Below, piece by piece: positions 1 through 64,000 of a stretch of DNA of 64,000 bases. The translations under genes and the position numbers were made by a program. The stretch covers positions 62,001 to 126,000 of the forward strand of contig JABCZH010000008.1 of NCBI GenBank assembly GCA_013289795.1. The letters are read 5' to 3'. Every line of letters starts with the position of its first letter. Position 1 is the first letter of the stretch. The notes beneath the pieces were generated by a model. The model made no database searches. It was not told where the DNA came from and saw only the letters and a list, made by a program, of their open reading frames with translations. Source of the DNA: Acidobacteriota bacterium (lineage in GTDB: Bacteria > Acidobacteriota > Terriglobia > Terriglobales > Acidobacteriaceae).

Positions 1-40
1 ACCTTGGCAAGGTCGCGCTCTACCACTGAGCTACTCCCGC
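1..40 (-). tRNA. tRNA-Gly (anticodon GCC), 3' part beyond the window edge
   Basis: Read on the minus strand, the first 40 bases give a tRNA 5' half: acceptor strand GCGGGAG, a D-arm with GTAGCTCAGTGGTAGAGC, and an anticodon arm CGACCTTGCCAAGGTCG. The loop CTTGCCAA carries anticodon GCC, which reads glycine codons GGC/GGU. The variable region, T-arm and 3' end lie outside the window. Confidence 0.9.
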
Positions 41-169
41 TCGGCTCCGAAGATTATAACATTGCATCCGGCTACCCCAAATCCACCACAGAGGCACAGA
101 GTCACAAAGGGAATCTTGCAACAAACCGATTGGTCGAGAGCCGCACGAGCGAGGACGCTCGCGCCTACA

Positions 170-880
170 TCAGCCCTTCTGCATGGCCTCGTTGGCTTTG
201 GCGGTGATACGGTTGCGTACGTCCCATAGGTCTTTGTAGAAGAAATGTTCCATGCGCTGGTGCAGGACTTCGACCGGCGTGCCCATGGTGCCCACGACTC
301 CGCCCCCGATGATTCTTTGCGCCAGCTTGAGGTGGTGAAAACGGAAAATGTGGGCGCGCTCGTCAAAATCCAGCAGACGCTCGGCCGTGTCATGCAGACC
401 GAAAAGCTCCGCGTGCCGGCGATAGACGTCGTCGACGGTTACGCCGGCTTTATGAAGCTGGGCGTGGAATGCTTCCCCGAGGCGCGGGCCAATATGCAGC
501 AGGCTCAGGAAGCCGGGCGAGTCCAAGCCGCTGCCGTGTCCCAGGCCGGCGCGGATGATGTGATAGTCATAGGGCGTGATCGTCTCCAGCACGTGCAACA
601 TGGAGACGGGATATTCCAGCATCTGGTTGGCGCGACGGATCAGGCGGCAGGCGTTGGCGAAGTCGCCTTCCTCGATGAGGGTGCGAGCGCGGCCCAATTC
701 GAAGGCGACGCCCTTCAGCAGGATTTCCGAACTCTGGTGGATGACCTGGAAAGTCATTTCATCTTTGTGCAGGAGTTCCTGGTCAGGCTTTTGCAGAGAC
801 AGAAGTTCGTCGGTGCGCAGGTAGCGCTCGTAGTCGGAGTTGCCTTTGCCGGGCAGAATCGGTTTTTTCAGGTCGTCCAT
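170..880 (-). CDS. kynA: tryptophan 2,3-dioxygenase family protein
   Basis: A 236-residue cytoplasmic protein of the haem-dependent tryptophan 2,3-dioxygenase family. This family opens the indole ring of L-tryptophan to N-formylkynurenine, the first step of the kynurenine pathway. Family signatures seen are the N-terminal YERYLRTDELLSLQ, a central FQVIHQSSEILLK, a GHGSGLDSPGF stretch matching the family's GH.SG..S..F motif, and a C-terminal FRFHHLKLAQRIIGG segment that probably carries the haem-ligand histidine, followed by GTMGTP. It is somewhat shorter than typical bacterial enzymes of about 280 residues. The ATPase gene ends 7 bases before its start, so both may be co-transcribed, although no functional link is obvious. 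No kynureninase or formamidase is in the window. Confidence 0.85.
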   Translation of the reverse strand: MDDLKKPILPGKGNSDYERYLRTDELLSLQKPDQELLHKDEMTFQVIHQSSEILLKGVAFELGRARTLIEEGDFANACRLIRRANQMLEYPVSMLHVLETITPYDYHIIRAGLGHGSGLDSPGFLSLLHIGPRLGEAFHAQLHKAGVTVDDVYRRHAELFGLHDTAERLLDFDERAHIFRFHHLKLAQRIIGGGVVGTMGTPVEVLHQRMEHFFYKDLWDVRNRITAKANEAMQKG

Positions 881-887
881 AGGAATT

Positions 888-1595
888 TCAGTGGTGGCCG
901 GTCCATTGCGGATCTTTTTCCGGCGGCACGATCTCGCCGTCGCGCATGTGGATCATGCGATCGCCATAGGCGGCTGCTTCCGGGTTGTGCGTAATCATGA
1001 GCACAGTCTGGCCCAGTTCCCGGTTGGAGTGCCGCAACATGTTCAGAACGGTTTCCGAGTTGGCCGAATCCAGGTTGCCGGTAGGCTCGTCGGCCAGCAC
1101 AATCGCCGGCTTGTTGATGAGCGCGCGGGCCAGCGCTACCCGCTGCTGTTCGCCGCCAGAGAGTTCCGATGGGCGATGCGGCAGCCGCTTCTCCAGCCCC
1201 AGCAGTCCCACGATCTTATCGAAGTAGGCAGCATCGCGCTTGCCGTTGGCACCGGCAATATCGAGAGCAATGTCGATGTTGGAGCGGGCATCGAGTGTGG
1301 GCAACAAGTTGAACTTCTGAAAGACGAACCCGATCTTGCGTTTGCGCAGGCGGGTGCGTTCGGCGTCGGAAAGTTGGGCAAAATCGTCACCGTCAACGGT
1401 GACGTGGCCGGAGTCAGCCCGGGTCAGTCCGCCGAGCAGGTAAAACAGCGTGGATTTCCCGCTGCCCGAGGGGCCGACGACGCTCACAAACTCGCCTTTT
1501 TGAATGCTGAAAGAGATGCCGCGCAGGGCCTGAACCTCGATTTTTCCCACGTGGTAGGTCTTTCGCACATCCACGGCTTCAATGAAGGCATTCAT
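888..1595 (-). CDS. ABC transporter ATP-binding protein, LolD/MacB type
   Basis: A 235-residue ABC ATPase. Walker A GPSGSGKST is at residues 41-49, the Q-loop Gln near 93, the signature LSGGEQQR at 145-152 and Walker B with DEPTGNLDS at 169-177. The NLDS wording after Walker B is typical of the MacB/LolD/FtsE group that powers lipoprotein release, macrolide or peptide export, or cell-division complexes. No permease gene is adjacent in the window, so the partner is unknown; the ATPase may act with a MacB-like permease encoded elsewhere, a common situation in Acidobacteriota. It lies between a response regulator gene and the dioxygenase gene, all on the minus strand. Confidence 0.9.
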   Translation of the reverse strand: MNAFIEAVDVRKTYHVGKIEVQALRGISFSIQKGEFVSVVGPSGSGKSTLFYLLGGLTRADSGHVTVDGDDFAQLSDAERTRLRKRKIGFVFQKFNLLPTLDARSNIDIALDIAGANGKRDAAYFDKIVGLLGLEKRLPHRPSELSGGEQQRVALARALINKPAIVLADEPTGNLDSANSETVLNMLRHSNRELGQTVLMITHNPEAAAYGDRMIHMRDGEIVPPEKDPQWTGHH

Positions 1596-1648
1596 GCGAA
1601 GCTTCGATCTTACACGAAGCTACGCGGACGGTGGAGGCTAGGAAAGGC

Positions 1649-2074
1649 TCACGCAGCGGTGGTGTGGGACGGTGGTGGATGCGGCGTCGGTGGTTGCAGC
1701 CGTTTGGGGCCCCGCTTGCGCACCAGCAGCACACGGATGCGTTCCAGGATCTCTACCGGAGCGGACATGCCTTTGGGAAGAAAAACGTCAGCGCGAGTGT
1801 CCTGGTCGTAGGTCTTCACCTTGCTTGAAAGCAAGATGGCTGGAGTATGGGGAGAGAACGCCTTGACCGACTGAATCAGCTGGCCGCCGTCGACCCCGGG
1901 CATGGTCAGATCGGCCAGCACCAGGTCAATCCCGCCCTTTTTGAAAATCTCCATCGCGTCGGCGCTGGCGGCGCAGGCTATTACACGGTAGCCGCGGGTT
2001 TCCAGCATAACTTTGCGAATGGAGAGTTGCTGTTCGTTGCTGTCGACGCAGAGAATCGTTCTTTTAGGCTTCAT
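1649..2074 (-). CDS. single-domain response regulator
   Basis: A receiver-only response regulator of about 141 residues. The acidic pocket is D11 (in LCVDSNE), the phospho-acceptor is D55 (LVLADLTMPG) and the conserved Lys is K101 (FLPKG). After the receiver fold comes a basic, proline-rich tail with no output domain, so it probably works through protein contacts, in a phosphorelay or in chemotaxis-like signalling. The ATG at 2074 is preferred because GGAAG lies five bases upstream; a TTG four codons earlier is possible. No sensor kinase is adjacent. Confidence 0.88.
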   Translation of the reverse strand: MKPKRTILCVDSNEQQLSIRKVMLETRGYRVIACAASADAMEIFKKGGIDLVLADLTMPGVDGGQLIQSVKAFSPHTPAILLSSKVKTYDQDTRADVFLPKGMSAPVEILERIRVLLVRKRGPKRLQPPTPHPPPSHTTAA

Positions 2075-2285
2075 TCCTGCTTCCAAAGTGGCGTTCCGGC
2101 GAGTGGCGCGCCGGGTGGTGAATCAAAAATTTGTTTTTATGATGGAGACTTCCAGAGCGAAGGAAATCCTAATGCTGAAACACCGCGGTGTAAAGTGTCG
2201 TCGATGTTAACCACGGCGGTGGACGTGCCGGGAATTTTTTCGGAGGCGCATCCCCTATGTTTGCAGCGTGCGGAGAGCAAAGTGG

Positions 2286-3179
2286 TTAGAAAAAAAGTTC
2301 GCCGCGAATAGTCTCGACGACATTTCCACCGACCCGCACATTAACCACTCGGTCATCACGGCGCGAGGCGCGGACAAAAATCCGGCTGGGCCGTTGCATC
2401 TCGAGTCCCTGTTCGATCAAGACTCGTTCGTCGGGTTTGGCCACGCCGTTGGCCACCATCCAGGCGGCGGCGCAACCGGCGGCGGATCCAGTCGCGGGAT
2501 CTTCGCCGTTGTAGAAGATCATGCGAGCGTGCAAGCGGGCGGCGGTGTCCACTGCCTGGCGGGTGACGAAGTAGAAAAACTTCCCGCCGGAACGCTCCAG
2601 GTATTCAGCGGAGCCTCGCAGATCCACGTTCAACGCCCGGATGTTCTCCAGACCCCGCAGGGGAACCATGGTGAAGGGCACGCCGGTGGAAACGGTTTGA
2701 ATGGGGAGCGAGGGATCGATGTCGCCGTCTTTCAAACCGGCAGCGCGGGCCACGGCTTGGCGATCATGGCGGGGGCCGAATTCGGGCTCCATTTGGGTCA
2801 TCTCGCCGAAGACCGGTTGTCCTGGTGCTTCCTCGAAGCGGACGGGGACTTTACCTACGTTGAGATCGAGCGCCACCTCGCCGACACCGCTCGATCCGCG
2901 CAATTGAAAGGCGGTCCCCAGGGTGGGATGGCCGGCGAAGGGCAGTTCTTCCTGCACAGTGAAGATGCGTACTCGCACCCCGCGCTCGCGTTCCGTGGCC
3001 GGGTCACGCGGCAGGATGAAGGTGGTCTCGGAAAGATTCATTTCGCGGGCGATGGCCTGCATGTGTTGATCGCTGAGGCCGCGAGCATCGGGAAACACTG
3101 CGAGTGAGTTGCCCTCGAAAGGCTGTGAGGAAAAAACGTCGAGCTGGACGAAGGGGAAGCGGCGAGGTTTGGCGTTCAT
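2286..3179 (-). CDS. PhzF family isomerase/epimerase-like protein
   Basis: A 297-residue member of the PhzF family, which has a diaminopimelate-epimerase-like double fold and uses general acid-base chemistry. N-terminal landmarks are FVQLDVFSSQPFEGNSLAVF and REMNLSETTFI. The Glu in LSETTF corresponds to the catalytic Glu of PhzF (established for the family). Later motifs are ELPFAGHPTLGTAF and the C-terminal ATGSAAGC, both family hallmarks. The substrate is unknown; most PhzF homologues outside phenazine clusters are uncharacterised, and there are no phenazine genes here. Monocistronic. Confidence 0.9.
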   Translation of the reverse strand: MNAKPRRFPFVQLDVFSSQPFEGNSLAVFPDARGLSDQHMQAIAREMNLSETTFILPRDPATERERGVRVRIFTVQEELPFAGHPTLGTAFQLRGSSGVGEVALDLNVGKVPVRFEEAPGQPVFGEMTQMEPEFGPRHDRQAVARAAGLKDGDIDPSLPIQTVSTGVPFTMVPLRGLENIRALNVDLRGSAEYLERSGGKFFYFVTRQAVDTAARLHARMIFYNGEDPATGSAAGCAAAWMVANGVAKPDERVLIEQGLEMQRPSRIFVRASRRDDRVVNVRVGGNVVETIRGELFF

Positions 3180-3307
3180 GCTGGCCTTATTGTACCGCCA
3201 GGTTGGAATGAGGATGCCAGCTCCGAGTTTGGCGAAAACTAAATCTTAAATCGCGGAGGTCGCAGAGAACACCTGCGGACTAACCCACGTTTCCCTTGGC
3301 CGGCGGT

Positions 3308-3337
3308 TTGACCGGTCCTCAGCGCTCCGCGTATTCT
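3308..3337 (+). promoter_or_regulatory. predicted sigma-70-type promoter
   Basis: TTGACC at 3308-3313 and TATTCT at 3332-3337 are separated by 18 bases. The position suggests transcription starting near 3344. It lies over 200 bases ahead of the peroxiredoxin ATG, so it drives either a long leader or the small RNA proposed at 3344-3463. Confidence 0.5.
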
Positions 3338-3343
3338 TAGCTT

Positions 3344-3463
3344 GTATGCGCATAGCCTCCACGCCGTGTCCGGCCTGTTGTTGTACCGTGACGCCGGTGT
3401 GCGGGTAGCGCGAAAGCGTTTTCATACACCCACCCGGCGGATCAGGGGTGGGTTTCGTTTTTC
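3344..3463 (+). ncRNA. putative small RNA or attenuated leader
   Basis: The roughly 120-base interval between a good promoter (3308-3337) and a clear intrinsic terminator (3428-3463) has no convincing reading frame. It contains potential stems, including CCGGC pairing with a downstream GCCGG and a CGC-GAAA-GCG tetraloop hairpin just before the terminator. It may be a free-standing small RNA or a leader whose terminator controls the peroxiredoxin gene 100 bases downstream. I do not recognise a known family: it has no SRP RNA core motif and no tmRNA features. Confidence 0.35.
3428..3463 (+). terminator. intrinsic terminator
   Basis: A perfect 8-bp stem ACCCACCC (3428-3435) / GGGTGGGT (3446-3453) with a 10-base loop is followed by a T-rich run (TTTCGTTTTTT). 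It stands before, not after, the peroxiredoxin gene. Confidence 0.65.
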
Positions 3464-3565
3464 TATCCGATAGGCCGCCCTCGAACGCTGGGATTGGATC
3501 CAAACGAAACTCCCGGGTTGTCCGGGAGGAATAAACCAATTGAGTTTGAAGAGGAGAAGAATCCG

Positions 3566-4255
3566 ATGAGTACCGATGTCGCAACCGCAGCGCCTCAGAT
3601 GCTACGCATCAATGACACAGCGCCCGACTTCACCGCCGAAACCACGCAGGGGAAAATCAATTTCCATGAATGGATCGGCGATGGCTGGGCGGTTTTATTT
3701 TCCCATCCCAAGGACTTTACGCCGGTATGCACCACTGAACTCGGCTATATGGCGGGCTTACAGCCGGACTTTGCCAAGCGCAACTGCAAGATTATTGGTC
3801 TCAGCGTGGACCCGGTGACCAGCCACGGCAAGTGGTCGGCGGACATTGAAGAGACTCAGGGCCACAAGGTGAACTATCCGATGATCGGCGACCCTGAACT
3901 CAAGATCGCGAAGCTCTATGGCATGTTGCCGGCCGCGAGCGGGAGCACTGCCGAGGGCCGCACTGCCAACGATAATGCCACGGTGCGCACGGTGTTCATG
4001 GTCGGCCCGGACAAGAAGATCAAGCTGATGCTGATCTATCCGATGGCTGTGGGTCGCAATTTCGATGAGATATTGCGCGCCCTTGACGCGCTCCAGCTTA
4101 CGGCAAAGCACACGGTGGCCACGCCGGTGAACTGGAAGCCGGGCAATGACGTCATTATTCCGACGTCGGTATCCAACGAAGACGCGCAGAAGAAATATCC
4201 TGGCGGGTTCAAGACGTTGAAGCCGTATCTAAGGGTGGTGGCTCAGCCGAAGTAG
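3566..4255 (+). CDS. peroxiredoxin, 1-Cys (Prx6) type
   Basis: A 229-residue thiol peroxidase of the AhpC/TSA superfamily that reduces H2O2 and organic hydroperoxides in the cytoplasm. The peroxidatic Cys is C55 in the motif HPKDFTPVCTTE. The long C-terminal extension with YPMAVGRNFDEILRALDAL and VATPVNWKPGNDVIIP is typical of the Prx6 subgroup. A strong Shine-Dalgarno GAGGAGAAG precedes the ATG at 3566; an upstream in-frame extension lacks support. The selenocysteine tRNA gene lies directly downstream, but this protein uses ordinary cysteine. Confidence 0.95.
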   Translation: MSTDVATAAPQMLRINDTAPDFTAETTQGKINFHEWIGDGWAVLFSHPKDFTPVCTTELGYMAGLQPDFAKRNCKIIGLSVDPVTSHGKWSADIEETQGHKVNYPMIGDPELKIAKLYGMLPAASGSTAEGRTANDNATVRTVFMVGPDKKIKLMLIYPMAVGRNFDEILRALDALQLTAKHTVATPVNWKPGNDVIIPTSVSNEDAQKKYPGGFKTLKPYLRVVAQPK

Positions 4256-4347
4256 GATTTTAGCCGCAGATTTGCGCAGATTTGATTCGTCTTTGGGCCG
4301 CGAGATCCGTGCTAATCTGTGGCGTTTTCTTTTGACGGTGGAAACCT

Positions 4348-4445
4348 GGAAGCGCATGCGGTCCGGTGATCGTCCTGGTCTTCAAAACCTGTGATCGTCG
4401 TCTTTCGGCGGCGATGGTGGGTTCGACTCCCACTCGCTTCCGCCA
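4348..4445 (+). tRNA. selC: selenocysteine tRNA (anticodon TCA)
   Basis: A 98-base tRNA with encoded CCA (4443-4445). The acceptor GGAAGCG (4348-4354) pairs with CGCTTCC, followed by discriminator G. The anticodon loop CTTCAAA (4380-4386) carries anticodon TCA, which reads UGA, closed by a CTGGT/ACCTG stem. The long variable arm pairs ATCGTCG with CGGCGAT, and the T-arm is GTGGG-TTCGACT-CCCAC. Loop, long variable arm and GGAAG acceptor match bacterial tRNA-Sec, which delivers selenocysteine at UGA codons with SelA/SelB/SelD. None of those genes is in the window, so a selenoprotein system is implied elsewhere in the genome. Confidence 0.93.
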
Positions 4446-4448
4446 AGG

Positions 4449-4973
4449 TTATTGCAGTGCGAGGTAAGCGGCGCATCCCGCTGTCGTAGTGACCTGCGAC
4501 GAGCCGACCGCGGTGAAGCGAATGACCGCATCATTGTTGGAGCAGAAACCACGCACGCCAGTCTGGTTTACTGACGCCGGGGCCCCACTCAGGGTGTAGC
4601 CCGGAATGATGCCACTCACTGCGGCAGCGGGAGTATCGCTGAAGTAGTAGCCGCTCTTGGGAGTGCCAACCACGCTGGCCTGGGCGACGACCCAGTCGAT
4701 CAGGCAGGCGTTGGTCGAGGCTGGGGTAGTGCAACCGTTCGAGGCGCTTGGTCCCAGAGCAGCGAGAGTGGAGCTAAAACCGACTGTGGGGTAAGCAGAT
4801 TGGTAGCTGACTTCAGCCGTGTTCATGGTCCTTATCGAACTGACCGCAGACGACTCATTGGCCGCGATGCGCGCCCGCAATAAGTTTGGAATCGCAATGG
4901 CCGCAATGATGAGAATAATTGCCACTACGATTAGCAACTCAATCAGTGAGAACCCTTTAGAGTGTTTCGCCAT
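4449..4973 (-). CDS. type IV pilin-like protein
   Basis: A 174-residue prepilin. A short basic leader ending in HSKG is followed by FSLIELLIVVAIILIIAAIA, the class III cleavage site and hydrophobic helix with Glu at mature position 5. After the helix comes NLLRARIAANESSAVSSIRT, a wording common in acidobacterial pilins, then a compact globular domain with Cys pairs. Its C-terminal half is closely similar to the partial pilin at 63811-64000 (shared GIIPGYTL, ASVNQTGVRGFCSN and DAVIRFTAVGS). Its stop codon is four bases from the end of the selC gene on the opposite strand. It stands far from the pilus assembly operon at 47.8-54.7 kb. Confidence 0.92.
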   Translation of the reverse strand: MAKHSKGFSLIELLIVVAIILIIAAIAIPNLLRARIAANESSAVSSIRTMNTAEVSYQSAYPTVGFSSTLAALGPSASNGCTTPASTNACLIDWVVAQASVVGTPKSGYYFSDTPAAAVSGIIPGYTLSGAPASVNQTGVRGFCSNNDAVIRFTAVGSSQVTTTAGCAAYLALQ

Positions 4974-5159
4974 GGAATAAAGATAGCTCTTGCAACAGGA
5001 AAATTAGCCTCCGATTAACAAATGGCGGATTACGAAAGTAATCGCCGACTTCGCCTCCTTCGTAGTCTGTTGGTTGGCCGATGGTAATCTCGCCGAAGCC
5101 CCCAGCCGGATTTAGCATATTCAATCGAGGAGTTTGCAGGTCCGTTTGAGGTGAGTTTC

Positions 5160-5669
5160 ATGCGCCAGATGCATAGAAAAATCGAGTATCTTGCTGGGCT
5201 GGCTTTCCTTCTAGCCAGCGTGAGCTGGGGGCAATCTCTGGGTGATGTGGCCCGCCAGCAGCGACAAAATCAGCAAGCGAAGAAGGACCAGGCTGCGCCC
5301 AAGGTGATCACCAACGAGGATCTGCCCGAACATCAGGCCACGGACGATTCCGAGGAGACGAATCAGAACCGCGAACCCGCCCCTCATTCGCATAGCTCGA
5401 AATCTGCCGAGCAGTGGAAGGAACAGATCGCGGCGCAAAAGCAAACCATCGAAATGTTGCAGCGGCAGATGGATCGACTAAGCGCGACGATTCACTACGT
5501 AGAAGCCAACCGCTATTATAACGGCGCGCAACATAACCTTCGCCAGGAACAGAAGGAAGCGGAGGTAGGGCGCATGCAGGACCAGATGGAGATGCAGAAG
5601 AAGCGGCTGGACGAAATGCAGGAAGCGGCCCGCAAGGACGGCTTCGGCAATGCGGTTTACGATCCGTAG
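5160..5669 (+). CDS. exported coiled-coil protein of unknown function
   Basis: A 169-residue protein. A signal peptide (basic MRQMHRKIEY, hydrophobic LAGLAFLLASVSWGQ) is followed by SLGDVARQQRQNQQAKK, a start often seen in exported acidobacterial proteins. The middle is polar and low in complexity. A long amphipathic, Gln/Glu/Lys-rich coiled coil covers roughly residues 85-160. The ATG at 5160 is chosen because GAGGTGA ends five bases upstream; a GTG three codons earlier overlaps that site. It may act in the envelope as a structural or scaffold protein, but no function can be assigned. Confidence 0.75.
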   Translation: MRQMHRKIEYLAGLAFLLASVSWGQSLGDVARQQRQNQQAKKDQAAPKVITNEDLPEHQATDDSEETNQNREPAPHSHSSKSAEQWKEQIAAQKQTIEMLQRQMDRLSATIHYVEANRYYNGAQHNLRQEQKEAEVGRMQDQMEMQKKRLDEMQEAARKDGFGNAVYDP

Positions 5670-5779
5670 ACACACTGACTCGAACCCGCCAGGGTTCGCC
5701 GGTTCCATTCTCCAAACTTCGTCCACGATTTGCACTTGCGTGTAGAATCGGCGGTGAGGCTTGTCGGAGCGACTGAGCC

Positions 5780-8023
5780 GTGACCCGCCGAACTCTCTCA
5801 CATTACGAAATTCTCGACGATCTTGGCGCCGGCGGCATGGGCGTGGTGTATCGCGCGCACGATATGCGCCTGGAGCGTGACGTCGCGATCAAGGTCCTGC
5901 CCACGGACCGGCCCCTGAGCGAAACCGCAAGGAAGCGCTTTCAGCGCGAGGCCCTGGCTGCTTCCGCGCTCAATCACCCCAACATCATCACCATTTATGA
6001 AGTCGGCTCCGAGGGGGACACCGATTTCATCGTGATGGAGTACGTGCGCGGCGCGTCGTTGGCTTCGCTGCTCAAGAAACGTCCTCTCGGCATGGCGGAA
6101 GCCACGCGCTATTGCGTGCAAGTCGCGGATGCGTTGACCAAAGCTCACGCCTCCGGCATCATTCATCGCGACTTGAAGCCCGGCAACATCATGATTACCG
6201 AGGACGGGCTGGTCAAAGTGCTGGACTTCGGTCTAGCCAAGTTCGATGCCTCCGCTGCCACCAAAGATGGCGAGAGTTCGGAGGGCGACACTGCGGCCCA
6301 GTTCAGCTTGACGCAACCGGGCATGGTCACAGGCACGGCGGCTTACATGTCTCCGGAGCAGGCGCGCGGGGAGCGCGTGGATGTGCGGTCCGACATCTTT
6401 TCGTTTGGCATCGTGATGTTCGAGATGCTGAGCCGGCATCTTCCGTTTACCGGGCCTAATTCAATCGCTGTCCTGCACAATCTCCACTTCAGCCCGCCGC
6501 GCGACCTGGAGGAGTTGGCCCCCAAGGCGCCGAAGCCTTTAGTGAAGCTGATCTCGCGGATGTTGGAGAAGAAACCCGAGAAGCGCATTCAAACCATGAC
6601 GGAGGTGGCCACGGAGCTACGCAAGCATGCGGCTAGTTTGGTGGATGGACCCGTGACCTGGCATCCCAGCGATGCCACGGTGGACATGGCTTCTCTGGCG
6701 CCGGCCGGTCTTAAGAAAATCTGCTGGCGAGATGTCTGGCTGGCCGGGGCTGCGATCGTACTGGTTTTGTTCGGCAGCGTGATGGGATGGCGGCACTATC
6801 GCAAGCCGAAGCCAGCAGCGAACCCGGTGAGCACCCAACTTTTTCTGCCGAGCGATACTGCATATTCTCTTTATCAGCGCGCCCGGCAGGATCTGGATCA
6901 TTGGGACCGCGAAGGGAATATCGACAACGCGATCAAATTGGGGGAGCGTGCGGTGCAGGTTGATTCGCAATCTGCGGCCAGCTACGCGGTTCTGAGCGAG
7001 GCCTACACACGCAGGAACCAAGAGAACCCCGATCCCCAGTGGCTGAAGCTGGCGACCCAATACGCGGACAAGGCGGTCACGCTTGATAGCTACCTTTCCG
7101 CTGCGCACATTTCGCTGGGACAGGTCAAGATGGAATCGGGCGACTCCGGGGGAGCCGAGAAAGAATTCAGGACGGCAGTAGATTTGGACCCTAAGAATGA
7201 GCAACCCCATCGTTGGCTGGGAACGCTTTACGGCAGAATGGGAAGAGCGGACCAGTCCAAGGCCGAACTCAAGCGAGCGCAACAGTTGAATCCGACCGAT
7301 TGGCGAGTCTGGTTGGAGCTGGGACTGAATGCGTACCGGGCCGGCGATTACAAGGAAGCCGCGTCCAATTGGGAGGAAGTGCTCCGGTTGGAGCCGGACA
7401 ACGTTCCGGCCCTCCTCGATCTGGGTGCCGTGTACCACGCACTGGGCCGCGACGAGGATGCGGCTTCCGTGTTGCAGCACGCTCTTGAGATTCGTCCCAC
7501 TGCCGACGCTTACAATAATCTAGGAAATATCCGTTTCTACCAAGGTCGCTATCAGGACGCTGTGCCTGCGTTCGAGAAAGCGGTGGCGCTGGGCGCGAAT
7601 AGATTCGACAACTGGGCGAGCTTGGCAGACACGTACCGCTGGACACCGGGAAACGCTGAGAAGGCCAAACAAGCCTATGACACGGCGATTCGGTTGGTAC
7701 GGGAAGAAATTGCCAAGAATCCCAGCCAAACCGATCTTCGCGCCGACCTCGCTTTGTATTTGGCTGAGAACGGAGACAAAGCCGGTGCGATGACGGAACT
7801 AGGGGCGGTGGAACAATCCCATAGCAAGGATCCCGGCGTGCTCTACAATGTAGCAGTGACCTACGAACTTTGTAGCAATCGGGAGAGAGCATTGGATGCC
7901 CTTCTCGCGTCGGTCAAGGCTGGCCAGAGTCTTGACGATATTAAGAATGATCCGGAACTGGTTTCCCTGCGCGCCGATCCCCGTTATCACCTGAAGATTG
8001 AGGGCGCGAAGCCTAAGCCATAG
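5780..8023 (+). CDS. transmembrane Ser/Thr protein kinase with TPR repeats
   Basis: A 747-residue Hanks-type kinase. The glycine loop LGAGGMG (15-21), Lys38, the catalytic loop HRDLKPGN, LDFGLAK and MSPEQARGE show an active kinase at about residues 8-280. One membrane helix follows (about 318-338, WLAGAAIVLVLFGSVMGW). The rest, about residues 350-740, is a run of tetratricopeptide repeats, including GNAEKAKQAYDTAI-type units, placed outside the cytoplasm by the single helix. The gene starts with GTG at 5780 and stands alone. Such kinase-TPR fusions are abundant in Acidobacteriota and probably link envelope or protein-interaction cues to phosphorylation; the target is unknown. Confidence 0.93.
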   Translation: MTRRTLSHYEILDDLGAGGMGVVYRAHDMRLERDVAIKVLPTDRPLSETARKRFQREALAASALNHPNIITIYEVGSEGDTDFIVMEYVRGASLASLLKKRPLGMAEATRYCVQVADALTKAHASGIIHRDLKPGNIMITEDGLVKVLDFGLAKFDASAATKDGESSEGDTAAQFSLTQPGMVTGTAAYMSPEQARGERVDVRSDIFSFGIVMFEMLSRHLPFTGPNSIAVLHNLHFSPPRDLEELAPKAPKPLVKLISRMLEKKPEKRIQTMTEVATELRKHAASLVDGPVTWHPSDATVDMASLAPAGLKKICWRDVWLAGAAIVLVLFGSVMGWRHYRKPKPAANPVSTQLFLPSDTAYSLYQRARQDLDHWDREGNIDNAIKLGERAVQVDSQSAASYAVLSEAYTRRNQENPDPQWLKLATQYADKAVTLDSYLSAAHISLGQVKMESGDSGGAEKEFRTAVDLDPKNEQPHRWLGTLYGRMGRADQSKAELKRAQQLNPTDWRVWLELGLNAYRAGDYKEAASNWEEVLRLEPDNVPALLDLGAVYHALGRDEDAASVLQHALEIRPTADAYNNLGNIRFYQGRYQDAVPAFEKAVALGANRFDNWASLADTYRWTPGNAEKAKQAYDTAIRLVREEIAKNPSQTDLRADLALYLAENGDKAGAMTELGAVEQSHSKDPGVLYNVAVTYELCSNRERALDALLASVKAGQSLDDIKNDPELVSLRADPRYHLKIEGAKPKP

Positions 8024-8129
8024 TCCCACCGCCCCGCCGTAGACTTGACTTTCGGGCCATCCGGGACTAACTTGCCCCTCTGTTCGCTTTCCGGCCCCTG
8101 GTCTATTCTTACAACTCAGGAGGAACGTT

Positions 8130-8792
8130 ATGGCGGTTTATCTGTATAACTTGCTGTTCTCGCTGACCGGTACAGATTACACTCTCGGCCGCTTTACGCA
8201 ATTCAATGCTTCCATCGTGAACCCGACAATTTCGAACCAATCTTGCGGGTGGTTTACGTATCTGAACGCTGGTGTCCCACCCGGTTTTGGCGACTGGTAC
8301 ACTCCGATCACTACCGCTCTCGCCCCGGGGTCGTGGGGCGATTGCGTCCAGGACACAGGCAGCCTGTCGGTGGACCCCGGAGACTATTTGCTGATGCGGG
8401 TCGCGTCGCTGGATGCCAACGCGGGAAACTATCTGGTTCGGGTTACCGGCGTGTTTGGGCGGGGCACCAGCCAAGTCGTGGTTGGGGGCGACGATCTTCA
8501 GTCCCCGTTGCAGATGAATACGGCCACCACGCCAAACACTAATCCGCGGGCGGTGATCGATGTGGATGGGACCTCGGGAGGCAGTTGGCCGGGGCCTATC
8601 GCTAGTGATACGTCCTGGGTGAGTTGGCTGGGCGCGGCTCATACGCCAGCGAACGATGCTGCCAACGATTACACCCTCAATGTCGGGGTCTGCGTCTATG
8701 TTGGGGGCGCTTACTACACCTTTGGGAGAGATCCTCGCATGCACGTGCGTGGAAACATGGTTCGTCACAAACACGACGATTGTGCAGCCTGA
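8130..8792 (+). CDS. hypothetical protein
   Basis: A 220-residue protein with a good start (GGAGGAAC seven bases before the ATG). It has no signal peptide or membrane helix. Its composition is rich in Gly, Thr, Asn and aromatic residues, suggesting a beta-rich fold: VNPTISNQSCGWFTYLNAG, then SLSVDPGDYLLMRVASLDA and a C-terminal VCVYVGGAYYTFGRDPRMHV. The end faintly recalls the AidA/PixA inclusion-body family ending, but this is too weak to call. It lies 106 bases downstream of the kinase-TPR gene on the same strand. Unrecognised. Confidence 0.7.
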   Translation: MAVYLYNLLFSLTGTDYTLGRFTQFNASIVNPTISNQSCGWFTYLNAGVPPGFGDWYTPITTALAPGSWGDCVQDTGSLSVDPGDYLLMRVASLDANAGNYLVRVTGVFGRGTSQVVVGGDDLQSPLQMNTATTPNTNPRAVIDVDGTSGGSWPGPIASDTSWVSWLGAAHTPANDAANDYTLNVGVCVYVGGAYYTFGRDPRMHVRGNMVRHKHDDCAA

Positions 8793-8860
8793 AGAGTTGC
8801 GATGTCGAGGCCGCTGGGGATTCCCGGCGGCCCTTGTTATTTCCGGCTGCTCTGCTATCT

Positions 8861-9079
8861 CTAGCAAATGCAATCTGGCCGCTCACCGCGTCTCGAGGTG
8901 TGTCCGGCCGCCATCATGCTGAACAGATGCTGCTCAAAACTCACGCAGGGATCTTGCGCAAAGCGGTCAGGATAGGAACTCAGGGCCAGCAGATAATTGT
9001 CAATTTCCTGCTGCACTTCGCGACGGCGGCTGGTTTCCGTGTCGCTCAAACTTTCCGGCTGGTACTTATGGGTCTTCAT
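8861..9079 (-). CDS. small conserved hypothetical protein
   Basis: A 72-residue protein beginning MKTHKYQPESLSDTE and containing REVQQEIDNYLLALSSYPDRFAQDP followed by SFEQHLFSM. It is acidic, helical and lacks a signal sequence. A good ribosome site (GGGAGAGG) lies five bases upstream of the ATG at 9079 on the minus strand, which is why I keep it despite its size. The EIDNYLLAL-SYPDRFA stretch looks like one I have seen in small acidobacterial proteins; function unknown. Confidence 0.65.
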   Translation of the reverse strand: MKTHKYQPESLSDTETSRRREVQQEIDNYLLALSSYPDRFAQDPCVSFEQHLFSMMAAGHTSRRGERPDCIC

Positions 9080-9201
9080 CTACCTCTCCCTGGAGTTCGG
9101 GAAGTTCCCGCGTTGTTCGTCTACAGGGGAACCTGGGTCTCGCATTAGAAACTCGGGGAGAGGTAAGGCTATGACCAGTTGGAAAAGGTGTAAATGGCAC
9201 C

Positions 9202-9232
9202 TTCGTGCTACAGGGGCTTCCTGTAGCACGAA
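9202..9232. repeat. 13-bp perfect palindrome
   Basis: TTCGTGCTACAGG (9202-9214) pairs with CCTGTAGCACGAA (9220-9232) around a 5-base loop. It lies 14 bases beyond the DinB stop codon. No T-run follows on either strand, so it is not a standard terminator. It may be a REP-like intergenic palindrome or an RNA 3'-end stabiliser. Confidence 0.7.
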
Positions 9233-9246
9233 AGCGCGATACCAGC

Positions 9247-9810
9247 CTAACGGCTGGCTGGAGGAACGATGCCGTTCATCCGCAAATACTCCACCATCTG
9301 GCCATAGTGGTCAAAACAATGGCCTACGACCAGCGTGGCCATGCCCAGCCGCGTAGTTTTGCTGTCTCCGAAGGGGAACTTGATGGGATCGGTCATATTC
9401 TTCTCGTTCACCGAGCTCACGGCCTTGTGGGCGTAGGCAAACGAATCCTTTAGAAACTTCATGATGTCGGCCTTACTGGTGATGGAGTCCGGTCCGTTCT
9501 CGCCGCCCAACTCAACCGGAGGCTTTTCCACCAGGATCGATGCCCCGATGATGTAATTGACCGCCGCGACATGTTTCACCTGCTGGGCGAAGGTACGCAC
9601 GCCCTTGAACTCGCCGCCAGTGGGGGCAAACGAATACTTGTCCTCCGGCATGGCCTCGGCAGCGGGAACAAACTCGCCTTCCACGCCGCGGACGGCATGA
9701 TCCAATACCTGGGAAACCGTGTGATCTTCCGTTTTTGCCATCTGGGCAAACGCCAAGCCGCTGCATGCTAAAAGCACGACAAATCCAAGTACCCAACGCA
9801 TCTGGTGCAT
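9247..9810 (-). CDS. exported DinB-family protein
   Basis: A 187-residue protein with an N-terminal signal peptide (MRWVLGFVVLLACSGLAFAQ). It continues as a DinB/YfiT-type four-helix bundle: SQVLDHAVRGVEGEFVPAAE, TFAQQVKHVAAVNYIIGAS and GMATLVVGHCFDHYGQMVEYLR. The three spaced histidines (in LDHAV, VKHVA and FDHYGQ) fit the family's metal site. DinB-like proteins include thiol-dependent metalloenzymes such as bacillithiol transferases; exported forms are common in Acidobacteriota and uncharacterised. The start at 9810 has AGGAG six bases upstream. Confidence 0.85.
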   Translation of the reverse strand: MHQMRWVLGFVVLLACSGLAFAQMAKTEDHTVSQVLDHAVRGVEGEFVPAAEAMPEDKYSFAPTGGEFKGVRTFAQQVKHVAAVNYIIGASILVEKPPVELGGENGPDSITSKADIMKFLKDSFAYAHKAVSSVNEKNMTDPIKFPFGDSKTTRLGMATLVVGHCFDHYGQMVEYLRMNGIVPPASR

Positions 9811-9887
9811 GAGATTCTCCTGAGAAGCAAAGTTGTGGATGAAAGAAGTCCGAAGGAATTAAACCACAATACGAGGAAATGAGTTGG

Positions 9888-11159
9888 TTAATCGCGTACC
9901 ACGGCCGGCTCCAGTGCCAGTTCATGCGAAGTTAGGCGGTACCGTCGGACCGCCAGCAGGCCGGCTACCATGGCAAATGCCGAGCACAGTAAGGCGGTCG
10001 GCACTCCCACTTTGTTGGCGACTGCACCCCACAATGCGCTGCCAATCGCCATCCCGCCCTGCAGCACCAGCAGGTAGACCGACAAGGTCCGCGCCCGCAG
10101 GAACGATGGCGCCATGGTCTGCGCCGCTACGTTGAGGCACGCCAGAATCCCAATCCACGCCGTGCCGCTGAGAAACAAGATCAGACTCAGCCCGCCGAAG
10201 TTGTGGATCTGTCCGGCGGCAAATGTCATGGTGGCAAACAACACAATCGCGAAGGCAACGACTCCGTCCACCGAGAGCCGGGTGCGTAACCGGTGCAGCA
10301 CGGACGCTCCTGCCAGGGCACCCAGCCCGAAGAATCCCAACAACAACCCGTATCCGCTGGCTCCGTGCGGACGCGCCACCAGCGGCAGCAACGCCAGCAG
10401 CGCACTCGCCCCCAGGCTGAATGCTCCGGTGCGAATCAGTACGCAGCGCACCACCGGCGCGCCCCGCACATAACGCAGACCGGTCAGAATCGCGTCACTT
10501 ACCCGGCCGGTTTCCATGTCCGCGAGATGAGGGCGCTTCCAGCGGTACAAAAAGAAGATCACGCCAAAGAACGATGCTGCATTCAGCAGGAAGGCCACTC
10601 CCGAACCGGCAACGGCGATCACCATTCCACCCAGTGCCGGCCCCACTGCGCGCGCTACGTTGAATCCCACGGAGTTCAGGGCTACTGCCGGGGCGTGTTG
10701 CGGCGGTGAAACCACTTCCGGCGTGATTGCCTGCCATGCTGGATCGTTCATCACGGCGCCGATCCCCAGCAGGAAAGTAAACGCCAGCAGCACCCACGGG
10801 GTCACGCTGCGCGTGAGACTCATGATCCCCAGCGCAGCCGCCGCGACGACCATCCATCCTTGCGTGATAAGCAAAAGCCGCCGCCGGTCCACCATGTCAG
10901 CCAACGCCCCGGCAGGCAGGATCACCAGAAACACCGGCAGCATTGCCGCTGCCTGCACCAGGCTCACCATCAGTGGAGACATCGTCAGCTGCGTCATCAG
11001 CCAGCCGGCGCCAACGTTTTGCATCCAAGTTCCGGTGTAGGAAATCACTGCCGCCAACCACAGCGAGCGGAACAGCGGCTCACGCAACGGCGCCCACGGA
11101 GAACCGTTCTGGCGCTTCGTCAGGTTGGCCGGTATCGAGGTGTTGATCATGTCGGCCAT
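9888..11159 (-). CDS. MFS transporter, EntS-like (MFS_3) group
   Basis: A 423-residue inner-membrane exporter with about 12 helices. N-terminal landmarks are REPLFRSLWLAAVISYTGTWMQNVGAGWLM and the loop motif GALADMVDRRRLLL. This start resembles the enterobactin exporter-like MFS_3 group; the substrate cannot be inferred. The preferred ATG at 11159 is one base from the stop of the upstream APC permease gene (TGATATG), which implies translational coupling. A longer in-frame reading would overlap the permease gene and is unlikely. Confidence 0.88.
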   Translation of the reverse strand: MADMINTSIPANLTKRQNGSPWAPLREPLFRSLWLAAVISYTGTWMQNVGAGWLMTQLTMSPLMVSLVQAAAMLPVFLVILPAGALADMVDRRRLLLITQGWMVVAAAALGIMSLTRSVTPWVLLAFTFLLGIGAVMNDPAWQAITPEVVSPPQHAPAVALNSVGFNVARAVGPALGGMVIAVAGSGVAFLLNAASFFGVIFFLYRWKRPHLADMETGRVSDAILTGLRYVRGAPVVRCVLIRTGAFSLGASALLALLPLVARPHGASGYGLLLGFFGLGALAGASVLHRLRTRLSVDGVVAFAIVLFATMTFAAGQIHNFGGLSLILFLSGTAWIGILACLNVAAQTMAPSFLRARTLSVYLLVLQGGMAIGSALWGAVANKVGVPTALLCSAFAMVAGLLAVRRYRLTSHELALEPAVVRD

Positions 11160-11160
11160 A

Positions 11161-12624
11161 TCAGTTGCTTGACACTCCCTGAACGCCGAATGGCCACTCA
11201 CGATTCCGCCATGACCGTACCAAATAAATCGCAATCCCGCTCACCAGAATCACCAGCGCGTAGCGAATCTGCTTCATCGAATTCGTGCGTGACACAAGAA
11301 TAAAGACGAAACCCACCGACGCCATCAGCGCCGGTAAAGGATACAGCCACATCCGAAACGGCCGCGGCAGATCGGGCCGTCGAATGCGCAACACCATGAG
11401 CCCAATCGCCTGCGTCAAGAATTGCAACATGATGCGAATCACCACCAGGCCGGCGATCACATCGGCCAGAGAAAAGAAGCAAAACAGCAGCGCAACTCCA
11501 CCCAAAGCCAGCAGCGACACGTGAGGAAACAAGTATTGCGGATGTACCCTGGCAAATACGCGAAAATAATTGCCGTCCAGTGCGGCGGCGTACGGTACCC
11601 GCGAGTAACTGAGCATGACCGAGAAAACTGAAGCGAATGCCGTCCACATCACAAGTGCCGTCACCAGTGCGGCTGCCCACGGCCCATATACCTTTCGCAT
11701 AAAAATAGACGCCACGTACAAGCCGCTATTCGAGTGCGAGGAAACAGATATTTCCTGCCACGGAATCACCCCCAGAACGCTGAGGTTCATCAGCAAATAT
11801 AGACAGGCGATGAGCGAAATGGATAGCAGCAACGCGCGCGGAATGGTCTTTCCAGGGTCTTCCACCTCATCGCCGATGAAGCACACGTTGTAATAGCCCC
11901 AATAGGTGTAGGTCGCCATCAGGCTGGCGGAGCCGAGTCCCAGGAACAAGCTGCGCGATGGAGTGAACGCGCCGGGCGGAATATGAAACGCGAGCGCAGG
12001 GTTGAAGTGCGTCAGCCCCGCAACGATGATCCACACAATAGTCCCCACCGACCCAACCCACAAAACCTTCGACAACCAACCGATGCGGGTGATCTTGCGA
12101 TAAAGCAGCACCACTGCAAGTATCACGACCCCCAGGGCGACGAACGTGGCCCCCGAAACCAGCCAGCTCAATTGCATGGTTCCTACAATCGGCAAGCGCA
12201 GGCTCCAGTTGTGCACCGCAAATTGGTGTTCGAGTCCGGGCCAGAAGTACGAGGCATACCCCGCCAGTCCGATCGCGCCCGTGGCAATCGACATCGGCGC
12301 GCTGAACGATAGCTGCCAGATGAACAGAAATGAAATCAGCCTGCCCAGGCGGTCGGGACCATAAATTTCCCGCAGATAGTTGTACGACCCGCCGGACCGT
12401 GGCATGGCAGCGCCCAGTTCCGCCCACACCATTCCGTCGCACACCGCGAAGACCGCGCCTAGAATCCAGCCCAGCATCGATTGTGGGCCGCCCAGCGCGC
12501 CCACAATCAGCGGGAGCGTGATAAAGGGCCCCACGCCGATCATCTCAATCATGTTGAGAGCGGTGGCGCTCCCCAGCCCCACTCCGCGAATCAGTTGAGG
12601 CCCGGACCTGGAAGAAGATGTCAT
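11161..12624 (-). CDS. APC-superfamily amino acid permease
   Basis: A 487-residue membrane transporter with about 12-14 helices. The N-terminal LIRGVGLGSATALNMIEMIGVGPFITLPLIVGALGG contains the helix-1 GxG substrate-site pattern of the amino acid/polyamine/organocation superfamily. Later motifs are AELGAAMPRSGGSYNYLREIYG, the family's A(E)L...P.sGG.Y signature, and GDEVEDPGKTIPRA. It imports or exchanges amino acids or related amines; specificity is unknown. It is the first gene of a two-gene unit with the MFS exporter. Confidence 0.9.
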   Translation of the reverse strand: MTSSSRSGPQLIRGVGLGSATALNMIEMIGVGPFITLPLIVGALGGPQSMLGWILGAVFAVCDGMVWAELGAAMPRSGGSYNYLREIYGPDRLGRLISFLFIWQLSFSAPMSIATGAIGLAGYASYFWPGLEHQFAVHNWSLRLPIVGTMQLSWLVSGATFVALGVVILAVVLLYRKITRIGWLSKVLWVGSVGTIVWIIVAGLTHFNPALAFHIPPGAFTPSRSLFLGLGSASLMATYTYWGYYNVCFIGDEVEDPGKTIPRALLLSISLIACLYLLMNLSVLGVIPWQEISVSSHSNSGLYVASIFMRKVYGPWAAALVTALVMWTAFASVFSVMLSYSRVPYAAALDGNYFRVFARVHPQYLFPHVSLLALGGVALLFCFFSLADVIAGLVVIRIMLQFLTQAIGLMVLRIRRPDLPRPFRMWLYPLPALMASVGFVFILVSRTNSMKQIRYALVILVSGIAIYLVRSWRNREWPFGVQGVSSN

Positions 12625-12727
12625 CTGAGAACTGAGAACTGAAAACCGAGAACTGGTTTGTTTATCTTTGCGATCCTTGCGAAAGCCTTTGCGTCCTTTG
12701 CGGCTAGCCTTTGATCGAGAAGCATCC
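12625..12727. other. gene-free spacer with short direct repeats
   Basis: The spacer between the permease and PIG-L genes holds repeated GAGAACTGA-type units followed by TTTGCG-rich repeats (TTTGCGATCC, TTTGCGTCC, TTTGCGGC). I see no promoter or hairpin that stands out. Confidence 0.5.
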
Positions 12728-15472
12728 CTACTTCGCAGCCAACAAATTCACATACAGCCGTATCGCTCCCGGCACACCAGCAGGTAGCTGCCTAAAAAAT
12801 GCATACCCCGCATAAATGTAAGTGCCTTTGCCATATCGTGCCCGCAGCAATCCACCCTTCTGCTCCGCTTCGCCCGGGTCATGGGACGACAATAGTGGCT
12901 TGAACTGGTTGTCCCACTGATCCATGAAGTACAGCCCGCGCTCCTGCACCCAGCCGTCGAAGTCCCTCGAAGTAATTTCATTTGGCGTATGAAACACTCC
13001 ATCTTCCGGTGCCAGAATCTGCACCGGCGTCTCTTCCACCGTGACCCGCGCCCGGCTGATTTGCGCATGGAAGGGAGTGAAGTTGCCCTTATTGAAATCC
13101 GCGGCGCTGGCGTTGTATTGCACGATCAGCGTGCCCCCGGCGAAAACGTAATCCAGCAGCTTCTTGTTGTTGTCGGCTATTTCTTTCTGTGTGTCATAGG
13201 CCCGAATCCCGAGAACGATCGTCCCGTACCGGCTCAAGTCTTCATGAGCCAGTCTCTCAGCCGCGATCACCGTAACGTCCATCCCGATCTGCTTGAGCAC
13301 GGTCGGAATGTCATCGCCCGGGCCCATGATGTAACCGAGCTTCAATCCCGCGGGAACGTTAACGTCTACCACACTCACGCGTTGCACGGCTGGCTGGTAA
13401 TAGTAAAAGGTGTTGAGGTCCTCGCGCGTGACCACGCTGTACCCCTCGCCGTACTTATTGCCTCCAGCGTCGAACACGGCGCGAATCTGGGTTCGTGACT
13501 CCGTCAATCCATCGTGGAACACCTTGAACTCCGCTTCCTGCTTTTCGCCGCTCTGCTGGAACTTCAACACTGTGCTGGCTGGCTCGGAGCGCCATCCCGC
13601 GGGCACTTCCACACGCAGAGTGCCTTGGGCAGTTGCCGGCAGGTTGCTGGACACAGCCACCTTGACCCTGCAGACTGCGTCTCCGTGGGTGGGGATGACT
13701 TGCGCTCCCGGCTCCAGCATCACTGAGAAAGCCGGTGCCACCGCCAGCGCCCGCTCCACTTCGCCCGCCGTTGGCTCCTTGTAGCGGACCATCACCACTG
13801 CGTGTGCCACGCCAGGCCTGCCATTCAAGATGTAGTTCGCGTGGGCTCGCAAAGAAGGCGGCGGGAAGGGAAGCGTCACATATCGTGGATCGTCAATGGT
13901 GTTGATCGCATCTCTCTCCGGATCATCGCGATGCCAATAGGGCCGCGTATATTGGGCATCTTTCGCGACTGTGACGCGGAAGGTGGTGGCCGCATACGAG
14001 TTGCGTTTCGTGGCGCTCCAACCCGGCGGCATATCCAGAACTACGTCTTTGAGATCGACGTTTACTTTGCTGGAGAATCGCGCCGTCACGTCAAAGGTCT
14101 GTCCCGGCACGGCCATGAAAGCGGTGTCGGCATTGTCTGCCACGGGCTCGTCCGCGTTCGCGTGAAATGCCACGCCCAACGCCAGATTGGCAGCCTCGTC
14201 TAACTGATCTGCCTTGGTCAGGAGTTCTGTCCGCAACTCGGCTTTGGTAGCGTCGGTGAGCGGATAGGTCTTCAACAGATCGATGGTCCTGCGCGTAGCT
14301 TCCAATCCCGCCAGCAGCGGTCCGGCGGCGCTGCCCGGATCATGATCCGCCGCCGCCTTCGCCTCCGCGATATCGCCCTGTATTTCGACGAGCGCCGGCC
14401 TCAGAAACGGAGCCCGGACCGCTTCACGTCCGATCCCCATCGCCAGACCTGGCAAGCTGGTGTCGATTCCATCGAAGAAATCCTGTTCGTGCGCAGCCTT
14501 GTCGCCTGCGGGTGGCAGCACCGAATCCGCCAGCTTGTAGAACGCGTAATGCTGCCCGGAATCGACCGACCACCCGCCTGCTCCCTGCGAAAGCTGGTGC
14601 TTCAATCCCTGCATGGCGAATTGAATGAATGACATTCCCAACGCAGGGCTGGCGTCGCCCGTACTCAATTTCACTGTATAGTTCTCATCTGCGCACGTCG
14701 TCGCCCCAAACCCGCAGACATTACCGATGTAAAACTTCTTCGGCTGCCACGGCTGCAAACCCTCTTTTATCTGATCTGGAAAACGCTGCGGGTCGGCCGC
14801 CGCGCGAAACGCCTCTCGCGCAAGAATGCTCGATGCCTGATGATGTCCATGGCCGTCCCGCTCCGTCCCCGAAAACCGTGCCACCAGTACATCCGGCCGG
14901 AAGGTTCGGATCACGCGCACCAAATCACCCAGGGCAATGTCGTGTCCTTGCCATTTCTGGAATGTCTCATCCGCGTTCTTGGAAAAGCCGAAGTCCGCAA
15001 CTCGCGTGAACCGCTGGTCGATTCCGTAGTACCGGTCCGCGGCCGTGACCTCCAAAGTACGCAGCACGCCCAGCACGTCGAACAGATTGCTGCCGATTTT
15101 GTTCTGACCGCCCTCTCCACGATTCAACGTCTGCAACAACACCGTCGCGCCTTTGCCGCGAGATTCCAATGTCAGCATCCCGCCGTCTTCGTCATCAGGA
15201 TGCGCCACCACCTGCATCAACCGCGCCGTCGTCCCTAACCGCAGCAGCATCTCTTGCAGGCCAGCTGTTCCGCTGTCCTGGGGCAAAGGCTGGACTGGAT
15301 CGTCGGCTTTCGCCGGGTCGGGCGCTCCCGAGGCTCCGCATAGCAGGAGCACTAACGATAGTGTCACCACAAATCGCATGAAAAGAAGGCCCAGCCGCAC
15401 CGGGTTGCGCCCAAAGGGATCGCCAAAATTCATCATATAGAAGGGATTGTTCTGCTCGCGGATGGGAGGCAA
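12728..15472 (-). CDS. secreted PIG-L (LmbE-like) family deacetylase, large form
   Basis: About 914 residues from a TTG start with AGGA upstream, or about 883 from the ATG that begins MRFVVTLSLVLLLCGASGA, a clear signal peptide. The PIG-L/LmbE zinc deacetylase domain follows: VVAHPDDEDGG carries the metal-binding HPDDE motif, then GEGGQN and later HGHHQAS. This family removes acetyl groups from N-acetylglucosaminyl compounds. The C-terminal two-thirds contain beta-sandwich regions (LDMPPGWSATK, VEVPAGWRSEP) and a glutamine-amidotransferase-like region (GTIVLGIRAYDTQKEIADNN). Such long exported forms probably act on polysaccharides or glycoconjugates outside the cytoplasm. The start is not fixed. 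Confidence 0.88.
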   Translation of the reverse strand: MPPIREQNNPFYMMNFGDPFGRNPVRLGLLFMRFVVTLSLVLLLCGASGAPDPAKADDPVQPLPQDSGTAGLQEMLLRLGTTARLMQVVAHPDDEDGGMLTLESRGKGATVLLQTLNRGEGGQNKIGSNLFDVLGVLRTLEVTAADRYYGIDQRFTRVADFGFSKNADETFQKWQGHDIALGDLVRVIRTFRPDVLVARFSGTERDGHGHHQASSILAREAFRAAADPQRFPDQIKEGLQPWQPKKFYIGNVCGFGATTCADENYTVKLSTGDASPALGMSFIQFAMQGLKHQLSQGAGGWSVDSGQHYAFYKLADSVLPPAGDKAAHEQDFFDGIDTSLPGLAMGIGREAVRAPFLRPALVEIQGDIAEAKAAADHDPGSAAGPLLAGLEATRRTIDLLKTYPLTDATKAELRTELLTKADQLDEAANLALGVAFHANADEPVADNADTAFMAVPGQTFDVTARFSSKVNVDLKDVVLDMPPGWSATKRNSYAATTFRVTVAKDAQYTRPYWHRDDPERDAINTIDDPRYVTLPFPPPSLRAHANYILNGRPGVAHAVVMVRYKEPTAGEVERALAVAPAFSVMLEPGAQVIPTHGDAVCRVKVAVSSNLPATAQGTLRVEVPAGWRSEPASTVLKFQQSGEKQEAEFKVFHDGLTESRTQIRAVFDAGGNKYGEGYSVVTREDLNTFYYYQPAVQRVSVVDVNVPAGLKLGYIMGPGDDIPTVLKQIGMDVTVIAAERLAHEDLSRYGTIVLGIRAYDTQKEIADNNKKLLDYVFAGGTLIVQYNASAADFNKGNFTPFHAQISRARVTVEETPVQILAPEDGVFHTPNEITSRDFDGWVQERGLYFMDQWDNQFKPLLSSHDPGEAEQKGGLLRARYGKGTYIYAGYAFFRQLPAGVPGAIRLYVNLLAAK

Positions 15473-15539
15473 AGTTTTTCCTGGTACCTGTTCCTGTTCG
15501 ACTCACCCTGCCTTAGAAGGATAGCTGATGTGAACAGCT

Positions 15540-15612
15540 TTTGGCCGTTGGCTCTTAGCAAAACCTGACGGGTGGCTTAGGGCCAAGAGCTAAGAGCTAA
15601 TGGCCAAGAGCC
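15540..15612. repeat. cluster of inverted and direct repeats between genes
   Basis: GGCTCTTAGC recurs in inverted form as GCTAAGAGC, and GGCCAAGAGC occurs twice directly. The block can fold into a hairpin just beyond the stop codon of the second kinase gene. It may stabilise or end that transcript, but it lacks a T-run. Confidence 0.5.
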
Positions 15613-15616
15613 GCTG

Positions 15617-18013
15617 TCACTGCGAACTTCGCACCGCCTGCTGACACTGATGCGCTGCCGTCAGCACCTCGTCGAATTTCGGGTCGTTGCGCAGCTTCGC
15701 CATCAACGGATCGTCGAGCAGGTTGGAATACGCGCAGTAGTTACTTTCCACCGCCGTCTGCAGCATGTGCAGGGCAGCTTGGTTCTTGCCGCAGTAGGCC
15801 AAGATCGAAGCCTGATAATACAAAAGCTCGGGATCGGGATCCGACGGCTGCCCCACTTCATCTTCATGTGCAATCTTGTCCAACTCAGATGCCGGCCCGA
15901 GCAGGCACGCCTGAACAAGATCACGATGATAATGGGGAGCAGGCGACATTCGCTTCACCGCCTCTTTCGCTTCCGCCACCTTGCCGGCGCGCAGCAGAAG
16001 CGAAGGCGTAATGTAGTTGGCCCACTCCGATCCCGCATCCAATTGCACGAACACCATGGCCCGCTGCGTCCTGCCCAATTCCATCAACGGCCACGCGCAC
16101 GATCGGAACAGATAGTTGCCCCGGTCCAATGCCAGCGCGGTGTCACACTCGTGCGCCGCCTCTTCCAGCATCCCAGCGTAACGCAGCACGTAACTCAGCG
16201 TGAAATGCGCCTGGCCGCTTTCTGGCCGCCGTTTCACGAGCGCCTCGGCCTGCTGATAAGCCTTGCCCAACTCACCCCGCTCCACACGGTTGGTGATCAG
16301 CCGGCCCGCTGCCGTCATGCGATTTGGATCCAACCCAACGGCTTTGTCCGCTGCCTCATTCGAATGTTGGAAAGTGTCTTCTCCCGCATTGGCATAGGTG
16401 GCATCGTCGTAGTAGCGTTCGCCCAGCGCCTCCCATGCTGGCGCGTAGCTGGGATCCATTTTCACAACTTCCTGCAGCACAGCGATCGCATCCTTGTTCG
16501 ATCCGGCATCATGCGGCAACGCCAGGCTGTGCAGGTACAAATCGTAGGCTGCCTGGTTCTTCGGCTTGGTGCTGGTGTCGATGAAACCGCCGACTGCACC
16601 CAACGCCGGCAACAGACCGCTCCGGATTCGCCCGGTCAACTCATTCTGCAGGGCAATCGCATCGTCGGCCGAGGCGTTGAAACTGGTCTGCCAGAGCAAC
16701 CGGTCCTTGGTCACGTCCACGGCTTCCAGCGTCACCATCAGCTGATCGCCTTGCTTCCGGAAATGTCCGCTCAGAATGTTGGACACGTGCAGCTCGTGGC
16801 CTACCTGCTGCGGATCCAGGTCAGGACTCACATATTTCCGGGTCACCGACGACGGTCGCACATCCAGGCCGCGGGTGTAGGTCAGCACGCTGGCAATCTC
16901 GTCCGCCAACGCGAAGCGCAGGTAGTCCACGCTGAAATCGCCATTCATGTTTTGCAGCGGTAGCACCGCAATGGTGTTCTGACCTCCTGCCATTCCGGTC
17001 GTGCGATGCTTGAACCACCACGTGCCCAGGGCTGCAAGTATGGTCAGCAGAAGCCCCGCCATTCCCAGCAGCAAGTACTTTTGCCACGGACTGGGCCCGC
17101 CGAACGTACTTGTAACCACCCGCAGCGGAGCTTCGCGCGGAACCGATTTCACCGTTCCAGACTGGGTTTCCCGCTTGACCTGTTGCAGGTTGGTTCGGAT
17201 CTGCGTGGCAGTCTGATAGCGCTGGCCACGGTCCTTTTCCATGGCCTTTCCAATGATGTTTTCCAGTTCGCCGGGAATGCTGGGATTTAGGGAGCGAGGC
17301 GGTGCCGGCTTCTGGTGCAGCATCGCATCCAGCGTGGTCACCACGTTGGTTCCGCGGAACGGCTTCTTCCCGGTGGCCATCTCGTACAGCACCACACCGA
17401 AAGAAAAGATGTCGGTACGGGGATCGAGGTCCTCACCCCGGGCCTGCTCCGGTGCCATGTAAACTGCGGTTCCCGGCACCACTCCGACCGCGGTCAGCGA
17501 ATCTTCGTAGGGAGTCTCGTCCGACGCTGGCAGGCCGTCGCGCGAGATCTTGGCCAGGCCGAAGTCCAGCACTTTGACCTGGCCGTTGTGGGTGATGAAG
17601 ATATTGGCTGGCTTGATGTCGCGATGAATGATACCCTTGGCGTGCAGTGCTTCCAGCGCCTCGCCAACCTGCGCCGCAATATCCAGTATCGCGTCCACTT
17701 CGAGCGGCTTTCCGCTCTGCATCCGCTGCTTCAGGCTTTCGCCCTCCAGCTTCTCCATGACGATGAAGGGGTGGCCGTTGTTGTCCTCAATGTCATGGAT
17801 GGTGCAGATGTGGGGGTGGTTCAGGCGGGACGCCGCCCGCGCCTCGCGTTCAAAGCGGTCCAGCGACTTGCGGTCGCCGATCATACTGTCAGGGACGAAC
17901 TTGAGGGCGACATGCCGGCCGAGGCGCAAGTCCTCGGCTTCATAGACCACACCCATGCCTCCGCCACCGATTTTCCCGATGATGCGATAGTGGGAGACCG
18001 TTTGGCCGATCAT
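15617..18013 (-). CDS. transmembrane Ser/Thr protein kinase with TPR region
   Basis: A 798-residue Hanks-type kinase. The glycine loop IGGGGMG (15-21), Lys38, HRDIKPAN, LDFGLAK and MAPEQARGED mark an active kinase (about 9-275). A membrane helix (about 312-335, LLLGMAGLLLTILAALGTWWF) leads to a segment resembling the TolB-like/adenylate-cyclase-associated region (IAVLPLQNMNGD, LDVRPSSVTRKY, LSGHFRKQGDQLMVTLEAVD) and then TPR units. It is related in layout to the kinase at 5780-8023. Its start codon lies only 42 bases from the 14-bp duplication at the left edge of the casposon-like element, so its original upstream promoter is probably displaced. Confidence 0.93.
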   Translation of the reverse strand: MIGQTVSHYRIIGKIGGGGMGVVYEAEDLRLGRHVALKFVPDSMIGDRKSLDRFEREARAASRLNHPHICTIHDIEDNNGHPFIVMEKLEGESLKQRMQSGKPLEVDAILDIAAQVGEALEALHAKGIIHRDIKPANIFITHNGQVKVLDFGLAKISRDGLPASDETPYEDSLTAVGVVPGTAVYMAPEQARGEDLDPRTDIFSFGVVLYEMATGKKPFRGTNVVTTLDAMLHQKPAPPRSLNPSIPGELENIIGKAMEKDRGQRYQTATQIRTNLQQVKRETQSGTVKSVPREAPLRVVTSTFGGPSPWQKYLLLGMAGLLLTILAALGTWWFKHRTTGMAGGQNTIAVLPLQNMNGDFSVDYLRFALADEIASVLTYTRGLDVRPSSVTRKYVSPDLDPQQVGHELHVSNILSGHFRKQGDQLMVTLEAVDVTKDRLLWQTSFNASADDAIALQNELTGRIRSGLLPALGAVGGFIDTSTKPKNQAAYDLYLHSLALPHDAGSNKDAIAVLQEVVKMDPSYAPAWEALGERYYDDATYANAGEDTFQHSNEAADKAVGLDPNRMTAAGRLITNRVERGELGKAYQQAEALVKRRPESGQAHFTLSYVLRYAGMLEEAAHECDTALALDRGNYLFRSCAWPLMELGRTQRAMVFVQLDAGSEWANYITPSLLLRAGKVAEAKEAVKRMSPAPHYHRDLVQACLLGPASELDKIAHEDEVGQPSDPDPELLYYQASILAYCGKNQAALHMLQTAVESNYCAYSNLLDDPLMAKLRNDPKFDEVLTAAHQCQQAVRSSQ

Positions 18014-18055
18014 GAGGGACCCGTCGGCGCTATGTTAGGCCGGGGAGGGCAGGAG

Positions 18056-18069
18056 GTCAACCGTCGCCC
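18056..18069. repeat. left target-site duplication (14 bp)
   Basis: GTCAACCGTCGCCC directly outside the left terminal inverted repeat. The identical 14 bases, in the same orientation, occur at 34648-34661 outside the right repeat. The next three bases (GGG) also match on both sides, because the inverted repeat itself begins with GGG. Confidence 0.92.
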
Positions 18070-18105
18070 GGGATGTTACGCATTGAGGGGATTTTGCTAC
18101 ACCCC
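18070..18105 (+). repeat. left terminal inverted repeat (36 bp)
   Basis: It begins GGGATGTTACGCATTGAGGG and ends TTTTGCTACACCCC. It is the exact reverse complement of 34612-34647. Inside the repeat the two ends diverge at once. Confidence 0.92.
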
Positions 18106-18272
18106 GGCGGAACGGGGGGGCAGGGAAAGTGGGACGGGCGACCCGACGGGGAAGAGGGCCGGGGGATGTCCGCTGTTCTCCGCTCTAGTTGTGTGCGATG
18201 ATTGTGGGCTGCTTGGACTAGGTATGGTCATGGGGACATGACACACGACTAGCAAATCTGGTCGCAAACTCC
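18106..18272. other. gene-free left end of the element
   Basis: GC-rich, G-run-containing sequence (AACGGGGGGGCAGGG, GACGGGGAAGAGGG) gives way to lower-GC DNA at about 18180. No reading frame, terminator or clear promoter is seen. It may hold integrase-binding sites next to the inverted repeat. Confidence 0.5.
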
Positions 18273-18845
18273 GTGTTACGCGTAGATCAAAGACGAATTG
18301 GATTGGTGTTGTTCATCGTTGGTCTTGTTCTTTCCGTGCTGTTGGTTGCTCATTTTAAAACTAGTCCTTCAACGGCACCCAACTTGCACCCCGCCATTGA
18401 CAAGGTAGGTCCATCATCGGTCTACCCTGATCCAATTCGGACACCGGGAGTTAATATTCCGAGCATTACACAGTCGAATATACAAGACACGATTTGCAAT
18501 CCCGATTGGAGCACCAAAAGCATTCGACCGTCTTCGTCATACACAACGAAACTAAAGCATGAACAGATGCAGGAACTGCACATTTCAGGAGATTCGAGTG
18601 ATTATGAAGAGGATCACCTGATCCCTCTTGAGTTGGGCGGCGATCCCAGGGACCCGAGAAATCTTTGGCCTGAGCCTTACAGTCCTCAGCCTGGAGCCAG
18701 AGAAAAAGACGTTGTTGAGAATTATCTTCACAAAGAAGTATGCGCGGGCAACATGACTCTCGAAGATGCTCAACATGAGATTTCAACCGACTGGTATCGC
18801 GTCTATTTAAGTATTCACCCAAGAGAAACGCAGGAACAACGCTGA
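18273..18845 (+). CDS. membrane-anchored HNH nuclease-like protein
   Basis: A 190-residue protein starting at GTG. N-terminal basic residues and a hydrophobic helix (about 9-28, IGLVLFIVGLVLSVLLVAHF) predict an N-in anchor, with the rest outside the cytoplasm. The C-terminal half carries EDHLIPLELGGDP (D114, H115) and NLWPEP (N130), then KDVVENYLHKEVCAG and MTLEDAQHEISTDW. This matches a common HNH-type family in which DHLIPLELGG provides the first His and NLWP the Asn. Two cysteines (C75, C157) could form a disulfide, fitting an extracytoplasmic place. It converges on the membrane operon at 18874-24072 with only 28 bases between stops. It may cut incoming DNA at the envelope; substrate and partner are inferred. 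Confidence 0.75.
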   Translation: MLRVDQRRIGLVLFIVGLVLSVLLVAHFKTSPSTAPNLHPAIDKVGPSSVYPDPIRTPGVNIPSITQSNIQDTICNPDWSTKSIRPSSSYTTKLKHEQMQELHISGDSSDYEEDHLIPLELGGDPRDPRNLWPEPYSPQPGAREKDVVENYLHKEVCAGNMTLEDAQHEISTDWYRVYLSIHPRETQEQR

Positions 18846-18873
18846 GTTTGCGTAGAGACAGGAACGTAACTGC

Positions 18874-19512
18874 CTATTTTGTGCCCGGTTCTGCTAGCTT
18901 CGTGCGCTTCGCGGAATATAGGTATTTCTCGAACCGTTCACGACCTCTGTAGTAGTCCTCGTATGTCGCATACGTAAAGCTGTAATCAAACTTGCACTCA
19001 CCTCCCTGAGGGCTACCATTCCGAAAGGCTGCTATCTGCAGTAAAACAGAATCAATGTCGGAAGGAGTTGTGATAGTAGCGCCAGCACGAAAGTCTACAT
19101 GTTGCGGGATGAGTCTGGCACGAAGAACTGCATTGTCCGCGAGCACCCTTACGGTAGTGGTTCCCTTAATTGAGCTGGCTGCCAACAACAGGTTGTCATC
19201 TTGACATTTGGGCTTCCCTCGTCCCCCACCCAACAACGCTTTCCTGAGCTCAGCATCAGAGCCAGGCACGATCTGGTCAAAACGTTTTTGCCAGAGTTCC
19301 AGGCGACTGCGGGTTTCTATGAGGTCGTGCTGAAGCTTTTCAACCTTGGCTGCTAGTTCCTGGTTCTCTTTCTTAAGCACCTCTATTCTAGTGGGTGGAG
19401 CAATAGGTATTTTTGGTCGTATGGAATACCAAAGCATGAAAACGAGCAGAAGGAACGTTTCCGCAAGAGTCATACTGATAACGAGTTCGCCTTTACTGCG
19501 CAAGGCATTCAT
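18874..19512 (-). CDS. MotB/ZorB-like membrane protein with divergent OmpA-like domain
   Basis: A 212-residue protein. One N-terminal helix (about 12-31, SMTLAETFLLLVFMLWYS) holds an acidic Glu18 where MotB/ExbD/TolR proteins have their proton-binding Asp. A coiled coil follows (about 42-80). The C-terminal region (about 120-205: VDFRAGATITTPSDIDSVLL, CKFDYSFTYATYEDYYRG, ERFEKYL) follows the strand-helix order of OmpA-like peptidoglycan-binding domains but lacks the canonical NxxLSxxRA motif. Last gene of a four-gene operon, 15 bases after the MotA-like gene, with AGAGGA before its ATG. I read it as the partner subunit of a stator-like complex; this is inferred from gene pairing, membrane topology and the residual fold pattern. 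Confidence 0.65.
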   Translation of the reverse strand: MNALRSKGELVISMTLAETFLLLVFMLWYSIRPKIPIAPPTRIEVLKKENQELAAKVEKLQHDLIETRSRLELWQKRFDQIVPGSDAELRKALLGGGRGKPKCQDDNLLLAASSIKGTTTVRVLADNAVLRARLIPQHVDFRAGATITTPSDIDSVLLQIAAFRNGSPQGGECKFDYSFTYATYEDYYRGRERFEKYLYSAKRTKLAEPGTK

Positions 19513-19527
19513 ATGTGCGATCCTCTC

Positions 19528-20901
19528 TTATCGTTTCGAAAAGAAACGACCCCATACCGGGCGTTCTAGGTCGGTTTGCAACGTGTTGAGATGATCGGAG
19601 ATGCTTGACACCGCACCTGCTACCGCCTGGTCTACGTGCTCCGTAAGGTCTCGCGTAGAGGATGCCTTGGCAATATCGGTATTCAGCGTTTGCAGTATTC
19701 CAGATGTTTGAGTACTGATTCTGTTGAGATGTTCCCGGACTGGGGACATCGCACTGTTAAGCACTGTGTCATCAACGACCAAAGGGACACGCGGAGTGAC
19801 GACGATACCATCTAGGCCTAACTTAATCTCTCGCTTAATGTCCTCAGAAAGGCCCGCGAGGTCGTGAGCCATCGTTTGCGTCGCTGCTGAGATAACGTCG
19901 CCTGTCTTATCAATGATGTTTTCAAATCGAGCTGCGTTCCCCGCGAGTTTGCTGCTGGCACCGTCCATATTGTCAATTACCCGGCGTGTAGCACTGGCGA
20001 ACCCATCTGTAGCTGTGTTGAACTGTTGAACAGCGTCGCTCACCTTCGTTGTGAGGTCTCCGATCGACTTTCCAAGACCGGTGTTTGTTCTCTTCAGCGT
20101 GGTAACTAAACCGCTCGTACCCTCTCGAATCTGATCTAAGTTCGTCGCAACCTGCTGACCAAAATCCCTTAACCCTTCGGCAATTCCATCGTGAATAGCA
20201 ACGTTGATTCCCTCCTTGGTTTCATCCACATGACGCTGTAGGCTTGCAACCGTCGTGCCCAGCATTGCCAGATAATTACTGGTCGCCGCCTCCATCGTTT
20301 TGGTGATCTCGCCACGAGCTTTTTCCATCGCTCCAATCAATTCACTATTCGCATTGCTGGCTGTCGTCAGAGTGGCATGCCAGTCTGTTAGCCCTTGGCG
20401 GGTAGCTTGAAGAGAAGCACTGAATTTTAGCAACAGGTCCTCTACAGATTCCTGTGCTCCCTGCGACTGTTCCGCTGCTGTGTACTTGAACTGGAGGATC
20501 ATTAAGCGGCAGAACATGCCGGTAGCAGTTGTCACTAGGGCATAGCCAAAGCTCCGGAAGATAGCATCCGCTGTATCAATTTGGTGAACGACGAAAGAGT
20601 CGATCAGTGCCCAAAGTGTCCAGATGAATCCCATAAAGTACATTGAATCTGCAAGTTGGGCGATGATAGACAATTTGTAGGATTCACTAGCCGTTGCAAA
20701 TAGCGCCGACCACCGGTTGAATACAAACACACCGTAGACAATCATGATTGCCGCAGGCACTATGACTCGTGCAGGAGTAATGCTGGCGTTTGACGAAATA
20801 ACAAATGCACCCAGCACTACGGCGATGAACCACGCCATGCCGAGTTGCCTCGTCTCTATGAAGGTGACCATACGGGGAATGGTTTTTGGGACTGTCGTCA
20901 T
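19528..20901 (-). CDS. MotA/TolQ/ExbB-like channel protein with long helical tail (ZorA-like)
   Basis: 457 residues from the ATG at 20901, which overlaps the stop of the VWA gene (ATGA). Four membrane helices lie in the first 140 residues. The last pair (SMYFMGFIWTLWALIDSF and FRSFGYALVTTATGMFCRL) match the conserved helices of MotA/TolQ/ExbB proton channels, including the ALxTTATG pattern. About 300 residues of helical, Thr/Ala/Asp-rich coiled coil follow, resembling chemoreceptor signalling rods. A proton channel plus long cytoplasmic tail is the layout of ZorA in Zorya defence. The family link rests on the helix pattern, not on a database match. Confidence 0.7.
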   Translation of the reverse strand: MTTVPKTIPRMVTFIETRQLGMAWFIAVVLGAFVISSNASITPARVIVPAAIMIVYGVFVFNRWSALFATASESYKLSIIAQLADSMYFMGFIWTLWALIDSFVVHQIDTADAIFRSFGYALVTTATGMFCRLMILQFKYTAAEQSQGAQESVEDLLLKFSASLQATRQGLTDWHATLTTASNANSELIGAMEKARGEITKTMEAATSNYLAMLGTTVASLQRHVDETKEGINVAIHDGIAEGLRDFGQQVATNLDQIREGTSGLVTTLKRTNTGLGKSIGDLTTKVSDAVQQFNTATDGFASATRRVIDNMDGASSKLAGNAARFENIIDKTGDVISAATQTMAHDLAGLSEDIKREIKLGLDGIVVTPRVPLVVDDTVLNSAMSPVREHLNRISTQTSGILQTLNTDIAKASSTRDLTEHVDQAVAGAVSSISDHLNTLQTDLERPVWGRFFSKR

Positions 20902-22283
20902 TGAGTCTCTCGATTCTGCTGAAGGCACATTTCAATTGTTGACTCGGTAAGGGTACCGAGATCAAGGCTACAAACATTCGTCGCGCCCGATTTTTTGAAA
21001 TATTGTTCCCATTCAGAAATGCGGCGGAAGAAGTCGCCCCCCTTCCCCGAATGGGGTGGTGTGTAGACGATTACTACCTGTTCTCGATTCATTGCCGGAT
21101 TGCTAGCAGGAGGTGGGTCAAAATTGAACTTGGACAGAAGTATTAGGAAGCGGGAAGGATCGAGCTTGTCGTCGTTCACCAATCGAAGGACTCCGTCAAT
21201 GTCTCCATCGCCTACTTCGGATTGTTGTTGGAGAGCAAGCCCCCATTCTTCGAGTTGCGTCTTAAATTTGTCAGCAGTATTAACCTCGTCCGATCTCTGA
21301 GCTAATCGAGGCACAAAGACCACGGGCGCAACCGATTTTGTGTGCCACGCCGGTCTGGTAGCGCCAAACCAAGTTGCCGTAACCGGAGCAGGCCAGTTGC
21401 CCGCAAGGTCGGCGACTGCTTTTGACACGATACCAATAGCCCGTTTTGTGAGCGGGCCGTCGTTGTCAGAAGCCCCCAGGTCGGTCACCAAAAGTACAGA
21501 CGTTCCTCTGCGGAGATTCTCGGATAGGCTGTTCTGCACCTCATAAATGGTGGTTCGGAAAATCGGCAATGCAACAACCGAACCTGCACCCGCTGCAAGC
21601 ATTCGGCGCTTCCAGTCACCGATACGAGTCAGGTACACGGCTGAGTCTGATGTTTCAGTCGTGCCGGGGCGATGCAACATCAAGATGTGCTCCCCGTGCA
21701 GCAAAACAGACGTTGGCAGACGGCCCTTGGGGAGGTCTTCGAGAAAATCGGAAAGAATCACTAGCGTCTTGCGACCGGGCAAAGCGGCCCAGTTCTGCGA
21801 TGCCAGCATCATAGCATCGCCAATGTCCGTATATGGTTCTGGACTACCTCGCACTCGGCTGGCGTTTATGACGGTTTCGACACACTTGTCGAGTGTGCCT
21901 CGTAGACCGTCGGCAGCATTCATAGCGCCAAGAACTTTCCGATTGTACTCAATAGTGTCACACAGGGGCGCTGCATTTGTGCTCTCTGCGCCGATCTTTC
22001 GCCACACTATTGTTGTTGGAGGATTCCATTCCTGTATTGCCAACTCTGCGAGTCCACGCGCTGTTTCTTTGAGTGCAACTCGGTCTGCTTGAGTGAGTGG
22101 AGCAAAACTTGCACTGAAGTCAACAATAACTGTGACAAAGCTCGGTTCACTGGCAGAATCAGCATTTGATTTTGATTCGCGTGAGGTGCTCGCCGCAGGG
22201 GCAGCTCGATTACAGCCGAGCGCACATGCCAAGAACGCTAATACGGTCGCGATCCTACGCACCCTAATGTGGATCGTTCGCAT
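20898..22283 (-). CDS. lipoprotein with VWA domain
   Basis: About 461 residues from the ATG at 22283; a GTG at 22262 directly after the upstream stop is also plausible and gives a tidy short signal. The signal peptide (RRIATVLAFLACALGC) ends in a lipobox-like ALGC, so the protein is probably lipid-anchored on the periplasmic side. A von Willebrand factor A domain follows with all three metal-site parts: DFSAS (DxSxS), the Thr of YTDIGDA and the Asp of VILSDFLED. A second segment (TSVLLVTDLGASDNDGPL, SRFLILLSKFNF, EQVVIVYTP) may be a second Rossmann-like unit. It overlaps both neighbours and so is translationally coupled within the operon. VWA domains bind proteins through Mg2+; here it may sense or grip an envelope target. 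Confidence 0.75.
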   Translation of the reverse strand: MRTIHIRVRRIATVLAFLACALGCNRAAPAASTSRESKSNADSASEPSFVTVIVDFSASFAPLTQADRVALKETARGLAELAIQEWNPPTTIVWRKIGAESTNAAPLCDTIEYNRKVLGAMNAADGLRGTLDKCVETVINASRVRGSPEPYTDIGDAMMLASQNWAALPGRKTLVILSDFLEDLPKGRLPTSVLLHGEHILMLHRPGTTETSDSAVYLTRIGDWKRRMLAAGAGSVVALPIFRTTIYEVQNSLSENLRRGTSVLLVTDLGASDNDGPLTKRAIGIVSKAVADLAGNWPAPVTATWFGATRPAWHTKSVAPVVFVPRLAQRSDEVNTADKFKTQLEEWGLALQQQSEVGDGDIDGVLRLVNDDKLDPSRFLILLSKFNFDPPPASNPAMNREQVVIVYTPPHSGKGGDFFRRISEWEQYFKKSGATNVCSLDLGTLTESTIEMCLQQNRETQ

Positions 22284-24072
22284 ACGTGGCAAGCGCCTTC
22301 GTAGTTTCGTCGCGATGTCCAGTGAGGATTAACAATGGACTGGCGAGAAGTTTCGTTACTTGATCCAACAGAACAGACACAACCATAAATGTTGACACGA
22401 AAACTCGATACCCACGTTCAAAGAGGCTCAGGAACAGATGACCCGCCCTCTGTACCCAAATATCCATCAGCGCAAGGAGCGGCATGAGTTGATAACAGGC
22501 TGCTGCGAGGACATAGCACGTAAGGAGGTTTCCGACCCAAAACACGATACCAACCGGATAAGCTGGTATTGCCAGTAACAACTCCGAAACAGTGAAAATG
22601 GAAAGGAGCACGAGACCGATCAATCGCCCCCAATTTGGTGCGGTCACTTTCTGCCAATCGGCCCCTTGAACGACAGTTTCACCCCCCGCGCTGAGAAAGC
22701 CTGCGGTGCCAACGACTGCAGCCTGCGCCAGGGCCAGAAAAACGGGATTCCCTATCCCGTGCCCCAGAAGGCTAAAACTCGAAGACCCGGTGAACACGAC
22801 CAACAAAGTGGCACCGATTGCTAGAGCAAACCACAAAAGCGCGTGACGGGACAGATTTATGACCTCCGGCAAGCCCAACGACTGTTCGCCAAGAGTAACC
22901 CACGACGGTTGCGCACTTGACAGCTTGCGAAGCTCTGACAGAAGTCGTTCCACCGCTTCGCTCGCGAAAGGTGCCGATGTAGAACCGGAGACTCCAGGTG
23001 GGGCAAGGGCTGTGCGAGCTGTCGCCGTCAGGGCCTCTGCACGCTGGAGTGCTGCCGTACATCGCACAGACGATCTCGTGATTGAACCAAGCTGCCTGTT
23101 GATCGTCGTCAGTGCAGTCCCTCGGAGCACCCTGGCTCCCATTCGATAGAGCGTCAAGCCCAGTGCAAACAATGTCATGACGAGCAGAAATCCCCAAATG
23201 AAGAAAACATCTGTTTGTGGTAGGGTGTAGCCGATTAGGGGTATCGTCACAGTCTCAACCCGCGTGGGCATTATCCGGGAGTAAAAAAACCCCTCCACAC
23301 AGGCTATTCCAACTGCTCCGATGCTCGTCAGTATTGCACCTACATGAATTTTGGAACCTTCTTCTTGCAGATCAGGGTCGGATAGAACTCCGTGAACAAA
23401 ACCCAATCCTCCCTCTACGCATGTAATTAACAATGCAAGAACAGAGAAGAGGGGAACGCCGAGAAACTTCAGGCTCGCTGAAAACCCCAAATCCCGAATG
23501 ATTTGGCTTAGCATGCCCGTATTGACGGTAATAATTGAAATGATAAGCAATATTGATATAGCGAGCGCCATTCGCGCCACGCGCAACGTTCCACCAGTCT
23601 GAGCGAGGTTTGCTTCTGCTGTTGGAAGATGGAAATCCTTTGGCACTGAGTTCGAGATTGCCTTAAGGCCTTCGTGAAGTTCGGGTAGCGCGTTCGTGAA
23701 TTCTTCAACTCGACCGGACACGTTCGAGAGTTGTGACTGGATATCGTGCACCGATTGCAGCAATGTGGCGTTTGTTCGACTCCAGAGGCGGCTGCTGCTG
23801 GAATCTAAATGGCGCAATAGTTGGTCCTGTGCGAAACGAGCAATCAAGGCCCGTTGAGCCTCTGAGCGTTCGGCTGCGTTCTTACGATGTCGCTCTCGGA
23901 GAAGATTAAGGTATTGTGACAGCTCGGCCCGGAGTCGTTGGGTGATCGGGAGGAAAAGATAATAGGCTGGAATTGCCACAATGGCCAAAACAACTGCTGT
24001 CGCGAATGCCCAGGCGAGAAATGTCTTGAGCCAGGGCACCTGCGTGAGTATGGTGTGTGCAAGGTCGCTCAT
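22264..24072 (-). CDS. polytopic membrane protein of unknown function
   Basis: About 602 residues; ATG at 24072 with AAGGAG upstream (a GTG four codons earlier is possible). One N-terminal helix (TFLAWAFATAVVLAIVAIPAYYLFL) leads to a cytoplasmic coiled coil (about 45-140: HDIQSQLSNVSGRVEEFTNA). At least seven more helices follow in two blocks, separated by a polar region of about 80 residues (TALTTINRQLGSITRSS to LRKLSSAQPSW). I recognise no known domain. It is the first gene of the four-gene operon with the VWA lipoprotein and the MotA/MotB-like pair, so it may form the membrane base of the complex. No catalytic motif is visible. Confidence 0.7.
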   Translation of the reverse strand: MSDLAHTILTQVPWLKTFLAWAFATAVVLAIVAIPAYYLFLPITQRLRAELSQYLNLLRERHRKNAAERSEAQRALIARFAQDQLLRHLDSSSSRLWSRTNATLLQSVHDIQSQLSNVSGRVEEFTNALPELHEGLKAISNSVPKDFHLPTAEANLAQTGGTLRVARMALAISILLIISIITVNTGMLSQIIRDLGFSASLKFLGVPLFSVLALLITCVEGGLGFVHGVLSDPDLQEEGSKIHVGAILTSIGAVGIACVEGFFYSRIMPTRVETVTIPLIGYTLPQTDVFFIWGFLLVMTLFALGLTLYRMGARVLRGTALTTINRQLGSITRSSVRCTAALQRAEALTATARTALAPPGVSGSTSAPFASEAVERLLSELRKLSSAQPSWVTLGEQSLGLPEVINLSRHALLWFALAIGATLLVVFTGSSSFSLLGHGIGNPVFLALAQAAVVGTAGFLSAGGETVVQGADWQKVTAPNWGRLIGLVLLSIFTVSELLLAIPAYPVGIVFWVGNLLTCYVLAAACYQLMPLLALMDIWVQRAGHLFLSLFERGYRVFVSTFMVVSVLLDQVTKLLASPLLILTGHRDETTKALATYANDPH

Positions 24073-24317
24073 CGGAAGCAGCACTCCTTCCCTAAGTATC
24101 CCCTTGGAAAAACAATGGCACTGCTAGTAAATCGCAACAATTTGAGGTTTGAATGTGCGGGAGACCCCTGGAAATGGCCTTTCGGAAACTTGCCATTTCG
24201 GTCACCTCAGCCTTCAACGCATCCTGCCAGGTCCGGGGGAAGGCTTGGTCACGAAGGATAGCACCAGTTTTGCCCCCCCACAACTGAATTCGCCCCAGAG
24301 CCAACCGAGAGGCAAAG
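24073..24317. other. gene-free region between the membrane operon and cas1
   Basis: 245 bases without a convincing gene. It must contain the promoter of the membrane operon (minus strand) and the end of the cas1 transcript. It holds several G/C runs (CCGGGGGAAGG, TTTTGCCCCCCC), but no strong promoter or terminator hairpin stands out. Confidence 0.5.
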
Positions 24318-25856
24318 TCAGGATTTGTTACTTAGCACAGGTTCGACACCCGCCAGTTTAGCGAGAGCCTGCCAATGCCTTGGATGCGGAACTCGCCGAC
24401 CTTCCTGAATTGCCGAAGAATATGGTTCGCTCACCCCAAGCACCAAACGTATTTGAGATTTTGGCACTTCAGCAAGTGCTCGTTGAATCGCTTTCACGTA
24501 GACATCACGGGTGAGCCACGCAGGAAGGTCCGAAGTTTTCCACTCTCTAATCTTGTTCCTGTGTCGCAACATCGTGCCAGCCCGTTTTGCAAGAAATTCC
24601 GGACGTTGCGCATCTTTCCGTCCGGCATCGAAGTTCTCAAGGGCTACAGTGCGTGAACACTTCGCACAATACGTGTTGTCCCGTTGAATCTCTTTCCCGC
24701 AACTCCGGCAGAGACGACGCGGCTTTGGCGTTTCAACTTTCGGAAACGATGGCTGCCCTTTCGCTTCCCGTCGATGTTGCTGTGTCAACGGTGTCGAAAC
24801 TCGGGTGCCGGTTCCCGATTGGCGTGTGCTGTTCCAAAGCGCACGCGCGACATGTTCAGCCCACGGCGCAATCAGCTTTGCCCAGGTTGGAGCGGTATCA
24901 CTCAGCTTGGAGCAGAGTTGCGATCTCAATCTACAATTCCCGGTTTCAGTCTCAAAGAAATCAGCGCGCCGTAGGGGTTCTTGGCTTATCCAATTAAGCA
25001 ACCAATCCTCGATTTGCGGACGCACAGGTTCGAGAACATCCAGGGCGAGGGAATCCCGGTTTGGAGTGTCCGTATGTAAACCTAAACCGAGACCCGGATC
25101 AAGTCCCATAGCGGTCAATGCCAGTCTGCTCTCCGATTCGAGCAAAGCGAAACAATAATTGAGAATTGCGTGGACGGGTGTTACCGCTAAACGGGGTCCG
25201 CCAGACAACGGTGAGTGCCTGCTTCCAACCGTAAGCCAATGATTCGGGATTTGGCGCAAATCCGCCTTGGGCCAAAGCACTGGAGTCTTAGACCACGCAC
25301 CAAAATATGCGACTGCCGCGTGAGCTTCGAGTGTACGGATCGTTTGAAGGGTATCGGCGACAGCCAGTCTGTCTCGAAAAGTTGCGATTATCCCGGCTGT
25401 GGCGGGATCATTCAAACGCTCTTGTGTCACTCGTTGCTGCCCTGCGATCTTGGCGTCAATCAAGGCGCGAGAGATATCGAGCCCAATACCATTGTTGAGC
25501 GCAAGGGATTGGGCACGGCGCAACCGCGCATCACTAGATGCAGTCGGCCCAGTCACGAACAAGACTCTTCCAGTCGGAGTCAGCATTACGAACGAAGCGC
25601 CAACGTCGGCTAGCCATTTTAATGCCCCGAAGGTTGCGAACCCGTCGGCGGAGGTGCAGACCAAACGTTTCAGCCGATGACCGACACGGGCAAGCCTGAT
25701 CTTGCGCCGCTCCGGGCCCACACCATCCTCGATTTCGAGGTGACCGGATTGCATCCTCACACGCAGACCAAAACCGTGGATTGTAAGCACGCCACTCTTG
25801 CTGATTGGAGATTTGCCGGAATGAGTCGATTGCGGTAGGTTGTGCGAAGCTGCCAT
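24318..25856 (-). CDS. cas1: Cas1-family integrase (casposase-like) with C-terminal zinc ribbon and HTH
   Basis: A 512-residue protein. Residues about 20-110 form the beta-rich N-domain (GVLTIHGFGLRVRM, FGALKWLADVGASFVML). The catalytic helical domain carries Glu177 (RTLEAHAAVAYFGAW), His261 (GLGLGLHTD) and Asp273/Glu276 (SLALDVLEPVRP), the full Cas1 metal-binding set; VHAILNYCFALLESE and MGLDPGLG are further Cas1 landmarks. A zinc ribbon follows (C383, C386, C397, C400), then a helix-turn-helix at about 455-505 (SQIRLVLGVSEPYSSAI). No Cas2 gene or CRISPR array is present. Established knowledge: Cas1 of casposons often has an extra C-terminal HTH and integrates the element. The extra DNA-binding modules and the element ends at 18070 and 34647 argue for this role rather than spacer acquisition. 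Confidence 0.92.
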   Translation of the reverse strand: MAASHNLPQSTHSGKSPISKSGVLTIHGFGLRVRMQSGHLEIEDGVGPERRKIRLARVGHRLKRLVCTSADGFATFGALKWLADVGASFVMLTPTGRVLFVTGPTASSDARLRRAQSLALNNGIGLDISRALIDAKIAGQQRVTQERLNDPATAGIIATFRDRLAVADTLQTIRTLEAHAAVAYFGAWSKTPVLWPKADLRQIPNHWLTVGSRHSPLSGGPRLAVTPVHAILNYCFALLESESRLALTAMGLDPGLGLGLHTDTPNRDSLALDVLEPVRPQIEDWLLNWISQEPLRRADFFETETGNCRLRSQLCSKLSDTAPTWAKLIAPWAEHVARALWNSTRQSGTGTRVSTPLTQQHRREAKGQPSFPKVETPKPRRLCRSCGKEIQRDNTYCAKCSRTVALENFDAGRKDAQRPEFLAKRAGTMLRHRNKIREWKTSDLPAWLTRDVYVKAIQRALAEVPKSQIRLVLGVSEPYSSAIQEGRRVPHPRHWQALAKLAGVEPVLSNKS

Positions 25857-25954
25857 TGGAGTGCCTTTCCGATGGTAGACAGGGCTTGTCGCCTGTTAGT
25901 AGCAGTCGGCAGGCCCGTTTAAACCATTACTCATTATAAATCAGTGACATAGAG

Positions 25955-26911
25955 TCACGATGACATTCCATTTTTCGTTTGCCGATTGTTGTTTGCGTCC
26001 TGCTGCCCTGCATCGGAGAGGAAAAACATATCAAACAACTCCCTTAACGTGCTCACCGCAAATGCGTAAGGTAGTTCTTTTGCAACGGATTCCTCATCGA
26101 ATTCTGAGTGTGAAAATAGCCTCCCCTGTTCATCTACGTGCCACCATGGGAGTTGCCCGACCTTGCCAACATAAACCCTACGCCCTATCTCACCGACGGC
26201 TGGAACTCCCTTCGCTTGAAGTCCGTACATTCCGTAAGCCGCCATCCATTCACGCGTAGACATCTTTGCACGTTCGGCGATCAGCCAATTTGTCGCCATC
26301 TTTAATGCCTTCTGTTTTCGAGAGCGTTGTTTCTTGAGAGCGTCTGCGTCATGGATTCGGCCGCATGGACAAACACAGTCAAAGCAGTCAGCAAGCTCTT
26401 CAGGATTGAGTGCACTAAGGCCAAGATCGAGTCCAAGATCGAGTAACGCTCCGTGGTCGGGATCGCCTTTCGCGGCCTTTACTGGCCCTTTTCCAAATTT
26501 GAACTTTTGAAAATCCTCGCCAACTCGGTTGACCCTTCGCAGGGCATCCAAGTCACCGGCATTTGCTTTCTGTAACGCGATCCAAAGAGGTTCTTTGAAC
26601 CGCTTCCAGTAAAGCAGTTCCAAAAAACCCTGATCCATCTCACGCTGCGATGGGGGCCATGACGTAACTCCAACATCGACGAGAATAAGGTTCAGAGGAT
26701 CGTTGGTCGTCGGAGTGTACTGGGCGTTGGAATACCGCACCCTGACAGCCTCTAGGTCCTTTTCGAGACGCGACTCTATCTGCGCGATTCGTTCAACTGG
26801 CGGCTGCGGTCCGAGGGCCTGCCATGTTCTAACCGCATCTCGGTAAGCTGCTGTGCCTTCGATGAACAGCGGATGAACCTTCTGTTTCCAGGAGTCGGTT
26901 CGCCTTCCCAT
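25955..26911 (-). CDS. hypothetical protein of the casposon core
   Basis: A 318-residue soluble protein that I do not recognise. Features are a Cys/His cluster, CFDCVCPCGRIHD, that could bind zinc; a basic stretch after it (KKQRSRKQKALKMATNW); and N-terminal helices (ERIAQIESRLEKDLEAVRVR). It lies just upstream of cas1 on the same strand (98 bases between) and is divergent from the HTH-HNH-PolB genes, sharing an 86-base intergenic region with them. The position suggests a role in replication, integration or regulation of the element. Confidence 0.7.
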   Translation of the reverse strand: MGRRTDSWKQKVHPLFIEGTAAYRDAVRTWQALGPQPPVERIAQIESRLEKDLEAVRVRYSNAQYTPTTNDPLNLILVDVGVTSWPPSQREMDQGFLELLYWKRFKEPLWIALQKANAGDLDALRRVNRVGEDFQKFKFGKGPVKAAKGDPDHGALLDLGLDLGLSALNPEELADCFDCVCPCGRIHDADALKKQRSRKQKALKMATNWLIAERAKMSTREWMAAYGMYGLQAKGVPAVGEIGRRVYVGKVGQLPWWHVDEQGRLFSHSEFDEESVAKELPYAFAVSTLRELFDMFFLSDAGQQDANNNRQTKNGMSS

Positions 26912-26997
26912 TTGGCGAAGGATAACAGTCTGGGGACGCGAAAAGAAATTTCACGTCCCTGACCATCTGGATTCTTGGGCTTAGTCTTGCCTCTGTT

Positions 26998-27507
26998 ATG
27001 GCAAGAGCAGGCCCGACACATCGAAAATCACACCGATCAATCTCAACGTCCCCTATTTCTGGGCCTAGCTCTGCGGCTCGTGACCGCGCCCTCCACGTTC
27101 TCGCGGCCATGCGTAGCGACCCCAATCTGTCGCTGACCCACGCATCCAAGTTGCAAGGCGTCAAACCTGAAACGGTTAGGAAATACTTTCCATCGGCATT
27201 GAACGAGTCCAAAGGGAAGTACCGGGCCACGAAGAGCGATAGGTACGCCGCGACACTCTACGTTCCCGACGCCCACGGCAATTCTGTTGCCGTCAGAACT
27301 CGTTCTTCCAAGGAACGTGAACAGTTAGGCCGGTATCTCCGCGACTTGGGGCGGTACCTGCGCGGTAATCGTAACGCTCTTGCATCATGGCACGGAAAGA
27401 AGATCGCAGGAGTGGAACTCGTCACAGCAGGCCGGACGATTGTAGCAATCGAACCCGCCCTATCCGACTTCGTGCTGTATAGGTCATTCAGCGGCGGAGA
27501 TGCGTGA
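26998..27507 (+). CDS. helix-turn-helix DNA-binding protein
   Basis: A 169-residue basic protein. The central RALHVLAAMRSDPNLSLTHA followed by KLQGVKPETVRKYFPSAL is a helix-turn-helix (about residues 31-67), then GKYRATKSDRYAATLYVPD with a beta-hairpin and a C-terminal helical part (LGRYLRDLGRYLRGN, ALASWHGKKIAGVEL). The general pattern RAL-x-vla-mR-SL-A-gv-TVRkY is familiar from small HTH proteins near mobile nucleases. Its stop overlaps the HNH start by four bases (GTGA), so it heads an HTH-HNH-PolB operon and may regulate it or bind element DNA. Confidence 0.75.
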   Translation: MARAGPTHRKSHRSISTSPISGPSSAARDRALHVLAAMRSDPNLSLTHASKLQGVKPETVRKYFPSALNESKGKYRATKSDRYAATLYVPDAHGNSVAVRTRSSKEREQLGRYLRDLGRYLRGNRNALASWHGKKIAGVELVTAGRTIVAIEPALSDFVLYRSFSGGDA

Positions 27508-27926
27508 AAGATCAGCAGCCAATCCGAACTGCCCGGCGCAAAGCTGTCAGGCAGGATCGACTTGGTGTCAACGCGTTTTGTCTTTTCTGCGGTTATGCCT
27601 GCCTGGAATCGCTCACGCAAGTATCACGCCATTGGCTCGCAGCGAGAGGGATTACCAATGATCGCTTAAATCGCTTAACTGAGGACCATCACAATTTCGG
27701 GGAAGCGCATGACCCAGATGCAATCGTAACTTTGTGCCTCAATTGTCATCGGGAAATTACCGAAGGATTGGCAGGTGAAGGGGTCAGTATGCACCCCGAA
27801 ACAAATCTACTGAAGCTCATCGTTCTCATACTCAAAGCTTCGGCTGTCCTTTTTGAATCGCTCGCAAAGTCGTATCGCAAGTGGGCAAATCTGTTGGAAC
27901 GCCACGTGGAGGTTAATCATGAGTAA
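27504..27926 (+). CDS. HNH endonuclease with Cys4 zinc site
   Basis: A 140-residue HNH-type nuclease. C26/C29 (FCLFCG) and C78/C81 (LCLNCHRE) would hold a structural zinc. Between them, EDHHNFG (D61, H62, H63) supplies the general-base His, and H82 of CHRE the last metal ligand. The C-terminal 50 residues are helical. Starts at GTG, overlapping the HTH gene, and overlaps the PolB start by eight bases, so the three are translationally coupled. HNH nucleases accompany Cas1 and PolB in several casposons (established), though their role in transposition is unclear. Confidence 0.85.
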   Translation: MKDQQPIRTARRKAVRQDRLGVNAFCLFCGYACLESLTQVSRHWLAARGITNDRLNRLTEDHHNFGEAHDPDAIVTLCLNCHREITEGLAGEGVSMHPETNLLKLIVLILKASAVLFESLAKSYRKWANLLERHVEVNHE

Positions 27927-30885
27927 AAAACAAAGGAAGACTGCACCGATTCCCGACATCTACGTTCGAGCACACACTGTCGTACAAAGCAACGGAAAGC
28001 GCGGAAAGAAGAAGGACGAAAACAAGAAGAACGACCACCCTGCGGATAAGGCCCCAAAGTGGCCGGATCATGCGCTGATCTTCGATGGTGAATCTAGGAT
28101 TACCGCCGATCAAACCCTGACATTCGGGTTCTGGCGCTTCTGCCAATTGCGGGATGGTGTATACGTGCCTCTGGAAGAAGGAATCTTCCACGATCACGAT
28201 CTTCCCGTGGAGGAACTGAACGTGCTTCGCAAATACGCGAGAGCCGCAAAGCCCGAGACCGCTGTCGACGGTTGCGACCGCTTGCGCCTTTACTCCCGCG
28301 CAAAGTTCATTGCGGAAGTTTTCGGGATGGCGATTCAGGCCAAGGCACTCATCGTCTGTTTCAATGCCGGGTTCGACCTAAGCAGGCTTGCTGTGGATTG
28401 GGAGACCGCAAAGAACGGCGGGTGGTCGTTGATCCTGTCTCAGTGGCGCAACCCGAAAACGGCTGAGCTGGGGGCGAATAAGTTTTTTCCGCGTATTGTC
28501 GTCAAGGCACTCAACAGCAAAACGGCAATCATCAATTCCACTCGCGCACCTATGTCTGAGCCGAAGAAGAAAGGTCAGCATGTTAAGCTTTGGCCAGCCG
28601 CTAGATTCCTGGACGTGCGCACTCTGCTCTGGGCACTTCGCAACAAATCCTATTCGCTAAAAACAGGATGTAAGAAGTTTGAAGTTCCTGGAAAGCTAGA
28701 CCATAAGCCAACCGGGCGTGTGGATTTGGAAGAGGTGGAGTATTGCAGACAGGATGTTCGATCTACGGTTGGTCTGCTGAATGCTGTGAAGCAGGAGTAC
28801 GACCTGCATCCAATCGCTCCCGGTCCTGACAAAATGTTCAGCCCGGCCAGCGTGGCGAAGGGCTATCTCGAAGAGCTGCACATTTTGCATCCGAGCGAGA
28901 AAGTTAGAGATGCAGATGCCGCATACGGCATTTTCATGCAAAGTTACTTCGGCGGGCGGGCGGAGTGCCGCATTCGCAATTGGGAACTACCAACCTGTCC
29001 GGTGGATTTCATGTCTCAGTACCCCACCGTGAACGAACTCTTAGGCAATTGGGCTGTGCTTACGGCTGAGAATGTCACCTTCCCCGAGGCGACAGCAGAA
29101 GTGCGGCGGCTGCTCTCGCAGATTACTCTTAGCCGCTGCTTTGACCGCGAACTGTGGCCCGAATTCAAGTTCTTTGCCCTGGTTCGCCCGGATAACGACA
29201 TTCTTCCCGTGCGGACCATCTACAACGGCACGACTCAGAACATCGGAATCAACTTCCTTAGTAGCAAAGAGCCAATCTGGTTCGCAGGGCCAGACATCAT
29301 TGCATCCATTCTCCTAACCGGAAAGGTCCCTCACATCGAAAAGGCCATCCGGGTAGTTCCGCAAGGCAAACAGGCTGGGTTAACGTCAACATCCCTGCGC
29401 GGCATGGTTTTGGTGGATGCCAACAAGAATAGTTTCTTTAAGCACGTCATCGAACAGCGAGCGGCAAACGAATCAAATCCAGAACTCCATTATTGGTTGA
29501 AGATTCTCGCCAACAGCGGGTCCTATGGTCTATTCGTAGAACTCAATCCGAACGAAGCCGATGACGCAGAACTGAAGGTCTTTGCAGGTGGAGAGTCTTT
29601 TGAGACTACTTCCGACGTGGTAGAAGAACCCGGAAAGTGGTTCGCACCTCACATCGCTTCACTCATCACATCCGGTGGCCGCCTACTTCTGGGAATGCTC
29701 GAAAAGTGCATAGCTGATGCCGGCGGAGCATTCCTGTTTTGTGACACCGACAGCGCCGCCATCGTGTCGTCGCAGCGTGGCGGGCATGTTGCCATGCCGG
29801 ATGGCGCGAAGCCTATCAAGGCGCTTTCCTGGGCTGAGGTGCAAAGCATCGTTGACAGATTTGAGCTTCTCAACCCTTACGACCGCAAGGTCGTTCCTGG
29901 CTCGATTCTCAAGATTCATAAACTGAATTGGGGGCCTAACAAACAGCGCCGTCAACTCTTCGGCTACAGCATAGCTGCGAAGAGGTATGCGCTTTATACG
30001 AAATCCCACAACGACATTGAGATCGTGGAACCCAAAGCGCATGGTCTTGGCTATTTTTATGCGCCCAAGGATTCCCGTGAAGGATGGGACCACGAAATCC
30101 CGCAGTGGATATTCGAGGCTTGGGACTGGATCATTCGCGGGGTCCTCGGATTGAAGCGCACGAAGCCTTCATGGTTTGATCTTCCAGTCATGATGCGGTT
30201 GGCCGTCAGCACCCCACATCACGCATTGCAATACCTTGCCAAGGGGCCACTCACGCGCCCGAACAATTTCATGATGCTTCCACAAATAGACCGCTTTGGA
30301 TGTCCACAAAACGTTGACCCGGACAAGTTCACCCTGATAACTCCTTTTTCTGACGTACGAGAAGATTGGATGAAGTCGAAATGTATCAACATCCACGATT
30401 GCGCTTCGCCCATTTACGAACTCACTGGCGAATATGACGGCACGAGAGCGGTCGCAAAGAGTTTCTTCATGCTCATGGACTCGTACCAGAATCATCCAGA
30501 GGCCAAAAGCCTCGGGCCTGACGGGAACCCGTGCGAATTCGATACGCGGGGTTTGTTGCAGCGAGCGCATATCATCGCGAACTGGCCGCCAGTCTACATC
30601 GGGAAAGAATCGGATAAACATTGGGAAGAAGGGGAAGATTTGAGCCTGTTGGAATTCAGAGCAATCCAGTACCGGCGAAAAGGGAACGCTGTCGCGAATG
30701 ACGAGCAATTGGCACGGATTGCCAAGGTTCCGAAGAGGGAATTCATGCGTCGTGGGATCAATCAGCACACTCTAGAAAAGATTTGTAAGCCGGAATTCGT
30801 CAGGGCAAGCAAGCTGGCGAAGTGTTTGAAGGTGCTCGTAGAATATGAGGCATACATAAACCAGTTGCGAAAGTCTCCTGATTGA
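27919..30885 (+). CDS. polB: family B DNA polymerase of a casposon
   Basis: 988 residues from the ATG at 27919 (GGAGG eight bases upstream). The proofreading exonuclease has ExoI D56/E58 (LIFDGES), ExoII D153 (CFNAGFDLSRLA) and ExoIII D279 (EYCRQDVRS). The polymerase has motif A VDFMSQYPTV (D363), motif B KILANSGSYG (K528, Y536) and motif C CDTDS (D609, D611), so all key residues are present. A C-terminal extension (VPKREFMRRGINQHTLEKI) looks like an HTH. Bacterial chromosomes rarely carry PolB apart from Pol II; here it is far from Pol II in sequence style and sits next to cas1 and HNH, as in casposons, where it is thought to copy the element. Whether it is protein-primed or uses another primer cannot be told. 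Confidence 0.93.
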   Translation: MSKKQRKTAPIPDIYVRAHTVVQSNGKRGKKKDENKKNDHPADKAPKWPDHALIFDGESRITADQTLTFGFWRFCQLRDGVYVPLEEGIFHDHDLPVEELNVLRKYARAAKPETAVDGCDRLRLYSRAKFIAEVFGMAIQAKALIVCFNAGFDLSRLAVDWETAKNGGWSLILSQWRNPKTAELGANKFFPRIVVKALNSKTAIINSTRAPMSEPKKKGQHVKLWPAARFLDVRTLLWALRNKSYSLKTGCKKFEVPGKLDHKPTGRVDLEEVEYCRQDVRSTVGLLNAVKQEYDLHPIAPGPDKMFSPASVAKGYLEELHILHPSEKVRDADAAYGIFMQSYFGGRAECRIRNWELPTCPVDFMSQYPTVNELLGNWAVLTAENVTFPEATAEVRRLLSQITLSRCFDRELWPEFKFFALVRPDNDILPVRTIYNGTTQNIGINFLSSKEPIWFAGPDIIASILLTGKVPHIEKAIRVVPQGKQAGLTSTSLRGMVLVDANKNSFFKHVIEQRAANESNPELHYWLKILANSGSYGLFVELNPNEADDAELKVFAGGESFETTSDVVEEPGKWFAPHIASLITSGGRLLLGMLEKCIADAGGAFLFCDTDSAAIVSSQRGGHVAMPDGAKPIKALSWAEVQSIVDRFELLNPYDRKVVPGSILKIHKLNWGPNKQRRQLFGYSIAAKRYALYTKSHNDIEIVEPKAHGLGYFYAPKDSREGWDHEIPQWIFEAWDWIIRGVLGLKRTKPSWFDLPVMMRLAVSTPHHALQYLAKGPLTRPNNFMMLPQIDRFGCPQNVDPDKFTLITPFSDVREDWMKSKCINIHDCASPIYELTGEYDGTRAVAKSFFMLMDSYQNHPEAKSLGPDGNPCEFDTRGLLQRAHIIANWPPVYIGKESDKHWEEGEDLSLLEFRAIQYRRKGNAVANDEQLARIAKVPKREFMRRGINQHTLEKICKPEFVRASKLAKCLKVLVEYEAYINQLRKSPD

Positions 30886-31084
30886 ACTACAGTCTTCACT
30901 CGTATACTTCCCCGGAACAATCCCCCAAGGATTTAGGAGCATCAAACGGCTGAAACGTTGACGCTCGTATGTGTCTTTGGTGTTTACGTGTTTCGGCACG
31001 TCAAGCCGCGGGTCTGTAGGCTACATCAAGAATCGGAACGAGGACACCGCCCCAATTAAGACAGCGGAACAATGAGTTTTTTAA

Positions 31085-32503
31085 ATGGCACAACAACTAA
31101 GCACATACCTTGGAGTCAAGTCCAACGATCTAGAGAATGCCGGTGTCCTGGATACTGTCATCGGAGTAGACACCCATCTTTTTGTTGACCCTCTTTTGCT
31201 CAATAGTGCGAAGACCCCCGAGTTCAAGGCCTCCCGGCAGAAGGTTGAGAAGCATTATGAAGAAATACTCTTGCTGCTTTCCAAGTCTGAGAAACGTGAC
31301 GATCGCGCGTGGCGAGGTGCCCAAGAGCGGCTTGTATTTCGTGAGCTACCGGGTACTGCCATCGGTTATTCCGCCAAGTCTGATGACGGGAGAGGTATTG
31401 GTCCTGTACTCGGCAACCGCTTGCTAGAATCTGCGTGGGAGATTATTAAACTCGGAATCTCTGATCCCGTGATTTTCGAGTTATTGGGTCTGTTTGAAGA
31501 GGACTTCGGGGCTGATCGCTTGAGCGACATGACCATACGTATCATCCGTCATGACCTGTACGAATACACCGACAGGACGAGCAGAGAGCTAGACCTCAAG
31601 GATCTTGCACATTTGAAGACTTCTGAAAAGACTTACCTTGTGCCGCATCATCCCAGCAGGACAAAACCTCTCATCTTCCTGCCAACGGAACTTTTGAGAG
31701 ACCTACCTGTTGCGCAATCATGGGATGGAATCGACGCAGTCGCCGCCCATAACCAAGCGCTACGGCAACGAATCAATCAGATGGTGGCTGGCATCTGGGG
31801 CAAACGGCGAAGGATTCCGAAACCCGAGCTCCGGAAGGCCATCTTCGAAAATCCCGACGCCCTCAAGGAACTGATTCGCGTCTACAAGGAGAGTCGACCG
31901 AAGCCGTACGATTTCGCAACGGACCCCGCAGGTGAGGTGAAGTGGTACTTCTTTGGGAAAGAGTCAGCCAATAGGTTTCCTCTTCCTCTAACATTTCAGC
32001 CCAAGCAAGGCTTGTCGGGCGTAGAGGGCGTTGTTGAAAGCATCATTGCCCAATTCAAGCGCAATATCGAGGACAACGGACTAAGGGAACACCTTTTTAG
32101 GGATGGCTCGCCGCTCCATGAACGTTATAGCCAGCGCCTGTTCTTTGCTACTGCCGATACCTATTGTGCAGCCAGTAATCTCGATCTGAGCCGCGAGCCG
32201 AACGGCGGAAACGGCCCGGTAGATTTCAAAATCAGCAGTGGCTACGACGCGCGGGTTCTGGTGGAAATCAAGTTGTCATCGAATCCACATCTTGTTCAAG
32301 GCTTTGAGCATCAACTGCCAGCTTACGAGAAAAGCGAAAATACGACATCTACTTTCTACGTGGTAATCCGCGTGACTGAATCAGAAAAACAAATCAAACA
32401 AGTTCGGGAGATTTACAACAAGGCGCAGGCCGACGGTAAAAAAGTGCCGAAGCTGGTTGTTATTGACGCGATGGAAAAGCCATCAGCCAGCAAACGGAGG
32501 TAG
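31085..32503 (+). CDS. PD-(D/E)XK nuclease-like protein
   Basis: A 472-residue protein with two parts. The N-terminal region (QQLSTYLGVKSNDLENAG, VDTHLFVDPLLL, GYSAKSDDGRGIG, FGADRLSDMTIRII) resembles proteins of unknown function often found near defence genes. The C-terminal domain has a PD-(D/E)XK pattern: D380 (PVDFK), then E394-I-K396 (VLVEIKLSSN), followed by a helix with QLPAYEKSE, the usual QxxxY-like element. It probably cuts DNA. It follows PolB after a 199-base gap and its stop codon is next to a truncated GloVer fragment, so it marks the last intact cargo gene before host-like sequence. Confidence 0.75.
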   Translation: MAQQLSTYLGVKSNDLENAGVLDTVIGVDTHLFVDPLLLNSAKTPEFKASRQKVEKHYEEILLLLSKSEKRDDRAWRGAQERLVFRELPGTAIGYSAKSDDGRGIGPVLGNRLLESAWEIIKLGISDPVIFELLGLFEEDFGADRLSDMTIRIIRHDLYEYTDRTSRELDLKDLAHLKTSEKTYLVPHHPSRTKPLIFLPTELLRDLPVAQSWDGIDAVAAHNQALRQRINQMVAGIWGKRRRIPKPELRKAIFENPDALKELIRVYKESRPKPYDFATDPAGEVKWYFFGKESANRFPLPLTFQPKQGLSGVEGVVESIIAQFKRNIEDNGLREHLFRDGSPLHERYSQRLFFATADTYCAASNLDLSREPNGGNGPVDFKISSGYDARVLVEIKLSSNPHLVQGFEHQLPAYEKSENTTSTFYVVIRVTESEKQIKQVREIYNKAQADGKKVPKLVVIDAMEKPSASKRR

Positions 32504-32504
32504 T

Positions 32505-32637
32505 GGACGTTCGCGCCGTTGGCCCCATCGAAATTCACCAGAGTGTTGAACGCGTCTGTGCAGGCGCGGCAATCGCCCATTGCGGCACAGAACACAAACA
32601 CGGCCCAGCCCTTTTCCTACTCGCTCGGTTTTGTCAT
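32505..32637 (-). pseudogene. truncated GloVer-repeat gene remnant
   Basis: On the minus strand, ATG at 32637 begins MTKPSE, an in-frame TAG follows, and then EKGWAVFVFCAAMGDC and FNTLVNFDGANGAN. This matches the start of the neighbouring GloVer proteins (MTKLRG, LCAATA and FTTLHSFNGADG). The similarity stops at about 32508, next to the stop codon of the nuclease gene, so the rest of the gene is missing. It has no promoter of its own and lies 26 bases after the intact GloVer gene. Confidence 0.65.
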
Positions 32638-32663
32638 CGGGCAATCCCCGTTGCAGTCTATAG

Positions 32664-34151
32664 CTACTTAATCACGTGGAATGGCACGTTGCTGGTGAGC
32701 GTGCCGCTGGGCGTGGTCACGGTGACGAACCCGGTGGTCGCTCCTGCGGGCACTGTGGCCTCCACCAACGTGGCAGATTTAACACTGAATGTTGCCGCAG
32801 TTCCGTTCAATGACACGCTTGTTGTTCCAAAGAATCCTTGCCCGAGGATTCCGAACACTTGTCCAGCCTTCGCGGGGTTCCGCACCAAGCTCACGAACGG
32901 ACCAAGGCCGGTCGTGAGACGAAAGACTGTTCCATCGCCGTTGGCACCTCCAAGGGTGGTGGCGCCGTAAAAATCTCCATCGGTACCTTGGACTAGTCCG
33001 GCGGGAATCTCGCCATCCGTGCAACCGTTCTTAAAACAAAAGGTGTAGAGTGTGGCAAACCGGCCCCTGGTGATTGTGAAAATCGTCCCTCCCCAACGGC
33101 CTCGCGATGTTATCCCATAGAGGTTTCCATCAGAGGCCTCGATCAGTCCAACTGGCCCCGAGTCGGAGTTGTTGAAGGCATACATCGTCGTCAGTGTGCC
33201 GCCTGGGGTGATTTTGAAGACCGTCCCGCAGCCAGAACCATTGACGCCACATTTGGCGACGCCGCCGTAGAAAGTTGTTCCGTAGAAGTTCCCGTCGGTT
33301 GCCTGGATCAGCCCGATCGGGCTCCTGCCGTCAGTGCAAGAGGTTTGCGAGCAAAAGCTGTAAAGTGTCGTCAACGCGCCTTGCGACGTGATCTTGAAGA
33401 CCGTGCCTTGGTTGTTGGCTCCGCCCGCCACAGTCGTCCCGTAGAAACTGCCGTCGGTTGCCTGGATCAGCCCGCTAGGGCCGCTGCCGTCAGTGCAGAC
33501 GGTTTGCGGGCAAAAGCTGTAGAGTGTCGTCAAAGCGCCACTTGGGCTGATCTTGAACACCGTGCCACAGCCAAAGCCATCCCCGGTATTGCATGCGTTG
33601 TGATTCCCGCCGAAGAACGTCGCCCCGTAGAAGTTCCCACCGACGGCTTGGATCAGCGACGCTTGTGGGTATAGCCCGTCGGGACAACTGCCTTGCAAGC
33701 AGAAGTCGTAGAGCGTCGTTAACATGCCGCTCGGGCTGAGTCTGAAGACGGTGCCGCAGCCAAGGGTGCCAAAATTGTCGCAAGTGTTTGCCCCGCCGTA
33801 GGCAGTCGTCCCGTAGAAGTTCCCATCGGTTGCCTGGATGAGCTCAGCCTCGGGGCCGTTGCCGTCCAAGCAGGCGTCCTGCGAGCAAAAGTTGTATAGC
33901 GTCGTTAGGACGCCAGTTGGGGTGATCTCGAAGACGGTGCCACAGCCAACACCGTTACACATGTTTGCTCCGCCAAGATTTGTTATGCCGTAGAAATTCC
34001 CATCAGCGGCCTGCACCACCCCAGAGGGGTACTGTCCGTCCGCGCCGTTAAAGCTGTGCAATGTTGTGAAAGTTTGGCCATGTACTACGATCGCTGTAGC
34101 AGCACAGAGCGCGACCACGGTGCTCAACTTCCACCCTCTAAGTTTCGTCAT
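32664..34151 (-). CDS. exported GloVer-repeat protein with C-terminal IPT-like domain
   Basis: 495 residues from the ATG at 34151 (GGAGGT upstream). A signal peptide (WKLSTVVALCAATAIVVHGQ) precedes repeats of about 45-55 residues built on DGNFYG-TT-GGA-GTVFKI and LTTLYSFC. These are the Gloeobacter/Verrucomicrobium (GloVer, TIGR03803) repeats, which form a propeller-like surface protein. The C-terminal VRNPAKAGQVFGILGQGFFG to VTVTTPSGTLTSNVPF is an IPT/TIG-like Ig domain. Function is unknown; cell-surface adhesion or binding is likely. It is a paralogue of the gene at 34880-36310, with which it shares promoter and leader, but this copy lies inside the mobile element. Confidence 0.88.
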   Translation of the reverse strand: MTKLRGWKLSTVVALCAATAIVVHGQTFTTLHSFNGADGQYPSGVVQAADGNFYGITNLGGANMCNGVGCGTVFEITPTGVLTTLYNFCSQDACLDGNGPEAELIQATDGNFYGTTAYGGANTCDNFGTLGCGTVFRLSPSGMLTTLYDFCLQGSCPDGLYPQASLIQAVGGNFYGATFFGGNHNACNTGDGFGCGTVFKISPSGALTTLYSFCPQTVCTDGSGPSGLIQATDGSFYGTTVAGGANNQGTVFKITSQGALTTLYSFCSQTSCTDGRSPIGLIQATDGNFYGTTFYGGVAKCGVNGSGCGTVFKITPGGTLTTMYAFNNSDSGPVGLIEASDGNLYGITSRGRWGGTIFTITRGRFATLYTFCFKNGCTDGEIPAGLVQGTDGDFYGATTLGGANGDGTVFRLTTGLGPFVSLVRNPAKAGQVFGILGQGFFGTTSVSLNGTAATFSVKSATLVEATVPAGATTGFVTVTTPSGTLTSNVPFHVIK

Positions 34152-34260
34152 TGGTGACCTCCGTGGCGCAACGTCGGATCGTGGCCTACTCACGCTAGAG
34201 AACATGCCCGGCTGCGAACCGCAAGGGGGAGTACGCTGCGGAAATGCCGAGCAGTGAAGG

Positions 34261-34289
34261 ATTATCTTCCCCAGCCTGGTTGGGGTCAA
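34261..34289 (-). promoter_or_regulatory. promoter of the internal GloVer gene
   Basis: On the minus strand, TTGACC (34289-34284) and GATAAT (34266-34261) are spaced by 17 bases. The same promoter, with the same spacing and surrounding bases, precedes the paralogue at 34880. Confidence 0.75.
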
Positions 34290-34300
34290 GCTGTACCCTA

Positions 34301-34588
34301 TTAATTTAATCTTTCATTGTGGGGCGTGAGTCTTTGAACTTTTTCGCGCAACTTTTTTGAAAATTCGCTGACCTTGAAATCGACCGGAATCGGAATAAAA
34401 AGACCTGCATCTACCGTGTTATCAGCAACGTCCAACCATACTGTTGTTGAGGTTAAATAAAAACATCCACCATACGCCAATGACCCAGCCTGCTCTGCGA
34501 ACTCCGCGCGCGTTTTTTCTAAAAATCTCGCCGTGCCCACACGCAACAAAGTGTAGGCGTCGCACCCTATGGCCGAACACTCCAACAA
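34301..34588 (-). CDS. doubtful hypothetical protein
   Basis: A 95-codon frame from a TTG. The second half (GSLAYGGCFYLTSTTVWLDV, FIPIPVDFKVSEFSKKLREK) reads like real protein, but the start is poor, with no ATG and no ribosome site. It sits between the internal GloVer promoter and the right inverted repeat, in relatively AT-rich DNA. It could be a small cargo gene or a decayed fragment. Confidence 0.35.
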   Translation of the reverse strand: MLECSAIGCDAYTLLRVGTARFLEKTRAEFAEQAGSLAYGGCFYLTSTTVWLDVADNTVDAGLFIPIPVDFKVSEFSKKLREKVQRLTPHNERLN

Positions 34589-34611
34589 TCAAAAGTGAGC
34601 TGATCGCCAGG

Positions 34612-34647
34612 GGGGTGTAGCAAAATCCCCTCAATGCGTAACATCCC
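34612..34647 (-). repeat. right terminal inverted repeat (36 bp)
   Basis: Exact reverse complement of 18070-18105; on the plus strand it starts GGGGTGTAGCAAAATCCCC and ends GCGTAACATCCC. It marks the right end of the element. Confidence 0.92.
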
Positions 34648-34661
34648 GTCAACCGTCGCCC
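34648..34661. repeat. right target-site duplication (14 bp)
   Basis: GTCAACCGTCGCCC, identical to and in the same orientation as 18056-18069. Host sequence resumes with GGGAGGAGGGAAGG. Confidence 0.92.
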
Positions 34662-34735
34662 GGGAGGAGGGAAGGAGAGACTCTTAGAGCGCCCCCCTCT
34701 GGTAATGGCTGATGAAAGATTAAATAAGGTGCAGC

Positions 34736-34764
34736 TTGACCCAAGCCAGACCGGGGACGATAAT
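34736..34764 (+). promoter_or_regulatory. promoter of the external GloVer gene
   Basis: TTGACC (34736-34741), a 17-base spacer and GATAAT (34759-34764). The surrounding bases (GATGAAAGATTAAAT upstream and CTCACTGTTCGGC downstream) are conserved in the inverted paralogue at 34261-34289. This predicts a leader of about 110 bases. Confidence 0.78.
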
Positions 34765-34879
34765 CCTCACTGTTCGGCGTTTCAGCATCGCACCCCCTTG
34801 CTGTTCTCGGCTAGGTAGGTCCCGTTTCTCTCGCGTGAGTGGGCCGCGAGTCCGAGTCTCGTAACTACGGAGGTGCCCA

Positions 34880-36310
34880 ATGACGAAGCTCAGCGGATGC
34901 AAAAACGGCTGCGCAGTGATTTTGCTCTGTGCCGCGACTGCCATTGCAGCGCACGCGCAGACATTTACCACACTTTTTGTATTTGACATCACAGACGGCC
35001 TCTCTCCCGTCGGGCTCGTGCAAGGCATCGGCGGGAAGTTCTACGGCTCCACAAGCCAAGGCGGCGCGCAAGGGTGGGGCACAGTTTATAGAATCAGCCC
35101 AGGCGGATTGACAACTCTCTATAGTTTTTGCTCGCAGAGGCAAGGGGACATGTGCCTGGACGGGCAAGAGCCCAATCCGCTAGTCCTGGCCACTGACCTC
35201 AACTTCTACGGGACAACCTCCTCAGGGGGTTCCGGCAGCGGCGGGACGGTTTTCAAAATCACCCCCGGAGGGACGCTGACCACACTTTACAACTTTTGCT
35301 CACTACCCAACTGCACGGATGGACTGGAGCCCTACTATGCTCTCACCCAGGGCGCTGATGGGAACCTCTATGGGCTAACCCTGAGAGACGGTTACGGAAC
35401 AGTATTCAAAGCCACCCGCAGTGGCACGCTCACGACGATATACACCTTCTGCTCTCAGACACAGTGCACGGACGGGGCAGACCCCAGGGGGCCACTTGTC
35501 CAGTCCGCCGATGAGAATCTCTACGGGACCACCTATTATGGCGGGGCCTATGGCGGCGGTTCGGTGTTCAAAATCACGCCCGCTGGCAGCCTAACGACGC
35601 TATACAGCTTTTGTTCGAACAAGCCATGCGTAGACGGGAGGCAGCCCAACGCGGGTCTGATTCAAGGCACTGACGGGAACCTTTACGGGACAACGGAACT
35701 CGGCGGGTTCTACGACCGGGGGACTGTCTTCCAGATCACTCCGGGTGGTAAGTTGACCAGGCTTCACAGTTTCTGTTTGCGCACCTCTTGCGAGGACGGG
35801 GCGTGGCCGGAAGAATTGATCCAGGCCAGTGACGGAAACCTCTGGGGGATTACCACGAACGGTGGCGCCCACGGATATGGGACAATTTTCTCCATCACGC
35901 CTCGCGGCGTGCTCACCACGGTCTACAACTTTTGCTCCGAAAGAGACTGCGCCGACGGGCCCGGTTCTACGGCAACACTGATGCAAGCTACCGACGGGAA
36001 TTTTTATGGCACAAACTACTACTACGGGGCTAACTCTGAGGGAACCATCTTCCGACTGTCTACTGGCCTCGGCCCATTCGTCACCTTCGTTCGTGCCGCA
36101 GGCAAAGTCGGCGAAACCGGGCCGATCCTCGGCCAAGGATTTACCGGAACTACCAGCGTTGCCATCAACGGAATCCAGGCGAACTTCACTGTTACCTCAG
36201 ATAAAGACATACGAGCGACCGTACCCGAAGGCGCAACCACCGGCTACGTCACCGTGACCACGCCCAGCGGCACACTGACCAGCAATGTGCCGTTCCGCGT
36301 GATCCCGTAG
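34880..36310 (+). CDS. exported GloVer-repeat protein with C-terminal IPT-like domain
   Basis: 476 residues; GGAGGT lies six bases before the ATG. A signal peptide (ILLCAATAIAAHAQ) is followed by about eight GloVer repeats (DGNLYGTTELGGF, GTVFQITPGGKLTRLHSFC). A C-terminal IPT/TIG-like domain follows (GETGPILGQGFTGTTSVAIN, VTVTTPSGTLTSNVPFRVIP). It is a paralogue of 32664-34151 in opposite orientation, and lies just outside the right edge of the mobile element. Probably surface-exposed; role unknown. Confidence 0.88.
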   Translation: MTKLSGCKNGCAVILLCAATAIAAHAQTFTTLFVFDITDGLSPVGLVQGIGGKFYGSTSQGGAQGWGTVYRISPGGLTTLYSFCSQRQGDMCLDGQEPNPLVLATDLNFYGTTSSGGSGSGGTVFKITPGGTLTTLYNFCSLPNCTDGLEPYYALTQGADGNLYGLTLRDGYGTVFKATRSGTLTTIYTFCSQTQCTDGADPRGPLVQSADENLYGTTYYGGAYGGGSVFKITPAGSLTTLYSFCSNKPCVDGRQPNAGLIQGTDGNLYGTTELGGFYDRGTVFQITPGGKLTRLHSFCLRTSCEDGAWPEELIQASDGNLWGITTNGGAHGYGTIFSITPRGVLTTVYNFCSERDCADGPGSTATLMQATDGNFYGTNYYYGANSEGTIFRLSTGLGPFVTFVRAAGKVGETGPILGQGFTGTTSVAINGIQANFTVTSDKDIRATVPEGATTGYVTVTTPSGTLTSNVPFRVIP

Positions 36311-36460
36311 CGTTAGAAAATCACTGGTCCAAGGCCACGCCGCGCAGGGCGTGAGTGTGATCTCCACACCCCGGTCGCGCCTGCACCCACGCATCGCGAA
36401 GTGCGCTATGTATCGGAGAACACTGATCAAGCCTTGCATCCACTGGACCCTTGACTAACC

Positions 36461-36961
36461 CTACTGCTTCCATTTGTTCTCAATTCGCGGCGGATGCTGC
36501 AAGGTTTGCATCACCACGCAATACTGTTCCGTTTTCGCCTGCAACGCGCTTAACTGCTCAACCGTTGCATGCGGTGCCCGGATGTCGAAAGTGACTCGGA
36601 TGCTCTCAAAGCCGACGGGCGCCTGTTTCGATATTCCGAGCGTTCCTTGCAGATCCAGGTCGCCCTCGACCGTGACATCTATTCTTTCTGTAGGTATTCC
36701 CATGGCAGCGGCCACCATTTGGCAAGTGATCTGCGCGCAGGCGGCTAACGCACCTAACAGCAGGTCTCCAGAGCAGGCCCCGGTACCTGCGCCACCGACC
36801 CCTTGGTGCGCTTGTGCCTTGTAGATTGCCCGCCCCAAGTCCACAGAACAAGCGATCGGTGCGTCCGTTTGGGCGCCGTGGGCAGTCAGGGTGATTCGGG
36901 AACTCACCGGGTCTTGCCGGTACATTTCTTTCAGTGGCCGCTGCAACGATCGAATATCCAT
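36461..36961 (-). CDS. OsmC/Ohr family protein
   Basis: A 166-residue protein of the OsmC-like thiol peroxidase family, which reduces organic hydroperoxides. The two reactive cysteines are seen in LLGALAACAQITC and EQYCVVMQTL. The first motif has the family's Cys at the start of the central helix. A strong ribosome site (GGAGGGG) precedes the ATG at 36961. It is divergently transcribed from the kinase-STAND gene. Confidence 0.88.
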   Translation of the reverse strand: MDIRSLQRPLKEMYRQDPVSSRITLTAHGAQTDAPIACSVDLGRAIYKAQAHQGVGGAGTGACSGDLLLGALAACAQITCQMVAAAMGIPTERIDVTVEGDLDLQGTLGISKQAPVGFESIRVTFDIRAPHATVEQLSALQAKTEQYCVVMQTLQHPPRIENKWKQ

Positions 36962-37106
36962 AAAACCCCTCCGAAATCTGGGGTATTATAAGCCCGTCGA
37001 TGGTGCTGCCCTGGGTTTGTCCCGGCATCGACTTAAGATTCAACTGTAATTGCGCAGGGGCGAGCAGGCTTCTTGTTGCTTGTCCGTAGCTGCGCCAGCA
37101 AGGTCC

Positions 37107-40100
37107 ATGAACCCACCTCCCACGTCAGGTTCGGCGCCATTCACCCTGTTGCCGGGTACGCGCTTCGGCAATTACGAGATTCTCCAGCGGCTGGGCGCCG
37201 GCGGCATGGGTGAGGTCTATCGCGCTAAGGACTTACGCCTCGACCGTGAGGTCGCAATCAAGACCCTTTCGCCAGACAGCGGTTCTCAACCGGGAGCCTT
37301 GTCGCGCTTCGAGCAGGAAGCCCGTTCCGCCTGCGCGCTTAATCACCCGAACATCGTGACGATTTATGAACTTGGGAATGTAGACGGCACGCGATATATC
37401 GCGATGGAACTGGTGGATGGAGAAACGGTACGGACGCTGCTCGCCTCCGGCCCGGTTGCATTTCGCAAGACGGTTGCAATCGCGGCGCAGATTGCCGACG
37501 GTCTCGCCAAAGCGCACGAGATGGGAGTCATTCATCGCGACCTGAAGCCGGAGAACCTGATGGTTTCTCGCGACGGCACGGCCAAGGTGCTGGATTTCGG
37601 TTTGGCGAAACTTCGGAACGTCGACCAGACCCGGAGTTCCGGTTCAACCACCAGCATCACCGAGCACGGAACAGTGATGGGCACCGTCGGCTACATGTCG
37701 CCGGAACAAACGACTGGCGGCGAGCTCGATTTTCGTTCCGACCAGTTTTCCTTCGGATCGGTCCTTTACGAAATGGTCACCGGGTCTCCTGCGTTCCAGA
37801 AAAAGACCCATGCGGAAACCACCGCCGCAATCCTTCGCGATGAGCCCGAGCGCCTCGGTGCCAGAATGCTTCAGGCGCCTGCTCCTTTCATTTGGATCGT
37901 GGAGCGCTGTCTCGCCAAGGACCCTAAACAGCGCTACGCCTCCACCCGGGACTTGGCTCGCGACCTCGCCGCGGTGCGCGACCGTCTCGCCGATGCTCCT
38001 GGCCGGGAATCCGAGTCTCGCCCCAACAACCTGCCGGTGCAGCGCACCGCATTCATTGGACGGGAACACGAGGCAGCTGGCCTCCGTCAGCTCTTGAGCC
38101 GCGTGGACGTACAACTCGTGATTCTGACCGGTCCGGGCGGCATCGGAAAGACGCGGCTCGCCTTGCAGGTGGCGGGCGAAATCGCCGATCAGTTTCCAGG
38201 GGGTGTGTGCTTTGTCGCTCTGTCAGCGATTGGCGAAGGTGGCTTGATCGCTTCCACGATCGCGCAAGCACTGGGCATGCGGGAAACCGGAAATACGTCG
38301 CCGCAGGAAAGCTTGATGGAGTACGTGGGCGGCCTGGGCCAGCCGATGCTTCTCTTGCTCGACAACTTTGAGCACCTTGTCTCCGCAGCGCCGTTCGTGG
38401 CGCAACTGCTGACCGCCGGCCCGAAACTCAAGGTCGTGGTCACCAGCCAAGCGCCGCTTCATGTCTACGGCGAACATGAATTTCCCGTGCCGCCGCTCGG
38501 GCTGCCTGACCCCAGGTCCATTCCGCCTCTGGAGGTGCTTTCCCGTTTTCCAGCCGTCGCGCTCTTTGTGGCACGCGCGCAGGCTGTGAAGCGCGAATTC
38601 GCGCTGACGAAGGAAAACGCATCCGCGGTGGCGGCCATCTGCTCCCGCCTTGACGGCCTGCCTCTCGCCATCGAACTTGCCGCCGCGCGCATCAAGCTGC
38701 TTTCGCCGTCCGCCATGCTGACACGCCTCGAAAGCAGCTTGAACCTGCTGACCGGTGGCGCCCGCGACCTGCCAACTCGGCAACAAACTCTTCGCAACAC
38801 CGTGGACTGGAGTTACGGCCTCCTCAATGGCGCCGAGCAAACTCTCTTTCGGAGGCTTTCCGCGTTTACCGGCAGCTGCACGCTGGAAGGCGTGGAAGCC
38901 GTGTGCAACACCAAAGGCGATCTGGGTCTCGACGTGCTCGATGGCATGGCTTCCATGATCGACAAGAGCCTGGTGCAGCAGGTGGAGCAGGTCGATAAAG
39001 AAACGCGCTTTTTTATGCTCTCCACCATCCGGGAGTACGCTCTCGAACGCCTCTCCGAAAGCGACGATGAATCCGCAACTCGCCGAGCCCATGCTGCTTA
39101 TTACCTCGTGCTTTCCGAAGAAGGCGCCGAGGACGCTGCTGCTCACCCCGAATGGCTCGACCGTTTCGGTGTCGAACATGAGAACTTCCGGTTGGCGATC
39201 GATCATCTGATAAATGCCGGGGATGTTGACTGGGCCCTCCGCATGGCCACCGCTCTGTTTCGCTTCTGGGAGACGCGGGAACATCTTACGGAGGGCCGTG
39301 ACACCATCGCCCGGGTGCTGGCGTTGGAAGGGGCTGCGGCTCGTCCGAAGCTTCGCGCCCGCCTTCTGTTTGCTGGCGCGGTTCTGGCGAGCGAGCAGGG
39401 CGATTACGGCTGTGCGCAGCAGATGTTCGAAAACAGCCTCGAGACTTGCCTCGAACTGAACGATAAGCGCGGCATCGTGGTCGCACTGAACGCGCAGGCT
39501 GTCATGGCTCGCAATCGTGGCGAAATTGCTGCCGCGTCCTTACTCTTCGAACGATGTGTCGCAATATGGAAGGACCTGGGCGATCCCGCTGACTTCGCCC
39601 GAGCCCTCAGCAATTTCGCCAGTGTGATGAAGTCGCAGGGCGAATATCAGCGTGCATCCTCGCTTTATGATGAGTCTCTAACGATCTTCCGCCAGGTTGG
39701 AGATGGCGCCGGCGCCGCCTGGACGTTGAACTACCTGGGCGACGTCGCTCGGGAAAAAGCGGACTTCGTTGCCGCGCGTTCATTTTGTGAACAGAGCCTG
39801 TCGGAGTTCTGCCGGCTGCGCGACAGCTGGGGTATTGCGAGCACCCTATTCGATTTGGCAAGCCTGAGCTGCGATCAGGGCAAAAACGCCGAGGCGTGCC
39901 GGCTGTACGGCGAAAGCATCAAGTTGTTCCAGGAGTTGGGTCACAAACGCGGCATCGCGAGGGCGCTAGAATGTCTCGCCGTAAGTGCCGCAGCCCAGGC
40001 GAACGCCGAACAATCTCTGCACTTGGCAGGATCCGCAGCCGCGCTTCGCCAAAGGTTGGGCGCTCCGCTCACGCCCGCCGAGCAACTCAGGCTTGAGAAA

Positions 40101-40244
40101 GCCCTGGAATTTGCCCGCCGCACGCTCGGCAATGCTGCGGGGACGGCATGGATGGAAGGTTGGGCGATGACGGTCGAGCACGCCGTCCATGAGGCGCTTA
40201 AGTTCGAGGCGGAACCAGGCCTCCCAACTCGAAACTTCGCTTAA
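37107..40244 (+). CDS. Ser/Thr kinase fused to STAND NTPase and TPR repeats
   Basis: 1045 residues from the ATG at 37107; the frame extends 19 codons further upstream without support. An N-terminal Hanks kinase (glycine loop LGAGGMG, K52, HRDLKPEN with D145, LDFGLAK, MSPEQTTGG) runs to about residue 290. An NB-ARC-like STAND ATPase follows: FIGREHE, Walker A GPGGIGKT (342-349), Walker B LLLLDN (415-420), then SRLDGLPLAIELAAARIKLL, typical of AfsR/LuxR-type regulators. The C-terminal 400 residues are TPR-like helices. No membrane helix is present, so it is cytoplasmic. A kinase fused to a STAND module suggests nucleotide-gated self-association controlling phosphorylation; the target is unknown. 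Confidence 0.93.
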   Translation: MNPPPTSGSAPFTLLPGTRFGNYEILQRLGAGGMGEVYRAKDLRLDREVAIKTLSPDSGSQPGALSRFEQEARSACALNHPNIVTIYELGNVDGTRYIAMELVDGETVRTLLASGPVAFRKTVAIAAQIADGLAKAHEMGVIHRDLKPENLMVSRDGTAKVLDFGLAKLRNVDQTRSSGSTTSITEHGTVMGTVGYMSPEQTTGGELDFRSDQFSFGSVLYEMVTGSPAFQKKTHAETTAAILRDEPERLGARMLQAPAPFIWIVERCLAKDPKQRYASTRDLARDLAAVRDRLADAPGRESESRPNNLPVQRTAFIGREHEAAGLRQLLSRVDVQLVILTGPGGIGKTRLALQVAGEIADQFPGGVCFVALSAIGEGGLIASTIAQALGMRETGNTSPQESLMEYVGGLGQPMLLLLDNFEHLVSAAPFVAQLLTAGPKLKVVVTSQAPLHVYGEHEFPVPPLGLPDPRSIPPLEVLSRFPAVALFVARAQAVKREFALTKENASAVAAICSRLDGLPLAIELAAARIKLLSPSAMLTRLESSLNLLTGGARDLPTRQQTLRNTVDWSYGLLNGAEQTLFRRLSAFTGSCTLEGVEAVCNTKGDLGLDVLDGMASMIDKSLVQQVEQVDKETRFFMLSTIREYALERLSESDDESATRRAHAAYYLVLSEEGAEDAAAHPEWLDRFGVEHENFRLAIDHLINAGDVDWALRMATALFRFWETREHLTEGRDTIARVLALEGAAARPKLRARLLFAGAVLASEQGDYGCAQQMFENSLETCLELNDKRGIVVALNAQAVMARNRGEIAAASLLFERCVAIWKDLGDPADFARALSNFASVMKSQGEYQRASSLYDESLTIFRQVGDGAGAAWTLNYLGDVAREKADFVAARSFCEQSLSEFCRLRDSWGIASTLFDLASLSCDQGKNAEACRLYGESIKLFQELGHKRGIARALECLAVSAAAQANAEQSLHLAGSAAALRQRLGAPLTPAEQLRLEKALEFARRTLGNAAGTAWMEGWAMTVEHAVHEALKFEAEPGLPTRNFA

Positions 40245-40245
40245 G

Positions 40246-40518
40246 TCAGCTTGCGGTGCCGGGATCGATCAGGCGCCGCACTGCTGAGACGCGATTCGCC
40301 GGAAAACCTCCGCGGCGTGCGTGTTCGCGAACCGTTTCCTCGTCCGGCGCCAGGTATACACAATAGACTTTATCGCCGGTGACGTAGGAGTGGAGCCATT
40401 TGATTTCCGGCCCCATATCCTTCAGCACCCCTACTGACTTTCTAGCGACTGCCTGCAGTTCCGCATCAGATAAATCGCCTGCGCCTGGGATCTCTCTCTC
40501 GATCACGTATTGGGGCAT
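40246..40518 (-). CDS. DUF4242 family small protein
   Basis: A 90-residue protein (MPQYVIEREIPGAGDLSDAE, VGVLKDMGPEIKWLHSYVTG, DKVYCVYLAPDEETVREHAR). It matches the DUF4242 family, a ferredoxin-like fold; one Streptomyces member binds nickel (family knowledge). Here the role is unknown. It converges on the kinase-STAND gene with one base between stops. Confidence 0.8.
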   Translation of the reverse strand: MPQYVIEREIPGAGDLSDAELQAVARKSVGVLKDMGPEIKWLHSYVTGDKVYCVYLAPDEETVREHARRGGFPANRVSAVRRLIDPGTAS

Positions 40519-40686
40519 GGCTACCTCGCTGAACGGTCATGGTAGCAGATTTTTCGCGCGAAAGTGCATCCCCTGCGCCATGCAAAACGCTACAAAGGGC
40601 GGGAGCAGTTTCCTTGGGCGAACCTATAATCATCCCGGACAAAACGCTGCCGAGCTTCCCGTCCGCTCCACAGCCCCGGCGCCTTA

Positions 40687-42168
40687 TCAGGGATTCACGG
40701 TTTGTGTAATGGTGTTAGACACTCCGGGGTTGAAGTTACTGTCGCCGGAATAGAGTGCCTTCACCTTGAATGCTCCGGTCTTGTTGACTGTAACCGTGAT
40801 ACTGGCGGTTCCATTCGAGAGCGCTGCCTTTTTCTTCTCCGATCCGCTCTCAAACGTAATCTCCCCCGTCGGCTGCCCGGTCAGTGCCGCTGCCACCGTG
40901 ACCGTAGCCGTTACTGGTTGGCCCTGCTTCGACGGATTCGGTGAGCTGGTCAGTGTAATCCGCGTTGCCGCCGCATTCAGGAACACGCTCGCCGACGTGG
41001 CCAGATCGTTGGCGGCTACAATGTCGTCCGATCCCGCAGCCTGGCCGTTCAACCCTCTCGCCGCCATTCCAATGGGGAACTTGCCGGTGTTGAATTGTTG
41101 CTGTGCCTGGAACGTCCCGTCGCCGTTCCCCAGCAGCACGCTCATGTTGTTTCCAATCAGGTTGGCGACGACCAGGTCCGGAATCCCATCGCCATTGAAA
41201 TCTCCCACGGCCAGTCCGTTGGGCCCCAGGCCGGCGGTGGCGTTCATGACCGGCTTAAACGTTCCATCACCAATCCCCAGCAGAACACCGGCCGTGCCCG
41301 TATTTCCGCTTGTGTAGTTCGCGGTTACCAGGTCCGGAATGCCGTCCCGGTTTATGTCCGCCGTTACTACGGCCGCGGGCGCATTCCCGGCGACATACTC
41401 GGTGTATGGGCCAAACGTTCCGTCGCCATTGCCGAGCAGGACGCACACGGCGCCGTCGAAGTAGCACGTCACCGCCAGGTCCTGCTTGCCGTCCTTGTTG
41501 AAATCTCCCGTGCTCACCGACCACGGCTCTAACGCTGTGGGATAAGTCTTCATGCTCTGGAAGGTGCCGTCGCGATTATTCAGAAATATCCCAACGTTGT
41601 TGGAACCCTCGTTGGTCACCACCAGGTCGGGATAGCCGTCGCCGTTGAAATCCGCAACCGCCACCCAATGTGGAAAACTTCCGGCCAGGTAGTCACTGTG
41701 CGCTTGAAAAGTGCCGTCCCCGTTGCCCAGGAGTACGCTGACCGAGCTTCCAGTATCGTTCGCCGTTACCAGGTCCAGCTTGCCGTCTTTGTTGAAATCG
41801 GCGGCCATCACCACCACTGGCCCGCGGCCCGTAGAGTAATCCACCTGGGGTTGAAAGGTTCCGTCGCCATTCCCCAGGAATACGCTGATGGACCCTGCAT
41901 TTCCGCCGTTGTAGTTGGAAATCGCCAGATCCAGCTTGCCGTCCTTGTTGAAATCCCCAACGGCAATCGACTGCGGGTTTGTCCCTGTCGTGTAATCCGT
42001 TCGCTGGAAATTCAATATGCTTATTGCCGCACCCGGCGCGCTGCGTTGCATCCGTGCTCCGTACAGGGAGGCTCCTAACGGAGCCGTAAGCACTGGCACT
42101 GCAATCAACAGAATCAGTACACACACTGCGATGGCTACGGCTATGGATGAGAACTGAGTTGGTTTCAT
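40687..42168 (-). CDS. exported VCBS/FG-GAP repeat protein with Ig-like domain
   Basis: A 493-residue protein. An N-terminal membrane/signal segment (SIAVAIAVCVLILLIAVPVL) leads to about seven FG-GAP/VCBS repeats of the form DFNKDGKLDLAI and SVLLGNGDGTFQ, which form a calcium-binding beta-propeller. The C-terminal 90 residues (ITLTSSPNPSKQGQPVTATV to GAFKVKALYSGDSNFNPG) are an Ig-like domain of the Big_3_5 type. It is probably a surface or secreted adhesive protein. Monocistronic. Confidence 0.9.
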   Translation of the reverse strand: MKPTQFSSIAVAIAVCVLILLIAVPVLTAPLGASLYGARMQRSAPGAAISILNFQRTDYTTGTNPQSIAVGDFNKDGKLDLAISNYNGGNAGSISVFLGNGDGTFQPQVDYSTGRGPVVVMAADFNKDGKLDLVTANDTGSSVSVLLGNGDGTFQAHSDYLAGSFPHWVAVADFNGDGYPDLVVTNEGSNNVGIFLNNRDGTFQSMKTYPTALEPWSVSTGDFNKDGKQDLAVTCYFDGAVCVLLGNGDGTFGPYTEYVAGNAPAAVVTADINRDGIPDLVTANYTSGNTGTAGVLLGIGDGTFKPVMNATAGLGPNGLAVGDFNGDGIPDLVVANLIGNNMSVLLGNGDGTFQAQQQFNTGKFPIGMAARGLNGQAAGSDDIVAANDLATSASVFLNAAATRITLTSSPNPSKQGQPVTATVTVAAALTGQPTGEITFESGSEKKKAALSNGTASITVTVNKTGAFKVKALYSGDSNFNPGVSNTITQTVNP

Positions 42169-42267
42169 TTGAACTCCTGAGTTTCGGCTCTGGGGGCTGA
42201 TTTCGCTCCGCGCCAGAATTCTACCTCAGAACCGGCCCGGCTGTGGATGCCTGGATGATAGCTGACG

Positions 42268-43452
42268 CTATTCCGGATAGAACGCCGCCGAACTCCCTAC
42301 CCACTCCATGTTCTTATTGTGGTCCACGCCCATCATCTTGCCGCGGCCCATCCGAATGATGGTCAACACTGGCAACAACTCATCGACCCATATGTACATG
42401 ATGCGAATTTCTGCCTTGGTTGCCCCGAACGGGGTCTCGATCACCGGCTCGAACTCCATTCGTTCCTGCAGAATGTAATCGCCGCGCTTGTCCTGAGGGA
42501 TGGCCTCCAGGTCGCCTTTCGTGGGATTGATTAAGACCCCCAGCCCGGCGAACGAGAACAAGGGCTTGAGCACATATTTCTCCAGATCGACTGGCACACC
42601 TTCGATGCGATCCAGAAAATAGGTCTTAGGCACAGACTCATGCCGCAGGTAGGGCAGCGAAAATTTGCTCATGCGGAAATACCAGTTCGGATGCCCCGCC
42701 CATTCGACATCCAGCTCTTCATCAAAGCGAAAGTTGAGCTTCAGCTTCTTGCGCACCAGTTCGTCCACGATCGCGCGGTTGTAGATGCGGCGAATCGGGA
42801 TCTGCTTCCCGCCTTTCTTGTAAAACAACTCTCGGCCTTGTTTTTCGATCTCAGTGATCGCGACCGTCGGGATTCCCAGCAACTTCTCCGTCACCAGGAA
42901 ATCCGGCAGCGTCTTCTGATGCAGCGGGTCAATCTCCATCAGAATCACATTCTCGGGATCGTGCTTGCCGACGATTGCTTGCCGCAGCAGCGTCTGGTAG
43001 CCTTCCCAATCCATTCCGCGATGCAGGTAGCGCAAGTCTTTGTTCAGTCCGAACACTTCCTGGTATACCTGCGAAAGCACTGCCTGATAGGCGTATAGAG
43101 AAGGGAAACCCTGCAACTCCACGAGCTTCGGCTGCAAGGTGCCGGACGCATCTTTCACCAACCCAAAATCCACCTGGATAAACATGGGATGCGGCGCTTC
43201 GTTAGGAACATTGAACTCCGGCGGAATCGTCCTGGAGGATGCCTTGAAGTATTCCGGGGTTTCAAGCTGGTGAATCAGTTCTGCACCGTACTGTGCCATC
43301 TGCTCCAGCAGCGTCTTGGGGAAAAAACACGGCGTCTCGGCCAGCCGGAATTCCACCGGCGCACCGCAGCGTTCTGTCATCCGTTTGAGAAATGTCTGGT
43401 ATTTTGCCGGAGTGAAGTTCGCATTGAACTGTTTGCGTAAATAAGGAATCAT
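42268..43452 (-). CDS. ATP-grasp-like ligase, unknown substrate
   Basis: A 394-residue protein with ATP-grasp landmarks in its last third: YVLKPLFSFAGLGVLINP (nucleotide-binding Lys and Gly loop), DYILQERMEFEPVI (hinge) and AEIRIMYIWV, then RMGRGKMMGVDHNKN (metal and phosphate contacts). The first 200 residues are unlike common ATP-grasp enzymes and may bind the substrate. ATP-grasp enzymes join a carboxylate to an amine or thiol. Last gene of the ligase cluster at 42.3-47.7 kb, 80 bases after the M29-like peptidase, so it may add a final residue to the cluster's product. Confidence 0.72.
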   Translation of the reverse strand: MIPYLRKQFNANFTPAKYQTFLKRMTERCGAPVEFRLAETPCFFPKTLLEQMAQYGAELIHQLETPEYFKASSRTIPPEFNVPNEAPHPMFIQVDFGLVKDASGTLQPKLVELQGFPSLYAYQAVLSQVYQEVFGLNKDLRYLHRGMDWEGYQTLLRQAIVGKHDPENVILMEIDPLHQKTLPDFLVTEKLLGIPTVAITEIEKQGRELFYKKGGKQIPIRRIYNRAIVDELVRKKLKLNFRFDEELDVEWAGHPNWYFRMSKFSLPYLRHESVPKTYFLDRIEGVPVDLEKYVLKPLFSFAGLGVLINPTKGDLEAIPQDKRGDYILQERMEFEPVIETPFGATKAEIRIMYIWVDELLPVLTIIRMGRGKMMGVDHNKNMEWVGSSAAFYPE

Positions 43453-43490
43453 CGAATGTTTGTAGCTGCGGGTATCAGCGAACCTGTAGT

Positions 43491-43508
43491 GCCGGCGTCC
43501 ACGCCGGC
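43491..43508. repeat. 8-bp palindrome, REP-like
   Basis: GCCGGCGT (43491-43498) and ACGCCGGC (43501-43508) surround a 2-base centre in the gap between the M29-like and ATP-grasp genes. It resembles REP-like intergenic palindromes of high-GC bacteria. Confidence 0.55.
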
Positions 43509-43533
43509 TGTTGCGAGGGCAGCTTGCTCTCGT

Positions 43534-44625
43534 TTACGCCTCAATCAAAAACTGCCCGCCCCGCATGATCTGCTCGTTATCCACCCAAATATCGAACTTC
43601 CGCCCCACCACATCGATATGGGTGCACGAGTACCAGTCTGCGCCGGTGTGCGCGCCGTAGGGGTTGCCGAACGCGATGTGGACGCCGGGAAACTTTTCAT
43701 CCTGGAGAATCTGGCCAATCACATCTTTCAACTCGATATTCGTGCCGATGGCGAATTCGCCCACGCGATCGCTGCTTTCGTCGGTGTGGGTATAGTTCCA
43801 GAAATCGCTCTCCAGTTCACGATTCGCGGAATGAGCTTCCGTCACCCGATTCGCTTTCATGCGAATAGTCAGTGGATTCTGCTTCAGATCGCCGAATTTT
43901 GCCGAAAGCCAGTCGCCGGCCACTCCATCACTAACGAATGTCCCGTTCACCTCGCCCGGCGTGGTAAACACCTCGCCACCCGGCAGGTTCCCCCACTTCT
44001 CGGGACTGATGAGCCCGCTGGTTTTGATCCAGCGATAGTTGGGATTCAAATCCGCCACGAGATCCGTTCCCGCCGGAGTCTTCGCGCGAATCTGCCGAGC
44101 CTTCCGCACCATGTCCACCACTTTGGTGCTGATCCGGTCCACTTTCAGGAAATCCGCACGCATTCCCTCCAGCATGATCTGGCGGTTGATGTTCACCATG
44201 TGGGCGTGGCGAATCTTTTGCCGGTTCACGATGTCGGTCATCGCCATGCGAGTACGCAGTTCGTTGGCTTGCGCCTGCACCGCAAAAATGCTGACCTGGC
44301 TGGTCTCGAGGTCTTCCGCAATCTCCCGTGGAAACTCGGCCAGCGGCCTCGGCGCAACCTCTTCGAGCACGAATCCCCGGTAGGGCGCGCCCACGCTCTC
44401 GAGTTCGCTCACAATGCTGGCGGCGATTTCCTTGGTCGCCTCATCCGTGATAACCGTGACTTTCTCGCTCGGTTGCACACGCAGGCACACCTTCACCGCG
44501 TTCCGCGCTCCGGGGGTGAGTTCAGGGTCGAAAGGAATATCGCTTAGGTGGGTTAGAGTGCCAGACCCGGTTTGCGCCTTTTGCAAGCGGGTGGGATTCT
44601 GTGTCTCATCAACGGACTTTGTCAT
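43534..44625 (-). CDS. M29-like (thermophilic aminopeptidase family) protein
   Basis: A 363-residue protein similar to the M29 aminopeptidase family, metal-dependent exopeptidases. Landmarks are GGEVFTTPGEVNGTFV, GEFAIGTNIELKDV, HIAFGNPYGAHTGADWYSCTH and HIDVVGRKFDI. The Glu and His residues in these segments fit the metal site. Its ATG overlaps the stop of the GCS2 gene by one base (TAATG), so the two are coupled. In a ligase cluster it may trim or recycle the peptide product, or act as an unusual amide-handling enzyme. Confidence 0.82.
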   Translation of the reverse strand: MTKSVDETQNPTRLQKAQTGSGTLTHLSDIPFDPELTPGARNAVKVCLRVQPSEKVTVITDEATKEIAASIVSELESVGAPYRGFVLEEVAPRPLAEFPREIAEDLETSQVSIFAVQAQANELRTRMAMTDIVNRQKIRHAHMVNINRQIMLEGMRADFLKVDRISTKVVDMVRKARQIRAKTPAGTDLVADLNPNYRWIKTSGLISPEKWGNLPGGEVFTTPGEVNGTFVSDGVAGDWLSAKFGDLKQNPLTIRMKANRVTEAHSANRELESDFWNYTHTDESSDRVGEFAIGTNIELKDVIGQILQDEKFPGVHIAFGNPYGAHTGADWYSCTHIDVVGRKFDIWVDNEQIMRGGQFLIEA

Positions 44626-45761
44626 TACCCTACTTTTCTCGCCGGAGTGGCCTCTGCTTCAATGCCGACTTCCGTCTCCTCTATGATGTAGTCAACGACC
44701 TTCTTAAGGTCGCCGGTTTCCTGGAACACGCGCAACTGCCGGTCTGCGCCGGTCCCCATTTCCAGGATCTCATGAATGTAGTTTAGTTCGTCGCGCGAAT
44801 CCAGTTCGTCGGCGACATCATCGACAAACTCCAGATACTCCAGCACCAAGTCGCGTGCCGGGACCTCCTTCTGTTTGCCGAAGTCGATCATCTTCCCATT
44901 CAGCCCGTAGCGCGCTGCCCGCCATTTGTTTTCCATCAGCAGCGCCCGCCGGTAGAGCCGGAATCCCTGGTTCGCGGAATACAGCTTATACAGTTTGGCA
45001 ACCGTGGCCTGGATGAGCGCCGCGAGCGCAATGGTTTCATCTACCCGCATGGGAATGTCACACACCCGGAATTCCAGCGTGTTGAAGAATGGGTGCGGAC
45101 GGATGTCCCACCAGATCTTTTTCGCGTTATCGATGCAGTTGGTCTTGATCAACAGCTTGATGAAGTTTTCGTATTCTCCCCAACTGGGGAAGTAATCCGG
45201 AATGTTGGTGCGCGGAAACTTGTCGAACACTTTACAGCGATACGACTTCAGTCCGGTGTTCATGCCCAGCCAGAATGGAGAATTCGTCGATAGCGCCAGA
45301 ATGTGCGGCACAAAGTAGCGGGCGTGGTTCATCAGGTGGATCGCGGTCTCCCGGTCCTCCACGCCGACGTGCACGTGCAAACCAAAGATCAGATTGGCCC
45401 GCGCCACCAGTTGCATGTCCTCCACGATGTTCTTGTAGCGATCGTCCGGCGTGATTTCCTGCTCACGCCAGTCGGCGAAAGGATGAGTCGCCGCCGACGC
45501 CAGCCGCAGGCCATTGTCCTTGGCCAGTTTGATCATGTCGCGGCGCAACGCCTTGACCTCGGCCTTGGCAGTCTTGATGTTGTTGCACACGGAAGTGCCT
45601 ACTTCGACCACCGCCTGGTGCAGTTCCGCTTTTACCTTTTCCTGGAGGCGCATTCGCCCCTGCTCCATCATTTCTGTGTGGATGTGGGAGCGCAGGTCGC
45701 GCGTGACGGGATCTACCGTCTGATATTCTTCTTCGATCCCGAGGGTGAAGGTTGGTTGCAT
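44625..45761 (-). CDS. GCS2-family carboxylate-amine ligase (YbdK-like)
   Basis: A 378-residue member of the glutamate-cysteine ligase family 2, a glutamine-synthetase-fold enzyme that makes gamma-glutamyl or similar amide bonds using ATP. Seen are FTLGIEEEYQTVDPVT (first metal-binding Glu cluster), GLHVHVGVEDRETAIH, LNYIHEILEMGTGADRQL and RPHPFFNTLEFRVCDIPM. Such enzymes join Glu to Cys or to other amines; the substrate is unknown here. It is central to a five-gene cluster with two ATP-grasp ligases, a peptidase and an esterase. Confidence 0.92.
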   Translation of the reverse strand: MQPTFTLGIEEEYQTVDPVTRDLRSHIHTEMMEQGRMRLQEKVKAELHQAVVEVGTSVCNNIKTAKAEVKALRRDMIKLAKDNGLRLASAATHPFADWREQEITPDDRYKNIVEDMQLVARANLIFGLHVHVGVEDRETAIHLMNHARYFVPHILALSTNSPFWLGMNTGLKSYRCKVFDKFPRTNIPDYFPSWGEYENFIKLLIKTNCIDNAKKIWWDIRPHPFFNTLEFRVCDIPMRVDETIALAALIQATVAKLYKLYSANQGFRLYRRALLMENKWRAARYGLNGKMIDFGKQKEVPARDLVLEYLEFVDDVADELDSRDELNYIHEILEMGTGADRQLRVFQETGDLKKVVDYIIEETEVGIEAEATPARKVG

Positions 45762-45895
45762 GCTGAGGCCGGAACTGGGTCAACTACCTCATAACTATAA
45801 CAATTATGGCTCTTTTTAGAACTGCCTAACTTTCGGCCGCAATGCTTGCCGATGCTTTCCTCTTTGTTCCGCCAGGCCCCCTTCTGGTCAGTCCT

Positions 45896-46882
45896 CTACG
45901 CTCTTGCCCGCTTCTTTACGGCGGGTTTGGCTGAAGGCACTTCCATCGGCCCGGTCAGGAACGCCGCCCAACGCAGTTCTTCCGCCGGATTCTCTCCGCT
46001 AAGCGCCTTGTTCACAGCCATTTCCGCCACCGCATCCACCACCCATTCAAAATTGGACTGGCCCACCGAGGTAATCTCTGCGTCCGGCGCCGGATTCATG
46101 AAGTCAATGGCGTAGGGCACGCCGTCCTCCACCGCAAACTCCACCGTATTCAAGTCGTATCCCAACGCCTGGCACAAGGTCAGCGAATCCTTCACGATCC
46201 GTTCCTGCAGCTTAACGCTCGAGGGCGGCGGGTTGCCCTTCACATAGCGTTCATGATGAGGCGCCTTCGGGTCGTACTTCATGATGTGAACTTTTTCCTG
46301 TCCCACCACATAACAGCGATAGTATTCCTCGAACTCCACGCCGTGTTGCAGGGTCATGCACAGGTCGCCGGTCTGATTGTAATTACGGAAAAACTCCTCC
46401 CGTGAATCGACTTTGTATACGTGTTTCCATCCTCCGCCGGCATACGGCTTCAGGAACGCAGGAAATCCGACGTACTCAAATACGTCATCCCAATTCAAGG
46501 GATAGATCAGGTTGCGCATGGAGCGGTCCGTGGTCCCCTCGGGATGTTTGTTGTGCGGCAGGATCACCGTCGGAGGAATGGCCACGCCCAGCTTGGTGGC
46601 CAGCGCATAGTTGAAAAACTTGTCGTCTGCTGTCCACCAGAAAGGATTGTTGACAACGATCGTCCCGGTCAGCGCGGCATTCTTCAAATAGGCACGGTAG
46701 AAGGGAATGTCCTGCGAAATCCGGTCGATGATGACCTTGTATCCGCTGGGGTCGGCCATCTTCACCCCGCCCAGCTTCACAAACTCCGCGTGCACACCAT
46801 CCACCTTCATGCCGTTGATCTTCTCCACCAACGCCGGCGGAAAGGTATTCTCCATCCCAAACAAGACTCCGATTTTCTTCAT
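45896..46882 (-). CDS. ATP-grasp ligase, RimK/D-Ala-D-Ala ligase-like
   Basis: 328 residues from the ATG at 46882; a GTG nine codons earlier is possible. ATP-grasp landmarks are FPAFLKPYAGGGWKHVYKV (nucleotide loop), MTLQHGVEFEEYYRCYVVG (hinge and Arg) and NTVEFAVEDGVPYAIDFMNP (metal-binding acidic residues and Asn). Catalyses ATP-dependent carboxylate-amine or carboxylate-thiol ligation. It is second in the ligase cluster, 134 bases before the GCS2 gene. Confidence 0.88.
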   Translation of the reverse strand: MKKIGVLFGMENTFPPALVEKINGMKVDGVHAEFVKLGGVKMADPSGYKVIIDRISQDIPFYRAYLKNAALTGTIVVNNPFWWTADDKFFNYALATKLGVAIPPTVILPHNKHPEGTTDRSMRNLIYPLNWDDVFEYVGFPAFLKPYAGGGWKHVYKVDSREEFFRNYNQTGDLCMTLQHGVEFEEYYRCYVVGQEKVHIMKYDPKAPHHERYVKGNPPPSSVKLQERIVKDSLTLCQALGYDLNTVEFAVEDGVPYAIDFMNPAPDAEITSVGQSNFEWVVDAVAEMAVNKALSGENPAEELRWAAFLTGPMEVPSAKPAVKKRARA

Positions 46883-46951
46883 AGAAGCACCCCAATGCGT
46901 GGGCTCCACACAACCACGCTGACGACTATCGACCTGCGACCAACGACCCGC

Positions 46952-47662
46952 CTAAAAGTACTTCACCGCCATCTTTTGCCACAGCGGCCAGTCATGTTTC
47001 GAATTGTCTCCCCAGACGTCCAACCAGTGGGGCACACCTTTATCATGCAGTTTCGCTGACAACTTCACATTCTCGTCCAGACACATGTCCCAATCCGCCG
47101 ACCCCAGTACGATCTTCATCTGCCGGTAGCGGCTCAGGTACCAGTCGTCATGGGTGTTCGGCAGGAAATCCTGCGGACAGTTGAAGTAGCAATCATCGTC
47201 GTAGTAACCGTCCAGAAACTGATGAATATCGTAGGCCCCGCTCATGCTCACGCAATGCGAAACCACTCCAGGATGCTTCAACGAGAAATTCATGGCGTGG
47301 TAACCGCCGAAGCTCGCGCCGGTCACCGCCAGATCCGGGGACGCGTTCTTCCATTTAATAAACGGCAGGAACTCGTGCAGGATATAGCGCTCGTACTGCA
47401 AATGCCTCAGCACCCGCACCCGTGGGTGGACGCCCTTGTTGTACCAACTTTCCGTGTCCACGCCGTCGGGACAAAACACCTGCAACTCGCCCGCCTCAAT
47501 CTTCGGCGCCAATACGCTGATCATTCCCCGGTCTTCATACTCAAAGAACTTCCCCATCGAGGTGGGAAACACCAGCAGTGGCGTCCCCGAGTGCCCAAAC
47601 ACCAGGGCTTCCATGTCGCGATAGAGTTCCTGGCTGTATCCTTTGTGATATTCGCGGTTCAT
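46952..47662 (-). CDS. alpha/beta-hydrolase esterase
   Basis: A 236-residue esterase. The nucleophile elbow is GASFGG, the acid is in GSADWDMCLDEN and the His in SKHDWPLWQKM, a complete Ser-Asp-His triad in the right order. The N-terminal HKGYSQELYRDMEALVFGHS resembles the S-formylglutathione hydrolase-like esterase group. There is no signal peptide, so it is cytoplasmic. First gene of the ligase cluster, it may release or modify a thioester or ester product. Confidence 0.85.
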   Translation of the reverse strand: MNREYHKGYSQELYRDMEALVFGHSGTPLLVFPTSMGKFFEYEDRGMISVLAPKIEAGELQVFCPDGVDTESWYNKGVHPRVRVLRHLQYERYILHEFLPFIKWKNASPDLAVTGASFGGYHAMNFSLKHPGVVSHCVSMSGAYDIHQFLDGYYDDDCYFNCPQDFLPNTHDDWYLSRYRQMKIVLGSADWDMCLDENVKLSAKLHDKGVPHWLDVWGDNSKHDWPLWQKMAVKYF

Positions 47663-47667
47663 TGATT

Positions 47668-47713
47668 GTCAACCCAGGGATCGTCAAGCCAAGGATCGTC
47701 AACCCAAGGCCGA
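47668..47713. repeat. three tandem copies of a 15-bp unit
   Basis: A unit of the form GTCAACCCAAGGATC is repeated about three times with small changes, just upstream of the esterase start. It could hold regulatory binding sites or be simple slippage. Confidence 0.6.
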
Positions 47714-47797
47714 AACATCTTACCTGATTTTCGGCCACGGGGCGGGAGTTCCTCCTCGCAATTGGCTGGAAATCGGAGAAAGGACAAACTACAACTG

Positions 47798-48961
47798 CTA
47801 CTGGGGAGCTTGAGTGGGTGGCATTTGGGGCGTCATGGGCGGCTGTGGAGCTGTCCCAAATCCGCCAGGGGCGTTGGGCTGGCCGCCAAATCCAAAAGGC
47901 GAAGTCTGTGTACCGGGGGCGCCGTTGACGCCCGGCGTTACACCGCCGCCAGGTGCGCCGGCCAGGCCTTGAGCTCCAGTCACCAAGGAGGGCTGGTAGG
48001 GCGTGGTGATCAGACCTCCGCGATCGGTGGTGGGGTCATAAATGAACTGCCAATCCTTGTAATGGTCTTTCTTGTTGAAGGAGCGAATTGATTTGTCTTT
48101 GCTGATGCTGGCCACGCCCACAACCGGTCCGCCGCCGATGACCTGGTTGGCGTTGCCGTTTTCCTGCGAAGTGAACCCGGGCGGCTGCCGCACGCGCTGG
48201 CCAAATCCACTTTGCCCATCGGACGCTCCCGGCGCGCCCTGGGGCTGGTTCGGGTCGGAGCCGTTATCTGGGTTGTTGTTTGCAGGTTGGCCCGGATTTC
48301 CGCCCAAGGTGCCTCCTGCATTGCCGCCGAAGAGACCGCCTGAGTTTCCGCCGAAGGCGCTTCCACTGTTGCTGCCGAAGCCTCCGCCACTATTGCCGCC
48401 GAACCCCCCGCCGTTATTGCCCCCGAAGCCTCCTCCACTATTGCCCCCGAAGCCGCTTCCCGCAGTTCCGCCGCTGTTCCCCGGGGAACCGCCTCCGAAG
48501 ACGCCGCTGCCTCCGAAGGGAGTGTTCCCGCCGCCAAGAGCGCTGCCGGGGCCCCCAGCCCCGCCCGCGAGACTCGCAACCGAATTCGCACCTGCAAGCC
48601 CGGGTGCGGATGACATTTGAACCTCGCCCTGGTGGAGGAGCTTAAAGTCCTTGCCGGTGATGGGGTCTTTGTACCGCTTCCGCAGGTAGCGGATATTGTT
48701 GGTACTCTCCAGGTCCTCAATACGGGTGGGATAACGGTTGAACTTCTTCATGTAATGCTTGATGGCGCGCGTGTACTGGGTACCACGGTGGATGAGTTCC
48801 TCTTCGCGATCACGTTTGATCTGCTGGGAGATGACAGGCACGAATGCGGTCATGGCAATCGCCAGCAGCGCCACAAACAAAATCAGGATGATGAGGATGT
48901 AGCCTCTCTCGGCAGGGCGGGCAGAAGATGCGGATCTCCGAGATCGCGGACACAGCCTCAT
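47798..48961 (-). CDS. pseudopilin with Gly/Asn-rich insert
   Basis: A 387-residue protein. The N-terminus (RPAERGYILIILILFVALLAIAMTAF) is a prepilin-like leader and helix, followed by QQIKRDREEELIHRGTQYTRAIKHYMKKFNRYPTRIEDLE, the GspG-type region. Between residues about 120 and 230 is a low-complexity block of GGNSGGGFGGN-type repeats; the C-terminal part is Pro/Gly-rich. The insert makes it more than twice the usual length of a pseudopilin. Last gene of the pilus/secretion operon. The repeat block may be a flexible extracellular linker. Confidence 0.85.
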   Translation of the reverse strand: MRLCPRSRRSASSARPAERGYILIILILFVALLAIAMTAFVPVISQQIKRDREEELIHRGTQYTRAIKHYMKKFNRYPTRIEDLESTNNIRYLRKRYKDPITGKDFKLLHQGEVQMSSAPGLAGANSVASLAGGAGGPGSALGGGNTPFGGSGVFGGGSPGNSGGTAGSGFGGNSGGGFGGNNGGGFGGNSGGGFGSNSGSAFGGNSGGLFGGNAGGTLGGNPGQPANNNPDNGSDPNQPQGAPGASDGQSGFGQRVRQPPGFTSQENGNANQVIGGGPVVGVASISKDKSIRSFNKKDHYKDWQFIYDPTTDRGGLITTPYQPSLVTGAQGLAGAPGGGVTPGVNGAPGTQTSPFGFGGQPNAPGGFGTAPQPPMTPQMPPTQAPQ

Positions 48962-49023
48962 AAAAATCCAGTCATCGCGTAATTGGTAACCTGGGAATCA
49001 ATTACCTAATTACTCAGCTTGCT

Positions 49024-49617
49024 TCAGCTCTGGGTCAGTGGAATCATCTGGCGGTTGTTGCTGAGCACGTCTTCGATCTCCACTGACACCGGCGAAATGT
49101 GCAGCACCTTGTAACGGCGGTCGACGATCTCGCCTTCGCTGGCGATAAATACATCTTCACCCTGCGACAGAAAAACCTTTTTCGGTTCGCCGGGCTTGCT
49201 GGCGAAGCCATAAAACTTCAGATTAATGGGCGGCGGCGGCGGCGGTGGAGGCGGGCCTTGCGCTGCTTGCTTTTCCGCGTCGGTTTGGGGCTTTGCAACC
49301 GGCTGGGGAATCTCCGCCTGGGCCAGGAAAATGTTTCGTCCGGTGCCCTCATACTTGGTATCTTCGCTGGCCTTCAGCCAGTCGTAGCGCAGGCTGGGGT
49401 CGATGGAATGAGGCGGGCCAGCAGCCATCCGACGGGTGCCAAAGCGAGGTTTGCCCGCAGGCCGCGAGGCCTGAGCTGCGGCGACGGGCGCCACTACTGT
49501 GGCTTCCGGCTCGGACGGCGCGGGGGGAAACAGCATGCGCCCGATCAATACCAGGGCAACCACCCCCAGCACCGCTGCGGCGATCAACTTATTCCGGTTC
49601 TCGGTCCCGACCTTCAC
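49024..49617 (-). CDS. PilP/GspC-like pilus alignment protein
   Basis: A 197-residue bitopic protein. An N-terminal helix (LIAAAVLGVVALVLIGRMLF) is followed by a Pro/Ala-rich linker (PPPPPPPP) and a C-terminal HR-like beta domain (INLKFYGFASKPGEPKKVFL, VFIASEGEIVDRRYKVLHIS), as in PilP/GspC. These proteins link the inner-membrane PilMNO complex to the outer-membrane secretin. Starts at GTG directly after the PilO stop (TGA-GTG). No secretin gene is in the window. Confidence 0.8.
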   Translation of the reverse strand: MKVGTENRNKLIAAAVLGVVALVLIGRMLFPPAPSEPEATVVAPVAAAQASRPAGKPRFGTRRMAAGPPHSIDPSLRYDWLKASEDTKYEGTGRNIFLAQAEIPQPVAKPQTDAEKQAAQGPPPPPPPPPINLKFYGFASKPGEPKKVFLSQGEDVFIASEGEIVDRRYKVLHISPVSVEIEDVLSNNRQMIPLTQS

Positions 49618-50160
49618 TCAGGCTGCACCTGTCTTGAGATAAGTTTCCAGCTTCATCTGCAACTTCACCATGCCGGCCTGCTCGCCTCCCAGTTGTACGC
49701 TGTCAACCAGGAAAAACATCTGGTCGCGTTCCAGAGAGTTGATAAAGCGGACGAGTTGCAAGTAATCGCCATTCATGTCGGCTTCAATCTGCACCCGCCG
49801 GACGCCCAACGTCTCGGGATCCTTCATGTCGTACCGGATGCTGCTGATCTTTACTCCGGCCTGTCCCGCCAGCTTGCCGATGTTTTCTGAGATCGAAGAA
49901 CCCTCAGCCGGCAGGCGGTCGTTGTAAAACTGATCAATTTGTTTGCGAGCCACCGGGACTTTCTTGTCCAGACCGCGTAGCGGCTCGACCTCGCGAGTCT
50001 TCTGCTGCAATTCCCTCCAGAGTTGGTGGAGTTGGTCCTGGCGCGCCGATTGCGACCCGACCAGCGGCGAAAAGTACACCGCCACCGCGATCACATCTAC
50101 CGCTGCCATTGCCGCCAGAGCGATCTTGACCTTACGCCGGGTCTGCCGGAGATCGGGCAT
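49618..50160 (-). CDS. pilO: type IV pilus assembly protein PilO
   Basis: A 180-residue bitopic inner-membrane protein: one helix (IALAAMAAVDVIAVAVYFSP), a periplasmic coiled coil (QLHQLWRELQQKTREVEPL) and a ferredoxin-like C-domain (GVKISSIRYDMKDPET, VRRVQIEADMNGDYLQLVRF). PilO partners PilN in the alignment subcomplex. Its ATG overlaps the pilN stop by one base (TAATG). Confidence 0.88.
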   Translation of the reverse strand: MPDLRQTRRKVKIALAAMAAVDVIAVAVYFSPLVGSQSARQDQLHQLWRELQQKTREVEPLRGLDKKVPVARKQIDQFYNDRLPAEGSSISENIGKLAGQAGVKISSIRYDMKDPETLGVRRVQIEADMNGDYLQLVRFINSLERDQMFFLVDSVQLGGEQAGMVKLQMKLETYLKTGAA

Positions 50161-50813
50161 TATTGTGCTCCCCCTGATTTGCCGTTTGCGGGGCTTGCGG
50201 GAGCCTTGTTTCCCGGAACTGGGTTACCCGAAGGCGTGCTTCCTGCAACATAGAGCGCGCTGATGCTGAACTTCACCGAATCTCCGGCCGTGGCTCCGGA
50301 ACCGGCCTCCGCGCTTTCCTGCTCGATCTGGGTCTGCTGAAAATGCTGCGACTCTTCCATCTTGCGCACCAAATCGAGCGCACGATCGCGAGAATCTCCG
50401 GCCACCGCCAGCTTGATGGCGAGTTCATTGTCGAGGCCGAACTCAGGCTGGATGGAAACCACGTGCAGCCGTGGCGGCATGACTCTCTCCAGTTCCTCAA
50501 ACACCTGGGTCCACGAGAACGACTTGCGGTAAAACAGGCTATTCAGGAGCTGCGACCGGTCACGAGTCACGCTGTTCTGGGGAAGATTCATGAGAGCTTG
50601 CGCGGCAGCCTTTTCGCCGTCGCGATCCGCAATCTGGTGCAGGTTTTGCCCGATGACACCCTTGTCTTTGTTGGCCGTAACCCAGCCGAGCAGAGTGAAG
50701 TACACCAAGCCCAGGGTCACGATGCCGAGCGCCACCAGCGCGCCGCCCCAGCGGAACCAAAAGCGCCGCCCGTCCTCGTACGGCTGGGTCGCGAGATTGA
50801 TGTCAACGCGCAT
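50160..50813 (-). CDS. pilN: type IV pilus assembly protein PilN
   Basis: 217 residues from the ATG at 50813. The cytoplasmic INLATQPYEDGRRFW is the conserved N-terminal peptide that docks into PilM (family knowledge: INLLP-type motif). A helix (GALVALGIVTLGLVYFTLLG) and a periplasmic domain follow. The start is one base after the pilM stop (TGATATG); a longer upstream reading overlaps pilM and is rejected. Confidence 0.9.
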   Translation of the reverse strand: MRVDINLATQPYEDGRRFWFRWGGALVALGIVTLGLVYFTLLGWVTANKDKGVIGQNLHQIADRDGEKAAAQALMNLPQNSVTRDRSQLLNSLFYRKSFSWTQVFEELERVMPPRLHVVSIQPEFGLDNELAIKLAVAGDSRDRALDLVRKMEESQHFQQTQIEQESAEAGSGATAGDSVKFSISALYVAGSTPSGNPVPGNKAPASPANGKSGGAQ

Positions 50814-50814
50814 A

Positions 50815-51705
50815 TCAGGAAAGCAGTGCCCCCACCACTCCCGCCATCCTCCATTTAGGAACCGAGCCCGCGCCGCTGCCCAGTTGCGCAGCGCCGACCA
50901 GTTCGTGGACTTCCGCGCCGGTTTGGGCGCGCAGCGCTGGCACGGCCCCGCCGACGTCCGCCAGCCCCGCGACGAATATGCGCTCAATGTTCAAGTGATA
51001 AGTATCCTGAAAGAAGACAATCGAGGGATAGACTTCGTCCGCTAGTTGCTCCCCGGAAATAGTCACACCGCGCGGGTTTTCAAGGTTGCGAAAGAGCAAT
51101 AGTTGCTGCTTGTCAAGGATGGCGATGCCGATCGTGCGGGCGTCCACCTTGACCACCAGCGTCGGACGATCGGCGTCTGCTGCGCCGAGAGCCGCCAGCA
51201 TGGAGGGCAACACCACTCCCGGACTGTAGCCGGCCTCGCGGAAGACGGATTCGTATTCTTCGATGACGCTGGTAAGGGCCACGGCCGCGACCAACCGGAC
51301 TCCGCTGCTGGAGGTTTGCGTGTGATAAGAAATCTTGGCCTTGTCCACATCAAAGGGAAGCGACTTCTTCAGCCGGAAGCGCACTACGCCTTCGGCGTCG
51401 TCGCGCTTGGTGGGCAGAGAGTCAAAATCGAGCAGTACCACGCGGATGGCGGCGTCGGGCAGAACGGCAATTACGTCGCGGTACCGGCCGCTCAGGCTGT
51501 CCAGAGTCTGGCGGACGGAGTCGAGAATACGCCCGCGGTCGCGCAGATTGGCCTCGACCATGTCCGGGACAACGCAACCGGGAGCGAGTTCGCTGGCGGC
51601 GCACATATCGACCGTGCCCGGCTCCGATATCCGGGCGGCAAGCACACGGTCGGCTGCAACTTCGCAAGCCAACTGCGGTTTTGATGTCATCCCCATCTTC
51701 GACAC
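50815..51705 (-). CDS. pilM: type IV pilus assembly protein PilM
   Basis: A 296-residue actin-like cytoplasmic protein that binds PilN and ATP. Seen are VIAVLPDAAIRVVLLDFDSLP, RFRLKKSLPFDVDKAKISYH, a nucleotide-binding VVKVDARTIGIAIL region and IFVAGLADVGGAVPAL, consistent with an FtsA/PilM fold. It starts a pilMNO block, 114 bases downstream of the pilB gene. Confidence 0.88.
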   Translation of the reverse strand: MSKMGMTSKPQLACEVAADRVLAARISEPGTVDMCAASELAPGCVVPDMVEANLRDRGRILDSVRQTLDSLSGRYRDVIAVLPDAAIRVVLLDFDSLPTKRDDAEGVVRFRLKKSLPFDVDKAKISYHTQTSSSGVRLVAAVALTSVIEEYESVFREAGYSPGVVLPSMLAALGAADADRPTLVVKVDARTIGIAILDKQQLLLFRNLENPRGVTISGEQLADEVYPSIVFFQDTYHLNIERIFVAGLADVGGAVPALRAQTGAEVHELVGAAQLGSGAGSVPKWRMAGVVGALLS

Positions 51706-51819
51706 TACTCCCCGTACCTATAAGTAGAACGCTGTGGTGCGAATAATTGCAATATCTCGAAGGGCACTTGAAGGAATGGCCTAAAGGGGCGGCATCCTCA
51801 ATCCGCACTTCTGAGCTTT

Positions 51820-53490
51820 CTAGCGGCTGCTTTCGATGAATGTGACTTTATTGATCTCTTTTAGCGTGGTCAGCCCCAATCGCACTTTATCGAGGGCGGA
51901 CTCACGCAGGAACCGCATCCCCTCTTCGCGGGCGGCGCGGCGGATCTCCGAAGTCGGTTTCTTGAGCAGGATCAGCTCACGCACGCGGTCGCTCAGGTTC
52001 AGCAATTCATGAATCGCAGTACGCCCGCGGAACCCGGTTCCGGCGCACTCAATGCATCCCTGGCCTTCATAGAAGGCGACTTTGGACCATTGTTCGAAAT
52101 CCAGCCCGCTGGCTTCCAGCGTCTCCTTGTCATATTCCATCTGGGTACGGCAGGATTCGCAAATCAGCCGGACCAGGCGTTGCGCCAGAATGCAGTTCAG
52201 CGCGGAAACGAAGTTGTAGGCCTCAACCCCCATGTTGAGAAAGCGGCCGATCACGTCCACCACGTTATTGGCGTGGACGGTGGTGAAGACCAGGTGACCG
52301 GTGAGGGCCGACTGAATGGCGATTTGCGCGGTCTCGGTGTCGCGGATTTCGCCGACCATGATTTTGTCCGGGTCATGGCGCAAGATGGAGCGCAATCCAC
52401 GGGCGAAAGTCAGGCCCTTTTTCTCGTTGACCGGAATCTGGGTGATGCCGCGAATCTGGTATTCCACCGGGTCTTCAATGGTGATGATCTTGTCTTCGTC
52501 GGTCTTGATCTCGCTGACCGCGGCGTACAGCGTGGTGGTCTTGCCGCTGCCCGTGGGCCCGGTCACCAGCACCATGCCGTAGGGTTCCTTTATGTAGCGG
52601 CGGAATTGACGCAGGTCTTGCTCGTCGAAACCCACCACATCGAGCGTGAGCTTGTGGAACTTCTCGCTCATCGACTCTTTGTCGAGCACGCGGAGCACAG
52701 CGTCTTCGCCGTGAATCGAGGGCATGATGGAGACACGAAAGTCGATGGGGCGCTCGGGAGTGCCGTACTTCACGCGGAAACGGCCGTCCTGCGGCACGCG
52801 TCGTTCGGAAATATCCAACTCGCTCATGACCTTGATACGAGAAATGATTGTCGAGTGGTGCTCCTTGGCGATGGGCGGCATGGCCTGCGTGAGCACGCCG
52901 TCAATGCGGAACTTGATGCACACGGAATCGTCGCGAGTCTCGATGTGAATGTCACTGGCGCGCCGCTGCAAAGCGGTGAAGATGGTGGTATCGACCAGGC
53001 GAATAATGGGGCTGATGTCGCCCTGCGCGGTTAGGCGGTCGATGGAGATGCTTTCGTCGGCGGCGCCGTCCTCTTCGTGGATCACGTCCAGAGCGAAGCC
53101 TTCGCTGGCATCTTCGAGCACGCGCTTGGACTGCTCGGTCTTCTTGAGAATCTCGCGAATCTGGCCGAGGGTAGCGACTTTTGTGAGGATGCGTTTGCCC
53201 AGCAGCAGGCTGATCTCATCGATCATCATCAACTGGCTGGGATCGGCAATGGCGATGGCCAGCCTGCCATCTTCGATCTCTTCGAGAGGCACGAAGTCGT
53301 AGCGGAACATCAGGTGGACGGGAATGTTCTTGAACAGGTCGTGATGGAGTTGGAAATTGTGCAAGTCCACGAACTGGCAGCGATAACGGCGGGCGATGTC
53401 CTGCGCCTTTTCCAATTCTTCACTCGGGACCGCGGGAGTACCGTTGCCCCCGCCTACGAATACGGTTTTGTTTTCTGCCGTGCCTGCCAT
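51820..53490 (-). CDS. pilB: PilB/GspE assembly ATPase
   Basis: A 556-residue secretion/assembly ATPase. An N-terminal MshEN-like domain is followed by the core with Walker A GPTGSGKT (311-318), the Asp box (RASDIHIE), Walker B (IMVGEIRDTETA) and a C-terminal Cys4 zinc motif (ICESCRTQ and CIECAGTG). It powers pilus or pseudopilus extension. 21 bases separate it from the upstream pilC. Confidence 0.93.
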   Translation of the reverse strand: MAGTAENKTVFVGGGNGTPAVPSEELEKAQDIARRYRCQFVDLHNFQLHHDLFKNIPVHLMFRYDFVPLEEIEDGRLAIAIADPSQLMMIDEISLLLGKRILTKVATLGQIREILKKTEQSKRVLEDASEGFALDVIHEEDGAADESISIDRLTAQGDISPIIRLVDTTIFTALQRRASDIHIETRDDSVCIKFRIDGVLTQAMPPIAKEHHSTIISRIKVMSELDISERRVPQDGRFRVKYGTPERPIDFRVSIMPSIHGEDAVLRVLDKESMSEKFHKLTLDVVGFDEQDLRQFRRYIKEPYGMVLVTGPTGSGKTTTLYAAVSEIKTDEDKIITIEDPVEYQIRGITQIPVNEKKGLTFARGLRSILRHDPDKIMVGEIRDTETAQIAIQSALTGHLVFTTVHANNVVDVIGRFLNMGVEAYNFVSALNCILAQRLVRLICESCRTQMEYDKETLEASGLDFEQWSKVAFYEGQGCIECAGTGFRGRTAIHELLNLSDRVRELILLKKPTSEIRRAAREEGMRFLRESALDKVRLGLTTLKEINKVTFIESSR

Positions 53491-53511
53491 TTATGTACGC
53501 ACCTTCCGCTA

Positions 53512-54717
53512 TCAGTGAATGCTTGATCCCAGGGTGAAAATGGGCAGATACAGCGAAATCAGGATTCCGCCCACAAACACCGCCATAACGATGAGGATAA
53601 CGGGCTCGACCAGAGCCATGGCCGCGCCCAGCGCGGTCTGCACATCTTCCTCATAAAACTCCGCCACCGAATTCAACATGGCCGGCAAAGCGCCGGTGGA
53701 CTCGCCGACTTCGATCATCTCGACCGATAAGTCCGGAAACATCTTTTGTTCTTCCAGGCTCTTGGCCAGTCCCTGGCCTTCGCGTACACGGACAGCAGCC
53801 ACGTTGATTCCGTTCAGAATGCGGCGGCTGCTCATCGAAGCCCCAGCAGTCTCGAGCGAAGGAACCAGCGGCATGCCGCCGGCCAGCAGAGTGGAGAGCA
53901 TGCGGGAAAAACTCGCTACTTGGTACTTTAGCCAGATCTCGCCTAGCAAGGGAAGCCTTAAGATAGCGCCATCAATGGTGGCCGCACCATTGTCGGTTTT
54001 TTGCCAATACCAGAAGCCCACACCCGCGGCCACCACGGCGACGACCGCGAAGGGCGCGTAGGCTTGTGCGTGGATGCCGAGATTCAGCATGATCTGTGTG
54101 ATCTCCGGCAGCTGCGCGTGCATATCTTCGTAAAGCTTGGCAAACTGCGGCACCACGTAAGTCACAAGAAAAATCATCATGCAAAATACTACGGTGACCA
54201 GCAGCGTGGGATAAACCAGCGAGACCGCCAGCTTCTTCTTGAAAGTCAAAGCAAGTCTTTGGAAAGCGATGTAGCGGGAAAGCACTTCTTCCATGTTGCC
54301 GCTTTTTTCGCCGGCCAAGAGCGTGGTCGAGTGAATGCGGGGGAACGCACCCTGCGCCGCAAATGCATCGGAAAGCAGTTCGCCTCCCTTCACCCGGTCG
54401 CGCACGTTTTGCAAGAGACTTTGAAAATACTTATTCCTCTGCCGCTTGATCAGCAAATCCAGCGAACTGAGGATGGGCAAGCCGGCCTTGATCAGCGTCA
54501 GAAATTGCTGGTTGAAGATGACGAACTGGCTCTGTTTGACTTTACCGCGTCGCCGGACGGTGAGGTCTCCGGAAAGCAGGGTGCGGGGCTTAACCCAATA
54601 AACCAGGAACCCTTGCTGCACCAGGCGGTCGCGAACCTCGGCCTCGGAATATCCGTTCTCCACCTGCTGGAGAAGGCGCCCGCGCTCGTCGGCTGCTTTG
54701 ATCAGGAATTCGGCCAT
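53512..54717 (-). CDS. pilC: PilC/GspF inner-membrane assembly protein
   Basis: About 401 residues from MAEFLIKAADERGRLLQQ, the usual family start; the open frame extends 13 codons further upstream. Two GspF domains, each with membrane helices, share the motif LLAGEKSGNMEEVL/EVGESTGALPAMLN. It anchors the ATPase at the inner membrane. First gene of the operon. Confidence 0.92.
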   Translation of the reverse strand: MAEFLIKAADERGRLLQQVENGYSEAEVRDRLVQQGFLVYWVKPRTLLSGDLTVRRRGKVKQSQFVIFNQQFLTLIKAGLPILSSLDLLIKRQRNKYFQSLLQNVRDRVKGGELLSDAFAAQGAFPRIHSTTLLAGEKSGNMEEVLSRYIAFQRLALTFKKKLAVSLVYPTLLVTVVFCMMIFLVTYVVPQFAKLYEDMHAQLPEITQIMLNLGIHAQAYAPFAVVAVVAAGVGFWYWQKTDNGAATIDGAILRLPLLGEIWLKYQVASFSRMLSTLLAGGMPLVPSLETAGASMSSRRILNGINVAAVRVREGQGLAKSLEEQKMFPDLSVEMIEVGESTGALPAMLNSVAEFYEEDVQTALGAAMALVEPVILIVMAVFVGGILISLYLPIFTLGSSIH

Positions 54718-54852
54718 GCTGTCGTCCGGCTGCTGTTCCCCACCCAAGTTTAACATTCGGTATCGTGAAACCTGTGTTAATTGCCCGTCAAAGCATTCCG
54801 GGGGTAATGGGCTTGGGCGGAAGTCGTTCTACTAAGCCAAAATACTGAAAAT

Positions 54853-54881
54853 ATTATACTTAATCGCCATCACGGCGCGAA
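54853..54881 (-). promoter_or_regulatory. possible promoter of the pilus operon
   Basis: On the minus strand a consensus TATAAT (54858-54853) stands 17 bases after a poor -35, TTCGCG. It lies about 135 bases ahead of pilC and overlaps the end of lolA. Weak on the -35 side. Confidence 0.35.
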
Positions 54882-55532
54882 GTTGCCGTCGATCACTTCG
54901 ACTCCCGGAGGCACCACGAACCGGAAGCTCTGGTCATCAATTTTCCCATCTTCGGTCTGCCTCTGGAAGCGGAATTCCGTACTGGAGCCATCGGTCTCTT
55001 CCAGTACGATGCGGGCGATCCAGCCGGCAGGCGTCACCTCGAGGAGTACTCGGTTGACCTGACCCGCCATGGCCTGCGGTACGCCTCTGAGAACCACGTT
55101 GCCCGCAGTCAAAGGGGCGACGTCTGGATCTGGCGAGAGACCGGACAACTCCTTTTCCAGCTTGGTTTTACCCAGGAGGAACGCCAGTGGCGACCGGAGA
55201 TCATCGAGTTGTCGCACTGGCGTCCTCCGTACCTGAGGTTCGCCTGGCACGTAAAACCAGGCGCTCTTTCCGTCGCTGACGAACAGCTTCTCTCGGGGAG
55301 AACGGTATTGCCAACGCATCTTGCCAGGTTTTTTTAACCAAAGTGTTCCCGATTCAGTCCGTTCCATTCCGGCCCCGCGATAGATTTCGGTGAAGTCGGC
55401 TTGAAGGGTTTGGAGATGGTTGTAGCGGGCATCGACGGCAGCGGCGACGGTGTGGACGGAGGGAGTGGGGGCGGTTAGAGTCGTGACTGTTAGGAGGAAG
55501 ACAAGCTTAAGCAGGATGGAATTAGGGACCAC
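54870..55532 (-). CDS. LolA-like outer-membrane lipoprotein carrier
   Basis: A 220-residue exported protein: signal peptide (ILLKLVFLLTVTTLTAPTP), then YNHLQTLQADFTEIYRGAG, GTLWLKKPGKMRWQYRSPREKLFVSDGKSAWFYVP and a long beta-sheet fold, matching LolA. LolA ferries lipoproteins through the periplasm to the outer membrane. The LolD-type ATPase at 888-1595 is from the same broad pathway, but the genes are far apart. Confidence 0.88.
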   Translation of the reverse strand: MVPNSILLKLVFLLTVTTLTAPTPSVHTVAAAVDARYNHLQTLQADFTEIYRGAGMERTESGTLWLKKPGKMRWQYRSPREKLFVSDGKSAWFYVPGEPQVRRTPVRQLDDLRSPLAFLLGKTKLEKELSGLSPDPDVAPLTAGNVVLRGVPQAMAGQVNRVLLEVTPAGWIARIVLEETDGSSTEFRFQRQTEDGKIDDQSFRFVVPPGVEVIDGNFAP

Positions 55533-55644
55533 GCCACTAGTTTACCGGATGACTGGGTGGCCCGATTAGCGTGGCACCGACATCTGCGGTATCTTCTTGC
55601 GGGATTCCGTGCTCCCAACTCATGATTAGCGCGAGAGGAGAACT

Positions 55645-55809
55645 ATGCCGGAACAACTTCCAAGACTGAAACGGAGCAATCAGCCCGTACTCTGCAACAA
55701 GTGCGGCAAGGAGTTTAGGGGTGAAGAGATGAACCAACATTCGGTTGAAACAGGGCACGAGGAGTTTTACCTCAAACCTGCTTCAGTCCCTAAAGGAGGA
55801 GAGAGATGA
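55645..55809 (+). CDS. 54-residue zinc finger protein
   Basis: A tiny gene with a strong ribosome site (GAGAGGAG, five bases before the ATG). The product has C17 and C20 (LCNKCGKEF) and H32 and H38 (MNQHSVETGHEEF), a classic C2H2-like zinc finger layout, with little else. Its TGA overlaps the ATG of the next small gene (ATGA), so the two are coupled. It could bind DNA, RNA or a protein partner; eukaryote-like single C2H2 fingers also occur in bacterial Ros-type and small regulators. Confidence 0.72.
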   Translation: MPEQLPRLKRSNQPVLCNKCGKEFRGEEMNQHSVETGHEEFYLKPASVPKGGER

Positions 55810-56042
55810 AACCGTTTTCCCCAGGGTTCGCGATCGTCGCGGCCCTCGCACTGGGGGCAAGCCTGATCCCCACTAAGAACCAAAGCGAGTCCGCTCAGTC
55901 ACGGAGTGTTGCCCCAGCGCCATTCGCAGTGCCCGACGAACCGCACCTTCACACCGAGAACGATCCTTGTATAGTGTTGCTGGTTGGCCGAGCTGCGTCA
56001 GAGGCATTTACCAGCACGGGCGCGTTGACAGTGATGACGTAG
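55806..56042 (+). CDS. small exported or membrane hypothetical protein
   Basis: A 78-residue protein with an N-terminal hydrophobic helix (FAIVAALALGASLI) that could be a signal anchor, then a Ser/Pro/Glu-rich stretch and a second hydrophobic patch (CIVLLVGRAASEAF). GGAGGAGAG precedes the ATG, within the end of the zinc finger gene. No family recognised. Confidence 0.55.
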   Translation: MKPFSPGFAIVAALALGASLIPTKNQSESAQSRSVAPAPFAVPDEPHLHTENDPCIVLLVGRAASEAFTSTGALTVMT

Positions 56043-56093
56043 CACACGCGGCGCGGGCATAGCGCACTCGACGAAGAAGGCAGGAGGAAAACA

Positions 56094-56471
56094 ATGAAAG
56101 TCACCTCTGCGATTCTGCTGGGGATAACACTATGCGTTTCGGCACTTGCGCAAGATTCCGGACTTAGAACGACCGGAACGGATCTTGTCCATCAGTGCGC
56201 TGATCGCAAGTTGACCAAAAAGAGTGCCGTGGAGGCGGCTATTGAAGCCCAGGAGATCGGATACGGCATGGGTTACTGTTTTGGCGTAATTAACACTGCG
56301 TCAGAAATCTTACAGGTCCACGGAGAGATTCACTTGCCGGATGGCGACGTGACCTTCGAACAAGTCAAGAAAATCGTCACGAACTATCTGGATGCACATC
56401 CTGAAGAATGGCAAAAGCCCGCGTCAGCTGTGGTTACCAAGGCTCTGAAGCAAGCATGGGGTTCCAAGTAG
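56094..56471 (+). CDS. exported Rap1a/Tai-like protein
   Basis: A 125-residue protein: signal peptide (AILLGITLCVSALAQ), then LVHQCADRKL, GYGMGYCFGVI and HLPDGDVTFEQVKKIVTNYLDAHPEEW. The two conserved Cys and the CxGxI/LPDGVTFEQ pattern fit the Rap1a/Tai immunity-like family, which includes type VI secretion amidase inhibitors. A strong GGAGG precedes the ATG. It follows the zinc finger and small exported genes and may form one unit with them. Confidence 0.78.
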   Translation: MKVTSAILLGITLCVSALAQDSGLRTTGTDLVHQCADRKLTKKSAVEAAIEAQEIGYGMGYCFGVINTASEILQVHGEIHLPDGDVTFEQVKKIVTNYLDAHPEEWQKPASAVVTKALKQAWGSK

Positions 56472-56676
56472 GACGGGCGAAGACAGCTGTCTGATCAGAC
56501 GGCCGGTCACCTGGACTCCCTGTGATCGGTGGACGCATGCGCCTTCATATAAGCCTGCAGGATGACATTGATACGTGTCTGGTAGCCCCGTTGCCGGAGC
56601 CATGTCCAAGATAGTTTTTGACCTGGGCCCCGGAACGTCTTACGATGGCTTCAAGGGAATCGAACTAGCCGTGGAC

Positions 56677-56916
56677 ATGATCCCACTCAAACCGGAGCGT
56701 AAAGCGCAGTTGGAAGAGTATGCCAAACGGCGTGGTCAGGACCCTGCAACCGCCCTTGACGATGCTCTGGCGACTTATCTGGAGTGGGAGCGGCAAGACT
56801 TCGCGGAAGCAGTTGAGGGAATACTTCAAGCTTCCGAAGACGTAAAGGCTGGTCGCACCCGACCCGCCGGCGAATTCCTCGCGGACCTGCGCCGCAAGCA
56901 TGACCTTCCGCGTTGA
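56677..56916 (+). CDS. ParD/RelB-like antitoxin
   Basis: 79 residues from the ATG at 56677 (MIPLKPERKAQLEEYAKRRG), a helical acidic protein with DDALATYLEWERQDFAEA, typical of ParD/RelB/CopG-like antitoxins; a start at 56602 would add 25 residues. It overlaps the toxin gene by 17 bases. Such antitoxins bind the operator and neutralise the toxin. Confidence 0.72.
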   Translation: MIPLKPERKAQLEEYAKRRGQDPATALDDALATYLEWERQDFAEAVEGILQASEDVKAGRTRPAGEFLADLRRKHDLPR

Positions 56917-57211
56917 AGTGACCGCCGCAGCTGATCAGGACGGGGATGCGATCCTTGACTGGCTGCTGTCGCATCAGGCCGGAGACGCCGGCATCCGGTG
57001 GTTTCTGGATCTACAAAATGCGATCGCATCGCTCGCTGAGTTTCCGAAGCGGTGCCCGCTAGCTCCGGAGAGCGCGATTTTTCCCTTCGAAGTGCGTCAC
57101 CTGTTCTACGGCCACTCGCCCCATGTGTATCGGATTCTATTCACGATTGAGGGCGATGTTGTATTCGTCCTGCACATTCGCCACGGGCGTCGTCAGCCGC
57201 TTAAGCCCTAA
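56900..57211 (+). CDS. ParE/RelE-superfamily toxin
   Basis: A 103-residue toxin of the ParE/RelE fold: EVTAAADQDGDAILDWL, WFLDLQNAIASLAEFPKRCP, LFYGHSPHVYRILFTIEGD and VFVLHIRHGRRQPL. The Arg/His-rich C-terminus (RHGRR) is usual. ParE members poison gyrase and RelE members cut mRNA; the branch here is not certain. Confidence 0.82.
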   Translation: MTFRVEVTAAADQDGDAILDWLLSHQAGDAGIRWFLDLQNAIASLAEFPKRCPLAPESAIFPFEVRHLFYGHSPHVYRILFTIEGDVVFVLHIRHGRRQPLKP

Positions 57212-57225
57212 GCCCGCGCTCCCCG

Positions 57226-57468
57226 CTAATTACGACGACCGCTATCGATCAACTGCCGGATTGAGGTCTTACCCAGAGTGATGCCCTTGCGGAGTCGACG
57301 AATCTCGCGAACCACATCGCCGAGATCGGTATTGTGCGCATCATTGATCGGAACCAGGGTGGCAACTGGGACTCCCCGCACCGTAATCTGAAACGTCTCT
57401 CCTTGGGATGCTCGCTTCAGCAAGTCTGTGAGATGAGTTCTTGCGTCGGATACGCCAATGATCATCAT
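57226..57468 (-). CDS. Phd/YefM-type antitoxin
   Basis: An 80-residue protein from the ATG at 57468 (MMIIGVSDARTHLTDLLKRA), with GETFQITVRGVPVATLVPI, the typical N-terminal domain of Phd/YefM antitoxins. No toxin gene is adjacent on its strand, so it may be orphan or pair with a distant toxin. It converges on the ParE-like gene. Confidence 0.75.
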   Translation of the reverse strand: MMIIGVSDARTHLTDLLKRASQGETFQITVRGVPVATLVPINDAHNTDLGDVVREIRRLRKGITLGKTSIRQLIDSGRRN

Positions 57469-57491
57469 GAAGCTGGCCTTAATTAGTCTAC

Positions 57492-58271
57492 TCACTCGTT
57501 GTCGGTTTTGCGAGAACTGCGGAACATCGAATACTGGTGCGTGCCCCCGATCTTTTTCAGCCATTTGCCGTCAGCCAGCACATGCTCCAGCACAGGGTTG
57601 TGGTACAGCACAAACAGCGGCCGGGGATGTTCTCGCAACGATTGTTCCAGGTTGGCAATCAATTGCACCAACCCGGGCTCCGGCAGCGGATTGAACAAAT
57701 AAAGCACGGTCGGTTCGGGCGGAAAGACGAATTCGCGAGCGTCGCCACAGATGGATTCAATCGCCAAGCACCGCTGAGAGTCGCTCCTGTACTTGCGGAT
57801 ATTCTCCCGCGCCACGCGATTCAATTCAGGCAGGAGTTCTACGCCGACGATGCGGCGGAACGGATAGTCGGACGCCATGAGCAAAGTCCGTCCCTTGCCC
57901 GAGCCGATGTCGATGAAGATAAAATCGCGAAAGTCGATCTTGAGGGTTGCCAGCATTTCCTGAAACAGCGGCGGATCGGTTGGTTGGTAAGGCGAGTGCA
58001 ACAGCCCGAGCAGACGATCACGCCAGCCGACGGTTGCACCGGTCGTGTCCACACGATGATCCCAGTCGTAGTCCATGTCGCCGTAGCGCTGGCGGCGGCG
58101 CGCAGGCAGGGAATCGCGCAGGAACTCCCAGGCAACGCTCAAGAATTCTTTCAAGGTGGAGGGGATTCCGTTACGAGCGGACTGTCGCGCGAACCAGTCA
58201 CGAAGGGCGGTTGTCAAGCGAATATCGGGGCCGGAGAAGGGAGGCATAGGTTGCCCTGAGATTCTACCCAT
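57492..58271 (-). CDS. class I SAM-dependent methyltransferase-like protein
   Basis: 259 residues from the ATG at 58271; another start is at 58247. The SAM-binding motif I is FIFIDIGSGKGRTLLMAS, followed by GVELLPELNRVARENI (motif II) and TVLYLFNPLPEPG (motif IV-like). The acidic residue at the end of motif II suits SAM ribose binding. The fold resembles DOT1-like and small-molecule methyltransferases; the substrate is unknown. The open frame extends 61 codons further upstream without start support. Confidence 0.82.
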   Translation of the reverse strand: MGRISGQPMPPFSGPDIRLTTALRDWFARQSARNGIPSTLKEFLSVAWEFLRDSLPARRRQRYGDMDYDWDHRVDTTGATVGWRDRLLGLLHSPYQPTDPPLFQEMLATLKIDFRDFIFIDIGSGKGRTLLMASDYPFRRIVGVELLPELNRVARENIRKYRSDSQRCLAIESICGDAREFVFPPEPTVLYLFNPLPEPGLVQLIANLEQSLREHPRPLFVLYHNPVLEHVLADGKWLKKIGGTHQYSMFRSSRKTDNE

Positions 58272-58384
58272 GCGTGAGCGGGTTCTGCGTTGAATTCCGC
58301 GAGTGACGAAGGTGTGCTTCCGTGGTTCCCGCACGCTCCTGAGCGCAGCCTCGCCAATATAATGGCGCACACGAGGGAAATACT

Positions 58385-60256
58385 TTGTCCTCTGCTTCTG
58401 CCAAGGTCCAACCGGTGAAGCCATTGCTTGGTTCTGCCGGACTTTTCTCGTCACCCCAAAAGCGGACCGTGGTCTTGTGCCTGCTGCTGGTGGCGGCGAC
58501 GCTGGCGGTTTACAACCCGGTCAACCGCAACGCCTTCGTCAATTTCGATGACGACCACTACATCACCGGCAACCCGCATGTGCTGGCCGCGGTGAACTGG
58601 GGCACGGTGAAGTGGGCTTTCACTAATTATTACGAGGCCAACTGGCATCCGCTGACTTGGATTTCTCATGCGCTCGATGTCCAGTTGTTCGGGTTGAATC
58701 CGGTTGGACATCACTACATGAATGTCGTTCTGCACGCTCTGAATGCGGTGCTGCTGTTCCTGTTGCTGCAGTCCGCGACGGGATTCACCGGGCGCAGTCT
58801 CATGGTGGCGGCGCTGTTCGCGTTGCATCCGGTGAATGTGGAGTCGGTGGCCTGGGCATCGGAGCGAAAAAACGTCCTCAGCATGATGTTTCTGTTGCTG
58901 GCGTTGCAGGCCTACGGATGGTACGCGCGCCGGCCCGCCGTCGGCCGATATGCGCTGGTCGCGGCGTTGTTTGCCTGTGGTCTGATGAGCAAGCCGCAGG
59001 TCATCACGCTGCCGTTCTTGCTGTTGCTGTGGGATTACTGGCCGCTGGGAAGATATGCGCCTGAGCCGGCAGCGGGCGGGCAGGTTGCGAGGGCGTCGGC
59101 GCTACTGTTGGAAAAGCTGCCACTGTTTCTGATGTCCATGGCCAGCGCTGTCATCACGATGCAGGCGCAGAGGGCAGGCGGCGCGATTCACTCGGCCATT
59201 ATTTATCCCTTCGGCCTGCGTCTGCAGAACGCAATTGTTTCGTATTCGCGTTATATCGCAAAAGCGTTCTGGCCGACACAGCTCTCGCCTCTCTATCCTC
59301 ATCCCCTCGATTTGCTGAGACTCTGGCAGCTGATTGCGTCGACGGCCTTCTTGCTGCTGGCTACGGCGCTGGTGATCCGTTATCGGCACCGCAGTTACCT
59401 AGTGACCGGCTGGTTCTGGTTTCTGGGTTCTTTGGTCCCGATGATCGGATTGGTGCAAGTAGGCGAACAGGCGATGGCCGACCGCTACGCTTACCTGCCG
59501 TTTGTCGGATTATTGGTGATGGTGAGCTGGGGAATCGCTGAGTGGGCAGAAGCGAGGAAGTTTCCAGCTTTGTGGCTCGTGGTTCCAGCTTTGGCGGTGA
59601 TTGTAGCTTTCGGTGCCCTGACCTATCGCCAAATCGGCTACTGGCATGACAGCGAGACACTGTGGTCCTACGCGCTACGGGTCACCAGTGTGCGCAGCTA
59701 CAAGGCGCACTTCAATCTGGCCGTGACTTACGACGCCGAGGGACGCTACGACGAAGCCGTGCAGCAATTTCGCCAGGCCATTGACCCGAGAGATGACGAT
59801 CCACGAATTCACCTCGGGCTGGGGATTTACGACCAGCGACATGGCCACGTACGGGAGGCGATTGAGGAGTTTCAAGCGGCGCTGCGCCTGGGTTCGGATG
59901 ACGCGCTGGGCGCGGATGCCCTCAGCAATCTGGGCGCTGCGTATCAGCAGATTCACGACTATGCACACGCGAAAGAAAGCTTTGCGGCGGCGTTGCGATT
60001 GAATCCCAACAAAGCGGCGGCCATGGTGGGGATGGGACTGCTGGCTCAAAAGAGCGGAGACTTGGAGCAGGCGATTGCCGAGTACTCGCATGCAATGTCG
60101 GTTGAGCCTACGGCCGTCGGCTATGTTCTGCTGGGGCGAGCACTGGAGCAGGCGGGACATTCCGCCGAGGCGAAGGCCGCCATCGACAAAGCCAGGCAAC
60201 TCACAAGTGATTTTGACCAGGCGCAGCGGACGGCGGACGAGTTACTGGCGTTGTAA
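58385..60256 (+). CDS. polytopic membrane protein with TPR repeats (TMTC/PMT-like)
   Basis: A 623-residue protein with a TTG start (GAGGGA upstream). About ten membrane helices in the first 400 residues (VVLCLLLVAATLAVYNPVNR, DDDHYITGN, HHYMNVVLHALNAVLLFLLL) resemble the TMTC/PMT-like glycosyltransferase fold (FDDDHYI, WHPLTWISH and the DUF1736 region). C-terminal TPRs follow (DEAVQQFRQAI, EAIEEFQAALRLG). TMTC proteins mannosylate O-linked sites in eukaryotes; bacterial members are uncharacterised. Confidence 0.85.
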   Translation: MSSASAKVQPVKPLLGSAGLFSSPQKRTVVLCLLLVAATLAVYNPVNRNAFVNFDDDHYITGNPHVLAAVNWGTVKWAFTNYYEANWHPLTWISHALDVQLFGLNPVGHHYMNVVLHALNAVLLFLLLQSATGFTGRSLMVAALFALHPVNVESVAWASERKNVLSMMFLLLALQAYGWYARRPAVGRYALVAALFACGLMSKPQVITLPFLLLLWDYWPLGRYAPEPAAGGQVARASALLLEKLPLFLMSMASAVITMQAQRAGGAIHSAIIYPFGLRLQNAIVSYSRYIAKAFWPTQLSPLYPHPLDLLRLWQLIASTAFLLLATALVIRYRHRSYLVTGWFWFLGSLVPMIGLVQVGEQAMADRYAYLPFVGLLVMVSWGIAEWAEARKFPALWLVVPALAVIVAFGALTYRQIGYWHDSETLWSYALRVTSVRSYKAHFNLAVTYDAEGRYDEAVQQFRQAIDPRDDDPRIHLGLGIYDQRHGHVREAIEEFQAALRLGSDDALGADALSNLGAAYQQIHDYAHAKESFAAALRLNPNKAAAMVGMGLLAQKSGDLEQAIAEYSHAMSVEPTAVGYVLLGRALEQAGHSAEAKAAIDKARQLTSDFDQAQRTADELLAL

Positions 60257-60261
60257 GGGTT

Positions 60262-61188
60262 CTAGTCGGACGGCAGGAACCGCGGGGGTGGGGCGACGTA
60301 TCCTGGCGGTGTGCCTTTCGTGAGGAACGGGAAATCATCCGGAGTCCTTACCTCGACGCGGCCATCGCTGGTCAGCTTGTAGGTGTGGCCGAACGGGTCC
60401 GTTGGGACTTCATGCAACAAGCCCACATTCTGCAGATCAGAAAAGGTGTCAGGCAGTCGTCCAGTCCTGGCGTGATATTCGGCGACCAGGTTCCCAAGAT
60501 GGGTGACGTCCTCTTCCACCTGCAAAGCGCGCAAATGGGTGGCGGCGTTGGCCCGGACGTCGCGGTCCTGTGTGCTTTGGTAAGTGGTCGACCAAATCAT
60601 CTGCGCCATTTGCAGTTCGCCGCTGTGTTGTGCCATCTGGGCCGCCATCACGCCCAGAAAGGGATGGGCGTTGGGGACGCGTGAGCCGCGCGCGAAGGCG
60701 TCGGCGGCATTCTTGTAGTCCTTTAGCTCCATGTAGTAGATGAAACCCAGATCGTAATACAGCCGCCATTCGCTGGGATTGTTGCGGATGCCGAATTCGC
60801 TCAACTCAATGGCGCGCTGCGGCATGCCGGCGCCATTGGGCGGCTTGGGCGCGAGAAAGTTGGCGCCGAATTCGTAGGCCACGATCAAATGGGGATCGAG
60901 TGCGGTGGTGATCTCGAGCAGAGGCGCCAGCAGGTCGTAATGCTGCGATCCGGCAAAGTGCTTGCTGCCAAAATACTGCACCGCGCGGGTCCAATAAATG
61001 TCGGCCATCAAGCCGTCGTACCCCAGGCTCAGGCGTTTCAAGGCCCCGGGGGATGAAATGTAGAGCACTTCCTGCAGCGTGGCTCCGCCCCGCATTCGGT
61101 CAACCTGCCTTAGTAAAAGAACCGAGGTCAACATGCAGAGCACCAAGAACGTGCCGGCCACTTGAGTGATTTTGCTGGAAGGTTTCAT
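60262..61188 (-). CDS. TPR-like exported protein of an ABC exporter operon
   Basis: A 308-residue protein with a signal anchor (VAGTFLVLCMLTSVLLL) and helical repeats (YYDLGFIYYMELKDYKNAAD, AFARGSRVPNAHPFLGVMAA). Its start overlaps the ABC-2 permease stop by four bases (ATGA). It could be a periplasmic accessory of that exporter. No family recognised. Confidence 0.72.
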   Translation of the reverse strand: MKPSSKITQVAGTFLVLCMLTSVLLLRQVDRMRGGATLQEVLYISSPGALKRLSLGYDGLMADIYWTRAVQYFGSKHFAGSQHYDLLAPLLEITTALDPHLIVAYEFGANFLAPKPPNGAGMPQRAIELSEFGIRNNPSEWRLYYDLGFIYYMELKDYKNAADAFARGSRVPNAHPFLGVMAAQMAQHSGELQMAQMIWSTTYQSTQDRDVRANAATHLRALQVEEDVTHLGNLVAEYHARTGRLPDTFSDLQNVGLLHEVPTDPFGHTYKLTSDGRVEVRTPDDFPFLTKGTPPGYVAPPPRFLPSD

Positions 61189-61961
61189 TTCAGGTTGCGA
61201 TGTTCAAAAATCAAGACTGCACCGCACAGGGCCATAGCCGCGTACACCATCGCATACGCGGTTTCGCTCAGGATGAGCGCTCCAGCAACGCCCTGTCCAT
61301 GCGCTACTGAGCCGATCACATTGAGAGAGGCGAAGTTGGGCAACAGATAAGCAGCACCGGTGGCCAGCCAGCGCGTGGTTCCCTGGGCCATGGCTGCAAA
61401 TCCACGCAGATCCTCCGCGAAACTTCCGATCACGAACAACGAGAAGGCAAACACCGCCGACAGCAGGGGCGATGAGAACGACGAGAAGAATAGCGCCAGC
61501 GCGGTGATGATCAGAAATTGCAAAACGATGAAGTACAACGCCACCAGCACCCAGCCATCCGCCGCCTGGAAACGCTGCGACACGTACAGCAAAGCCAGGA
61601 AAACGCCGATTGCCATAAAGAACGTGTTCACCACCAGGGTGCCGGCCAAACCAAAGAACTTGCCAACAATGAACTCCCAGCGTTGCACCGGCCGCGACAG
61701 CACGGTGTAGAGAGTGCGCTTTTCGATTTCTTTCGACACCAGTCCGATACCAATGAAGATGGCGATGACTACGCCAAATAACGAGATCGCGGTGAGGCCG
61801 AGGTTGATCACTACCAGGCGTTCAATCCCGATGGAGATTTGCCCCACCAGAATGGAGGCGCCACACATCAACACCGCAAACGCAATCAAGTTGTAAAGCA
61901 CACGATCGCGAACGGCTTCGCGAAAAGTATTGGAGGCGATGTGCCGTATACGTGAGCTCAT
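61185..61961 (-). CDS. ABC-2 type transporter permease
   Basis: A 258-residue membrane protein with six helices; LVSKEIEKRTLYTVLSRPVQRWEFIVGKFFG is the typical ABC-2/CcmB-like permease elbow region. It overlaps the ATPase gene by four bases (ATGA). Probably exports a lipid, polysaccharide or drug. Confidence 0.88.
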   Translation of the reverse strand: MSSRIRHIASNTFREAVRDRVLYNLIAFAVLMCGASILVGQISIGIERLVVINLGLTAISLFGVVIAIFIGIGLVSKEIEKRTLYTVLSRPVQRWEFIVGKFFGLAGTLVVNTFFMAIGVFLALLYVSQRFQAADGWVLVALYFIVLQFLIITALALFFSSFSSPLLSAVFAFSLFVIGSFAEDLRGFAAMAQGTTRWLATGAAYLLPNFASLNVIGSVAHGQGVAGALILSETAYAMVYAAMALCGAVLIFEHRNLK

Positions 61962-62899
61962 GATCGCACTCCAGCGGCCGCCTCAGCAGGCCTGAGTTTC
62001 TGCACGAAATACTCCTCCAGTGAGGTCCGGAGCGGAGTCACCGAAACAATATGCAGACGTTCGCGGCGGAGGGTGTCGATTAAGGCGTCCTGGCTGGCCT
62101 CGAGGACCACGGCGCGAACCGTGTCTCCGGTAACACTGGAGTCCAGCGCCAGGGTTTTCACGCTGGGGAGTACAGTGTTCCCTCGCCATACCACCTCGAC
62201 CTTCCCCTGCACGCTGGACGTCAGGTCGGCCACCGCGCCCACGCCCCGCAACTCGCCCTGGTGAATGATGGCAACACGGTCGCAAAGCGCTTCCGCATCG
62301 GAAAGAATATGAGTTGAGAAAAAGACCGTTTTGCCGGCGCGCTTCAGTTCCTCCATCAAGTCGCGCACTTCGCGGCGGCCGATGGGATCGAGTCCCGACA
62401 TGGGCTCGTCGAAAAACAGGACTCGGGGGTTGTGCAGGATGGCCTGCGCGACGCCCACCCGCTGCAGCATGCCTTTGGAAAATTTCCGCAACTGCATACC
62501 GGACACATTGGGCAATCCGACTCGATCCAGAACTTCACTGACTCGGCGTTTGCGTTCCTTAGCATCGACACCCGAAAGTTGCCCGTAGTACTCAAGCAGT
62601 TCGGCGGCAGTCAGGTAATCGTAAAAATAGGGCTGCTCGGGGAGGAATCCGATCTGGGCTTTCATTCTCGGATCGTTGATTTCACAGCCGAGGATTCGGG
62701 CTGAGCCCGCGCTGGGATACACCAGGCCCATCAGCATTTTCAGAGTGGTGGTTTTCCCGGCGCCGTTAGGCCCGAGAAAGCCAAAAATCTCCCCTTCTTC
62801 CACCTGCAAACGGAGGGGCTGCAAGGCGCACTTCGGCCGCTTTCGCCAGAAGCCCACCTGGTAAGTCTTCGTCAAACCAAGGATCTCTATGGCCGCCAT
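61958..62899 (-). CDS. ABC transporter ATPase, ABC-2 exporter type
   Basis: A 313-residue ATPase: Walker [11 protein letters not shown]-loop, signature [10 protein letters not shown] (a degenerate KGM version as in many ABC-2 ATPases), Walker [14 protein letters not shown] and H-loop STHIL. The C-terminal 80 residues are an extra regulatory region. First gene of the three-gene exporter unit with the permease and the TPR-like protein. Confidence 0.93.
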
Positions 62900-63007
62900 T
62901 TAGGAGAACGGATTCATTGCCTTGTTGCGTACGCAAAAATTATAAGCAAAATGCCTGTAACCTTGAGATGGCAGCCGGGGTACGCGAGGTTACGAAGGTA
63001 AAGGTGG

Positions 63008-63541
63008 TTATTGCGCCGATGTGTAGCCCATGCAGGTGGCAACGTCTGGCGCTGGAACTCCGCCGGCAGTGCCCGGTTGGTTGCGCAGAACTCCGTCGGT
63101 GACGACGCAGAAATTGCGGAAGCCAGTGACGTTGAACGAGATGGGCGCCGAGGATGCCACAAACGAACTGTTGGGGCCAGCGCCACCATTGAAGCCCACG
63201 GCCGCAAGTTGGTACCCGCTCTTGCTCCCACCGGCCACGATGCTATCCAGGATACAGGCGGTGGTTGAACTGGGAGCGCAGCCAGTGGACGGGCCGCCCA
63301 TGCTCGCCAAGTCCGGCGAATATCCCACCGTAGGATAGGCCGCATTGTAGGCGATCTCCGAAGTCGCGATACGGCGAACCGAACTGGCCGCCGAAGATTC
63401 ATTGGCAGCAATCCTGGCCCGTAGCAGGTTCGGGATGGCAATCGCGGCAATGATCAGGATGATGGCCACCACGATCAGGAGTTCGATAAGCGAGAACCCG
63501 TCGGCGGCAGCACTCAGTTTTGGTCTCGAAGACATATCCAT
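63008..63541 (-). CDS. type IV pilin-like protein
   Basis: 177 residues from the ATG at 63541, or 175 from 63535. The leader SSRPKLSAAADG is cut before FSLIELLIVVAIILIIAAIA. The NLLRARIAANESSAASSVRR segment matches the pilin at 4449-4973 but the globular part differs (GYSPDLASMGGPSTGCAP). It is next to the partial pilin at 63811-64000 on the same strand. Confidence 0.9.
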   Translation of the reverse strand: MDMSSRPKLSAAADGFSLIELLIVVAIILIIAAIAIPNLLRARIAANESSAASSVRRIATSEIAYNAAYPTVGYSPDLASMGGPSTGCAPSSTTACILDSIVAGGSKSGYQLAAVGFNGGAGPNSSFVASSAPISFNVTGFRNFCVVTDGVLRNQPGTAGGVPAPDVATCMGYTSAQ

Positions 63542-63732
63542 CACCCATCTAGATGGCAGCACGTTGCTGGCCACCCTAATCAGACCGTAGCAAAAGCTGG
63601 ATATCAATGAGATGAATGATTTAGACGACATCGGAACACTCTAAGGAACCTGCCTGGCTGCCCGGATGACAGTTATCGTCACAGCTAGAAGTCTGCTGAT
63701 CTCAGTCTGAGAGCTGGCATACCGTAGGCACT

Positions 63733-63772
63733 GGAAAAAACAACAAGGAGCAACGGATTGATCCGTTGCTCC
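63733..63772 (-). terminator. intrinsic terminator of the last pilin gene
   Basis: On the minus strand GGAGCAACGGAT-CAATCC-type sequence forms a long, near-perfect stem (63747-63772), followed by TTGTTGTTTTTT. It lies 38 bases after the stop of the partial pilin. Confidence 0.8.
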
Positions 63773-63810
63773 CTGTTTGGACCCCTTCCCAAGTACTCGT
63801 CGATCGAGAC

Positions 63811-64000
63811 TTACTGCAGGGCCGTGTAAGCTGCGCAAGCAGCCGAGCCGCCTGACATCGCAGAGCCAACCGCGGTGAAGCGGATCACAGCGTCTTCGTT
63901 CGAGCAGAAGCCGCGCACGCCGGTTTGGTTAACCGATGCCGGAATGCCATCCAAGGTATAGCCCGGGATGATGCCGTTCAGCGCTGCAACTGGCGTATCG
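63811..64000 (-). CDS. type IV pilin-like protein, N-terminus beyond the window
   Basis: The C-terminal 62 codons of a pilin. GIIPGYTL, ASVNQTGVRGFCSN and DAVIRFTAVGS are shared with the pilin at 4449-4973, and the end (AACAAYTALQ) matches GCAAYLALQ there. It is therefore a close paralogue. The N-terminal leader and helix lie outside the window. A terminator follows at 63733-63772. Confidence 0.9.
   Translation of the reverse strand, partial: DTPVAALNGIIPGYTLDGIPASVNQTGVRGFCSNEDAVIRFTAVGSAMSGGSAACAAYTALQ

Follow-up and report, generated by a model that had tools for sequence, protein, structure and literature searches.

The enzymes of CRISPR adaptation are considered to derive from casposons and, to our knowledge, experiments on casposons have relied on a few archaeal elements that insert into tRNA genes. 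The target site duplication (TSD) of casposons has a median length of 15 nt (PMC4046053), and the known casposases produce duplications of 14–15 bp and require sequence next to the duplication (PMC6614799, PMC6977970). In A. boonei this required sequence lies at a distance of about 9–15 bp, and in M. mazei it falls within 30 bp, bases 12–17 being essential (PMC6614799, PMC6977970), and an HTH domain has been suggested by the authors as the reader of the TSD-adjacent sequence (PMC6977970). The family 2 casposons are characterised by similar HTH domains at the C-termini of Cas1 and PolB (PMC4046053), and the insertions of families 3 and 4 have been called intergenic (PMC6614799). The family 3 casposons AceAut-C1 and NitAL212-C1 (Krupovic et al, 2014; PMC4046053) share with the element described here a bacterial host, terminal inverted repeats (TIRs) and the PolB-HNH-HTH gene set. 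As compared by description only, the Cas1 of AceAut-C1 also has a C-terminal zinc-binding domain followed by an HTH, as in the present element (PMC4046053).

Results

Ends and target duplication of the element

The window, which denotes the whole stretch of 64,000 nucleotides analysed here, had been proposed in the initial annotation to carry a casposon with 36-bp inverted repeats bracketed by a 14-bp direct repeat, and both types of repeats were found exactly where they had been placed. The sequence GGGATGTTACGCATTGAGGGGATTTTGCTACACCCC forms the left TIR on the plus strand (18070–18105) and its exact reverse complement (36/36 bp) forms the right TIR on the minus strand (34612–34647). The perfect 14-bp direct repeat GTCAACCGTCGCCC is present as a promoter-proximal TSD copy at 18056–18069, the GTCAA end of which reads TTGAC on the minus strand, and as a promoter-distal copy at 34648–34661. 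The whole element delimited by the TIRs and TSDs spans 18070–34647 and measures 16,578 bp; the 16.6 kb earlier described as cargo is correct as a size and corresponds to the whole element rather than to its cargo. A chance origin of these repeats could be excluded because the next-longest exact inverted pair in the 19-kb stretch around the element was only 14 bp (eight pairs compared) and none of the other pairs was flanked by direct repeats. When the left end was searched against the genome of origin, only the two ends of the element itself matched, and no second copy of the TIR was found there.

Immediately beyond the distal TSD, the region 34662–34697 probably represents the terminus of a second, older casposon as it matched the end of the L111 element at 26/35 positions against a null maximum of 21, and no convincing partner for this end emerged when the window was scanned. 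This second end, the promoter target and the frequency of the lineage are features on which the initial annotation was silent.

Genes of the element

The Cas1 (casposase) is encoded at 24318–25856 on the minus strand as a protein of 512 aa (Pfam Cas_Cas1, 4e-32) with a C-terminal zinc ribbon and HTH. In the alignment of 23 Cas1 proteins, cysteines 383, 386, 397, and 400 are invariant, indicating the zinc ribbon, and the HTH is supported by a weak match to Pfam HTH_31 (0.019) and by helices in the predicted model. The residues E177, H261, D273, and E276 are also invariant in these proteins; E177, H261, and E276 align with E162, H232, and E247 of the M. mazei casposase structure 6OPM, which were reported as catalytic (PMC6977970). 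When the profile of the 23 Cas1 relatives was compared with solved proteins, 6OPM was at the top (7.6e-34) followed by the Cas1 of A. fulgidus (1.3e-30), and the Foldseek search with the predicted model also returned 6OPM first. The single-sequence phmmer search placed the CRISPR Cas1 of A. fulgidus (4n06) slightly above 6OPM.

In the phylogenetic tree, the window Cas1 and 22 Cas1 of the same kind, 18 of these being from delimited elements, formed one clade with the support of 100/99. The M. mazei casposase was the sole known reference in this tree, 12 of the 23 matched non-casposon loci were dropped for being shorter than 180 aa, and the label “crispr” denotes loci found with the Cas1 Pfam model only. 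One locus so labelled (L149) joined the casposon Cas1 clade together with 6OPM at a support of 89/76, where long branches meet. A position among CRISPR adaptation Cas1 beside an array, which had been named as an outcome against a casposon, was sought and not found: besides the support of this clade, the genome contains one Cas1 only and yielded no match for Cas2, and the gene content of the element shows no CRISPR array beside Cas1. Similarly, a search for relatives having the same repeats with no Cas1 element between them gave none.

The family B DNA polymerase (PolB) is encoded divergently from Cas1 as the last gene of an HTH-HNH-PolB operon (27922–30885, plus strand). It matched PHROG 1907 “DNA polymerase” (2e-10), with no match in Pfam and no sequence match in PDB. 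The residues of its exonuclease and polymerase motifs, for example D55, E57, D278, D362, K527, D608, and D610, are kept in 21 aligned rows, and the predicted model matched phi29 and other family B polymerases in Foldseek with low global scores. PolB ends in an HTH like that of Cas1: comparison of the C-terminal profile of Cas1 with that of PolB gave a probability of 96.5, and that with the whole PolB profile gave 90.5 at residues 924–972. Thus, the Cas1 and the family B polymerase of the gene set proposed earlier were confirmed, and its other two members stand as weaker assignments. The HNH endonuclease (27504–27926, plus strand) shows weak matches to Pfam (0.012, short of the cut-off) and to PHROG HNH (1e-3), and the putative HTH protein encoded by the first gene (26998–27507, plus strand) is so labelled by eye, as it has no library match.

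On the other side, a protein of unknown family is encoded beside Cas1 (25955–26911, minus strand), with relatives only in L017 and L019 among the 29 element intervals described below. The cargo on the minus strand comprises a large membrane protein (22264–24084; sequence and Pfam search), a possible von Willebrand A-type protein with a very weak match (20898–22292; Pfam 0.02), a MotA/TolQ/ExbB-like protein with a ZorA-like coiled coil (19528–20928; PADLOC ZorA 3.5e-10, Pfam MotA_ExbB just below the cut-off), a small coiled-coil protein (18874–19512; weak coiled-coil matches), and a GloVer tandem-repeat protein (32664–34289; NCBIfam TIGR03803, 8e-97). The cargo on the plus strand comprises a possible HNH-type protein, again very weak (18273–18845; PHROG 589, 0.079), and a candidate defence protein (31085–32503; PHROG 30194 at 2.6e-111 over its full length, PADLOC PDC-M36A 3e-8). 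No other integrase or transposase was seen among the Pfam, PHROG, and PADLOC matches of the main genes, and some genes remain with no match of any kind. The solo Cas1, TIRs, TSD, and family B polymerase are the features of casposon membership present here, and judging from the sequence the window element is almost certainly a complete casposon in which the core genes are open.

Relatives in Acidobacteriota

The proposal that the casposon belongs to an acidobacterium agrees with its Cas1 relatives, as the seven named ones in genome contigs are all from acidobacterial MAGs. Cas1 of the window type was detected in 25 of the 399 genomes from the host class (E ≤ 1e-40), in 45 of 398 from the host family (E ≤ 1e-60), and in 8 of 89 from a second family, with overlap between the samples. 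This casposon lineage is common in Acidobacteriota. In the plasmid collection, 19 records matched Cas1, of which 15 are annotated as CRISPR Cas1 or cas1 and the other four carry no such annotation; none of these matches covered more than 80% of the query, and PolB had no match in this collection. One locus with a match (L163) was found among the viral contigs.

A scan of 33 loci with the first three TIRs missed most of the elements because the TIRs diverge, and it was replaced by a search for TSDs and inverted repeats. In this search, 57 stretches, some of which represent the same contig twice, were examined for inverted ends that match at 20/36 positions or more and lie between exact copies of a 14-bp direct repeat; the search was free of any target motif and the stretches had been picked for holding this Cas1. 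It returned 29 element intervals at 27 loci in 23 genomes, with sizes ranging from 5.1 to 17.2 kb and one composite of 24.7 kb. Homologues of the window genes were present in these 29 intervals for Cas1 (28), PolB (23), HTH (17), and HNH (5), some of them being fragments or broken.

Insertion at the −35 box of predicted promoters

The target in the window is the upstream of a host gene lying outside the element, which encodes a Ser/Thr kinase with TPR repeats (15617–18013, minus strand; Pfam Pkinase 6.5e-52) and starts 43 bp past the duplication, and it is not the 3′ end of a tRNA gene. On the minus strand, the TSD reads GGGCGACGGTTGAC and is followed by C, N17, and TAACAT. We predicted a −35 hexamer TTGACC at 18055–18060, with the border of the insertion after its fifth base, and a −10 hexamer TAACAT at 18032–18037 across a 17-bp spacer. 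Both the hexamers and their spacing are kept in all eight kinase orthologues from other genera, in which the surrounding upstream DNA differs. In seven of the eight, no casposon-like end was found within 120 bp (best ≤20/35; shuffle maximum 21). The eighth, L080, has a casposon-like end at the same border with 28/35 matches, so the kinase promoter was probably hit twice independently. A two-sided empty site of the window insertion was not found, as the eight orthologues, which were compared via the neighbouring PIG-L gene, had no match to the distal flank.

The same border was seen across the lineage. The TSD ends exactly in TTGAC in 24 of the 29 intervals and in 19 of the 24 distinct TSDs, four or five of the five bases are present in 26 of 29, and TTGAC occurs at no other offset of the TSDs in their stored orientation. 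When intervals were oriented by this TSD end alone, a TANNNT hexamer, sought at spacers of 16–18 bp in the host DNA beyond this end, was found in 21 of 25 intervals, at a spacer of 17 or 18 bp. The 25-interval set omits the L090+073 composite and three intervals that adjoin another casposon end on the oriented side (L079, L111, and the distal one of L127+061+128), all four omitted after their sequences had been seen, and the count becomes 22/29 when these are restored. Counted per flank cluster, TANNNT was present in 13/17 (seven at spacer 17 and six at spacer 18), compared with a shuffle mean of 0.63 and a maximum of 5/17. Because the flank clusters are partly dependent, one synthetase promoter accounting for three of the 17, the count per target gene was used, and it was 10/14 (binomial 1.6e-7 and 3e-5). 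Background TTGAC sites of the same stretches, with the target sites excluded, had TANNNT at the right distance in 42/384 intergenic cases, in 18/94 cases within 150 bp upstream of an ORF on the same strand, and in 19/1,283 cases inside ORFs, this ORF-based background being crude. No −10 peak was present on the opposite flank of the intervals. TANNNT was absent at L076, which lies inside the ORF of an outer-membrane protein, and at L114, L120, and L121. L120 and L121 are also devoid of a recognisable TTGAC end, and L067 has TTGCG.

A gene or tRNA directly follows the target site in nearly all the intervals. Six intervals are followed by tRNA-Gln and one by tRNA-Ala, the tRNA starting 84–86 bp on; a class I aminoacyl-tRNA synthetase, taken to be ValRS, follows six (by Pfam for L060 and by N-terminal likeness for the others), a ThrRS-type synthetase one, and ribosomal protein L21 two, so that translation genes are the targets of 16 of the 25 intervals. 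The element may lie in either orientation relative to the promoter, as both occur. These findings strongly support a sigma70-type promoter, with the insertion border on its −35 box, as the predicted target of this lineage.

Mobility and stacking of the elements

The flanks of the L122 element, inserted at a tRNA-Gln promoter, were joined in silico and compared with 16 hand-picked congeners. Five of these (L171, L172, L175, L176, and L177) aligned unbroken over the junction with 66–69% identity, showing empty sites for this sister element, and two of the five also span the L077 join. No alignment across the join was obtained for the L131 flanks among 16 congeners. The L166 locus (G095), a candidate for the empty L077 site, was dropped as it has two TSD copies with 143 bp of casposon-like remnant between them. 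The genomes G131 and G175 share the same 14-mer and flanks that are 97.1% and 99.2% identical over 1.5 kb each, and are occupied at this site by different casposons of 9.9 and 16.1 kb with only 1.1 kb in common. The lineage appears to be mobile, as judged from genome comparison of sister elements only.

A casposon-like end adjoins the promoter-distal TSD in 15 of the 29 intervals, the window included (at least 22/35 matches with the own locus left out; maximum of 1,740 shuffles, 21). Three copies of the 14-mer are present in L111, L127+061+128, and L090+073. In both L127+061+128 and L090+073, Cas1 and PolB are full-length in the element nearest the promoter and present only as fragments in the distal one, and these two cases fit a growth of the rows next to the promoter. 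In L104, the distal neighbour keeps long Cas1 and PolB matches.

Discussion

The analysis is best explained by a complete casposon of a lineage that is common in Acidobacteriota and targets sigma70-type promoters, which would be rebuilt on insertion, and we put the probability of this reading at roughly 0.85. The element, its duplication, the position on the predicted −35 box, the distance to the −10 hexamer, the conserved promoter of the orthologues, and the stacking can be read directly from the DNA, and the catalysis by Cas1 and the replication by PolB are presumed. In the mechanism we propose, Cas1 would join the ends of the element to the target at points 14 bp apart, one cut being made inside the −35 hexamer after TTGAC and the other 14 bp further upstream. 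Since gap filling would duplicate these 14 bp, the gene-side TSD copy would restore the −35 hexamer and leave the promoter whole, making it a safe landing site. As the site is rebuilt, later casposons could enter the same place, and a row would be built upstream of the promoter with 14-bp repeats between its members.

How the promoter is recognised can be explained in more than one way. The −10 hexamer lies 19–25 bp from the border of the duplication and, because the known casposases need sequence beside the TSD, the promoter could serve as a leader: the Cas1 complex, perhaps through its zinc ribbon and HTH, may read promoter DNA where the archaeal elements use a tRNA-gene “leader”. We therefore hold, tentatively and at somewhat less than even odds, that this Cas1 lineage took the bacterial promoter as its leader, reads the −35 and −10 hexamers, and builds polarised casposon rows upstream of housekeeping genes. 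The main alternative, which we consider rather unlikely, is guidance by the transcription machinery, that is, by a sigma factor or RNA polymerase at the promoter and not by DNA sequence alone, in the way that Pol III factors direct the Ty elements. It would suit unrelated target genes that share the promoter pair only, a 17/18 spacer variation which is that of natural promoters, and the abundance of tRNA and translation genes among the targets (16/25 intervals), whereas the known casposases need no more than DNA to locate their site in vitro, through the sequence beside the TSD (PMC6614799, PMC6977970).

The insertion might also follow a short-motif preference only, with TTGAC read at the border and promoters enriched since harmful insertions elsewhere are lost. 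TTGAC at the TSD border is indeed the strongest conserved feature of the target, and spacers of 17 and 18 bp would both be expected if the −10 hexamer were a bystander, but the low frequency of TANNNT at background TTGAC sites (42/384 intergenic and 18/94 gene-upstream against 10/14 target genes), although taken from a crude ORF-based background, makes this explanation doubtful. That the gene is a CRISPR adaptation Cas1, or part of a domesticated Cas1 island lying between chance repeats, is suggested by Pfam and PADLOC naming it just Cas1, and is hardly credible given the perfect TIRs and TSD, the adjacent PolB, and a genome that has a single Cas1 and yields no match for Cas2; delimited sister elements with the same architecture and different TSDs in other genomes refute it.

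Casposons, including bacterial ones, were already known, and what appears new from these genome sequences is the promoter target of this lineage. We found no report of promoter targeting by casposons or of acidobacterial casposons in the available text of the open-access literature (including PMC4046053, PMC9939771, PMC7305122, PMC6614799, PMC6977970, and PMC6452270), and the word “promoter” is absent from the available text of PMC6614799 and PMC6977970. A bacterial casposon lineage with a defined target is thereby described, in which the promoter would survive the insertion and the rows resemble leader-repeat arrays; it illustrates how casposons can choose safe landing sites and stack somewhat like CRISPR repeats. 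If the reading of the promoter as leader is true, these rows would serve as a living model for the way in which a leader-repeat array could have arisen before CRISPR. The lineage also supplies mesophilic Cas1 transposases with which experiments can be done, gives a rule by which further elements can be found, and may yield a tool for inserting large cargo beside a promoter without breaking it.

Comparison with known systems

The lineage resembles family 2 (M. mazei and A. boonei) in the C-terminal HTH of Cas1 and PolB, the Cas1-PolB-HNH-HTH core, the 14-bp TSD, and the need for sequence beside the TSD, which is established there and inferred here. It differs in having a bacterial host and a very divergent PolB with no Pfam match, and whereas the targets of family 2 are mostly the 3′ ends of tRNA genes, the present lineage inserts on the 5′ side, at the −35 box of the promoter. 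From family 3, it is set apart by description, as a promoter target is not reported for that family in the available text of PMC4046053 or PMC6614799. The likeness to Tn7 at glmS lies in the use of one safe site next to an essential gene and in stacked elements, but the enzymes differ and Tn7 inserts downstream of the gene instead of upstream at the promoter (PMC4046053). With CRISPR arrays and Cas1-Cas2, the lineage shares insertion beside a leader-like sequence, duplication of the repeat, reuse of one site, and inserts lined up between repeats. In contrast to these arrays, the casposon rows consist of whole transposons with 14-bp repeats and no Cas2, and the transcription from the predicted target promoter would run away from the row of inserts.

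The sequence at 34662-34697 in the window, which lies immediately past the distal copy of the 14-bp target duplication, is probably the terminus of an older casposon, and the adjoining of this older end to the distal duplication would explain the presence of GGGA after each of the two 14-mer copies. In another genome, G442, the kinase orthologue likewise has a lone casposon-like end at its promoter (L080:5890-5940), and the genes past this end look like host genes. At the tRNA-Gln promoter of genome G095, two copies of that site's 14-bp duplication were found 143 bp apart (L166:1345-1515). This interval would be a casposon, either deleted or miniature; the search of class genomes with the window Cas1 returned no Cas1 match in G095. 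A partial Cas1 of the same family as the window Cas1 is encoded on a 9.5-kb IMG/VR contig filed as viral (L163), which is probably a casposon fragment and not a virus.

Two GloVer-type repeat proteins are encoded barely within (32664-34289) and barely beyond (34880-36310) the window casposon, and such genes also occur in or close to other casposons (L018 and L079). Elsewhere in the window, a selenocysteine tRNA gene was annotated at 4348-4445 by ARAGORN and Rfam.

The casposon-borne gene at 31085-32503, which matched PHROG 30194 (unknown function) over its full length (2.6e-111) as well as a candidate defence family of PADLOC, is possibly a phage defence gene. The cargo genes at 19528-24084, which form one operon, are perhaps a Zorya-like defence system: one product resembles ZorA/MotA, another may be a vWA protein and the third is a large membrane protein. 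BLAST did not detect this cargo in the other delimited elements.
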